A stretch of 36,472 nt of DNA from a virus. This document shows positions 1 to 36,472 of the stretch, piece by piece. The DNA lies in the IMG/VR virus record IMGVR_UViG_3300030329_005907, positions 1 through 36,472 of that record. One strand, given 5' to 3'. Every line of letters starts with the position of its first letter. Position 1 is the first letter of the stretch. The notes under the pieces are model-generated. The model did not search any database. It saw only the letters and a list, made by a program, of their open reading frames with translations, and was not told the origin of the DNA. The translations under genes and the position numbers were made by a program.

Positions 1-41
1 CGCGCGCTTTTTTTTGTTTGAGTATCAGAGCACCCCCCCCA

Positions 42-1292
42 ATGCCCCCCCCGATCAAAGACCGAATCAAAGACCTGCGACGAGTGAAGGCCTCGGACCT
101 GATTCCGAACCCACGCAACTGGCGTGCTCACCCTCCGGCACAGCAAAAGGCAATGGCTGCTGCTTTGGAGGAGATCGGGTTTGCCGATGCCGTCCTGGCG
201 CGGGAGACCGAGGCCGGCCTCGAATTGATTGACGGACATCTACGAACCGAGACGGTTCCAGATGAACAAGTGCCCGTCCTGGTTCTTGATGTGAGCGAAG
301 ACGAAGCCGACAAACTTCTGGCGACGCTCGACCCTCTCGCGGCAATGGCCACAACCGATAAAGACAAGCTCAACGATTTGATCGGCCACCTGACGGTGAG
401 TTCAGAAGAACTCGAAAAGGTCGTGCAGGGGGTGGCTGCCAGGGCAGGCATCCTCGCGAGCGATGACCTGGCGGATGACACAGTCGATGGGCAGTCAGAG
501 TTTGAGGAACTCATCGGAAAGTGGAAAACTGCGGTTGGTCAAAAATGGGAGATCGACTCGCCGAACAAGAAGACGCATCATTTGGTTTGTGGAGATGCGA
601 CGAAGGCCGAGGATGTGAAACGGCTCTTCGGTGACGCGACTCCATTCCTGATGGTCACGGATCCCCCGTACGGTGTGAACTACGATCCGAAATGGCGACT
701 GCGGGCCGGCTTGAATCATTCCGGGCAGCAGGTGTCAGCCGGCGACGTCAGCAATGACGACAACGCATCGTGGAAAGCCGCATGGGATCTGTTTCCGGGG
801 ACGGTCGCGTATGTCTGGCACGGCGGTCTGCACTCCGAAGAGGTCGCTCGCGATCTCGAGGCCAGTGACTTCGAGATCCGCTCCCAGATCATTTGGGTGA
901 AGCAGGCACTGACGATCAGTCGGGGAGCGTATCACTGGAGGCACGAGCCGTGCTTCTATGCGTCCAGGGGGACAGCGAACTGGGCCGGCGGCCCAAAGCA
1001 AAGCACCGTGTGGGAGATTGACAAGGTCCATGCCGTGCAGGGAGCCGGCGACGGGGAGTTCACTTTTCACTCGACGCAAAAGCCTCTGGAGTGCATGGCC
1101 AGGCCGATCGCGAATCACGGTGACAAGGCCGATGCCGTCTACGACCCGTTCTTGGGGAGCGGCACAACGATGGTGGCAGCCGAGCAGCTGGGTCGGCAGT
1201 GCTTTGGAATGGAAATTGATCCCGGCTACCTCGCTCTCATCCTCGAAAGGATGTCTGGACACGGATGTAAGCCAAGGAGGCTCGATAGCTGA
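42..1292 (+). CDS. ParB-like N-terminal domain fused to DNA methyltransferase
   Basis: Probable adenine-N6 or cytosine-N4 DNA methyltransferase with a ParB/Srx-type N-terminal domain, a fusion common beside phage terminase genes. The N-terminal part (about residues 10-100) carries the ParB-like stretch DLIPNPRNWRAHP and later IDGHLR. The catalytic motif DPPY (TDPPYGVNYD, about residue 205) precedes the AdoMet-binding motif DPFLGSGTT (about residue 370), the order seen in beta-class enzymes. The ATG at 42 is chosen. A TTG at 18 is in frame, and the frame is open to the left edge, so the gene may begin outside the window. The stop overlaps the next start by one base. It probably modifies phage DNA, either to evade restriction or in connection with packaging. 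Target site unknown. Confidence 0.85.
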   Translation: MPPPIKDRIKDLRRVKASDLIPNPRNWRAHPPAQQKAMAAALEEIGFADAVLARETEAGLELIDGHLRTETVPDEQVPVLVLDVSEDEADKLLATLDPLAAMATTDKDKLNDLIGHLTVSSEELEKVVQGVAARAGILASDDLADDTVDGQSEFEELIGKWKTAVGQKWEIDSPNKKTHHLVCGDATKAEDVKRLFGDATPFLMVTDPPYGVNYDPKWRLRAGLNHSGQQVSAGDVSNDDNASWKAAWDLFPGTVAYVWHGGLHSEEVARDLEASDFEIRSQIIWVKQALTISRGAYHWRHEPCFYASRGTANWAGGPKQSTVWEIDKVHAVQGAGDGEFTFHSTQKPLECMARPIANHGDKADAVYDPFLGSGTTMVAAEQLGRQCFGMEIDPGYLALILERMSGHGCKPRRLDS

Positions 1293-1771
1293 TGGGCAAA
1301 CGAGGACCGAAAAAGACTCCGACAGCGATTTTGAAATTGCACGGCAGCCGTGCCGTCGAATCTCGAAAAGGCGAGCCGCAGCCCCCTTCGGGCCGGCCTC
1401 GGTGTCCGGCCTTCATTGACAGCTATGCGAAGTCAGCGTGGAAGCAGCTGATTCCGCAACTCGAAGAAATGGGTGTGCTCACCCTGGTCGACAGGAATGC
1501 ACTCGTCCGGTACTGCCAGTCTTGGTCGCGGTGGAAACGGTGCGCCGAGTTCATCAACGACAACGGCGAGACTTATCCGCTCCGAGACAACGACGGGAAT
1601 GTGAAGTGCCTGCAGCAATGGCCACAGGTGGGAATCTACAACAAGCTCTCCGACAGCCTGCTCCGGCTCGAGCAGCAGTTCGGCCTGACTCCATCCGCCA
1701 GGGCTGACTTGAAGGTTCAAAAGGCACAGGCAAGCGACAATTCCGCGGCCCGATTTTTTGGAGTGTCATGA
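1292..1771 (+). CDS. terS: Terminase small subunit, P27 family
   Basis: DNA-recognition subunit of the packaging motor, 159 residues. The start (MGKRGPKKTPTAILKLHGS) followed by a basic, proline-rich segment is the signature of P27-type small terminases. The C-terminal half, with QQFGLTPSARADL, is also typical. It overlaps the methyltransferase stop by one base and the large subunit start by four (ATGA), so the three genes are probably translationally coupled. Family call rests on sequence pattern and on the position directly before the large terminase. Confidence 0.9.
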   Translation: MGKRGPKKTPTAILKLHGSRAVESRKGEPQPPSGRPRCPAFIDSYAKSAWKQLIPQLEEMGVLTLVDRNALVRYCQSWSRWKRCAEFINDNGETYPLRDNDGNVKCLQQWPQVGIYNKLSDSLLRLEQQFGLTPSARADLKVQKAQASDNSAARFFGVS

Positions 1772-3342
1772 TCAAGTCGGACCCATTCTTCTTTGATGAC
1801 GATGCGGCAAACCGTGCCTGCGAGTTTTTCCAACAACTCGTCCACGTCAAAGGTCCGCTCGCCGGGCAGCCCTTCGAGCTTGAGAAGTGGCAAGAGGAAG
1901 ACATCATCCGTCCTCTCTTCGGGTGGAAGCGTCAGGACGGCACCCGGAAGTACCGGACTGCGTACATCGAGATCCCTCGCAAAAACGGAAAGAGCACTCT
2001 CTGTGCCGCGATCGCTCTGTACCTGACCTTCTGCGACCACCCGGTTGAACTCGGTGCGGAGGTGTACTCCGTCGCCGGGGACCGAGATCAAGCGAGCCTG
2101 GTTTTTGATCCGGCCTGCGAAATGATCCGCCGGTGTCCGATGCTGAATGAGCGAGCGACGATTCGGTCATCGGTGAAGCGGGTCGTGTTCAAGGAGACCG
2201 GCAGCTACTACCGCGCCATCGCAGCCGACGTCGGAGGGTCGCACGGTTACAACGCGAGCGGAGTGCTCTTCGACGAACTGCACGTCCAGAAGACGAGGGA
2301 TCTTTGGGACGTGATGCTCACCTCGACTGGTGCCAGGCTCCAACCGATGGTGCTCGGGGTGACAACCGCCGGTCACGACAAGAGTTCGATCTGTTACGAA
2401 CTCCACCAATACTCAAAGGGCATTCTTGAAGGCCGGATCGACGACCCGACCTTCCTGCCAGTGATCTACGCAGCGGATCCCGAGGACGACTGGACCGACC
2501 CTTCCGTCTGGGCAAAGGCGAACCCGAATCTGGGAGTGTCGATCAGCGAGGACTACCTTCGTGATCAGTGTTTGAAGGCTCGCGAGTCAGCGGCCTACGA
2601 GAACACGTTTCGCAGGCTCCACCTCAACCAATGGACCGAGCAGTCGGTGCGAGTAATCCCGATGGAGGCCTGGCGAGACTGCCCGGGTGACGCTGACGAG
2701 GAGATGCTCGAAGGAGAGCGATGCTTCGCCGGTCTCGACTTGGCGAGCACACGGGATGTCACTGCGTTGACCCTGGTTTTCCCACAAGACGAAGGCCGGT
2801 TCGCTGTCCTGCCGTATTTCTTCGTTCCTGAAGAGGTGCGGACAGACCGCGATCGTCAGGACCGCCGGCAGACGCTGAACTTCGCAGCTGCCGGGCTGAT
2901 CGAGAAGACCCCGGGTGACGAAGTCGACGGCACATATATCCGCGAGCGGATCCTGCAACTTGCCGAGACGTTTGACATCGAAGAGATCGCTTTTGATCCG
3001 TGGAATGCGACACATTTCATTCAGTCGCTTGTCGACGCAGGTCTCCCGCACGACGCGATGGTGAAGTTCCCGCAGACGTTTGGGAATTACAACGAGCCAA
3101 TGAAGAAACTGATCCAGCTGGTGGACTACAGGAAACTGGATCACGGGGGGAACAAAGTTCTGGAGTGGATGGCTGGAAACACCGCAGCCCGGACGGATCC
3201 CTCTGGAAACATGCGGCCTGACAAGAGCAAGTCAGCCGACAAGATCGACGGAATCGTTGCACTGCTGATGGGCCTGGCACGCGCCATCCGGTCATCCGAC
3301 AGTGCGTACGACGATCGGGCAGAATTCATCACGATAGGGTAG
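1768..3342 (+). CDS. terL: Terminase large subunit
   Basis: ATPase and nuclease of the packaging motor, 524 residues. The Walker A-like motif is PRKNGKST (about residue 70) and the Walker B-like motif is GVLFDELH (about residue 168). The C-terminal nuclease domain shows the expected acidic positions in FAGLDLASTRDVT (about residue 320), IAFDPWNATHF (about 408) and SADKIDGIVALL (about 490). Length and motif order match the YmfN/Terminase_1 type that accompanies HK97-like heads. It starts on an ATGA overlap with the small subunit. Confidence 0.95.
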   Translation: MIKSDPFFFDDDAANRACEFFQQLVHVKGPLAGQPFELEKWQEEDIIRPLFGWKRQDGTRKYRTAYIEIPRKNGKSTLCAAIALYLTFCDHPVELGAEVYSVAGDRDQASLVFDPACEMIRRCPMLNERATIRSSVKRVVFKETGSYYRAIAADVGGSHGYNASGVLFDELHVQKTRDLWDVMLTSTGARLQPMVLGVTTAGHDKSSICYELHQYSKGILEGRIDDPTFLPVIYAADPEDDWTDPSVWAKANPNLGVSISEDYLRDQCLKARESAAYENTFRRLHLNQWTEQSVRVIPMEAWRDCPGDADEEMLEGERCFAGLDLASTRDVTALTLVFPQDEGRFAVLPYFFVPEEVRTDRDRQDRRQTLNFAAAGLIEKTPGDEVDGTYIRERILQLAETFDIEEIAFDPWNATHFIQSLVDAGLPHDAMVKFPQTFGNYNEPMKKLIQLVDYRKLDHGGNKVLEWMAGNTAARTDPSGNMRPDKSKSADKIDGIVALLMGLARAIRSSDSAYDDRAEFITIG

Positions 3343-3352
3343 GGGCAAGGAC

Positions 3353-4975
3353 GTGGATCTTATCAACACAATGCGTACCTGGTTTGGTGCCGAGAAGAGA
3401 GCGACCCTTCGCGACCCATCGGCACTTGCGGATCTGGTTGGCACGAAGACGGCTTCGGGAGTGAAGGTCGATCGCGCCAAAGCTCTGACGTTTTCGGGGG
3501 TGTACGCTGCGGTGCGTATCATCAGCGAGACCGTCGCCGGCCTGCCACGACACCTGTATCTGCGGGAAGGAGACAACGCGACGAAGCAGCCCGATCATCC
3601 AATAACCAAGTTGCTCGAGCAGCCAAATGACGTGCAGACGCAGTTCGGCCTGTTTGAGACCTTGATGGGGTACGTTTTGACATGGGGGAATGCCTACTGC
3701 GAAATCGTGAGGTCGCCGGCAACGGGGAGACCGGTCAGTCTGCATATCATGCGGCCCGATCGGGTGAAGCCTGTGGTGAAGAACGGCGAACTGCTGTACG
3801 AGGTGCAGACCGATGACATTGGAATGGTCACCCTGCCTCCCGAAAAGGTTCTTCATATCAAAGCCGTTGGAGACGGCCTGGCCGGTTACTCGCAGATTCG
3901 GTTGGCGAGAGAAGCGATCGGTCTGGGCCTTGCAGCCGAACAGCATGGAGCACGGTTCTTCGGTAACGACGCGACCCCCGGTGGTGTTCTCACACACCCT
4001 GGTCGGCTGAAAAAAGAAACTGCTGAACGGCTCCGTGGCAGCTGGGAGCGGGTCCACGCTGGCAGCGGCAACGCTCACCGGGTGGCGATTCTCGAAGACG
4101 GCATGGGGTGGACGACGATCGGCCTTCCGAACTCGGACGCTCAATACATGGAAAGCAGGAAGTTCTCCATCACCGAGGTCGCGAGAATCTACTCGATCCC
4201 GTTGCACATGCTAGCTGACTTGGACCGAGCGACGTTTTCTAACATCGAGCATCAGGGGATCGAGTTCAGCAAGTTCTGCATCTTGCCGTGGGCAATCCGC
4301 ATCGAGCAGGAGATCCACCGAAAGCTCTTGTTGGAGCCGGAAAGGCAGGAGTTCTTCCTGCGGCACAACCTCGAAGGACTGCAGCGAGGGGATTCGAGTT
4401 CCCGGGCCAGCTATTACAACACGCTGTTCAATATTGGGTGCCTGTCACAAAACGACATCCGCGCCCTGGAGAACAAGAACCCGATTGAAGGAGGTGATCG
4501 CTACTACGTTCCGTTGAACCTTTCGGCAGCGGAGGATGACGGGGCTGCCGAGCCGGATCCAGAGCCTGTGGACGAACCTGAAGAGCCTGATGAGCCGGAG
4601 CCGGATCAGTTGCGAGACGCACTTCGTGACCTCCTGGCGCAAGACGTCCGGCGAGTGCTCACGAGGGAAGCGGTGCAGGCAAGAAAGGCTGCCAAGGATC
4701 CGGGGGGCTTTTTGGAGTGGCTGAACAACTTCTACGACAACCCAGAAAAACTGGCCGGAGTCCTCCGGTCAGTCATGGCAGCGTGCGAAGCGTACGGGGT
4801 ACCCGTAGGGGATCTGGTTGGTGATCACGTCCAGCGAAGTCGAGACGAACTACTCGAACTCGCCGGCACGAGCACCGCAGACACCCTGGCGGGCAACATT
4901 GAAACCAGAGTCGAGCAATGGCTTGACCAACGACCAAGGGAAGTCGCTTGGTCACTGATCCAAGGAGACCGATGA
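3353..4975 (+). CDS. Portal protein, HK97 family
   Basis: Dodecameric portal at the head vertex through which DNA enters, 540 residues. HK97-portal features include AKALTFSGVYAAVRIISETV near residue 40, LYLREGDN, LLEQPNDVQTQFGLFETL, and ATFSNIEHQGIEFSKFCILP near 290. After about residue 395 there is an acidic, proline-rich linker (EPDPEPVDEPEEPDEPEPD) and then a helical tail unlike the core, which may contact the scaffold or protease. The GTG at 3353 has a good ribosome binding site (GGGGCAAGG). The ATG at 3371 is an alternative. Confidence 0.93.
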   Translation: MDLINTMRTWFGAEKRATLRDPSALADLVGTKTASGVKVDRAKALTFSGVYAAVRIISETVAGLPRHLYLREGDNATKQPDHPITKLLEQPNDVQTQFGLFETLMGYVLTWGNAYCEIVRSPATGRPVSLHIMRPDRVKPVVKNGELLYEVQTDDIGMVTLPPEKVLHIKAVGDGLAGYSQIRLAREAIGLGLAAEQHGARFFGNDATPGGVLTHPGRLKKETAERLRGSWERVHAGSGNAHRVAILEDGMGWTTIGLPNSDAQYMESRKFSITEVARIYSIPLHMLADLDRATFSNIEHQGIEFSKFCILPWAIRIEQEIHRKLLLEPERQEFFLRHNLEGLQRGDSSSRASYYNTLFNIGCLSQNDIRALENKNPIEGGDRYYVPLNLSAAEDDGAAEPDPEPVDEPEEPDEPEPDQLRDALRDLLAQDVRRVLTREAVQARKAAKDPGGFLEWLNNFYDNPEKLAGVLRSVMAACEAYGVPVGDLVGDHVQRSRDELLELAGTSTADTLAGNIETRVEQWLDQRPREVAWSLIQGDR

Positions 4976-5574
4976 TGAATGAGACACGAACAATCACTGC
5001 CGCAGAGACCGAGCTTCGGTTTGACGAGTCGGAAAACAAGATCGTCGGTTACGCAGCGGTCTTCAATTCACTCTCCGAGCCGATTGCCGGTCAGTTTCGG
5101 GAACGGATCCTGCCCGGGGCATTTCGGAATGTCGGAAGCACCGAGGATATCATTTCCGCAATCAACCACGACGACTCGAAGATCCTCGGACGGCGATCTG
5201 CCGGCAATCTGGAACTGACAGTGACCAAGCGAGGCCTTCGTTACTCGATCACTCCGCCGGACACCTCGTACGTGCGTGACCTGGTCGAAAACATCAAAGC
5301 CGGAAACGTCGCCGGCTCATCGTTTGAATTCCGGGTCCATGAAAAGGGGGAAGCGTGGGTCCAAGACGAAGACGGCGAGCCGATTCGTGAGCTCCGCGCT
5401 ATCGACGTGTTTGAAGTCGGGCCGGTTACTCGTCCAGCGTACCCAAGCACCGACGTCGCGGTGCGGAGCTTCGAGGCGTGGAAGTCGGCAAACGAGGAGC
5501 AGCCGGCTCCGCAGACACCGACTGATGTGTTGCGGGACAAACTTTCATTGACCGAGGCGTCTGGTCAGAGATAG
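4972..5574 (+). CDS. Prohead protease, HK97/U35 family
   Basis: Serine protease that matures the capsid, about 200 residues. The catalytic histidine is expected in SAINHDDSKILGRR (about residue 65) and the serine in GNVAGSSFEFRV (about residue 117). The FEVGPVTRPAYPST segment that normally follows in this family is present. The ATGs at 4972 and 4975 are both possible: 4972 gives a 4-base overlap with the portal stop, while 4975 is better spaced from AGGAG at 4963. The gene lies between portal and major capsid protein, the standard order. Confidence 0.93.
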   Translation: MMNETRTITAAETELRFDESENKIVGYAAVFNSLSEPIAGQFRERILPGAFRNVGSTEDIISAINHDDSKILGRRSAGNLELTVTKRGLRYSITPPDTSYVRDLVENIKAGNVAGSSFEFRVHEKGEAWVQDEDGEPIRELRAIDVFEVGPVTRPAYPSTDVAVRSFEAWKSANEEQPAPQTPTDVLRDKLSLTEASGQR

Positions 5575-5601
5575 TATCTCGGTAGCTACCTAGTAGCTAA
5601 C
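5568..5601. repeat. Palindrome cluster at the end of the protease gene
   Basis: Two adjacent perfect palindromes: GAGATA-g-TATCTC at 5568-5580, which includes the protease stop codon, and GGTAGCTACC at 5581-5590. They are followed by TAGCTAAC at 5594. That octamer is also half of the 16-bp palindrome at 23378. This AT-rich cluster in a GC-rich genome could be an operator or an RNA processing site. Function is inferred only. Confidence 0.5.
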
Positions 5602-5690
5602 AGTAACAATTCGACTATTCCTGGCACCGTTTGATCGAGCACAGGCTCGTGAAGGCGAGTTCTGGCGAAGGCGGAAAGCGGACGGCACAG

Positions 5691-5757
5691 GCCGGCCCGA
5701 TCTGCCGAGTGAGCAACGTACATCGTTTCTCACCGGCACATCGGGCCGGCTTTTTTT
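5691..5757 (+). terminator. Long extended hairpin with T-tract before the capsid gene
   Basis: A nearly complete 60-nt hairpin. The outer arms GCCGGCCCGAT (5691-5701) and ATCGGGCCGGC (5740-5750) pair perfectly over 11 bp. After a C-C mismatch, TGCCG/CGGCA and GTGAG/CTCAC continue the stem with one bulged A. AACG/CGTT then closes it around the loop TACAT. Seven Ts follow at 5751-5757, giving the form of an intrinsic terminator for plus-strand transcription. It separates the protease from the major capsid gene. The stem is much longer than most terminators, so it may also protect or set the 5' end of the capsid mRNA. Confidence 0.8.
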
Positions 5758-5799
5758 GGTCTCCCTCGTTGCCGGTGCAACACAAAGGGAACCAATCTG

Positions 5800-7029
5800 A
5801 TGTTGAAGAAACTTCAAGAAGAACGAATGGTCGCGATCACCAAGGCTCGCGAGATCCTTGACGCTGCCGACGAAGAGAAACGCTCCCTGACGTCCGAGGA
5901 GCGAGAACTGTACGACTCCTTTGACGGGGAGATCGACCGGATCGATGGCGAGATCCAAGAGGTGATGGGAGACGCCAGGCGGCGCAACAAGCTCGCGTCC
6001 CAAGAGGAGCGAGCCGACGAAGGCGAGCCGCGAAGCGTGCCGGCGGAGCAGCCGACCAAGCTCTTCGGTGACGATGACACCGAGCAGCGAAGCGGCACTG
6101 CGTCTCGCGAATACAACGACGCTTGGTGGAAGGCCATGCGTCACACCCGATCGTCGCTCGAGGCGAGCGAGTTTCGGGCATTGCAGGTGGGCACTAATTC
6201 CGAGGGTGGCTACCTGGTCCCCGACGAATTTTTCTCCAACGAACTGACGCAGGCCTTGGAAGAGGCCAACGTGATGCGGCAGTTGTGCCGAGTGATCCAG
6301 ACGAACAGCGGCACGCTCGAGATCCCGGTGGTCAGCGGACACGGGGCTGCGGCATGGACTGCGGAAGAGGCTGCATTCAGTGACGCTGACGAGACATTCA
6401 GCCAAGTCACTCTCGCGAGCTACAAGGCCGGCAGCATTTTGAAGGTGAGCGACGAGTTGCTTCGTGACTCGGCCTTCGATCTGTCAGCCTACCTGGCACA
6501 GGAGATGGGTCGCCGGCTCGGTCGTCTGGAAGAGGCTGCCTTCGTCAACGGTGACGGCAGCAGCAAGCCGACTGGTGCGGTGCAGGGATCGACGGCTGGC
6601 AAAACTGCCGCATCGAACAGTGCGATCACTGCCGACGAGGTCATTGACCTCTTCCACGCTCTCGGTCGTCAGTACCGTCAAAGCGCGACCTTCTTGATGA
6701 AGGATTCAACCTTGGCTGCCATTCGGAAGCTCAAGGATGGCGACTCGCAGTACCTCTGGCAGCCCGGTTTGCAGGCCGGCGAGCCAGGGCAGATCCTCGG
6801 TCGACCCGTGCAGACCTCTGACTCGGTTCCGGCGATTGCCGCTGATGCCAAGGTCATCCTGTTCGGCGACTTCAGCTACTACTGGGTGGCGGATCGAGAG
6901 GCTCCGAGCGTCAAACGACTCGAGGATCTCTATGCCGCGAATGGGCAGGTTGGCTTCAGGATCCACAAGCGAGTCGACGGCAAGGTGATCTTGGCCGAGG
7001 CCATTCAACACCTCGTCATGGCATCCTAA
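5800..7029 (+). CDS. Major capsid protein, HK97 fold
   Basis: Main shell protein, 409 residues, made as a precursor. Residues 1 to about 110 form a charged, coiled-coil delta domain (KKLQEERMVAITKAREI) that acts as internal scaffold and is normally removed by the upstream protease. The mature shell part begins near SEFRALQVGTNSEGGYLVPDE, a very typical HK97-fold start. Later signatures include AWTAEEAAFSDADETF, ILKVSDELLRDSAFDL and EAAFVNGDGSSKPTG. The ATG at 5800 has AAAGGGA upstream. Expression may depend on a promoter or processing site inside the preceding hairpin region. Confidence 0.96.
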   Translation: MLKKLQEERMVAITKAREILDAADEEKRSLTSEERELYDSFDGEIDRIDGEIQEVMGDARRRNKLASQEERADEGEPRSVPAEQPTKLFGDDDTEQRSGTASREYNDAWWKAMRHTRSSLEASEFRALQVGTNSEGGYLVPDEFFSNELTQALEEANVMRQLCRVIQTNSGTLEIPVVSGHGAAAWTAEEAAFSDADETFSQVTLASYKAGSILKVSDELLRDSAFDLSAYLAQEMGRRLGRLEEAAFVNGDGSSKPTGAVQGSTAGKTAASNSAITADEVIDLFHALGRQYRQSATFLMKDSTLAAIRKLKDGDSQYLWQPGLQAGEPGQILGRPVQTSDSVPAIAADAKVILFGDFSYYWVADREAPSVKRLEDLYAANGQVGFRIHKRVDGKVILAEAIQHLVMAS

Positions 7030-7077
7030 CGGCTGCTTCGCGTCACAGTTTTCGCCACCGAAAGGGAGTCCAGAATA

Positions 7078-7269
7078 ATGCAATGCGAGATCCTCACCTC
7101 CTTCGCAGGACCGATGGGCTCTTTTTCGGCTGGCGAGACTGCTGACGTTCCTGATCAGTATATTGCCGACCTGACCAATGCCGGATTCGTCAAACCGGTT
7201 GGAAAAGTCGCCAAGCGAAAAGCCGTACGCAAGAAGGCAGAGAAACCCTCTGGGGAGGGTGACGACTGA
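7078..7269 (+). CDS. Small lysine-rich protein after the capsid gene
   Basis: 63 residues, no family recognised. The N-terminal part (SFSAGETADVPDQYIADL, then NAGFVKPV) is followed by a basic tail (KVAKRKAVRKKAEK). It resembles the small protein encoded at 9677, which has the same plan: a short beta-type domain with AGE and GF, then a lysine-rich tail. A ribosome binding site (AAAGGGAG) lies upstream, and the stop overlaps the next start by one base. A minor structural or head-tail interface role is suggested by position only. Confidence 0.75.
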   Translation: MQCEILTSFAGPMGSFSAGETADVPDQYIADLTNAGFVKPVGKVAKRKAVRKKAEKPSGEGDD

Positions 7270-7835
7270 TGGCTTTGGTAACAGTGACGGCAGCCACGCA
7301 GGAGCCTGTCACGCTCGCCGAGGTCAAAGACCACTTGGTGCTCGACCACGGTGACGATGACAGCTACCTTTCCACCCTGGTCGCTACGGTCGTCGCGTAC
7401 CTCGAGGCGGTTCAAGACCGGACGCTGGTCACGACCACCTACGACCTGAAGCTCGATCGGTTTCCGAGCGGAACCGAGGTGATTGAATTGCCGAGGGCAC
7501 CCCTGGCGTCTATCACCTCGGTCACCTATCAAGATACCGACGACGTTACGACGACTCTTGCGGCTTCAAAGTACACGGTGGACACAGCCTCCACCCCGGG
7601 CCGACTGCAGCCTGCCTACGACGAGGCTTGGCCGAGCACTCGTGGGCATGTCCACGACGTGACCATCCGGTTCGTCGCCGGTTACGGGGACGCTGGTGAT
7701 GTGCCGAGGCCACACCGGCACGAGATCCTGTTGCGGGTGGCCGACCTCTTCGAGAACAGAGAGGGGGCTGTCACTGCTCGCCACGAGGAGTCGTTTGCCT
7801 CCAAGTCATTGTTCCAGCTGAATCGGGTGTTCTGA
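7269..7835 (+). CDS. Head-tail connector, gp6/phiE125 gp8-like
   Basis: Adaptor protein thought to form a ring under the portal, 188 residues. The family pattern is visible in EPVTLAEVKDHLVLDHGDDD near the start, VVAYLEAVQDRTLVTTTYDL around residue 45 and VTIRFVAGYGDAGDVPRPHRH around 140. It ends in a helical segment. The position after the capsid gene and before the head-closure protein is standard for HK97-type phages. Starts overlapping the previous stop by one base. Confidence 0.87.
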   Translation: MALVTVTAATQEPVTLAEVKDHLVLDHGDDDSYLSTLVATVVAYLEAVQDRTLVTTTYDLKLDRFPSGTEVIELPRAPLASITSVTYQDTDDVTTTLAASKYTVDTASTPGRLQPAYDEAWPSTRGHVHDVTIRFVAGYGDAGDVPRPHRHEILLRVADLFENREGAVTARHEESFASKSLFQLNRVF

Positions 7836-8164
7836 TGCCAGCAGGAAAATACCGAGAACCAATTCGGGTCGAGGCACGCACCGAGACGTCACTGAACACC
7901 TACAACGAAGTGTCTCCGTCCTGGTCGGTGCTCCTCGAAACTCGTGCGAGCCTCGACGGTGCCGGCGGACGGGAGTTCGCAGCCGGAGGTGGGATGCGTG
8001 CTGACGTGACGCACCTGCTTCGGATCCGATCGAGCCGGCTGGCGAGAACGATCACCCCGAAGAACCGAGTGATCCTCGACGGACGCACTTTTGAGATCCT
8101 CGCTGCCGTGGACCGCACCGGCAGGCGACGCGAGATCGAACTCCAGTGCCGGGAGTCGGTCTGA
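7835..8164 (+). CDS. Head closure/head-tail adaptor protein
   Basis: 109 residues of mostly beta character, resembling the phage head-tail joining family (SPP1 gp16-like). Typical features are the N-terminal YREPIRVEARTETSLNTYNE, the TRASLDGAGGREFAAGG segment, and a C-terminal ILDGRTFEILAAVDRTGRRREIELQC. It would close the head after packaging and prepare the tail interface. One-base overlaps at both ends indicate a coupled structural operon. Confidence 0.85.
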   Translation: MPAGKYREPIRVEARTETSLNTYNEVSPSWSVLLETRASLDGAGGREFAAGGGMRADVTHLLRIRSSRLARTITPKNRVILDGRTFEILAAVDRTGRRREIELQCRESV

Positions 8165-8691
8165 TGAAGTTGAACAACAAGAAAGCCGGAATTCGGGTCG
8201 AGGGCATTCAGCCGTTCCTCGACAAGATCGAGCACCTTGGTCCCAAGATCCAGGGCAGAGTTGCGTTGGCTGCTGTGAAGGCAGCGTCAGCGGAGGTGCG
8301 GAAAAAAGGACAGCGGATTGTGAAGTCGAAGGCTCTCGGCGACGGGATGCGTCCGTCCGGGCAAAAGAGAATCCACCTCTGGAAGTCCATTATCAACAAA
8401 GCCAAAGCCTACGGCAAAGACAAGATTCCGGTGGGAACGATCGGAACCCAGTACAAGGTCACACCTCACGATCACCTCGTCCATGACGGGACAAGCCCTC
8501 ACATCATCAAGATTCCGAAAAAAAAACCGTTGTTCGGCAGGCAGTTGGAGGTGAGGCACCCCGGTGCCAGGGCATTTCCATTTATGAAGTTTGCACTCGA
8601 AGAGAGTCGCGAAGCCCAGCAGAAGGCAATGGTCAACAAGATCCTGAAACGGATCGAAGTGGAACTGCAAAAGGACAAGGACAAGAAATGA
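8164..8691 (+). CDS. HK97 gp10-like neck/tail protein
   Basis: 175 residues. The N-terminal half (VEGIQPFLDKIEHLGPKIQG, then VKAASAEVRKKGQRIVKSKA) matches the HK97 gp10 pattern of a helix with basic residues followed by a beta domain. The C-terminus has VRHPGARAFPFMKFALEESR, the usual ending motif of that family. It sits between the head adaptor and the tail-completion protein, as in related phages. The ATG at 8164 overlaps the previous stop; an in-frame start at 8146 is less likely. Confidence 0.82.
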   Translation: MKLNNKKAGIRVEGIQPFLDKIEHLGPKIQGRVALAAVKAASAEVRKKGQRIVKSKALGDGMRPSGQKRIHLWKSIINKAKAYGKDKIPVGTIGTQYKVTPHDHLVHDGTSPHIIKIPKKKPLFGRQLEVRHPGARAFPFMKFALEESREAQQKAMVNKILKRIEVELQKDKDKK

Positions 8692-9107
8692 GCACCTTAA
8701 AGAAGGCCATCATTGATTACTTGTTGACGCAGACCGCTGTGACGGACCTGGTCGGCACCCGGATTCGTCCAGGAGTGATCGAGCAAGGTCTCGCCAGGCC
8801 ACACCTCCGAGTCGATCAGACTGGCTCCGATGTTCACTACGCGATGTCGGGCAACACGGGCCTTGGCGAGACGTTTATTGAAATCGTCTGCGAGGCCGAT
8901 TCCGAGAAGGATGCAGCAGATCTCGCCGATGTCGTCCGCAAAGAGGTCGACGGCTTTTCGGGGACGTGGGGTTCGGTCTCGGTGAAGGCATCATTCTGGC
9001 GAGGGACGCGAGACACGAGGACCGCACCCTTGTCTGGCGGAGAGATTGGCCTGCCTAGTCAAACGATTGCCGTTGAGGTCTTCCACGAGATCGCGGTGCC
9101 TTCATGA
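8688..9107 (+). CDS. Tail completion/terminator protein, DUF3168-like
   Basis: 139 residues. The opening LKKAIIDYLLTQTAVTDLVG, followed by IRPGVIEQGLARPHLRV and a later HEIAVPS ending, fits the DUF3168 family of tail-terminator proteins that cap the tail tube and join it to the head. It overlaps the previous gene by four bases and the next by four. Gene order supports the assignment more strongly than any single motif. Confidence 0.8.
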   Translation: MSTLKKAIIDYLLTQTAVTDLVGTRIRPGVIEQGLARPHLRVDQTGSDVHYAMSGNTGLGETFIEIVCEADSEKDAADLADVVRKEVDGFSGTWGSVSVKASFWRGTRDTRTAPLSGGEIGLPSQTIAVEVFHEIAVPS

Positions 9108-9295
9108 TTTTGATCCAAGCCAAAAGCAAGACGGGGTCTCTGGTCACCTTTGAGGTGTCCCAGATCATCTCGATCGATGGCGAACCGTACACACAAAGTG
9201 CCGGGCAGTTGCGTGACCACCTTCTGGTCATGGAGGGACGCTTGCAGGCCGTTGAGACGATCCTTTCCTCACAACAACAATTCGCGGGAGTCTAA
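9104..9295 (+). CDS. Small hypothetical protein before the tail tube gene
   Basis: 63 residues, family not recognised. It shows a beta-rich start (ILIQAKSKTGSLVTFEVSQI, DGEPYT) and a helical end (LVMEGRLQAVETILSSQQQ). Its start overlaps the tail-completion stop (ATGA) and it ends three bases before the tail tube gene, so it belongs to the structural operon. A minor tail component is possible. Confidence 0.7.
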   Translation: MILIQAKSKTGSLVTFEVSQIISIDGEPYTQSAGQLRDHLLVMEGRLQAVETILSSQQQFAGV

Positions 9296-9298
9296 AAC

Positions 9299-9667
9299 AT
9301 GGCCGATTCTGGATTTGGGACGAGCATCACGTTCGCGAGTGGATTCTTCGCCGAGATCATTTCCGTTGATGGGCCGGACCTGTCTCGGGATCCGATCGAG
9401 ACTACACACATGGGGACCACCAACGGCTGGAAGACCTTTATTCCGAGCGACCTCAAGGACGGAGGAACGTTGTCGGTTGAAATCGCGTATGACCCTGGCA
9501 CGTCACCTCCGATCGCGGATGCCGAGTCGTCTTGCACCGTGACCTACCCAGACTCCTCTACGTGTTCTTTCACTGGGTTCATGACGAGCTTCAGTCCGTC
9601 TGTTCCGATCGATGATCGCATGACGGCCTCGGCTGAAATCAAGGTCAACGGCAGCGTCACCTTCTAA
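9299..9667 (+). CDS. Major tail protein (tail tube)
   Basis: 122 residues of beta character. The segments IISVDGPDLSRDPIETTHMG and SDLKDGGTLSVEIAYDP and the ending KVNGSVTF are typical of short phage tail tube proteins. It lies between tail completion and tail assembly chaperone genes, as expected for the tube subunit that stacks around the tape measure protein. Confidence 0.85.
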   Translation: MADSGFGTSITFASGFFAEIISVDGPDLSRDPIETTHMGTTNGWKTFIPSDLKDGGTLSVEIAYDPGTSPPIADAESSCTVTYPDSSTCSFTGFMTSFSPSVPIDDRMTASAEIKVNGSVTF

Positions 9668-9676
9668 GGACGAACG

Positions 9677-9853
9677 ATGAAAGTCAAATTCTTGAAAACC
9701 GTCACAACGCCAAACCACCGAGCGGGTGAACCTGGCGACATAAAAGATCTAGTCGACCACGACGCGCGGGAACTCGTCGCTGGCGGATTTTGTGAAACCG
9801 CCGAACCGAAACCCCAAGCGAAAAAGGTCAAGAAAGATGTCGAGCCTGCGTGA
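9677..9853 (+). CDS. Small lysine-rich protein after the tail tube gene
   Basis: 58 residues (MKVKFLKTVT... ending KKDVEPA), not previously named. The plan matches the 63-residue protein at 7078: a short domain with an RAGEPGDIKDL segment and a GF pair, then a Lys/Pro-rich tail. Both follow directly after a major virion protein (capsid, tail tube), so they may be paralogues with a decoration-like or chaperone role. The gene overlaps the start of the next gene by 17 bases. No function is assigned. Confidence 0.7.
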   Translation: MKVKFLKTVTTPNHRAGEPGDIKDLVDHDARELVAGGFCETAEPKPQAKKVKKDVEPA

Positions 9854-10214
9854 CTCAATACTTGCTGCCAACGATCTCGAACAGACCGAGGTCACTGTCG
9901 AGGGATGGGAGTTTCCTGTCTTCGTGAGAGTGATCTCGGGACGCGAGCGGCAGCAGTTGGTCGAGAAGTGGCAGTTGGTCAAGGATGACGAAGCGGCCCA
10001 GCAAGACCTGCTCCCATTTGTGTGTGCGCTCACCCTGGTCGATGAGAACGGTGCGAGACCATTCGACCCAACCGAGGCCGGCGACCTTGATCTGCTGAAG
10101 TCCAAGGGTGCCAGGCAGCTGGAGGTGATCTACCACGCTGCGATGAAACTCAACGGCATGGAAGACGACTCGCTGGATGAGGCTGTTGCAAATTTTCAAG
10201 AGACGGGGAGTTGA
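9837..10214 (+). CDS. Tail assembly chaperone, upstream frame (gpG-like)
   Basis: 125 residues. It contains LEQTEVTVEGWEFPVFVRVI, SGRERQQLVEKWQL and an ALTLVDENGARPF segment typical of tail assembly chaperones preceding tape measure genes. Near its 3' end, at 10190, is the heptamer A AAT TTT in the correct register for a -1 frameshift into the downstream frame, so two products are expected: this short protein and a longer fusion. The ATG at 9837 is chosen because it has a purine-rich upstream region and begins inside the end of the previous small gene. Confidence 0.85.
   Translation: MSSLRDSILAANDLEQTEVTVEGWEFPVFVRVISGRERQQLVEKWQLVKDDEAAQQDLLPFVCALTLVDENGARPFDPTEAGDLDLLKSKGARQLEVIYHAAMKLNGMEDDSLDEAVANFQETGS
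10190..10196 (+). promoter_or_regulatory. Programmed -1 frameshift heptamer
   Basis: A AAT TTT fits X XXY YYZ in the reading frame of the upstream chaperone gene (codons GCA-AAT-TTT). Slipping by -1 reads AAA-TTT, then TCA-AGA-GGG and onward into the frame that is open to 10513. The fusion would be about 225 residues (120 plus 105). Programmed frameshifting at exactly this place, between the two tail chaperone genes before the tape measure, is conserved across long-tailed phages. Confidence 0.85.
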
Positions 10215-10513
10215 AGTTTTGGTTTCACCTCGCTCGTACCGTAACCCACTCCTCCGTGCGGGAAGCCCAGCGGCAAATTTCAGCACCGGAGTTTCTGCTC
10301 TGGAAAGCCCTCTACGAGATCGACCCCTTCGGGGACGACTGGCTTCAGGCAGCGACGATCACAACAGCGACCCTCTCTCCTTGGACAAAGCGAGACCTGA
10401 ATCCGAGACAGTTCATTCCTGGTCGGCAGATCCCACGAAGGCAGACCCCGGAGGAGGTCCAGCACCGGTTGAAGTTGTTCTTCGGTAAATTCGAGAGAGG
10501 ACGGGACGGATAG
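10211..10513 (+). CDS. Tail assembly chaperone, downstream frame (GT-type extension)
   Basis: Frame -1 relative to the upstream chaperone. It is open from 10181, after an in-frame TGA at 10178. It contains ISAPEFLLWKALYEIDPFGD followed by a Thr/Ala segment, similar to the DUF4035-type C-terminal chaperone domain (LWMAFYxIEPFG pattern). The only in-frame start near the beginning is a TTG at 10211 that overlaps the upstream stop, so production as a frameshift fusion from 10190 is more likely than independent initiation. It stops directly against the tape measure ATG. Confidence 0.82.
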   Translation: MKFWFHLARTVTHSSVREAQRQISAPEFLLWKALYEIDPFGDDWLQAATITTATLSPWTKRDLNPRQFIPGRQIPRRQTPEEVQHRLKLFFGKFERGRDG

Positions 10514-12175
10514 ATGGCGAAGACCATCGGCAAATTCGCGGTCAACATTGGGGCCGTTACAACCGGATTCTCCAAAGGCCTCTCCCGAGCCAAGGGGGCA
10601 ACGGGGAAGTTTTCCTCCGGTCTCAAAGGCATGGTCGGTCCCCTTCTGGCGATCGGTGCCGCATTCGCTGCGGTCAAGAAGACCTTCGGCGCATTCAGCA
10701 AGCAGTTTGAAGCCGTCGATAGCATCGCGAAGTTTTCAGCAGAGACCGGGATCGCGACGCAGAGCCTTGTTGGCTACAGGCACGCAGCAGCCCTGACCGG
10801 CACCTCCGTGGAGACCGTCGACAAGGGGATGCAGCGGTTCGTGCGTCGTCTTGGTGAAGCCAAGATGGGACACGGTGAAGCCGTCAAAGGCTTCAAGGCG
10901 ATGGGGGTCTCCGCAGAAGAGTTAGCGAGCAAAACCCCCGAGGCTTTGTTCGCTGACGTTGCCGAGCACCTGAAGAACATCAAAGACCCGGCGGAGAGAG
11001 CAGCGATCGCGTATTCGTTGTTCGGTCGCCAGGGGCAAGAGATGCTGAACTTCTTGTCTCAAGGCAAAGAGGGATTGGCAGCTGCCAGTGCCGAGGCAGA
11101 TGCTCTTGGTATGAGTTTCTCTGCCGTCGACGCACAGGCGGTTGAAAAGTCCAACGATGCATGGCAACGGGTGAAGACTGCGATCACCGGAGTGGTCAGG
11201 ACATTGACGATCCACATGGCTCCGGCCTTCGAGGCGGTCAGTAACACCTTCACCGAGGTCGCGAAAACGGTGATCGCACGCATCAAAGAATGGTCTCCGG
11301 TGTTCAACCAGTTTGTGAATTTCGCGATCGCTCTTTGGGACCATTTGACGGAGGGGGTGTCGATTGCCTTCCAAAGCATAACCGGGATCGTCGGAGGCGC
11401 GATGGGCAACGCGAAGGACGTGGTCCTGGACACTCTGATCGCGATGGAGTGGCGTCTTAAAAATATCGGCCCGGTCGCTCTACTGGCTTTCAAGAATGCC
11501 CAAGTCGGCATCGTTGCTTTCGGAGCCGAAGTCCAGCATTTCTTCGCGGGGACGCTTCCCGCTCTTTTGAATTGGTTTCAAAAGAACTGGACCGATATCT
11601 GGATGACTGCCATTCACTTCGTGGACAACGCGATCGGCAACCTGGTCGAAAACATCAAGAGGCTCTTTACGGCACTCTGGACGTTTCTCGCTGGGGGCGA
11701 GTGGGAAATGACCTTCGTCCCGATAACGAAGGGGTTCCAGAACATGATTCAGGAACTTCCCCAGATCCCAGAAAGAGAAATGGGTCCGTTGGAGACGAAG
11801 CTCCGAAAAGAGGCCGACGACCTGTCTGCCTCGTTGGATGCAGACTTCGAGAAGTTTCGGACGAAGCGTCGCGACGAACTCCTCGGGGTCGGAGAAAAGC
11901 CAGTCTTCGAGATGCCGGAATTGAATCTCGGCCAGGTGAAAGGCGAAGGGGACAAAAAGAAGGAGACGAAGGAGGCCGGGGGGATCGCTGCTCTGCAGCG
12001 AGGGAGTGCGGCGACCTTCTCCGCGATCGCAAAACAGATCCGGGGAGCGAGCAAAGACAAGGTCGTCAAGGACAACGCAGAGGCCAACAAGAAAACCGCA
12101 GAGGCAGCGGAGCGGACTGCCGATGCCGTGGAAAACCTGACACCACCACGGCTCATCGCGGCACCGATAGGATAG
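10514..12175 (+). CDS. Tail tape measure protein
   Basis: Sets tail length and is held inside the tail tube, 553 residues, which suggests a rather short tail. The N-terminus has the family's IGAVTTGFSKGLSRAKGATG and a hydrophobic segment (GMVGPLLAIGAAFAAVKKTFG). The middle has TGIATQSLVGYRHAAALTGT and RAAIAYSLFGRQGQEML, standard in tape measures. Long helices and hydrophobic stretches follow around residues 260-380, and the C-terminus is a charged helical region (ANKKTAEAAERTADAVENL). It starts immediately after the chaperone stop. Confidence 0.93.
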   Translation: MAKTIGKFAVNIGAVTTGFSKGLSRAKGATGKFSSGLKGMVGPLLAIGAAFAAVKKTFGAFSKQFEAVDSIAKFSAETGIATQSLVGYRHAAALTGTSVETVDKGMQRFVRRLGEAKMGHGEAVKGFKAMGVSAEELASKTPEALFADVAEHLKNIKDPAERAAIAYSLFGRQGQEMLNFLSQGKEGLAAASAEADALGMSFSAVDAQAVEKSNDAWQRVKTAITGVVRTLTIHMAPAFEAVSNTFTEVAKTVIARIKEWSPVFNQFVNFAIALWDHLTEGVSIAFQSITGIVGGAMGNAKDVVLDTLIAMEWRLKNIGPVALLAFKNAQVGIVAFGAEVQHFFAGTLPALLNWFQKNWTDIWMTAIHFVDNAIGNLVENIKRLFTALWTFLAGGEWEMTFVPITKGFQNMIQELPQIPEREMGPLETKLRKEADDLSASLDADFEKFRTKRRDELLGVGEKPVFEMPELNLGQVKGEGDKKKETKEAGGIAALQRGSAATFSAIAKQIRGASKDKVVKDNAEANKKTAEAAERTADAVENLTPPRLIAAPIG

Positions 12176-12178
12176 CCA

Positions 12179-13123
12179 ATGGCACTGACAGTCACCGAGA
12201 CGTGGTCGGGGCAAACCGGCAACCTCGACTCTGAACTAGTGAAGACCTACGCGCGCACTTTCCGAGTCATTGCAACTGCCGGTGAGACCGTTGTGGACGT
12301 CGGCAATGCGACGGGCATTCCGACGCTCTGGGAACAGCACCCCTACGACTCACATTGTTGGTGCGACAAGGTAAACGTTAAGCGGATAGCCAATAGTCGC
12401 CAGGTGTGGGAGGTGACCACCACCTACACGAACAAGTTCGACGAAGATGACAAGGACGACGATAACCCGTTGAACCGTCCGTGGAAGCTCTCGTGGAGTT
12501 CCCAATCATTCCAGAAGGTTGCCGAGCGGGGCATCAAGCGAGAGACGATCGACGCAACGGGAGCGACGGTTGTAAATGCTCCGGCGGGCAACGTGGAAGG
12601 GCCGATCGTCAACAGTGCCGGCGACGGTTTCGATCCCCCGGTTCAGATCGAAGGCAGTGATTGGCAGGTGGTCGCGAAGAAAAATATCGCGACGGTCCCG
12701 ACCTGGTTGATGGACTATCGGGACGCGATTAACGCATCAGGCATCACGATCGCGGGGATCTCTTTTGGCTCGCAGGAACTTCGCATCTCTGGCATGAGCA
12801 TCGGAGAGTACACGGTTGAGAATGAAATCGGGTACTACCCGTTTGAGATCACGATCAACCAGAAGTCCGAGACGTGGATGCGGGAACTGCTGGATCAGGG
12901 GACGCACGAGATCCGGGTGATCAACGCCAACGGACAGAGCACCGAGAGCCGGATGCGCATTGTCGACAAGGCCGGTCAACATGTGACCGAGCCAGTTCGT
13001 CTCGACGGAAGTGGGCAAAAACTCACCCCGGACAATGCGGACATCGATAAATCGATCTTCATTCGGTACCAAGTCTACCTCAAAGAAAAAGACTTCAGTG
13101 CGCTAGGCCTGCCGACCACATAA
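12179..13123 (+). CDS. Probable distal tail or baseplate protein
   Basis: 314 residues, beta-rich, no named family recognised. It has an acidic loop (KFDEDDKDDDNP), a central FGSQELRISGMSIGEYTVEN segment and GYYPFEITINQKSETWMREL. The position after the tape measure is where distal tail proteins are encoded, and the length and beta content suit a tail-tip component. Structural role is inferred from position. Confidence 0.7.
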   Translation: MALTVTETWSGQTGNLDSELVKTYARTFRVIATAGETVVDVGNATGIPTLWEQHPYDSHCWCDKVNVKRIANSRQVWEVTTTYTNKFDEDDKDDDNPLNRPWKLSWSSQSFQKVAERGIKRETIDATGATVVNAPAGNVEGPIVNSAGDGFDPPVQIEGSDWQVVAKKNIATVPTWLMDYRDAINASGITIAGISFGSQELRISGMSIGEYTVENEIGYYPFEITINQKSETWMRELLDQGTHEIRVINANGQSTESRMRIVDKAGQHVTEPVRLDGSGQKLTPDNADIDKSIFIRYQVYLKEKDFSALGLPTT

Positions 13124-13144
13124 CCACAACACAGGGAGAGAACA

Positions 13145-13513
13145 GTGGCCGACGAGATTGTCATCACAGTGCTCGCCGAGTTGACAAACGGGAATTTCAA
13201 AGACCGCATCGATCACGGGCAGCAGAAGTTTGATCAGACCGCGATCGGTGCCTCGTCAAATGTCGTCAACGTCGGCACGTCAGAAGAAGATGTCTCGGTG
13301 GGGGACGTCACAACGCTCGGTTGGTGCTTTGTGAGAAACCTCGACACCACCAACTATGTGACTTGGGGTCCGAAGTCGTCCGGGTCGATGGTTGCGGTTG
13401 GTCGGATCGAAGCCGGCGAGGTGATCTGCTTTCGGTTGGAGCCAGGCGTGACGCTTCGTTGGATCGCTAACACGGCATCCTGCCTTGTGGACATCCGAAT
13501 ATTTGAGGATTGA
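13145..13513 (+). CDS. Small virion-associated protein
   Basis: 122 residues, GTG start. Beta-rich, with VNVGTSEEDVSVGDVTTLGW, FVRNLDTTNYVTWGP and GEVICFRLEPGVTLRWIAN. This pattern resembles small proteins found with tail-tip genes that bind metal or neighbouring subunits, but no family is named with confidence. Its first residues (MADE) and GTG context resemble those of the next gene (MADD). Confidence 0.7.
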   Translation: MADEIVITVLAELTNGNFKDRIDHGQQKFDQTAIGASSNVVNVGTSEEDVSVGDVTTLGWCFVRNLDTTNYVTWGPKSSGSMVAVGRIEAGEVICFRLEPGVTLRWIANTASCLVDIRIFED

Positions 13514-13516
13514 TCT

Positions 13517-14740
13517 GTGGCCGACGACATTTTCGGATTCGACAGAGCCGACGCAGAGAAGATCGCTAAGGTCGTGCGTAACGCGCTCAACTCGCAACCA
13601 AGCGAAAAGAGCCACCGTCGTGCCGATGTCTCCGGGCCAGGCAACCGGGTGACCATCGGGATGATCACCGAGGGTGGCGGCAACACCCACAAGTTCATCT
13701 TCGTCGCTGGAAGCTACAACGAGTCTGTCGGCAACAACACCGCCGAGTTTCTCGATATCCCGGACGAGTATTATGCTCACGACCTCTGTGGCGAGAAGCT
13801 CGGGATCGGCGACCACGTTTGGTTGGTCGATCACAACAATCAATGGTGGATCATTGACCGGTGCACCCGTAACAGTGGCACCGGCCCGGCTGGTGGGGCC
13901 TGTTGTGGATCTTGCGGCGGCGGGACGATCACAACTTGTGCGGCTTGCAGCCCTGCCCAACCAACTTACACTTTCGATCTTGGTGTGTTCGGTGGCAGGA
14001 TTCCCGACGACCCCGACTGCTGTGACGAGTTGTGGGGGTCGCACTTCGTATGGCATGAGTCCGGGTGTACTTGGGAGGGGGAGCCTCTCTATCAGTGCTG
14101 TGAGCACCCCACAGGTGGCGACCCTCCGAAATGGACGTTGACCGTCCTCGGCACCGACCCCTACGACGTGACTCTGAAAGTCGAGTTAGATACCGACTGT
14201 GACGGTGTGCACGACGCGACGGTGAGCTACAGCAATCCGTTTCCGTTCTGCTGCGACTGCGCAAACGCTATGCGGCTCACCTGCCCGGACAATCTCCCGA
14301 CTGGGTGTGACACGATGCCCTGCGAGATCTGTCTTCTCCCTGGTCCGAAGTGTTGCGCCACCTCAAAACTGACCAAGAACCTGAAGGCCACCATATCCAA
14401 CTCGTCCGGGTGCCCGTGTGCAGATGGTGTGGTCATTGACCTGTGGTGGCGGCCTGCCACGCAAGATTGGTACGGCAGCGGCCTCTTTTGCCACGACTCG
14501 ATCACAGGCGACTACCACTATGTTGACCTCACACTCACGTGCGACGTGGATGGTGGAGACTGTCAAGACTTCCGGCTCGATGTCTCGTTTCAAGACGCCT
14601 GCAACTCTGGCGGGACGTTTTCTCCAACCGTTTCTTGTGACTGTGAACCTCTAAATCTGCCATTTGATGGCCTGGCGGTAGACGGCTGTTGCGGGGCATC
14701 CTCGACCGGAGCGACAGTCACTATCGTTGTTACCGAGTAG
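13517..14740 (+). CDS. Cysteine-rich structural protein
   Basis: 407 residues with 32 cysteines by hand count (about 8%), including at least seven CC pairs and a CCGSCGGG segment near residue 134. After a normal N-terminal domain of about 115 residues (HKFIFVAGSYNESVGNNTAE, VWLVDHNNQWWIIDRC), the cysteines are spread through short beta-like blocks separated by Asp/Gly/Pro turns. It has no signal peptide. It lies in the tail module before the glycosyltransferase. Such cysteine density suggests metal binding or disulfide cross-linking in an external tail part. GTG start at 13517. No family is recognised. Confidence 0.78.
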   Translation: MADDIFGFDRADAEKIAKVVRNALNSQPSEKSHRRADVSGPGNRVTIGMITEGGGNTHKFIFVAGSYNESVGNNTAEFLDIPDEYYAHDLCGEKLGIGDHVWLVDHNNQWWIIDRCTRNSGTGPAGGACCGSCGGGTITTCAACSPAQPTYTFDLGVFGGRIPDDPDCCDELWGSHFVWHESGCTWEGEPLYQCCEHPTGGDPPKWTLTVLGTDPYDVTLKVELDTDCDGVHDATVSYSNPFPFCCDCANAMRLTCPDNLPTGCDTMPCEICLLPGPKCCATSKLTKNLKATISNSSGCPCADGVVIDLWWRPATQDWYGSGLFCHDSITGDYHYVDLTLTCDVDGGDCQDFRLDVSFQDACNSGGTFSPTVSCDCEPLNLPFDGLAVDGCCGASSTGATVTIVVTE

Positions 14741-14751
14741 GCAGCATCCCC

Positions 14752-16323
14752 GTGCAAGACATCACCATCGGCATCACCCATTTCAATCGGCCCAAGGCTC
14801 TGGAGAGATTGGTTGCGAGCATTCGCGAGCGGTTTCCCAAACTGCCGATTCTGGTCGCCGATAATGGTGACGCTCGAGCCGACCTCGCGGGGTGGAGCGA
14901 TGTCAGGGTGTTGCTGCTTGAGTTCGATGCCGGGCTGTCAGCGTGTCGGAATGCTCTTGTGACTGCATGCGGCACCAAATTTATGGTCCTGCTCGAGGAA
15001 GACTTCATCTTCGACGATCGGACTGACCTTCAAGCGGCCTTGACGGTGATCGAAAGTGATCCTCGCATGGCCTTTGTCGGGGGCAGCCTCGAGGTCAAAC
15101 GGCACATGCAACATTATGCCAGGGCATTCAAACACCTGGAGGTTCCCGAGGGGACTGTGCTTCAAGCGGTGCCGGCTGGCGGACCCATGCGGCTGACCAA
15201 TGGGGTGCGGTGGCGAAGTTGCGATATGGTTTTCAACTTTGGCGTGCTTCGAGTGGCAGCGGCGAGGGAAGTGCCGTGGGACGTGAATCTCAAGTTGGCA
15301 GAGCACACTGATTGGTTTTATCGACTCTCCTTTTCCGATTGGAAAGTGGCACACACCAGTCACCTGGTCGCGCAGCATGCCCGGGAGGAACCGGGAGAGT
15401 ACCGTCACTACCGAAACCGGGCCGGAGGCTTTCTGAAGTTGTTTCGAGAGAAGCACGGCCTGGCTCGATTCGAGCACACCGGAGCTCACGAGGAGCCTTT
15501 GCAGGCTACCTCCCCGATTGTCGTGTTCGGCATCGGGCATTCGGGGACGACGATCGTCACGAAGATGCTTCAAGCGGTTGGGTATTTTGCCGGGCCGGCA
15601 GACGACGAGTTTTGCGAGCACCCGGTGGTGCGGGATCTGAACGAGGCTGCCCTCCACACTGACACTCTCGACCTCGACCGGGCCTTGGATGCGGTTGAAG
15701 ACCTCGCGGCACCGTGGGTGATCAAGGATCCGCGATTCATCCACACCCTCGATCATTGGCTGCCGATTCTGGGTCGCTGGCAGCCGAGCCTGTTGTGGGT
15801 CGTGCGAGACGATGCGGCAGTGGCAGAAAGTTATGCCAGGCGAGGAGAGAGGTACCGTTTGGGCATGTCACTTCCAGAGCTTTACGAACTGGCGAAGACG
15901 CAGTTCGACTCTTGGCCTTGGGCAAAAGTGCGTGTCGATTACGAAAACATCGCGAATGCGGTGGGCCTGTTCGATTTGGGAAGGGCCGGTGGGGTTAAGG
16001 CTTCCGGCCCGGTGCCACCACAGGCCGAGCCGCGATTGGTGCCTCCGGCAACGTATGACGGGGAACCCGGTGGGCCTTGCATCTGTGCAGAGCCGGGCAC
16101 TTGCCGGAGGCACCCTGCAATTCACAAGGTCGGCAGGCTGTGGGACATCTGCCAAGGGACTGTGCTGACCCCGGAGAAGTGTGAGGAGTACCGTCGCAAT
16201 TGGGATACGACCCACGAGGTCGAGCAAGTTCTCGATCATGTCTCGCCAAACCTCCACAATCAGAAACCCGCAGAGTGCGTCCACCGGGGAGACTTTGTTC
16301 GGATCTGCAGCGGGGGTGGCTGA
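14752..16323 (+). CDS. Glycosyltransferase-sulfotransferase fusion with Cys-rich tail
   Basis: 523 residues to the TGA. The first part (about 1-235) is a GT-A glycosyltransferase: TIGITHFNRPKALERL, VADNGDAR, the metal-site-like LLEEDFIFDDRTDL near residue 80, and LAEHTDWFYRLSF near 185. This resembles the GT12/GM2-synthase style. The second part (about 254-430) looks like a PAPS sulfotransferase, with a 5'-phosphosulfate loop in VVFGIGHSGTTIVTK and a 3'-phosphate-type motif WVVRDDAAVAESYARR near 350. The last 85 residues are Cys/His-rich (CICAEPGTCRRH, CVHRG). The GTG at 14752 is chosen; a TTG at 14689 would overlap the previous gene. The reading frame continues past the TGA. A role in decorating virion or host glycans is inferred. 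Confidence 0.82.
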   Translation: MQDITIGITHFNRPKALERLVASIRERFPKLPILVADNGDARADLAGWSDVRVLLLEFDAGLSACRNALVTACGTKFMVLLEEDFIFDDRTDLQAALTVIESDPRMAFVGGSLEVKRHMQHYARAFKHLEVPEGTVLQAVPAGGPMRLTNGVRWRSCDMVFNFGVLRVAAAREVPWDVNLKLAEHTDWFYRLSFSDWKVAHTSHLVAQHAREEPGEYRHYRNRAGGFLKLFREKHGLARFEHTGAHEEPLQATSPIVVFGIGHSGTTIVTKMLQAVGYFAGPADDEFCEHPVVRDLNEAALHTDTLDLDRALDAVEDLAAPWVIKDPRFIHTLDHWLPILGRWQPSLLWVVRDDAAVAESYARRGERYRLGMSLPELYELAKTQFDSWPWAKVRVDYENIANAVGLFDLGRAGGVKASGPVPPQAEPRLVPPATYDGEPGGPCICAEPGTCRRHPAIHKVGRLWDICQGTVLTPEKCEEYRRNWDTTHEVEQVLDHVSPNLHNQKPAECVHRGDFVRICSGGG

Positions 16324-16494
16324 AGCGGATCCATCAAGGCGAAGGTCTTCGCCTGTCCCCTGGTCGGTGAGTGTGTCATCGGCAAACCCGTAAAGGGAGT
16401 CGCCGGCTCCTGCACGACCTGTAAGCACTACTCTCAAAAAGACAGTTCCAAGGATGGAGCCGATGAGCACAAAGCGACTAGTAGTCATCAGTGA
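16321..16494 (+). other. In-frame continuation of the Cys domain beyond a TGA
   Basis: After the TGA at 16321 the same frame stays open for 56 codons to a TGA at 16492. The first part reads KAKVFACPLVGEC, then IGKPVKGVAGSCTTCKHY, which continues the Cys/His pattern begun by CVHRG and CSGGG before the stop. The arrangement looks like one Zn-binding domain interrupted by the TGA at a place where a Cys codon (TGC/TGT) would fit. Either a nonsense mutation has truncated the protein, or the codon is read through. The last 32 bases overlap the next gene in another frame. Confidence 0.6.
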
Positions 16495-17311
16495 CCTGCA
16501 TGCCGGCTGCCGGCTCGGCCTCTGTCCTTCCGGTGGGGTGGTGCTCGACGACGGGGGCATGTACCTCCCCAGTGACCTGCAGTTGAAGCTCTGGTCGATG
16601 TGGTCAGAGTTTTGGGAAGACTTCGTCCCAGAGGTGACCGAGGGGAAGTCGTGGAGCCTCGTGGTCAACGGTGATGCCGTTGATGGAGTTCATCACGGTA
16701 CCACGACGCAGGTGAGTCACAACACGCTCGATCAGGTCCGGGTCGCCAAGGACATTCTGGAACCGCTCGTCGCCAGGGCTGCCGGCTACTACCACGTCCG
16801 GGGGACAGAGGCTCATTCCGGCAAGAGCGGACACCTCGAGGAGCAGCTGGCCGAGAGCCTCGGTGCGATCCCAAGTCAGCAAGGCCAATACGCTCGGCAT
16901 GAACTCTGGAAAAAAGTCGGTGGCCACCTCGTGCACCTGGCGCATCACGTTGACGGTGGTGGTGGCTCCGAAGCAGCCGGACCTTACCGTGAACTGCAGG
17001 GGATCTTTGCCGAATCGGCACGCTGGGGCCGTCAGCCCCCCGACGTGATTGTTCGCAGCCACCGTCACCGGTTCATTGTCACCGAGATCCCGACGGGTCG
17101 CGTCGCGGGAGCGTCGCGGGGACGCAAGCCGTCCTCGACGGCAGCGTGCGTTGTGACTCCCGGGTGGCAGGGACGCACCCCCTTCGCCTACAGGTCGTCT
17201 TTGGGTCGCGTCTCGACTCCGCAATTCGGTGGAGTGGTCATCACGAGCGTGGGTGGCCAGGTCGTGATCCACCGTCGCGTTTGGACGGTTGATAGGAGCA
17301 GTGTCGAATGA
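16463..17311 (+). CDS. Calcineurin-like metallophosphoesterase
   Basis: About 282 residues. Metal-site motifs are in order: SDLHAG near residue 10, VNGDAVDG near 70, RGTEAH near 112 (a variant of GNHD/E), LAHHVDGG near 155 and RSHRHRF near 195. This is the two-metal phosphoesterase set. Substrate unknown: nucleic acid or phosphorylated glycan are both possible. It follows the glycosyltransferase-sulfotransferase and overlaps the next gene by four bases. The ATG at 16463 is preferred, with AAGGA eight bases upstream; the ATG at 16454 is also in frame. Confidence 0.85.
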   Translation: MSTKRLVVISDLHAGCRLGLCPSGGVVLDDGGMYLPSDLQLKLWSMWSEFWEDFVPEVTEGKSWSLVVNGDAVDGVHHGTTTQVSHNTLDQVRVAKDILEPLVARAAGYYHVRGTEAHSGKSGHLEEQLAESLGAIPSQQGQYARHELWKKVGGHLVHLAHHVDGGGGSEAAGPYRELQGIFAESARWGRQPPDVIVRSHRHRFIVTEIPTGRVAGASRGRKPSSTAACVVTPGWQGRTPFAYRSSLGRVSTPQFGGVVITSVGGQVVIHRRVWTVDRSSVE

Positions 17312-17559
17312 CCAACCAAGAGCCGATTCGCTTTGACGAGCTTCAGGCAGAACTCGACAACCTGGTCGCCGACGAAGACCACCCCGGGTGGTCGGCAAGA
17401 GAGCTTCAGGAGATCTGGAGCGTGCCGATGAATCGCGTCCATGCCATTCTTGGTGCAGCGAAAGCAGCAGGCCGGCTGGTCGTCGGCAAGAAACGTGTCG
17501 AGCGGATAGACGGTCGCTTTTCGTGGCGACCCTGCTACCAGATTCGCTCCGCAGAATGA
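17308..17559 (+). CDS. Small winged-helix-like protein
   Basis: 83 residues. The pattern WSARELQEIWSVPMNRVHAI followed by LGAAKAAGRLVVGKKRVERIDGR looks like a helix-turn-helix with a wing, so DNA binding is plausible. It overlaps the phosphoesterase by four bases and ends the long late operon, since an AT-rich promoter region follows. No family is named. Confidence 0.7.
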   Translation: MTNQEPIRFDELQAELDNLVADEDHPGWSARELQEIWSVPMNRVHAILGAAKAAGRLVVGKKRVERIDGRFSWRPCYQIRSAE

Positions 17560-17595
17560 CGGTTTGAGGCTCGCCTGCCTCCCGATCTATTCCGA

Positions 17596-17653
17596 AAATG
17601 TATATACAATTATGCCCGTTGGGCTACGCTATAAATGTATATACCTTTATAAT
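17596..17653 (+). promoter_or_regulatory. Promoter region with duplicated operator-like element
   Basis: A 12-bp direct repeat AAATGTATATAC occurs at 17596-17607 and 17633-17644, 37 bp apart. Each contains the palindrome GTATATAC. A TATAAT match at 17648-17653 lies just downstream, about 47 bases before the ATG at 17700. This AT-rich island in a GC-rich genome is the expected form of a regulated promoter for the accessory genes that follow. No convincing -35 box is seen, so an activator-dependent or unusual promoter is possible. Confidence 0.55.
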
Positions 17654-17699
17654 CGCTGACATGACAAACGCACACGGAACCCTAACGAAAGGCGAAACG

Positions 17700-18116
17700 A
17701 TGACCAGCATTCGACGCAAAGCACGATACACAGAATCACGACAAGACGACCTGCGGGGATACGGATGGGAAAAACGGGACGACGGAATGTGGCAGCACCC
17801 GGAGATGCCAGGGCTGCGGGATTTCGAGACTGCAGAGTTTGATCAGGAGCATTTGAACCGACTCAAGGGAGCCTGTTACCACGCAGCCTACGAGATCCAC
17901 TGCAAGGCAGAGGAAATCATGGTGGGCACGCACCCTGCCTCGGACAGCATGATGGCTGGCCACCAGATGAAGAGAGACGCAGAAGACGTCAGGGAGATCG
18001 GTCGCATGATCATGACCGGACGACTTAGCGACGCCCGGCTTCATGCAGAACTCTGTGACACCGAGGTGCGAGAGAGCCTGCCGTCATTTGTCTGGACCTA
18101 CATCAGGGACGAGTAG
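17700..18116 (+). CDS. Hypothetical accessory protein
   Basis: 138 residues, no family recognised. It starts with a basic segment (MTSIRRKARYTESR), has a Trp/Gly region (GYGWEKRDDGMWQHPEMPG) and then predicted helices through EHLNRLKGACYHAAYEIHCKA and beyond. The ATG at 17700 is chosen because GAAAGG lies upstream. An in-frame ATG at 17661 is too close to the TATAAT box. The leader before this ATG is nearly identical to that before the gene at 18166. Confidence 0.65.
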   Translation: MTSIRRKARYTESRQDDLRGYGWEKRDDGMWQHPEMPGLRDFETAEFDQEHLNRLKGACYHAAYEIHCKAEEIMVGTHPASDSMMAGHQMKRDAEDVREIGRMIMTGRLSDARLHAELCDTEVRESLPSFVWTYIRDE

Positions 18117-18119
18117 CCA

Positions 18120-18841
18120 CCGATGGCGAATGCTTGACCAACCACCAACCAGAAAGGACGAAACGATGACTGACGCACTCAAAGGCCTGACCGGCAACGA
18201 CCTGATGGAAAAGATCGAAGACGCACTCTTTCACTGGGGGGCCGAGACCTCCTTCGAGAATTCGGGGGGAGGCAATTATGTGATCGAGGTCAACTGCCCG
18301 GAGATTGCTGACTGCATTTGGATCAGCGGAGACGAAGGATCCTTCGGATGGGCCGAGAAGGACGGTGCGATGAGCATGCCGCTGATGTTTTGTGCATACG
18401 GGTCCGAAGTCGCCGGCGACCCGGAGGTCCACAACGGAGTCACTTGGGGGCATCGTGAAGAGTCGGTCAGGTATTTCGGGAACCCGCAAGACCTGATCGA
18501 TCACCTGCTGACTTGGGTGAAACTCGAAATGCAGAAGGCCGACGAACTGCTCGGACGCTGAACCTGGTTTTTTTGTGAGGAGAAGAACGATGGACGAAAT
18601 CACTCTGCGACAAAAGGTCACCGAGGGGAACTGGACCGCATTTGCACGAAGGCACTTGGTCGGCAAGACGGTGCGATCAGTCAGCTACGCCACCGAGGAG
18701 GAGACCGAGAGTCTCGGCTGGCACGCTCGCACCCTCGTCATCGAGTTCGACGACGGAACGTTGATCTTTCCGAGCCAAGACGACGAGGGGAACGGACCTG
18801 GCACCCTTTTCGGAAACGACCCCGATGGCGAATGCTTGACC
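18120..18841 (+). repeat. 20-bp perfect direct repeat, copies at both ends
   Basis: The copies are at 18120-18139 and 18822-18841 and begin CCGATGGCGAAT. The second copy encodes DGECLT near the C-terminus of the protein at 18590. The first lies in the short gap after the gene at 17700. This suggests a past duplication or recombination in which only a gene tail remains upstream. Confidence 0.7.
18166..18561 (+). CDS. Hypothetical accessory protein
   Basis: 131 residues, acidic, no family recognised. It begins MTDALKGLTGNDLMEKIEDA, has NYVIEVNCPEIADCIWISGD and later LIDHLLTWVKLEMQKADELL. A mixed alpha/beta fold is likely. The ATG at 18166 has AAAGGA upstream. Longer in-frame starts exist from 18043 but run through the previous gene. 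It is one of a run of small co-directional genes behind the promoter near 17648. Confidence 0.68.
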   Translation: MTDALKGLTGNDLMEKIEDALFHWGAETSFENSGGGNYVIEVNCPEIADCIWISGDEGSFGWAEKDGAMSMPLMFCAYGSEVAGDPEVHNGVTWGHREESVRYFGNPQDLIDHLLTWVKLEMQKADELLGR

Positions 18842-18856
18842 TTCCCTGTAATTTGA
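18590..18856 (+). CDS. Hypothetical accessory protein
   Basis: 88 residues, no family recognised. The beta-rich C-terminal half reads RTLVIEFDDGTLIFPSQDDE and ends with DGECLTFPVI. The N-terminal part is helical (LRQKVTEGNWTAFARRHLVG). The ATG at 18590 has GAGGAG eight bases upstream. A similar FDDG...DDEGN pattern occurs in small phage proteins that act as accessory regulators, but I assign no function. Confidence 0.65.
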   Translation: MDEITLRQKVTEGNWTAFARRHLVGKTVRSVSYATEEETESLGWHARTLVIEFDDGTLIFPSQDDEGNGPGTLFGNDPDGECLTFPVI

Positions 18857-18869
18857 ATGGGTGGAACCG

Positions 18870-19052
18870 ATGAAGAAAATACTGCTCCGAATTCCGGCGG
18901 ATTGGCTCGACAAAATCGACGAGCTTCGCGGGGACGTGAATCGCAACGAATTCTTGAGGGAGTGCGTGCGCGCCAGGCTTGGCAAGCGACGCTTCAAGCG
19001 AGCACCTGGACGTGGCAGACCACGAGTGGCTGATGAGGAGGATGGGGACTGA
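18870..19052 (+). CDS. Ribbon-helix-helix-type regulator candidate
   Basis: 60 residues. The pattern KKILLRIPADWLDKIDELRG followed by NRNEFLRECVRARL is a beta strand plus two helices, as in CopG/Arc-type ribbon-helix-helix DNA-binding proteins. A basic tail (GKRRFKRAPGRGRPR) follows. The ATG at 18870 is chosen; a GTG three codons earlier is possible. It overlaps the next small gene by one base. Likely a repressor or partner of one. Confidence 0.7.
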   Translation: MKKILLRIPADWLDKIDELRGDVNRNEFLRECVRARLGKRRFKRAPGRGRPRVADEEDGD

Positions 19053-19219
19053 TGAGTGGGAGCGAGCAAGCGTTGACTAGAGCACTTGTGAAGGCACTCA
19101 AGTTGCTCGATGCGGTCTACAATCGAACCGGTCACCCACCCCTCGATGAGCAGGAGACGTTTGTCGAGGTCACCGAGGTGTTGAAGGATCACTTGGAACA
19201 ACAACCACCCTCAACGTGA
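19052..19219 (+). CDS. Short helical protein
   Basis: 55 residues (starts MSGSEQALTRALVKALKLLD). It is mostly helical with a conserved-looking HPPLDEQETFVEVTEVL segment. The start overlaps the ribbon-helix-helix gene stop (TGATG), and the operon terminator follows 28 bases after its stop. Its last 50 bases overlap, tail to tail, the convergent minus-strand gene. No function is assigned. Confidence 0.6.
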   Translation: MSGSEQALTRALVKALKLLDAVYNRTGHPPLDEQETFVEVTEVLKDHLEQQPPST

Positions 19220-19574
19220 CCCCGTAGCGAGCACAGACCGACAAGGCCCGTAGGTAGTACCGTCTTTCTGCCTGCGGGTTTTTTTGTAGAAGGATCAGGC
19301 CCGGTTTGCGTCCCGTCGCCAGTCCGTAAAAGAGAGCCTGCCCGACCCCTTGCGACCACTTCGTGCACCAGTCGACCTCCCACGCGATTTCGTCGGTCAG
19401 GATGTCGACCCGGGAGCCGTCCGGGGTGCGGGCCTCGGCCTCTCCTCCAAGCTCATCGGCGAGGTGCTTTGACCACGCTGTCTCCCTCCAACTTGAGCGA
19501 TCCTCCGTCACCCTGGTCGGTGGGAGGAAGGCAAGCAGGAGTGCGGTTCCCAAGGCAACGGTTCGTCTCATCAT
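19170..19574 (-). CDS. Exported PD-(D/E)XK-nuclease-like protein
   Basis: 134 residues. A signal peptide is visible (MMRRTVALGTALLLAFLPP). The mature part contains GGEAEARTPDGSRVDILTDE, then AWEVDWCTKWSQGVGQALFY, and LILLQKN. This Glu...Asp...Glu-x-Asp pattern with a GQALFY helix resembles a family of small proteins with a restriction-endonuclease-like core that I know only as hypothetical. Nuclease activity outside the cytoplasm is inference. The ATG overlaps the XRE gene stop by four bases. The 3' end overlaps a plus-strand gene and carries that operon's terminator. Confidence 0.7.
   Translation of the reverse strand: MMRRTVALGTALLLAFLPPTRVTEDRSSWRETAWSKHLADELGGEAEARTPDGSRVDILTDEIAWEVDWCTKWSQGVGQALFYGLATGRKPGLILLQKNPQAERRYYLRALSVCARYGVTLRVVVVPSDPSTPR
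19247..19285 (+). terminator. Intrinsic terminator of the rightward accessory operon
   Basis: CCCGTAGGTAG (19247-19257) pairs with CTGCCTGCGGG (19268-19278) over 11 positions, two of them G-T wobbles, with a 10-base loop and seven Ts (19279-19285). It would stop plus-strand transcription shortly after 19219. It lies inside the coding region of the convergent minus-strand gene. Confidence 0.8.
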
Positions 19575-19825
19575 GCGTCTCCAAGCAGGTGGCCGGCTGT
19601 CACACCCAGCAGCATGGAGAGCGTCAGGATCTGTGCCGCATCGGGGGCTGACTCGCCGGCTTCCCATCGACGGATCGTCGAGGGAGAGACGCAGAGTTCA
19701 GTCGCCAGGCCGGAACGGGTGAGACCCTCCTCCTGCCTGTAGGTGGAGAGCCTCTGTCCGACTTCACGAAGGTGCCGGCGACGGTTCCGTTTGCGATTTG
19801 CATCCATGCTGCGCATGGAATGCAT
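19571..19825 (-). CDS. XRE-family helix-turn-helix regulator
   Basis: About 84 residues. The helix-turn-helix is clear: VGQRLSTYRQEEGLTRSGLA followed by TELCVSPSTIRRWEAGESAP. The rest is AAQILTLSMLLGVTAGHLLG, the usual end of a Cro/CI-type domain. Possible ATGs are at 19825, 19816 and 19807, none with a strong ribosome binding site, which suggests coupling to the FGE-like gene whose stop is two bases upstream. It may regulate its own three-gene operon or act as a prophage repressor. Confidence 0.85.
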   Translation of the reverse strand: MHSMRSMDANRKRNRRRHLREVGQRLSTYRQEEGLTRSGLATELCVSPSTIRRWEAGESAPDAAQILTLSMLLGVTAGHLLGDA

Positions 19826-19826
19826 T

Positions 19827-20999
19827 CTACCGCGAGAGGGGCATTTCCTTTCCGGTGATCTGCTTGACCAACCGAAATCCAACGGCAGCACCGAGGTGCT
19901 TTTCATGCACCGAGGACCGGGCTGCTGACCTCGCCATCCAGACACTCGTGCGGTAGCTTCCCCCACGCATCACCCGTTGAGGACGGCGGCTGTCCACGTG
20001 ATCGCTGCACCATTCCCAGACGTTCCCGTGCATGTCATGAAGTCCGTAGGTGCTGGCCGGTTTGAATCCAACCGGGTGCGGCTGCTTTCTTGAGTTTTCG
20101 GCGCACCAACCGACATCGAGAGCTCCCCGGTGCGAGTTGCCGGTCTGCCACCGGAAGCGGCTCCCTGACTGGGCAGCCCACTCCCACTCGGCTTCAGTCG
20201 GCAGCCTGTAGGTGGTCCGTTCTTTCTCGGACAGCCATTCGGCAAAAGCGACTGCGTCTCGCCAGGACACGTTTGTCACCGGATGGCGATCGTCCGAAGG
20301 GATGTCTCCGAGGTCTTGCCATGTGAAATGGTCACCCCTTTTGAAAATGCCGTCGCAGCGTCCGATCCCCGGACGTGTGTCGCTGGACAAGATGTGCGAG
20401 GTGGTTTCAGCAAATTCTCGAAACTGGCGAACCGTCACTTCGGTGGTGCACATGTAGAAACTGCTGACCGGAACAGTTTTCCTTAACTCGCCGGTCAGCC
20501 GGATCGAAGCGGTGTGATTGACGTGCCGGGCAATCAGAGCCTGCTCGTCGCTACTGCTCCCCATCGTGACCCTGCCGGAAGGGATCAATCGAAAGTCGGC
20601 ATTGAGCGTGCCGCAGTGAATGATTTCAGGTGGGCCGGTCTTCGGTGACGGGTCAGTGCCTCGTGACGAGGACAAGTAGGTCACGACAGACAGGACCACC
20701 ACGCATGAAACGGCAACGGGGAACCATCTGGACGGAAAGGTCTTCCGTTCTTGGGCAACGTAAAGCGGCACGTCCTGGTCGCCGAAGGGAATGGTTCCGA
20801 CCTTCTCGACGGCTTCGAGTTCGACCAATCGTTTCTCCACTGCCGACATCTTTTCGAGATCGGCCTCGGTTGGCTCCTCGCCTGGCGGGACGTCGGTGGC
20901 GAAGTCAGCCGTCGCCAGTCGCAGAGACGTGCACAGTTTTTTGATTCGAGTCTGCAGGTCGATGAACTCTCGCTGTCGGTCAGTCAGTTGGTCAGTCAT
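19827..20999 (-). CDS. Membrane-anchored FGE-fold (sulfatase-modifying-factor-like) protein
   Basis: 390 residues. The cytoplasmic N-terminal part (1 to about 95) has a coiled coil (LEKMSAVEKRLVELEAVEKV). One transmembrane segment follows (WFPVAVSCVVVLSVVTYL, about 97-114). The remainder is an extracytoplasmic FGE-sulfatase domain with SSFYMCTTEVTVRQFREF, HPVTNVSWRDAVAFAEWL, YRLPTEAEWEWAA, DMHGNVWEWCSD and RVMRGGSYRTSVWMARSAAR. The cysteine pair used by true formylglycine-generating enzymes in the GGS region is absent, so it is probably a binding or signalling domain rather than an active FGE. Such proteins are abundant in planctomycetes. First gene of a minus-strand operon. Confidence 0.87.
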   Translation of the reverse strand: MTDQLTDRQREFIDLQTRIKKLCTSLRLATADFATDVPPGEEPTEADLEKMSAVEKRLVELEAVEKVGTIPFGDQDVPLYVAQERKTFPSRWFPVAVSCVVVLSVVTYLSSSRGTDPSPKTGPPEIIHCGTLNADFRLIPSGRVTMGSSSDEQALIARHVNHTASIRLTGELRKTVPVSSFYMCTTEVTVRQFREFAETTSHILSSDTRPGIGRCDGIFKRGDHFTWQDLGDIPSDDRHPVTNVSWRDAVAFAEWLSEKERTTYRLPTEAEWEWAAQSGSRFRWQTGNSHRGALDVGWCAENSRKQPHPVGFKPASTYGLHDMHGNVWEWCSDHVDSRRPQRVMRGGSYRTSVWMARSAARSSVHEKHLGAAVGFRLVKQITGKEMPLSR

Positions 21000-21074
21000 G
21001 TTGTCATCCTTCTTTCTACCCCTTGATTAGAGTCTCGCAAACAAACTCGGCGAGTATTACAAGTGAATGCAACG

Positions 21075-21130
21075 CCCCCTGCAACCAAGAGCAAAGGTTT
21101 TGCAAACAATTGCTACTCGGCTGCAGGGGG
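21075..21130. repeat. Inverted repeat between FGE-like gene and integrase
   Basis: CCCCCTGCA (21075-21083) and TGCAGGGGG (21122-21130) form a 9-bp perfect stem. Inside, GAGCAA pairs with TTGCTaCTC with one bulge. There is no T-tract on either strand, so it is not a standard terminator. It lies in the 174-base gap between the integrase stop and the FGE-like start. Attachment-site arm, operator or RNA structure are all possible. Confidence 0.5.
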
Positions 21131-21173
21131 AAAAACATGGGAAATCAGTGCCTTTCTTTTCCCCTGCTTTTAT

Positions 21174-22556
21174 CTAGTCTTTCAGTCGCGTCACTTGGAT
21201 CCACTCGTCAGCGTGCCGCTGGACCATTTTCGCGACCTTGGCGAGTTCCACTTGGGTCCGGGCAGCGTAGAACTTCCGGGTGACCTCCGGCTCGGCATGC
21301 CCAAGGTATCGCTGGGCAGTCTCCAGTCCACCATGTTGGGCCAGGTGCGTCGCGATGCCGTGCCGCAGCTGGTTGGGTGACCAGATCTCCTCGAGCATTC
21401 CGGCCTTGATCGCTGCCTTGCAGGCTTCCCGGATCGCGGTGTTGTAGGAGTTCCGTTTGTAGAAGTCGTTCATCGGATCGAGTTTGGCGGCGGTCAGCCG
21501 TTTCTGTGCGGCACAGTACCGTTCCTCGGCTTTCGTCTTTTTGGTCTTTCTGGTGTGACGGGTCCAGAGGCCGGCTGCGATCCGCTCCTCCCGCGCCACC
21601 GAAGGTCGGAAAAGGTAGCCTTCCCCGTCGCTAACCTGGTTTTCTCTTTCGAGGTGTTTTTCGAGGATCTCCATCGCTGCCTTCGGGATGGCTTTCACGA
21701 GTGGCTCGTCCGTCTTCTTCATATTCTTGTGCTCAAAGAAGGTGTAGAAATGCGTGACCTCCCCCTCGGGGTCGGTGTAGGTGCTCCAGTTCTTTTCTCC
21801 GTGCCACTCGGGGTTCATCGAGCGTGCCGCGAAGCCTCGCAGTCGCCTGACTTCCCCGGGTCGCATGCCGCAGAGGAACTGGACCATCGCCATGTCCTTG
21901 ATGGTCCGCAGGAGGAAGGGAGTGATCGCGTCGAGTGATTCCAGTCCAACCGGTGCAGTCCGTTTCGGCTTCGCGAGGCCGAGTTCCCCTTTCTTGATCT
22001 TCTTCATTTGTGAGATCCTCCAGTGTGTCCTGGCATCGGCGAACTCCTCCTCGACGGCCCATGCGAGGAAGGCTCGGAGCTTGGTCTCGGCTGCCCAGAT
22101 CATCGAGTAACCCCATCCCTTGTAGGTGACAAGGTGCCGGCGGAAGGCCTTTACCTTTTTCGGCGAGAGGTAGTCGACGGGCTTGCGACCCCAGAGCCGG
22201 ATGATCTCAAAGAGCGATGCACTGTAGCGGTGTTTCTCTTCCCCGGAGATGTCTCGCATCTCGGTCTCTTCGAGAAACATCTCGATGGCCTCGGCGAGCG
22301 TCAATTTCGTCTCCCCCTGGTCGCCGGGGAAGTCCCATTCAGAGGGTGAGACAGAGTGCGGTTGGTCGTAGCGGCGCGGTCGCTGCCAATCAACGGTTCC
22401 GAGCTTGTAGTCTCTTTTGAACTCTTGGTAGGCCTGGCGGCAGGCCGGGGAGCCGGCATCTCCCATCGGGATCTTGTACCGTTCCCCGTCAATCATCTTC
22501 GAGACGAAGGCTCGTCCGTTCCGATCGATCTGCAGTGCGGGTGGTCGATAAGCCAT
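21174..22556 (-). CDS. int: Tyrosine recombinase (phage integrase)
   Basis: 460 residues. The catalytic set is visible: Arg in CGMRPGEVRRLRG (about residue 240), SPNQLRHGIATHLAQHGG with the second Arg (the first box position is Asn instead of the usual His), RYLGHAEPEVTRKFYAA with the trp/his position and nucleophilic Tyr. A SAM-like N-terminal domain (LTLAEAIEMFLEETEM, VKAFRRHLVTYKGWG) precedes it. The ATG at 22556 has a strong GGAGGA eight bases upstream; the frame extends to 22772 without support. Integrates or excises the phage, with the adjacent tRNA region as a candidate attachment site. Confidence 0.93.
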   Translation of the reverse strand: MAYRPPALQIDRNGRAFVSKMIDGERYKIPMGDAGSPACRQAYQEFKRDYKLGTVDWQRPRRYDQPHSVSPSEWDFPGDQGETKLTLAEAIEMFLEETEMRDISGEEKHRYSASLFEIIRLWGRKPVDYLSPKKVKAFRRHLVTYKGWGYSMIWAAETKLRAFLAWAVEEEFADARTHWRISQMKKIKKGELGLAKPKRTAPVGLESLDAITPFLLRTIKDMAMVQFLCGMRPGEVRRLRGFAARSMNPEWHGEKNWSTYTDPEGEVTHFYTFFEHKNMKKTDEPLVKAIPKAAMEILEKHLERENQVSDGEGYLFRPSVAREERIAAGLWTRHTRKTKKTKAEERYCAAQKRLTAAKLDPMNDFYKRNSYNTAIREACKAAIKAGMLEEIWSPNQLRHGIATHLAQHGGLETAQRYLGHAEPEVTRKFYAARTQVELAKVAKMVQRHADEWIQVTRLKD

Positions 22557-22641
22557 TGTCGCGTCCTCCATAAAAAGGAAAGTACGCGCGGGTCCGTTCC
22601 AGCGGTGTTGCCGGAAATGGCGGATCCACGTCTTGCAAAAG

Positions 22642-22663
22642 TTTGCGCGCAGGTTGCGCGCAA
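22642..22663. repeat. Tandem near-palindromes upstream of integrase
   Basis: TTTGCGCGCA (22642-22651) and TTGCGCGCAA (22654-22663), two almost identical palindromic units 12 bp apart, lie about 90 bases before the integrase start. The stretch 22557-22928 has no convincing gene. These could be regulator, excisionase or integrase arm-binding sites. Confidence 0.5.
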
Positions 22664-22763
22664 AATTCGTGCCACGAGGCTTGTCGCTCGCCTGACCGGT
22701 TGGCTCCCGGAGGCGGATCCGCTCGACAAAAACCGAAGAAAGTGTTCTCTGTTGGCTTTCCTG

Positions 22764-22792
22764 CCGGGCCACACTCTAACGGTGTGGTCCGG
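22764..22792. repeat. Hairpin between integrase and tRNA gene
   Basis: CCGGGCCACAC (22764-22774) pairs with GTGTGGTCCGG (22782-22792) over 11 positions with one G-T, around a seven-base loop. No T-tract follows on either strand. It may be part of the attachment region or a structured leader of the integrase transcript. Confidence 0.45.
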
Positions 22793-22928
22793 CCTTGGGA
22801 AAACCGACCAATGCGTTAGCAAAGGCAGCATCTTTCCTCGTGTTTTGCCGAGCGAAATCAAGAACAGGCCTCGTGAATCGTGTCGTCAAAGGGCGCGCAA
22901 AGCACATCAATTTTGCGCCACACAAAAG

Positions 22929-23000
<72 letters not shown>

Positions 23001-23012
23001 CAACCTGGTTTT

Positions 23013-23288
23013 TCATTCTGCAGCCACCCCGTCCAGTCGAGCCTTGTCGTGGTCTGCCTTGTGCTTGGCGATTCCCAATTGGAGGTTGCCAATAATGTTG
23101 TGCAGTGACTGGGCTGCCTTGCCGAAGGTCTGAACCCCGTCGATCAAGATCCCTTCGATCTCCTCGGCTTCCATCGACTGCTCGACCCGCTCGAAGTCAG
23201 CAACCACCTCGATCAGTATTTGCCGGAGCATCTTCACGTCCGCCAGGCTGACCGGGCCATATCGTTTCCGAGCCTTTTGCTTGGGCAT
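23013..23288 (-). CDS. Small helical protein
   Basis: 91 residues, predicted all-helical (VSLADVKMLRQILIEVVADF, VEQSMEAEEIEGILIDGVQT, FGKAAQSLHNIIGNLQLGI), with a basic start (MPKQKARKRYG). No family is recognised. The ATG at 23288 is better spaced from GAGG than the ATG at 23291. A 15-bp palindrome overlaps the region just upstream, so it is probably repressed or autoregulated. It is transcribed towards the tRNA and divergently from the DUF1580-type gene. Confidence 0.65.
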   Translation of the reverse strand: MPKQKARKRYGPVSLADVKMLRQILIEVVADFERVEQSMEAEEIEGILIDGVQTFGKAAQSLHNIIGNLQLGIAKHKADHDKARLDGVAAE

Positions 23289-23295
23289 CATGCCT

Positions 23296-23310
23296 CGATA
23301 TCTGATATCG
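23296..23310. promoter_or_regulatory. 15-bp palindrome before the minus-strand helical gene
   Basis: CGATATC-t-GATATCG is a perfect inverted repeat immediately upstream of the ribosome binding site of the minus-strand gene. An operator is the simplest reading. Confidence 0.55.
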
Positions 23311-23377
23311 GTTTTCGTTCCAAAGAGATTACAATAACGTGCAAAGCGTCTCCAGACAACAATGCAATAAATCTGCG

Positions 23378-23393
23378 TAGCTAACGTTAGCTA
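23378..23393. promoter_or_regulatory. 16-bp perfect palindrome in a divergent intergenic region
   Basis: TAGCTAACGTTAGCTA reads the same on both strands. It lies between the minus-strand helical gene and the plus-strand DUF1580-type gene, 38 bases before the latter's ATG. Its half TAGCTAAC also occurs at 5594. A dimeric regulator's operator is likely. Confidence 0.6.
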
Positions 23394-23430
23394 GTGGTTT
23401 GCAAACCTTTGTTTTGGTATTGTGCTCCCG

Positions 23431-23721
23431 ATGGATGGAGCCGCATACCAATATCTGACACTCACCGAGGCAGCGAAGCTCTGCCCGGGTCGCAGGCCGG
23501 AACACCGCACCCTGATCCGTTGGATCAGAAAAGGATGCCGGGGGGTTCGGCTGCGAGCCATCTACAACGACAAGTGGTACACCACCGAGAGGTGGTTGAA
23601 CCAATTCTTCGTCGCGAGGACGGACGCTCGCATTCCAGATGGCACCCACCCGGACGCTGCCGTAGAAGCAGCTGACGCAGCAATGCATCGCGTCGCCGAG
23701 AAATGGGGCTTCGATGGATAA
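23431..23721 (+). CDS. DUF1580-type small DNA-binding protein
   Basis: 96 residues. The pattern YLTLTEAAKLCPGRRPEHRT followed by LIRWIRKGCRGVRLRAIYND and WYTTERWLNQFF matches the DUF1580 family, which I associate almost only with planctomycetes and their mobile elements. It looks like an excisionase/MerR-type winged helix. The ATG at 23431 is chosen over a GTG at 23422. Position opposite the integrase side suggests excisionase or an early regulator. It overlaps the next gene by eight bases. Confidence 0.8.
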   Translation: MDGAAYQYLTLTEAAKLCPGRRPEHRTLIRWIRKGCRGVRLRAIYNDKWYTTERWLNQFFVARTDARIPDGTHPDAAVEAADAAMHRVAEKWGFDG

Positions 23722-23944
23722 CCCGGAGCAAGTGACGTGCCTGGCGACGACCTGCAGTAGGGAACCTTCCACAAGAGGCCTCTGCAGATCGTGTTACGAA
23801 TCGGCCCGGCGACAAGTTTCGCTGGGGAACCGTACATGGGAGCAGCTGATTGAAATCGGTCTTGCTGAACCGGTTGGAGGGGCTGTCAGCAAGAACCCGT
23901 TCCTCCAAGACCTCGCTGCCCACGACGAGATGTGGAGGGACTGA
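23714..23944 (+). CDS. Small zinc-finger-like protein
   Basis: 76 residues. Four cysteines are spaced as in a zinc ribbon (CLATTC...CRSC), followed by a helix and TWEQLIEIGLAEPV. Similar short phage proteins carry this GLCRSCY and TWEELIEIG combination. The stop overlaps the next ATG by one base. Likely nucleic-acid or protein contact; function unknown. Confidence 0.72.
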   Translation: MDNPEQVTCLATTCSREPSTRGLCRSCYESARRQVSLGNRTWEQLIEIGLAEPVGGAVSKNPFLQDLAAHDEMWRD

Positions 23945-24267
23945 TGACGCAAGCGACCTTCTCGTTTGGGCAACCTGGTTCTTCGGAAAGGACCATCTGG
24001 GAGCAGTTCGAGGAGTATGACCAACGGCATCCAGAGGTGTGGGAGCTTTTTCAGGAGTTCGCACACTTGGCTCGGGATCGAGGACGGAGCCGCTACTCCG
24101 CCAGGGCCATCATGCATCGGATCCGTTGGGAGCGGGAAGTTGAACAGACCGTCGATGAGCCGTTCAAGATTTCAAACCTCTGGAGTTCTCGTTACGCGAG
24201 AAAGCTCATCGCGAGCGACCCGGAGTACTGGGACGGCTTTTTTGACTTGCGAGACATAAAGGAGTGA
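23944..24267 (+). CDS. Conserved phage protein of unknown function
   Basis: 107 residues. The pattern PEVWELFQEFAHLARDRGRS, YSARAIMHRIRWEREVEQT and NLWSSRYARKLIASDPEYWD resembles a family of about 100 residues found in many phage early regions. Mostly helical, with several Trp/Tyr. No biochemical role is known to me. The gene starts on a one-base overlap and ends about 100 bases before csrA. Confidence 0.75.
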   Translation: MTQATFSFGQPGSSERTIWEQFEEYDQRHPEVWELFQEFAHLARDRGRSRYSARAIMHRIRWEREVEQTVDEPFKISNLWSSRYARKLIASDPEYWDGFFDLRDIKE

Positions 24268-24352
24268 TCCCGCGCTGCGGTTCGTGAAGCAATGAGTGCT
24301 ACTCCGATCCTCGTCGGAGCCGGCGGAGCCGGCACGAGCCGTTTTTCAACAA

Positions 24353-24368
24353 AATGGAAGGAGCCATT
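24353..24368 (+). promoter_or_regulatory. CsrA-type hairpin enclosing the csrA ribosome binding site
   Basis: AATGG (24353-24357) pairs with CCATT (24364-24368), leaving the loop AAGGAG. That loop is both the ribosome binding site of csrA and the GGA-in-a-loop element that CsrA dimers recognise. The ATG follows at 24370. Autoregulation by the phage CsrA is the direct prediction. A further run GGAGCCGGCGGAGCCGG upstream holds two more GGA elements. Confidence 0.65.
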
Positions 24369-24369
24369 C

Positions 24370-24564
24370 ATGTTGGTGCTGACAAGGAGAGAAGGTCGTC
24401 GGGTCGTCATGACCTACAAAGGTGTCACGATGACGATAGAAGTGCTCGAGGCCAGACGGGGATCTTCGAGGCTCGGAATCGAGGCTCCCGGGAGCGTCGA
24501 GGTCTTGCGAGAGGAACTCGTCAACGACGCTGCCGCTGTCGCGGCGCGGGAGGAGCAGTCATGA
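24370..24564 (+). CDS. csrA: CsrA-family RNA-binding regulator
   Basis: 64 residues. MLVLTRREGRRVVMTYKGVT is the typical CsrA start. TIEVLEARRGSSRLGIEAPG and VEVLREEL keep the family's order, including the conserved Arg/Leu-Gly-Ile-Ala-Pro and V-x-x-x-R-E-E-L ends. There is a small insertion in the first loop. It would bind GGA hairpins in mRNA leaders and could redirect host or phage translation. The ATG at 24370 follows AAGGAG with good spacing; a longer frame to 24292 has no ribosome binding site. Overlaps the next gene by four bases. Confidence 0.92.
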   Translation: MLVLTRREGRRVVMTYKGVTMTIEVLEARRGSSRLGIEAPGSVEVLREELVNDAAAVAAREEQS

Positions 24565-25439
24565 CTGACTGCCCGGAACCCGGCATCTACGAGGGGGTCG
24601 CCGACAAAGTGTACTTCGGTTGGGATGCGGTCAATAACTCCTCCCTCTCCCCTGCTCTTCGATCGATGGCGCATTATAAGGCAGCCCTTGAGCACAAGCG
24701 GCCTGCCACTCCGGCAATGGAGTTCGGTCGCTTCGTTCACACCGTCGTGCTGGAGCCGGAGATTCTGGCGAAACAGTATGTTGTGATCCCTGACCTGGTC
24801 GCCGAGCTTGAAGGCGAATACAAAAACCCCCGGGCAACAAAAGAGTACCGAGAAAAGCTCGCGGCCTTCCACGACCTTCATGTGGACAAGCAGGTCATCG
24901 AGGCAGACGCCTACGAGAAGGCGATCGCGATGATCGACTCGGTCAAACGGTGCTCGAAGGCTTCCGGCTACCTTCGCAATGACGGAGCGTCGGAAACCTC
25001 GATTGTCTGGAACGACAAGCTCACCGGGGTGCGATGCAAGGCTCGCATCGACAAGGTCGTCGAAAAGGGGCTGTTGGCTGACTTGAAGACCACGGCAGAC
25101 GCGAGCCAGTTTTCAAAGTCGATGGCCAACTTTGGCTACGCCAGGCAGGCGGCCTTTTACTGCGACGGCATGGAGACGCTGACAGGTGAACCCCACAGGC
25201 TCGCGTTTGTTGCGGTGGAGAAGGAGCCACCTTTCGGGACCATCTCCGCTCCTGTCAGCGAAGCAGCGATCGAATTCGGTCGCCGGCAGTACCAGCAGGT
25301 GCTGCGGAAGATCTGTGAAGCAGTCGCATACGACAAATGGCCGGCCTACGAGCAGCCGGCAGAGTTCGATTTGCCACTCTGGGCATACCAGTCAGAAGAC
25401 GTCGTCCTCAAGGTCGGGGGCGAGGAAGTGAGGCTTTAG
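24561..25439 (+). CDS. PD-(D/E)XK exonuclease, RecE/exonuclease VIII-like
   Basis: 292 residues. Hallmarks are NNSSLSPALRSMAHYKAALE near the start, FGRFVHTVVLEPE with the conserved His, and the catalytic core RCKARIDKVVEKGLLADLKTT (Asp...Asp-x-Lys). It ends with QYQQVLRKICEAVAYDKWP, as in exonuclease VIII-like phage proteins. It would digest double-stranded ends to feed strand annealing. The ATG at 24561 overlaps csrA by four bases. The frame is open further upstream but only as a shadow of csrA. Confidence 0.88.
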   Translation: MTDCPEPGIYEGVADKVYFGWDAVNNSSLSPALRSMAHYKAALEHKRPATPAMEFGRFVHTVVLEPEILAKQYVVIPDLVAELEGEYKNPRATKEYREKLAAFHDLHVDKQVIEADAYEKAIAMIDSVKRCSKASGYLRNDGASETSIVWNDKLTGVRCKARIDKVVEKGLLADLKTTADASQFSKSMANFGYARQAAFYCDGMETLTGEPHRLAFVAVEKEPPFGTISAPVSEAAIEFGRRQYQQVLRKICEAVAYDKWPAYEQPAEFDLPLWAYQSEDVVLKVGGEEVRL

Positions 25440-25453
25440 AAGGAGGGAACGGG

Positions 25454-25852
25454 ATGGACATCAATTCGGCATGGCCTTCGTCCTGGTTAAAGGCCGTCGA
25501 CCTCAAAGGACAAGAGGTGACGGTGATCATGGAAGGCTGTGAATTGGAGGAAGTGGGGCAAGGAGCCGATGCCGAGCAGCTGCCTGTTCTGCGGTTTCAG
25601 GGACAAGCTAAAGCTCTGATTCTCAACAAGACCAACGGTCGTTCGATCGAAAAGCTCTACGGCAGCGAGACGCTGGGGTGGCCTGGCAGGCCGATCACTC
25701 TTTTCCCGACGACGACGCAATACGGATCCGAGGTGCGTGACTGCATACGGATCAAGGCTCCGGCGACAACACCGGCACCAGTCGTACCGCCGGAGCCTCC
25801 CCCACCACAGCCCCCGGCACCCGAGCCTCCCGCAACAGGGAGTTTCTTCTGA
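25454..25852 (+). CDS. Exonuclease partner with Pro-rich tail
   Basis: 132 residues. The first 100 look like a small beta-rich domain: SWLKAVDLKGQEVTVIMEGC, VLRFQGQAKALILNKTNGRS and YGSETLGWPGRPITLFPTTT. Genes of this kind regularly follow the recombination exonuclease in phages. The last 25 residues are almost all Pro/Glu/Ala and end in GSFF, reminiscent of the flexible tail plus hydrophobic tip of single-strand binding proteins. Single-strand binding or annealing is inferred. AAGGAGGG precedes the ATG. Confidence 0.72.
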   Translation: MDINSAWPSSWLKAVDLKGQEVTVIMEGCELEEVGQGADAEQLPVLRFQGQAKALILNKTNGRSIEKLYGSETLGWPGRPITLFPTTTQYGSEVRDCIRIKAPATTPAPVVPPEPPPPQPPAPEPPATGSFF

Positions 25853-26865
25853 TGGCCGGCGACTGGATAAAAATCAAAACGGACCTCCCCACCGATCCGG
25901 CTGTGATCAGGATCTCGATGGAGACCGGTCTCGAAGCCGATGATGTGGTCGGCAAGCTCGTGCGGCTGTGGTCTTGGGCAAACACGCACCTGGACGATGG
26001 TCACGCGCCAGGCGTGACACCCGAGTGGTTGGACGAGTTTCTTGAGTGCAGGGGTTTCAGTGAAGCACTGCTTAATGTCGTCTGGTTGGAACTCGACGGG
26101 GATGATGTGGTCATTCCGAAGTTCGATCGGCACAACGGAAAATCAGCGAAAGTCCGTGCCACCGCTAGAGAAAGGAAGAGGCGAGAGCGGTCCAGGGGAC
26201 AAAAGCGTCACGCTACTGACGTGACAGGTGCGGGACACACTTCTGACAGAGAAGAGAAGAGTAGAGAAGATATAACCCCCCCCCTTAACCCCCCCGGATC
26301 CGAGGCGGATCCCTTTCACCCGACTTGGCTTTGGATCCAAACCCGGCTCGAGGCTCTGGGGTGCTTTCAGGCGAAGAAGGCTCTCGAAGAGGCCAAGTCT
26401 CTCGGTGCGACCCCAGAGGGAGTGGTTGCCGTCTTGGAGCACGCAGCAAAGCACCCGGGAGCGTGGGGTCCGGGGGCAATCCGCAACAGAGTGTCTGTCT
26501 CCCACCCTGGTCTTTTGCCGGACCAAGGGTGGCCAAAACCATCGGAGGAATACCTGCGTCGAAGACAGGCTTCCTTGGAGGAGGAGGAGCGTAAAAAGAG
26601 TCGAGAGCGGAGCGATGTCGAACAGAGACGAGTTGAGGCAGTCAAAAAGGTCCACGATCAACTTGAAGTGGCCCACGGCTCGTACGTTGACTCGCTGACC
26701 AAGGACGAGGGGATGGAGCTTGCCGAGCGGCTCTTTGAAGAAAACAGTTTCTTCCTCCAGATGTTCCGTCGCCAGGGCATGACCGGATTGGCTCGGATCA
26801 TGATCATGTCGCGGTTGGCTGACGAGGAGGCCTCGGAGGAGCCGGAGGAGCCGGATGACGAATGA
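25852..26865 (+). CDS. Replication initiation/organiser protein
   Basis: 337 residues. The N-terminal domain (DWIKIKTDLPTDPAVIRISM, DVVGKLVRLWSWANTHLDDG, FDRHNGKSAKVRATARERKR) matches phage replisome organiser or DnaD-like N-terminal domains. A low-complexity linker carries C9 and C7 tracts (26276-26295). The C-terminal part is helical and charged, ending in MIMSRLADEEASEEPEEPDD. It would load the host helicase at the phage origin. It overlaps the exonuclease partner and the methyltransferase gene. Confidence 0.8.
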   Translation: MAGDWIKIKTDLPTDPAVIRISMETGLEADDVVGKLVRLWSWANTHLDDGHAPGVTPEWLDEFLECRGFSEALLNVVWLELDGDDVVIPKFDRHNGKSAKVRATARERKRRERSRGQKRHATDVTGAGHTSDREEKSREDITPPLNPPGSEADPFHPTWLWIQTRLEALGCFQAKKALEEAKSLGATPEGVVAVLEHAAKHPGAWGPGAIRNRVSVSHPGLLPDQGWPKPSEEYLRRRQASLEEEERKKSRERSDVEQRRVEAVKKVHDQLEVAHGSYVDSLTKDEGMELAERLFEENSFFLQMFRRQGMTGLARIMIMSRLADEEASEEPEEPDDE

Positions 26866-27802
26866 TACTCTTCGGCTCGGCAGCCTGTTCAGCGGCATCG
26901 GTGGGATGGACCTCGGCTTGGAACGTGCCGGCCTCGAGGTCGATTGGTTTGTGGAGAACAACCCCTACGCCAAGCGTGTCTTGTCGCGTCATTGGCCGGG
27001 GGTGCGGCAGTGGGATGACGTGCGAACCTTTCCGCCGGATCCCGTGGATGACTGGAAGGTAGACGTTTTGGCAGGAGGCTTCCCCTGTGTCGACATCTCA
27101 ACCATCGGGCTTTCCCGGGGAATCGACGGAGAGAGGTCTGGTCTTTGGGCCGACTTCGCCAGGTGCATTCGCAAACTGGAACCCGAGTACGTCATCGTGG
27201 AGAACGTCACAACGCTCCTTGCTGCCCGGGGAGGAATGGACCGAGTTCTCGGAGATTTGGCCTCTCTCGGGTTCGATGCAGAATGGACAAGTCTATCGCC
27301 GGCCCATTTCGGAATCCGACAAAACCGGTGGCGTGTATTCATTGTCGCGTGGAGAAATCAGGCCGGGAGTGTGGCCGACGTTGATCGCAGCGAGCGAGGA
27401 CAGTCACACGAATGGACGATCCTGCATCAGCCCATCGACCCGGTACCTTTTGCAGGGGACCAACCTATCCCCGGGGGAGTGCGAATCGATCACGGGCCTT
27501 CCGATCGGGTGGACGTTGGTCGACGAATAGCGGGGTGCGCGAATGCCGTGGTGCCACAGGTCGCCGAATGGATTGGTCGTAACCTGGTCGCTGCTCATCT
27601 AGAGCGGCTCAACGTCACCACCTGCTCGCTCTGCGATGTCAGGTTCGACCCCGAATCCGAAGGTGGGATCCGTGGCGAGATCGGAATCATGCCTGTGGCC
27701 TTCTGCCCGGTCTGCCGAAACGGTCTCTGGGATATGCACGAGCAACATCGGCTGCCGGTCTGTTGCGGGAAGTGTGATTGGTGCGAGGACGACGAATGGT
27801 GA
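26855..27802 (+). CDS. C5-cytosine DNA methyltransferase, Dcm-type
   Basis: 315 residues. Motif I is SLFSGIGGMDLGLERAG, motif IV GGFPCVDIS with the catalytic Cys (about residue 76), motif VI EYVIVENV, motif VIII RQNRWRVFIVA and motif X GCANAVVPQVAEWIG. A Cys-rich C-terminal segment (CSLCDV, CPVCRNG, CGKCDWC) resembles added zinc fingers. The target-recognition region between VIII and X is short and unusual. In another frame the same stretch encodes TRD-like sequence including LPIGWT, which normally precedes motif X. Activity of this frame alone is therefore uncertain. Confidence 0.88.
   Translation: MTNDTLRLGSLFSGIGGMDLGLERAGLEVDWFVENNPYAKRVLSRHWPGVRQWDDVRTFPPDPVDDWKVDVLAGGFPCVDISTIGLSRGIDGERSGLWADFARCIRKLEPEYVIVENVTTLLAARGGMDRVLGDLASLGFDAEWTSLSPAHFGIRQNRWRVFIVAWRNQAGSVADVDRSERGQSHEWTILHQPIDPVPFAGDQPIPGGVRIDHGPSDRVDVGRRIAGCANAVVPQVAEWIGRNLVAAHLERLNVTTCSLCDVRFDPESEGGIRGEIGIMPVAFCPVCRNGLWDMHEQHRLPVCCGKCDWCEDDEW
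27063..27530 (+). other. Overlapping second frame with methyltransferase-like content
   Basis: This frame is open for 155 codons inside the Dcm-type gene, with a GTG at 27087 as a possible start. It reads STSSWRTSQRSLL, EEWTEFSEIWPLSGSMQNG and YRRPISESD, then PGVWPTLIAASED and finally LSPGECESITGLPIGWTLVD. These are elements I recall from the TRD and motif IX region of many phage cytosine methyltransferase proteins. The main frame over the same bases carries motifs IV to VIII. Dual coding, a frameshift product, or two compensating indels are the candidate explanations. Confidence 0.55.
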
Positions 27803-28149
27803 ACAGCAACCAGAAGGGGAAGGTCGCTGAAAGGGAGGTCGCAAAGATTCTCTCGGAACTTTTCGGAGTGCCCGTGCGTCGGTCGCAGCAATTCTCGGGA
27901 GCGAATGCCGATGCGGATCTGGTCGGCTTGCCAGGGGTCCACGTCGAGGTGAAGCGAAGGGAGCGTGGGAATGTTCACAACTGGATGGATCAAGCCGTCG
28001 AAGACACGCTGACTGACATCCCGATGGTCGTTCACAGGCCGAGCGGCAAGCCGTGGTTGGCGACGGTGCTACTCGATGACCTGCCTGACCTGGTCTGCAA
28101 ACTATACCTGACACTCTCGTGGGAGCCTGACGATGACGCTGACTCCTGA
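27796..28149 (+). CDS. Holliday-junction-resolvase-like PD-(D/E)XK nuclease
   Basis: 117 residues. KGKVAEREVAKILSELFGV followed by RRSQQFSGANADADLVGLPG and VHVEVKRRERGNVHNWMDQA shows the Glu...Asp...Glu-x-Lys core of Hjc/RusA-type archaeal-like resolvases in phages. It would resolve branched DNA before packaging or during recombination. The ATG at 27796 overlaps the methyltransferase stop, and its end overlaps the next gene by 17 bases. Confidence 0.82.
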   Translation: MVNSNQKGKVAEREVAKILSELFGVPVRRSQQFSGANADADLVGLPGVHVEVKRRERGNVHNWMDQAVEDTLTDIPMVVHRPSGKPWLATVLLDDLPDLVCKLYLTLSWEPDDDADS

Positions 28150-28525
28150 AGACATGGAACGACTGATGGAGATCCGAAAAAGCTACGAGGATCTGATCAG
28201 CAGTCCTGACGAGCCACCTGTGTATGGCCGGCTCAACTTAGCCTACAGGGAGTCGGTTCCCTATCTGCTTCAAACCGTCGCGACCCTGATGAACCGGGTG
28301 TCCCAACTGTCTCCTCCGATCGAGTACGAACTTCGCTGCGGCGGCTGTGCGTATTTCCACGGTGCGACCGATCAAGACGGGATCCTGATCGGGGACTGCC
28401 GTCGCTTTCCACCGACCTGTGCTGATGGGGACTGCACCTGGCCGACGATCGCCGAGGACGACTACTGCGGAGAATTCAATCCGCTGGGTGAGGCAATCTG
28501 GGTCCGAGCGGAGGACGAAGAATGA
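28133..28525 (+). CDS. Cys-containing phage protein
   Basis: 130 residues. The N-terminal half is helical (MERLMEIRKSYEDLI, YLLQTVATLMNRVSQL). The C-terminal half has RCGGCAYFHG, GDCRRFPPTC and YCGEFNPLG, a CxxC...C...C layout that suggests a small metal or iron-sulfur site, seen in several unnamed phage proteins. Overlaps both neighbours. No function is assigned. Confidence 0.7.
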   Translation: MTLTPEDMERLMEIRKSYEDLISSPDEPPVYGRLNLAYRESVPYLLQTVATLMNRVSQLSPPIEYELRCGGCAYFHGATDQDGILIGDCRRFPPTCADGDCTWPTIAEDDYCGEFNPLGEAIWVRAEDEE

Positions 28526-28794
28526 TGATGCCGGGCCGAGAACCCAAACCGAAACCGAAGACCGACGACACCGCACCGTTTGAGATGGACGACCTCGTCC
28601 ACAGCCCGTCGCACTACCGGCAAGGCTCGATGGAGGTGTACGACGCGATCACCGGGATGGGCCTGTCATACACAGAGGGAGCGATCGTCAAATACGTCGC
28701 CAGGTGGAAGTACAAGAACGGTCTTCAAGATTTGGAGAAGGCCAGGTGGTACCTCGATCGGTTGATTCAGGAGCAGCGAAATGCCCAAAAGTGA
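28522..28794 (+). CDS. DUF3310 protein
   Basis: 90 residues. The pattern SPSHYRQGSMEVYDAITGMG, YTEGAIVKYVARWKYKNGLQ and DLEKARWYLDRLI is a clear DUF3310 match (HPSHY...GNAIKYI-R...DL-KA-WYL). This family is frequent in phage early regions; some members carry the label nucleotide kinase, but its activity is uncertain. Overlaps the previous gene by four bases and the next by fourteen. Confidence 0.88.
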   Translation: MMMPGREPKPKPKTDDTAPFEMDDLVHSPSHYRQGSMEVYDAITGMGLSYTEGAIVKYVARWKYKNGLQDLEKARWYLDRLIQEQRNAQK

Positions 28795-28978
28795 TTTATC
28801 CGCATGCCCGTACTGCGGGTACAAGCCGGCGGTCTTGTTTTCCTCGACAAACGGTTGGGTCGTGATGTGTCTGCGTTACAACTGCCCTCACCCACCACGG
28901 GTGATGGAGGAACCGAAGTCTTCCCGAGGGGACGTTGTCGTGGCGTGGAATGAACAGGTCTCGAAGGAGATCCCCTGA
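28781..28978 (+). CDS. Lar-like zinc-ribbon protein
   Basis: 65 residues. ACPYCGYKPAVLFSSTNGWV and VMCLRYNCPHPPR, followed by AWNEQV, matches the Lar restriction-alleviation family, whose members carry two CxxC-type knuckles and an AW-N ending. It may help the phage escape type I restriction by affecting host modification. Consistent with two methyltransferases in the same genome. Overlaps neighbours at both ends. Confidence 0.75.
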   Translation: MPKSDLSACPYCGYKPAVLFSSTNGWVVMCLRYNCPHPPRVMEEPKSSRGDVVVAWNEQVSKEIP

Positions 28979-29172
28979 TGCCGACGACAGCTACCACGAT
29001 GAAGGAGGGACACAAATATACCGTTGGTGAACACACGGTTTGGTATCAATCAAAGCCCGGCGAGGGACGGCGGATCCGGTTCTTCATTCGGTCTCCAGAC
29101 ATCACGGTGATCCATCACATTGACCGACCCCCCTCTTCTGTGGAGAATGAAGAAACACCGAATGAGGGCTAG
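28978..29172 (+). CDS. Small hypothetical protein
   Basis: 64 residues, no family recognised. Mainly beta: GHKYTVGEHTVWYQSKPGEG, RRIRFFIRSPDITVIHHID. The start overlaps the Lar-like stop by one base. The 86-base gap that follows contains CCCTGC/GCGGGG (29215-29237) and a TGTTTT stretch, at best a weak terminator. Confidence 0.6.
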   Translation: MPTTATTMKEGHKYTVGEHTVWYQSKPGEGRRIRFFIRSPDITVIHHIDRPPSSVENEETPNEG

Positions 29173-29258
29173 GGACGGCCTGGCGGTGTGCTCTACCGAT
29201 TGACGGCTCAACAGCCCTGCGGTTTTTGACTGCGGGGTGTTTTGCATTTGGGGCTGTC

Positions 29259-29474
29259 ATGACCACCGGCGACTGGATTGCTTTGGTCGGTCTCATTCTC
29301 GGGTGCTGGTTGGCTCTCGCACGCTGGATGCTCCAGATCACAAGGTGCTTGGCACGACTGGAGGATCTCGCTGAAGACCAACGTGGAATCAAAAAGGCCG
29401 TCGACCGGAACACGCGAGACATCAGTTCAGCCCGGGAGCGGATCGGAGTGCTTGAAAGCCTTGTCGAGAAATGA
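29259..29474 (+). CDS. Holin- or spanin-like membrane protein
   Basis: 71 residues. One N-terminal transmembrane segment (WIALVGLILGCWLALARWML) is followed by a coiled coil (LARLEDLAEDQRGIKKAVDR, ARERIGVLESLV). It directly precedes a cysteine-hydrolase gene and overlaps it by four bases, the usual layout of a lysis cassette. Holin, inner-membrane spanin or membrane anchor are possible. The ATG at 29259 is chosen over a longer frame to 29226. Confidence 0.65.
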   Translation: MTTGDWIALVGLILGCWLALARWMLQITRCLARLEDLAEDQRGIKKAVDRNTRDISSARERIGVLESLVEK

Positions 29475-30076
29475 TCACACAGCCGGGCGACATCATGGCT
29501 TGCTGGGGAACGGACTGGACGAGTCGGGGGATCAGTGCGGCTACCTGGTCGCCGATCGCTCCGAAGGGGCTGCGGCTCGGCCCGTCACATCTCGCAATCA
29601 TGTGCCAACTCTCCGATCGCACTCCGCTCTGGGTCGAGAGCACAACGATGTGCCGGCACCCGTGCTTTATCCGGGGAGAGAATGCCCGGGGGGTTCAAGC
29701 ACATCATCCAGAGGATCGGGTGAAAGACTACCTCGAGCAAGGTGGTCGGGTCGTCCGGTACAGCCTCACACCGATCAACACCCTGACGACACTGGAGACA
29801 CATCTCCTGATGAAGATCCTGATCAATCACTTCGTCTGCGCGAGGGTCGACTACGACCTTGGAGGTGCTTTGATCTCGGGGACAAGGGTGTGGCAGCTAC
29901 TTCACTCGTTCCCCGGCGCGGATCTCGATCGACTGTTCTGCTCGGAACTGGTCTCCGCAGTGCTTCAACGGTTGGGCCGGCTCAACAGAGCCAATCCGAC
30001 CCGGCACAATCCGGCGAGGTTACTTCGCCAGGCGGTGCGGCAAGGCGTCTACATGAATGCGGGGTCGGTTGAATGA
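29471..30076 (+). CDS. Permuted NlpC/P60-like hydrolase
   Basis: 201 residues. A His motif (LGPSHLAIMCQL, near residue 40) comes before a Cys motif (LDRLFCSELVSAVLQRLG, near 160), the order of circularly permuted papain-like NlpC/P60 (YiiX/YaeF-type) enzymes. CARVDYDLGGAL lies between them. Likely a cell-wall or protein amide hydrolase; beside a membrane protein it may be the endolysin. It is not a classical endolysin family. Overlaps the protease gene by four bases. Confidence 0.72.
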   Translation: MITQPGDIMACWGTDWTSRGISAATWSPIAPKGLRLGPSHLAIMCQLSDRTPLWVESTTMCRHPCFIRGENARGVQAHHPEDRVKDYLEQGGRVVRYSLTPINTLTTLETHLLMKILINHFVCARVDYDLGGALISGTRVWQLLHSFPGADLDRLFCSELVSAVLQRLGRLNRANPTRHNPARLLRQAVRQGVYMNAGSVE

Positions 30077-31038
30077 ATCGAACAGCAGTCGTTGTGACCG
30101 GCCTGCTCTGCTTTCTATTGAGCTCGCTGTTCTGCCCGGCGATCAGCGGTGGGTCGGATCGGAACCGATCTGACGTGTCGAACAAAACCAAAAGCCGACC
30201 TGCGATGGATCGCGTGCTGGCGGCAGCGAGTTGTCGCGTCAACGGCTGCAGCGGCACAGCGATCGAGTTCGGAGGAGGGTCGTGGGTCGTGACTGCCGAG
30301 CACTGCTTTCGGCTTGGGCAAGACGTCACTGTCGTCACCGGCGACAAGCTCAAGAGCAGCAGCGGCAAGGTGGTCGCGATCGATTCACGGGTGGACCTGG
30401 CACTCGTGCAGGTCGACCCCGGGCAGCTGACGGGTCGTGTTCCGGTTCCGTTGAACCTGCCGGATGGACCTTGGTCGGGAATTGGCTATCCCAAGGGGAA
30501 GGGACCGCAGTCGTGGCACGGTGAGTTTCTCGGGGCTGAAAAGATCACGAACCTCCCCCGTGCTCGTTGGGCATTCAAGATGAAGGGTGGACGGTTCGCC
30601 AACGGCTCGTCTGGGTCGGGAGTGTTTCGCGGTGGCGTCCTGGTTGGCGTCGCGACGCACATGGATGATTCCAAAAAGATCATCTACTCGTGCACGCTTC
30701 ACGACTTGCAGACTTTCTTATCGCGGGCTGGCAGGGATTCGCCAGGCCTCCGGGTCGCCGAGGAAGGCTCCGCGCAAATCAACAAGACCGCTGCCCTCGT
30801 CGGGACCGGGCCTGACAGCTGGGGTGATGCGGATCGCACGCGAGAGATCCTCGAACTCAAAAAACGAGTCGGGGAATTGAAAGGCACTGCGGGTCCGCCA
30901 GGACCACCGGGGCCACCGGGTCTAGGGATGGACCCATCCAAGTTGGAGGAAATCATCCGGCGACTGGAGTCGCTGGAGGCGTGGCAGCGGAACTTCCGCA
31001 CCACCGTTCGGATTCGTGTTCATCCCAAAGAAAGGTAG
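30073..31038 (+). CDS. Exported trypsin-like serine protease with collagen-like segment
   Basis: 321 residues. A signal peptide is visible (MNRTAVVVTGLLCFLLSSLF). The protease triad is in order: His in WVVTAEHCF (about residue 77), Asp in DSRVDLALVQVD (about 105), Ser in NGSSGSGVFRGG (about 180). After the protease domain comes a coiled coil, then GTAGPPGPPGPPGLG (about 275-290), a short collagen-like triplet run, then a second helix (LEEIIRRLESLEAWQ) that could trimerise. A collagen-like trimer carrying proteases on a virion or host surface is inferred. Rare in phages. Confidence 0.85.
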   Translation: MNRTAVVVTGLLCFLLSSLFCPAISGGSDRNRSDVSNKTKSRPAMDRVLAAASCRVNGCSGTAIEFGGGSWVVTAEHCFRLGQDVTVVTGDKLKSSSGKVVAIDSRVDLALVQVDPGQLTGRVPVPLNLPDGPWSGIGYPKGKGPQSWHGEFLGAEKITNLPRARWAFKMKGGRFANGSSGSGVFRGGVLVGVATHMDDSKKIIYSCTLHDLQTFLSRAGRDSPGLRVAEEGSAQINKTAALVGTGPDSWGDADRTREILELKKRVGELKGTAGPPGPPGPPGLGMDPSKLEEIIRRLESLEAWQRNFRTTVRIRVHPKER

Positions 31039-31042
31039 AGAC

Positions 31043-31237
31043 ATGGCAAGTCAGGTTGATCTTCAGAGTTTGCTCGAGGCGAGTGCCGGCGAGCGGCTCG
31101 CTCAACAGTCAGCGGCAAACAACTCGTTTCTTCAAATGCTGGACCGGGCCTTCGGAAAGGTTTACTCCGAGGTCGATGCAGCTGAATCATTCGCGTCCCG
31201 CGTCTTGATTCAGTCCAAGGACGGACCATCGGCCTGA
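31043..31237 (+). CDS. Small helical protein
   Basis: 64 residues, helical (LQSLLEASAGERLAQQSAAN, FLQMLDRAFGKVYSEVDAAE), no family recognised. GAAAGG lies upstream of the ATG. Its stop overlaps the next ATG by one base. It lies between the protease and fibre genes, so it may be a virion-associated or assembly protein. Confidence 0.65.
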   Translation: MASQVDLQSLLEASAGERLAQQSAANNSFLQMLDRAFGKVYSEVDAAESFASRVLIQSKDGPSA

Positions 31238-31431
31238 TGGATGTGCAGCAGGAAGCCGATCGGCTGCTGGCCTTGGACGAGCAAGGACGCGAGCGGGAGA
31301 TGCTCGTGATCGCACTTCGTCTAGGTCAGCAGGCCGAGGCCTCCTGGAACCGACTGCGTGAAATGGATGCGGAGTTCTTGGATGCCGTCACCGATTATCG
31401 AGGAGGGGGTCCGGTCACACCTGCGGGGTAG
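31237..31431 (+). CDS. Small helical protein
   Basis: 64 residues, strongly helical and charged (VQQEADRLLALDEQGREREM, LVIALRLGQQAEASWNRL), with a flexible Gly/Pro end. No family is recognised. Pairs with the previous small gene by a one-base overlap. Could form a heteromer with it. Confidence 0.62.
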   Translation: MDVQQEADRLLALDEQGREREMLVIALRLGQQAEASWNRLREMDAEFLDAVTDYRGGGPVTPAG

Positions 31432-31450
31432 AAACCGGTTCCTCAACATC

Positions 31451-31771
31451 ATGACACACGATGTCGTTGAGCGTTTGCGGATCAGGCGAAAGGCACTCGC
31501 TGCTGATTCCGGTCTCGACGAGTCATATGACGTGGGAACGTACCCACCTGATGTGACAACGGTCGTGATGGACAAAGGCAGGGGGTGGCTCCCCCTGGTC
31601 GCCGGGCTTCTAACTGGTGGGCTTGGAACCGCCGGGGTGGCAGCGGCATTGGGTGCATTTGGCTCTGCCGCACCGATGGCTGCCCCCCCGGCAAAAGCAC
31701 AAGTGTTCGACGTGACAATCGAGTCCGTTGATGGCAAGCCGAAGGTCACAAGCGTCGAGGTGACTGAATGA
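31451..31771 (+). CDS. Hypothetical protein with a Gly/Ala hydrophobic segment
   Basis: 106 residues from the ATG at 31451 (MTHDVVERLRIRRKALAADS). The frame is open further upstream (ATG at 31382), and no strong ribosome binding site decides. A hydrophobic Gly/Ala run (WLPLVAGLLTGGLGTAGVAA) is followed by an Ala/Pro linker and a short beta end (AQVFDVTIESVDGKPKVTSV). Membrane association or a spacer in a fibre complex is possible. Overlaps the fibre gene by four bases. Confidence 0.6.
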   Translation: MTHDVVERLRIRRKALAADSGLDESYDVGTYPPDVTTVVMDKGRGWLPLVAGLLTGGLGTAGVAAALGAFGSAAPMAAPPAKAQVFDVTIESVDGKPKVTSVEVTE

Positions 31772-32736
31772 CAATCCAACGCATCGACACCGTCGATATT
31801 CATTCGCTGACGACCGACACGATGGCGTCCGGTGACTTCCTGGCATTCTCTGATGAGTCGGAAGATGGCGACATCTCAAACAAGATCACGATCGACAACT
31901 TCGTGTCAGCTATCGCCGGCACGGGGCTTGGGTCGACGGGGATCACTCTAACTGCTGATGCGTCAGGTGCGACGCTGACAGGCTCGACCGACAATCAGGT
32001 CGTCACTGTCACCGGGGCAGACGCGATCACCGGCGAGGCGAACCTGACCTTTGATGGGAACAGTCTGGGGGTCGTCACAGGCAGTGCGACGGCAGTTCCG
32101 GTCACGATCACTGGAGCGTCCGGGCAATCGGTCAACCTGATGACGATCGAGAACTCGAGCAATGCAGCCTACGTTGAATTCCAGAGCACTGGGTCCATCC
32201 GGCTCGGGACGGCAGGCACTCGCCGGATCTGGGTCGAGAATGTCAGCGGCGAAGACGTCGCCGGCAAGAACCTCGATCTGCGGGCCGGCAAATCAACCGG
32301 AGACAAAGATGGCGGAAGCATAACTTTCCACACCGCTGCTGCCGGAAGCTCGGGATCGGGGACAAACAATCACGACGAGGCTTTGCGGATCGATGCCGAT
32401 GGGGCGATTCGGTTCCACAAAAACACCGTGCGGAAGATCTTTGTCGAGGAGGTGAGCGGCACGAATACGGCAGGCAAGCACCTCGACGTCAGGGCTGGAA
32501 AAGGGACCGGCACGGGTGACGGTGGTTCGATCCGTTTCTACACGTCCGACAGTGGGTCGTCCGGGTCGTCAGCCAACAGCTACAGCGAAGTGCTCCGTCT
32601 TTGGCACGACAAGTGGGTCGACTTCAAGATATCGACCTCTGACGGTTCGACTCTCGACACGATGTCCCCGGCGGCCTATCTGCCCATCAAGGTCGGTGGG
32701 ACTGCCTATTACGTCCCGATGTATCAGGAGATGTGA
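31768..32736 (+). CDS. Tail fibre-like protein with internal duplication
   Basis: 322 residues. The first 110 residues are Thr/Gly/Ala-rich beta (ITLTADASGATLTGSTDNQV). Two copies of a unit of about 75 residues follow: RRIWVENVSGEDVAGKNLDL...GGSITFHT and RKIFVEEVSGTNTAGKHLDV...GGSIRFYT. Each has a GKSTGD/GKGTGT turn and a Ser/Gly loop. It ends in YLPIKVGGTAYYVPMYQ, a common fibre or tailspike C-terminus. Triple-stranded beta fibre likely; host contact inferred. Confidence 0.8.
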   Translation: MTIQRIDTVDIHSLTTDTMASGDFLAFSDESEDGDISNKITIDNFVSAIAGTGLGSTGITLTADASGATLTGSTDNQVVTVTGADAITGEANLTFDGNSLGVVTGSATAVPVTITGASGQSVNLMTIENSSNAAYVEFQSTGSIRLGTAGTRRIWVENVSGEDVAGKNLDLRAGKSTGDKDGGSITFHTAAAGSSGSGTNNHDEALRIDADGAIRFHKNTVRKIFVEEVSGTNTAGKHLDVRAGKGTGTGDGGSIRFYTSDSGSSGSSANSYSEVLRLWHDKWVDFKISTSDGSTLDTMSPAAYLPIKVGGTAYYVPMYQEM

Positions 32737-33014
32737 TGCCCGAGGAAATCACCATTCACGCATGGGGCAAGGTCGCGACGGTGACGGTTCCCGACGACCT
32801 GGTCGGGGTCGGCCCACAGTCATTTGTCAGGCTCGCTGCCGAAGACGAAGTGCCCGAGGGAATGACAGACGAGGAATTCGCGATCAAGAAGGTCATCGGG
32901 TTCGTCGTCGACACGATCAAGGCAGCAACGGCAAAGGAGGCAGCCAGGGACGCAGCCGACACCGTTTATTTCGTCGAGCAGCAAACTGACCAGATCACTT
33001 TGGAGCTTGAGTAG
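32736..33014 (+). CDS. Small protein between fibre genes
   Basis: 92 residues. An N-terminal beta part (EITIHAWGKVATVTVPDDLV) and a C-terminal helix (VVDTIKAATAKEAARDAADT) are visible, no family recognised. The ATG overlaps the fibre stop (TGATG). Possibly a fibre assembly factor. Confidence 0.6.
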   Translation: MPEEITIHAWGKVATVTVPDDLVGVGPQSFVRLAAEDEVPEGMTDEEFAIKKVIGFVVDTIKAATAKEAARDAADTVYFVEQQTDQITLELE

Positions 33015-33676
33015 TGGCAGGCGAGATTGTTTTCCCCTCTGGCGTAACCGGGCAGACTCTTTACGGGGTCGTGCGGTCATTTGCCAACACCGTATGGAAC
33101 GGGTCGAGCTTCGAGTCGTATGCGTCAGGCAACTGGGGAAACTACGACATCGCTCTCACCGAGCAGGGTAGCTCATCGGTCTACGTCGGTACCTTCCCGG
33201 GATCGATCTCTGCAGGGTCGTATCACGTCACCGTCTATCGCCAGGCTGGCGGCTCCGTGGCAGAAACCGACCCGGTCATCGGCAGCGGAGGGCTGGAGTG
33301 GACGGGGTCGGCTGTCCTGGTCCATTTCAACGCAAGCTCTGACACCGTTGACGTTGGGAAGGTCAGCGGCGACTCGACGGCTGCGGACAACCTCGAAGCG
33401 ATGCTCGAGGGGCTGCAGGTGGGCACTGTCGACAACTCGAACTTCACCCCAACGACGACTGCCTTCGAGACTGATCTGACGGAGGCAAGTGACGACCACT
33501 TCAACAATCAAGCGGTCCTGTGGCGAAGCGGTGCCAATGCCGGTCTCACCTTCTTCATCAGTGATAGCGTCGGCAAGACCGGAGGGATGGCTGGCACCAA
33601 GTTCACCGTCGACGCAATGCCGAATGCTGCGGCAAACGGAGACACCTTTCAAGTTATCGGAACCAAGGGAGCCTGA
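33014..33676 (+). CDS. Fibre or tail-surface protein
   Basis: 220 residues, GTG start overlapping the previous stop. Beta-rich, with TLYGVVRSFANTVWNGSSFE, SYASGNWGNYDIALTEQGSS and VYVGTFPGSISAGSYHVTVY. A second part has NFTPTTTAFETDLTEASDDH and FFISDSVGKTGGMAGTKFTV. The pattern matches extracytoplasmic beta proteins found in tail-surface gene clusters. No named family. Confidence 0.68.
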   Translation: MAGEIVFPSGVTGQTLYGVVRSFANTVWNGSSFESYASGNWGNYDIALTEQGSSSVYVGTFPGSISAGSYHVTVYRQAGGSVAETDPVIGSGGLEWTGSAVLVHFNASSDTVDVGKVSGDSTAADNLEAMLEGLQVGTVDNSNFTPTTTAFETDLTEASDDHFNNQAVLWRSGANAGLTFFISDSVGKTGGMAGTKFTVDAMPNAAANGDTFQVIGTKGA

Positions 33677-33679
33677 CAC

Positions 33680-34129
33680 ATGGCATCGCTATTCAACAAC
33701 TACGCCAAAGAGAAACTCGCCGAGGCCGAGATCGACCTCGATGCTGACACGATCAAGATCGCGTTGCTGACAACTGACACGACGGCTGACACCGAGGCCA
33801 ATGCCCAGACGCTTTCGGGCTTCACGACACTGGGTGAGTTCAGCACGAGCGGAACCAACTACGCCAGGGCTACGTTGGCAAATGTCGACAGCCGGGTCGA
33901 CACGGGGAACAACCGCTACGAGTTCGATGCTGACAACGTGACCTTCACGAGCCTCGCGGCCTCGTCACCTGCGAAGGACATTCAGGGCTGTCTGCTGCTC
34001 AAGCACGTTGATGGCACGGACGCAAATGATCTGCCCATCGCATTCATTGATTTCGCTTCGGACCTGACCCCGGACGGTTCCAACGTGACGATCACGTGGG
34101 ACGAGCAGGGCATTCTCCAGTTGAGCTAG
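33680..34129 (+). CDS. Virion structural protein, beta-rich
   Basis: 149 residues. Short beta strands are seen in TIKIALLTTDTTADTEANAQ, ATLANVDSRVDTGNNRYEFD and IAFIDFASDLTPDGSNVTIT. The opening LFNNYAKEKLAEAEIDLDAD is typical of a small phage surface protein found with fibre genes. No strong family call. Starts four bases after the previous stop. Confidence 0.68.
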   Translation: MASLFNNYAKEKLAEAEIDLDADTIKIALLTTDTTADTEANAQTLSGFTTLGEFSTSGTNYARATLANVDSRVDTGNNRYEFDADNVTFTSLAASSPAKDIQGCLLLKHVDGTDANDLPIAFIDFASDLTPDGSNVTITWDEQGILQLS

Positions 34130-34132
34130 GCC

Positions 34133-35644
34133 ATGCTGCAGTTCTTTCTCAAATCCTCGACAGCGGCGGTAGTCGTCACCCCACCTGTGGTGACGGCTGC
34201 GTGGACGTCCGTTGCTCCGAGCGTAGAGAAGAACACATCGCCGGCTTCAGTCGTCGCCACCTGGTCGGCAGTGGTTCCGGCACCAGAAAAGTCCGTCGAT
34301 GCTGATCCGGTTGGTGCTTCGTGGTCATTGACGGCAGCTGGGCTGACAAAGACCACAGTGCCGAGCACCGTCACCGTTAGCAGCGGTGTTCCCTCCATCT
34401 CCGTTGGAAAGGCGGTGGCGGTCTCGGCCATTGTGGCTTCGTGGTCACAAACAGATCCGGCAGTGGGCAAAAGCCTAGACGCTGGCGCAGTCGGAGCCAC
34501 ATGGGCTGTCGCGGCTCCGGTAGTCGGAAGAGTCGTGCAGGCCACCCCGGTCACTGCAGCATGGGGAACCGTCGCACCTGCGTTTGCCAAGAGCGTCTCC
34601 CCCTCTCCGGGCCTGGCATCGTGGTCGACGGTCACCCCGAGCCGCACCAAGAAAGTCGCACAGACGGCAACCTCGGCGACTTTTTCTACCGTTGTTCCCT
34701 CGGTTTCGCAGTCAACGGGTGATTTGTCCGTTTCGGCGAGTCCGGTCACTGCCCAATGGGGCACTGTTGATCCGAGCGTCGCCAAGGGTCTGGACGCTTC
34801 GCCTGTTGCGGCTGATTGGTCAACTGTCGCTGCGGACCTCGGCAAGGCCGTCTCTGCATCACCCGTTGCGGCTGCTTGGTCAGTTGTCGCTGCGGGCCTC
34901 GGCAAGGCGGTCACTGCGTCACCCATTCCGGCTACGTGGTCCGTTGGTGCGGTAGTCGTTACGCGAGTGATTGCCACAGAGCCGATCGTGGCGACATGGG
35001 CAAGTGGCTCGGCGACCCCCTCGAAGGGGATCGACTGTTCGGCACTGACACTCAACTCTTCGGTCACTGCTCCGGTGATCACAAAGACGCGATCCGCTGG
35101 GGTCGTGGCGTGCACCTGGTCTTTTGGTCCTGTGGTCATCGAGAAATCGGTCACGCCAGTGCCACTCTCGGCTGCTTGGTCGATCGTCACCGGCACCCGA
35201 TCAAAGTCGGTCGACTGTGGCCTGTTGGCAGTCGGGCCGATTCTCAAGACCCCGAGCATCTCAAAGAGCATCACGACCGATCCAATAGCAGCGGCTTGGT
35301 CGCTCGTCGACGTGACATTGGTGATCGTCCCACCTGCAGGGACATCCCTCGACTACCGAGTGGAAGGTCGTACCCATTGGGTCGCACCCGGGGCTGTCCT
35401 GGCGTATCTGGGTGAAGGCCGGCTTCAAGCGAACAGCGGTGGCCGGCTGCACCTGCGTTGTGAGGGACGCACGCATTGGGACGGTGAAGGCCGGCTCCAC
35501 TACCTCGGTGAAGCCGACTTCGGGTTCGACGTGTCTCCCACCCTGGTCGGCTACCGAGGCGAAGGCAGTGTCTCGTTTGATGCGTCAGGCGAGGCCGGCT
35601 TCGCGACTGACACAAACCAACTGACATATGAGACGGTGCAATGA
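34133..35644 (+). CDS. Surface protein with about 19 tandem 20-residue repeats
   Basis: 503 residues. From about residue 20 to 400 the sequence consists of units of almost exactly 20 residues with the pattern x-A-x-W-S-x-V-x-P-x-x-x-K-x-V-x-A-x-P-V. Examples are AAAWSVVAAGLGKAVTASPI and TAQWGTVDPSVAKGLDASPV. About 19 copies can be counted. The last 100 residues hold a second repeat type (VEGRTHW, GEGRLHYLGEADF, YRGEGSVSF). Both are likely beta-structured and stacked into a rod or spike. Position among fibre genes suggests a receptor-binding or stalk protein. A long antisense open frame here is a repeat artefact. Confidence 0.8.
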   Translation: MLQFFLKSSTAAVVVTPPVVTAAWTSVAPSVEKNTSPASVVATWSAVVPAPEKSVDADPVGASWSLTAAGLTKTTVPSTVTVSSGVPSISVGKAVAVSAIVASWSQTDPAVGKSLDAGAVGATWAVAAPVVGRVVQATPVTAAWGTVAPAFAKSVSPSPGLASWSTVTPSRTKKVAQTATSATFSTVVPSVSQSTGDLSVSASPVTAQWGTVDPSVAKGLDASPVAADWSTVAADLGKAVSASPVAAAWSVVAAGLGKAVTASPIPATWSVGAVVVTRVIATEPIVATWASGSATPSKGIDCSALTLNSSVTAPVITKTRSAGVVACTWSFGPVVIEKSVTPVPLSAAWSIVTGTRSKSVDCGLLAVGPILKTPSISKSITTDPIAAAWSLVDVTLVIVPPAGTSLDYRVEGRTHWVAPGAVLAYLGEGRLQANSGGRLHLRCEGRTHWDGEGRLHYLGEADFGFDVSPTLVGYRGEGSVSFDASGEAGFATDTNQLTYETVQ

Positions 35645-35967
35645 GCCAAGCAGAACAGATTCAATCCAAGACGGCTAACGAGGTGCGTAACCTCGCTGCC
35701 AACTTTACCGATAAGCTCGATGCGGGTGAGACACTGACAGGGACACCCACGGTGAGCGTCTCCCCCAGTGGGGTGACTGTCTCCAGCGAGGCGGTGTCGA
35801 CTGGCTCCCTGACCATCCTTGGTGAGAGCGTAGCCACAGCCAAGGCGGTCACCTGCTCGGTGTCAGGCGGCTCGGCTGGCACCCGTTACACCCTGACCAT
35901 CCAGTGTGGCACCAACGCATCACCTGCCCAGACCTTGGAGATCCTATGTCTACTGGACGTAACGTAA
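35641..35967 (+). CDS. Small beta-sandwich-like protein
   Basis: 108 residues. An N-terminal helix (QSKTANEVRNLAANFTDKL) is followed by beta strands (PTVSVSPSGVTVSSEAVSTG, CSVSGGSAGTRYTLTIQCGT), as in small Ig-like decoration or fibre modules found in phage tail regions. Overlaps the repeat protein by four bases. No family is named. Confidence 0.7.
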   Translation: MSQAEQIQSKTANEVRNLAANFTDKLDAGETLTGTPTVSVSPSGVTVSSEAVSTGSLTILGESVATAKAVTCSVSGGSAGTRYTLTIQCGTNASPAQTLEILCLLDVT

Positions 35968-36116
35968 AACGACCTCCTGAACCGACCCCAGAAGAGATCG
36001 CACTTCGGGCTGCCGAGATCCGTGCGGGGTGGGACGAGAAGAAGTGGGAACTGCAACGGACGGCTCGTGAGCGTCACTGGCTGCCACTCAACGTACAAGA
36101 TCCGGTGCTCGACTGA
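35946..36116 (+). CDS. Short charged protein beside the HNH gene
   Basis: 56 residues, helical and charged (PEPTPEEIALRAAEIRAGWD, EKKWELQRTARERHWLPLNV). Small proteins with this TPEEI...IRAGW...ERHW layout occur next to HNH genes and elsewhere in planctomycete-type elements, but no function is known to me. It overlaps the next ATG by one base and the previous gene by 22 bases. Confidence 0.68.
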   Translation: MSTGRNVKRPPEPTPEEIALRAAEIRAGWDEKKWELQRTARERHWLPLNVQDPVLD

Positions 36117-36448
36117 TGGCACAATCACCACGCACCCACCGACGCTCGCGTCACAAGACCAACCGCATTGACCTTCGACCCGGTGCAACGGCGCGGGGTT
36201 ACGGTTCCGACTGGAGACGGCTCCGCAATTGGTACGCAACTCGTAACCCGTTGTGCGAGGAGTGTTTAGGTCGTAACCGGGTGATGCCAGTCGAGGAGGT
36301 CGATCACGTCCAGGAGTTTGATGGGAAGGACGATCCATTGCGTCTCGATCACAACAACCTGATGTCGCTGTGCCGTTCTTGTCACCGTCGCAAGCACGCT
36401 CGGGAGGACCGCAAAAAAAGAGACTCCCGTACAACCGGGGGGGCTTAA
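36116..36448 (+). CDS. HNH endonuclease
   Basis: 110 residues. An N-terminal basic part (RRSRHKTNRIDLRPGATARG) is followed by the HNH fold: CEECLGRN, VEEVDHVQEFDGKDD, the Asn/His set in LDHNNLMSLCRSCHRRKH with paired Cys. Single-domain HNH proteins encoded beside the terminase help cut DNA during packaging in cos-type phages. Here it is the last gene, and the terminase genes are at the start of the window, so the two ends would join in a circular map. Confidence 0.9.
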   Translation: MAQSPRTHRRSRHKTNRIDLRPGATARGYGSDWRRLRNWYATRNPLCEECLGRNRVMPVEEVDHVQEFDGKDDPLRLDHNNLMSLCRSCHRRKHAREDRKKRDSRTTGGA

Positions 36449-36472
36449 TATCTGGGCCGAATCTCTATGGAC

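What the first reader, a model, noticed from the sequence alone, without database searches (positions are those of the whole stretch)
278..35547. A strand-polar, evenly spaced DNA word (HCCTGGTY) runs through the whole phage
By hand count CCTGGT occurs about 39 times on the plus strand and its reverse complement ACCAGG not at all; roughly ten of each would be expected from composition. The following base is always a pyrimidine. Orientation does not follow genes: the copies at 19512, 20774, 21635 and 22316 lie antisense in minus-strand genes, while those at 18563 and 23004 lie between genes. Gaps range from 384 to 1637 bases (mean about 928). None is shorter, whereas a random process with that mean would give about a dozen. 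Precedents for polar words exist: all EcoP15I sites in T7 share one orientation and so escape type III restriction; Chi and FtsK-orienting words are polar; T5 and phiKMV-like phages have sequence-specific nicks. None explains both polarity and even spacing. Candidate roles are type III restriction evasion, a nick or priming signal, a Chi-like element, or packaging polarity. CCTGG is also a CCWGG site and the phage has a Dcm-type enzyme.
Basis: partly seen in the sequence, partly recalled or inferred. Interest (0 to 1): 0.92.

Follow-up and report, generated by a model that had tools for sequence, protein, structure and literature searches.

The report
Phage DNA's one-strand evenly spaced word
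A marine bacterial virus carries the short DNA word CCTGGT 39 times on one strand and never on the other, spaced almost like ruler marks; this pattern matches known single-strand break sites of some other viruses better than any other explanation tested, but no break has been shown here.

Summary
Gaps are 384-1637 bp with CV 0.31. CCTGGT is the most even and most polar word in the window. Copies lie in all reading frames, antisense in minus-strand genes, and between genes, so selection is on DNA. A colinear sister phage has 34/34. A close relative, L011, has 6/0, evenly spaced but mostly CCTGGTA and mostly at other positions. So the pattern is lineage-specific and kept up despite site turnover.

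Type III restriction evasion gives polarity without evenness: T7 EcoP15I sites are 36/0 with random spacing (Lv 1.03). The proven one-strand nick motif of tf-like Pseudomonas phages has both: 7-18 copies on one strand, none on the other, Lv 0.08-0.30. The window's Lv is 0.17. My leading explanation is an array of site-specific nick sites, about 0.4; nicking was not tested. Likely host: Planctomycetota, whose sampled chromosomes neither enrich nor polarise the word.

The parts
278..284 (+). CCTGGTT site 1
   Evidence: in + gene, CTG-GTT frame
1483..1489 (+). CCTGGTC site 2
   Evidence: CTG-GTC frame in TerS gene
2097..2103 (+). CCTGGTT site 3 (only one preceded by G)
   Evidence: same position is CCTGGTA in L011
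2772..2778 (+). CCTGGTT site 4
   Evidence: absent in L011
3378..3384 (+). CCTGGTT site 5
   Evidence: TWF frame; absent in L011
3998..4004 (+). CCTGGTC site 6
   Evidence: PGR frame; CCTGGTA in L011
5280..5286 (+). CCTGGTC site 7
   Evidence: absent in L011
6213..6219 (+). CCTGGTC site 8
7376..7382 (+). CCTGGTC site 9
7920..7926 (+). CCTGGTC site 10
   Evidence: SWS frame
8747..8753 (+). CCTGGTC site 11
10034..10040 (+). CCTGGTC site 12
10418..10424 (+). CCTGGTC site 13
   Evidence: PGR frame; shortest gap (384) precedes it
11641..11647 (+). CCTGGTC site 14
12702..12708 (+). CCTGGTT site 15
   Evidence: TWL frame
14339..14345 (+). CCTGGTC site 16
   Evidence: PGP frame; longest gap (1637) precedes it
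15363..15369 (+). CCTGGTC site 17
16359..16365 (+). CCTGGTC site 18, intergenic
17361..17367 (+). CCTGGTC site 19
18563..18569 (+). CCTGGTT site 20, intergenic
19512..19518 (+). CCTGGTC site 21, antisense in a minus-strand gene
20774..20780 (+). CCTGGTC site 22, antisense in the FGE-domain gene
21635..21641 (+). CCTGGTT site 23, antisense in the integrase gene
22316..22322 (+). CCTGGTC site 24, antisense in the integrase gene
23004..23010 (+). CCTGGTT site 25, intergenic, 4 bp from the tRNA-Gly 5' end
23974..23980 (+). CCTGGTT site 26
   Evidence: PGS frame
24794..24800 (+). CCTGGTC site 27
25482..25488 (+). CCTGGTT site 28
   Evidence: SWL frame
26506..26512 (+). CCTGGTC site 29
   Evidence: PGL frame
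27583..27589 (+). CCTGGTC site 30
28089..28095 (+). CCTGGTC site 31
29544..29550 (+). CCTGGTC site 32
   Evidence: TWS frame
30639..30645 (+). CCTGGTT site 33
31594..31600 (+). CCTGGTC site 34
32798..32804 (+). CCTGGTC site 35
33316..33322 (+). CCTGGTC site 36
34260..34266 (+). CCTGGTC site 37
   Evidence: TWS frame
35115..35121 (+). CCTGGTC site 38
   Evidence: TWS frame
35542..35548 (+). CCTGGTC site 39
26855..27802 (+). C5-cytosine DNA methyltransferase; candidate specificity partner because the non-polar sister lacks it
   Evidence: Pfam PF00145; absent from sister L307+L308
18..1292 (+). N6/N4 DNA methyltransferase beside the terminase; amino-terminal part about 64% like the sister's, MTase part diverged
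   Evidence: PF01555
36116..36448 (+). HNH endonuclease near terminase; possible nickase, but also present in non-polar sisters
   Evidence: PF01844

Best explanation
CCTGGTY is most likely the target of a phage-specific, strand-specific nicking activity that acts on the phage DNA, so that one strand is interrupted about every kilobase while the other stays whole. Forward copies are kept at roughly regular intervals. Reverse copies are removed because breaks on the opposite strand near forward ones would make double-strand breaks. Copies that fall too close together decay because they are redundant. Shown: strict polarity, enrichment, even spacing, use of every reading frame and of non-coding DNA, turnover of positions against a relative, and the same combined signature at experimentally mapped nick motifs of other phages. 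Inferred: that nicks occur here, the enzyme, and the benefit (packaging, ejection or recombination).
For: Word statistics. The mapped nick motif WACTRTGMC is 7-18/0 in ten tf-like phages, with local variation Lv 0.08-0.30; the window is 39/0 with Lv 0.17, and random spacing gives 1. Orientation-only selection (T7 EcoP15I sites, 36/0) has Lv 1.03. With the same blind scan, the nick words ACTGTG (23/1) and TACTGTG (13/0) are the only tf words in its printed list, well below the window's score. In tf and Rembedalsseter the nicked motif is absent from the other strand, and most copies lie inside genes, as here (PMC3517423, PMC11780129). L011 keeps spacing and polarity while only 2 sites stay in place.
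Against: No virion DNA or reads were examined, so nicking itself is untested. No window protein has a convincing relative in tf, so the enzyme is unknown. The HNH gene also occurs in sisters that lack the pattern. Nick motifs in tf-like phages are graded in density and fewer (7-18); here they are uniform and 39. CCTGGG and CCTGGTR are missing from both strands, which a simple nick-site model does not predict. The comparison phages are one related group, so they are not ten independent cases.
Confidence: 0.4

Rival explanations
1. Evasion of a type III (or other orientation-dependent) restriction system: only head-to-head sites are cut, so the phage has purged one orientation, as T7 has for EcoP15I.
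For: Zero reverse copies. In homologous codons of sister phages, ACCAGG is replaced, often by synonymous codons (10 of 21 and 9 of 17 with the peptide unchanged). The genome shows other strong word avoidance. The T7 precedent is documented (PMC3874151).
Against: It predicts neither the twofold forward excess over codon expectation nor the even spacing. T7's 36/0 sites have Lv 1.03 and a minimum gap of 7.
Confidence: 0.15
2. A polar signal read by a machine moving along the DNA: a primase or Okazaki start word, a Chi-like word, or a KOPS or packaging-direction word.
For: Polarity does not switch anywhere on the genome, as expected for a one-way process. The spacing of about 1 kb is close to an Okazaki length (general knowledge). 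The word resembles the core of the E. coli Chi sequence GCTGGTGG (general knowledge).
Against: In two planctomycete genomes with similar tRNA-Gly genes, CCTGGT is neither enriched (100 vs 109 and 314 vs 336 expected) nor polar (54/46, 160/154). A colinear sister has 34/34. No phage primase or polymerase was seen among the genes searched. The true host genus is not known.
Confidence: 0.17
3. The word is the target of a phage or host methyltransferase that marks only one strand at intervals (strand identity or protection), without nicking.
For: Two methyltransferase genes; the C5 enzyme is absent from, and the MTase half of the N6/N4 enzyme diverged in, the non-polar sister. The base after CCTGGT differs between the window (always Y) and L011 (5 of 6 A; Fisher P 5e-6), as expected if a recognition domain has drifted.
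Against: A phage sharing a 70% identical MTase domain (L387) has CCTGGT 1/2 in the fetched 11 kb and 6/6 in its whole contig. 76 contigs with related C5 enzymes show no polar CCTGGT. Modification alone gives no reason for even spacing.
Confidence: 0.13
4. A by-product of codon use, strand skew or chance among many words.
For: 20 of 39 copies are CTG-GTY (Leu-Val) codons. Purine-rich polar words are common in phages.
Against: None of 4,000 synonymous shuffles reached the count or the evenness, and none had zero reverse copies. The combined score is -33, against -13 for the next phage among 176 sequences. The sites occur in all frames, antisense and between genes.
Confidence: 0.03

Closest known systems
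Localized single-strand interruptions of tf-like and LUZ24-like Pseudomonas phages (motif TACTRTGMC / WACTRTGAC)
   Same: A short asymmetric word, many copies on one strand and none on the other, mostly inside genes regardless of gene direction, locally even spacing (Lv 0.08-0.30).
   Different: Different word; 7-18 copies graded in density in lytic podoviruses, against 39 uniform copies in a genome with an integrase; nicks are proven there and untested here.
phiKMV-like and T5 nick sites
   Same: One-strand, sequence-specific nick motifs of unknown function (PMC3517423).
   Different: Other consensus sequences; few major sites; spacing not analysed here.
EcoP15I sites of phage T7 (type III evasion)
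   Same: All sites in one orientation: 36/0.
   Different: Random spacing (Lv 1.03, minimum gap 7 bp).
Chi, KOPS and other polar words of chromosomes
   Same: Short, oriented, enriched words.
   Different: CCTGGT is not enriched or polar in sampled planctomycete chromosomes, and a colinear sister phage lacks the pattern.

Membership tests
Nicked phage genomes (tf/LUZ24-like, phiKMV-like, T5) | Single-strand interruptions in virion DNA at the motif | not testable with these tools
   No virion DNA or reads available; needs ligase or alkaline gel, or native strand-resolved sequencing.
Nicked phage genomes (tf/LUZ24-like, phiKMV-like, T5) | Motif on one strand only | tested here: met
   39/0; tf-like comparison 7-18/0.
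Nicked phage genomes (tf/LUZ24-like, phiKMV-like, T5) | Locally even spacing of sites (signature derived here) | tested here: met
   Lv 0.17 against 0.08-0.30 for nick motifs and 1.03 for T7 EcoP15I sites.
Nicked phage genomes (tf/LUZ24-like, phiKMV-like, T5) | The same nick consensus or a homologous nicking protein | tested here: not met
   Different word; blastp and phmmer against tf gave only chance-level matches. The tf nickase is not identified in the papers read, so this test is weak.
Type III restriction evasion (T7/EcoP15I) | All sites in one orientation | tested here: met
   39/0.
Type III restriction evasion (T7/EcoP15I) | Spacing and number explained by purging one orientation only | tested here: not met
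   Forward excess and even gaps exceed all shuffles; T7 sites are randomly spaced.
Type III restriction evasion (T7/EcoP15I) | A host enzyme that recognises the word | not testable with these tools
   The host strain is unknown.
Host Chi or KOPS word | Enriched or strand-biased in the host chromosome | tested here: not met
   Two planctomycete genomes with 92-96% similar tRNA-Gly genes, 0.55 Mb sampled; the true host genus was not found.

The most novel reading that the evidence does not exclude
A phage lineage maintains a genome-wide, one-strand 'ruler' of a 7-bp word at about 1-kb intervals for a DNA-level process not yet described: nicking in a new phage group, or another polar process such as strand marking or priming. 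Polarity plus even spacing may be a sequence-only signature by which nicked or strand-marked phages can be recognised.
Probability: 0.45. Interest if true: 0.85.

Novelty: new variant of a known kind. Interest (0 to 1): 0.74.

Why it matters
The function of site-specific nicks in phage DNA has been open for about fifty years, and they are normally found only by chance in cultured phages. This window shows an extreme case (39 sites) from sequence alone. The comparison made here indicates that proven nick motifs share a measurable signature, strict polarity with locally even spacing, which restriction evasion lacks. That gives a simple screen of sequence databases and a constraint on function: whatever the breaks do, they must occur at intervals. 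If these are nicks, it also argues against packaging-start models that need breaks at one end only, because here the sites are uniform along the genome.

Tried and rejected
(1) Codon or composition effect: rejected by 4,000 synonymous shuffles. (2) Other even words in 202 related-phage loci: best rival L018 GCCGCA 15/3, at the level expected from 266,006 word-locus pairs. (3) Second cases from blind scans: L162 GGGAGA and L103 GCGGGAG did not hold up (reversed control pattern equally polar, or clusters of copies). L387 CCTGGC 11/0 looked like a striking relative, but in the whole contig it is 43/2, uneven, and one of many polar words in a strongly skewed genome. (4) Gene-word association through the C5 methylase (76 contigs) or the N6/N4 MTase domain (80 contigs): no polar CCTGGT found. 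(5) Host chromosome polarity: none. (6) Nickase shared with tf: none found. (7) Longer motif: no strong conserved base outside CCTGGTY. (8) Host search: integrase not found in phage records, weak hits in bacterial genomes; the tRNA-Gly gene points to Planctomycetota.
Full report
The window is a whole virus record of 36,472 bp. It carries phage genes in one main direction, with a minus-strand block at about 19.2-23.3 kb: terminase small and large subunits, HNH nuclease, integrase, an exonuclease VIII-like protein, a replication initiator, and two DNA methyltransferases. No similar phage is in the GenBank phage collection at the DNA level (first 25 kb). A full tRNA-Gly(CCC) gene lies beside the integrase and matches a Planctomycetota genome at 96%. 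The DUF1580 gene is, from general knowledge, typical of the same phylum. The host is therefore probably a planctomycete; this is inference.

CCTGGT occurs 39 times on the plus strand and ACCAGG never; the following base is C in 28 and T in 11. One copy (2097) is preceded by G, so 'H' is not strict. Polarity is the strongest of all hexamers (z 6.2; 9.5 after correction for codon use). Circular gap CV is 0.311, minimum 384, maximum 1637; no uniform simulation in 200,000 was as even, and among 1,320 words of 5-8 bases the next unrelated word has CV 0.59. Among degenerate hexamers no better word exists.

Selection is at the DNA level. Copies use all three frames of plus-strand genes (20 CTG-GTY, 7 TGG-T, 5 CCT-GGT), four are antisense in minus-strand genes and three are intergenic. 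Shuffling synonymous codons predicts 19-20 forward and 9-10 reverse copies with CV near 0.95; no shuffle reached the observed count, had zero reverse copies, or was as even. The words CCTGGG and CCTGGTR are absent from both strands (CCTGGG expected 18 and 9), which remains unexplained. CCTGGC is common on both strands (27/38), so this is not a general CCWGG effect.

Relatives show that the pattern is lineage-specific and maintained. A colinear sister phage (L307 plus L308, two contigs from one sample, 37.6 kb, most proteins 50-85% identical) has CCTGGT 34/34; L309 has 20/32. That the two contigs belong to one phage is inferred from colinearity and the shared sample. At homologous places where the sisters have ACCAGG, the window never does, often through synonymous codons. 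L011, 74% identical at DNA level over 4.1 kb, has 6/0 with even gaps (Lv 0.14), but five of the six are CCTGGTA, and only two of its sites coincide with window sites. The difference in the seventh base is significant (Fisher P 5e-6). Positions therefore turn over while spacing and polarity stay, and the recognised word seems to have drifted between relatives.

To separate explanations I used the local variation of successive gaps (Lv; 1 for random, near 0 for regular, insensitive to density gradients). The window scores 0.170. Phage T7's EcoP15I sites, the textbook case of orientation-only selection (PMC3874151), are 36/0 but score 1.03. Purging one orientation to escape type III restriction therefore does not create even spacing, nor the forward excess.

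The mapped nick motif of tf-like Pseudomonas phages does give both. In tf, 14 single-strand interruptions were mapped at TACTRTGMC in the top strand only (PMC3517423). In Rembedalsseter, 13 were mapped at WACTRTGAC, and relatives carry the motif (PMC11780129). I counted the motif in ten such phages: 7-18 copies on one strand, 0 on the other, Lv 0.08-0.30, nine of ten at P of about 0.01 or less. One further related phage, G207, was less regular (7/0, Lv 0.45, P 0.12). The paper describes these motifs as not evenly spread because density falls along the genome; after allowing for that gradient most are clearly regular. In a blind scan with the same criteria, the only tf words in the printed list are nick words: ACTGTG 23/1 and TACTGTG 13/0. 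The window's word scores -33 in that scan; the next phage scores -13 and did not hold up. The window was not compared with T5 or phiKMV in numbers.

My explanation is that CCTGGTY marks sites of strand-specific nicking of this phage's DNA, at about 0.4. What is shown is the signature; what is inferred is the nick, the enzyme and the benefit. A coverage requirement with decay of redundant copies would explain why no two sites are close. Deleting any one site would leave a gap of at least 1,226 bp, against a largest gap of 1,637 bp.

Candidate enzymes: the HNH gene (36116-36448) also occurs in non-polar sisters. Genes present here and missing in the sister include the C5 methyltransferase (26855-27802), three small ORFs at 17694-18856 and the 28133-28525 ORF. 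The MTase part of the N6/N4 methyltransferase beside the terminase has diverged. Contigs sharing either methyltransferase do not show a polar CCTGGT, so no gene can yet be tied to the word.

A host-wide polar word (Chi, KOPS) is not supported: in 0.15 Mb of G033 and 0.40 Mb of G099, both Planctomycetota, CCTGGT is at or slightly below expectation and unbiased (54/46 and 160/154). The actual host genus is unknown, so this is not final.

Limits: no virion DNA or reads could be examined. The second polar relative is only 4 kb long. The nicked comparison phages are related to each other. Scans of about 12-kb fragments have limited power to find further cases. P values for Lv assume independent exponential gaps.

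Noticed in passing
window, whole: CCTGGG/CCCAGG (0/0; expected 18 and 9) and CCTGGTR (0 on both strands) are missing, CCTGGA is depleted, while GCCAGG is the most enriched hexamer (38 vs 14).
   Followed up: partly
window, whole: Several other words are strongly avoided on both strands: CTCAG/CTGAG (0/1 vs 30), GGGCG/CGCCC (5/3 vs 58/37), CGGCCG, TCCGGA, TTCGAA, CAGCTC/GAGCTG; this looks like evasion of many restriction systems.
   Followed up: partly
L011 1-4070: Among CCWGG sites, this relative keeps only CCTGGT (6) and CCTGGG (2), all in one orientation; CCAGG, CCTGGA and CCTGGC are absent.
   Followed up: partly
22928-23000 (-): A full-length tRNA-Gly(CCC) gene sits beside the integrase rather than just the 3' half expected of an attP core; a CCTGGTT copy is 4 bp from its 5' end.
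   Followed up: partly
18-1292: Methyltransferase whose amino-terminal part is conserved with the sister (about 64%) while the catalytic/target part differs: possibly a specificity swap next to the terminase genes.
   Followed up: partly
tf-like Pseudomonas phages (G203-G208, W01-W07): Spacing of the mapped nick motif is locally regular and tends to grow from about 0.7 kb at one end to about 6 kb at the other; the two nick papers read do not describe this regularity.
   Followed up: partly
L018 1-11946: GCCGCA 15/3 with CV 0.26 and minimum gap 502; at chance level given the number of words tested.
   Followed up: no
14761-16323: A glycosyltransferase family 2 domain protein lies directly after the tail-module genes.
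   Followed up: no
L467-L469 (contig G223): A phage sharing little with the window beyond the N6/N4 methyltransferase has an extreme whole-genome strand skew (for example CGGCGG 69/0, CGACGC 56/0).
   Followed up: partly
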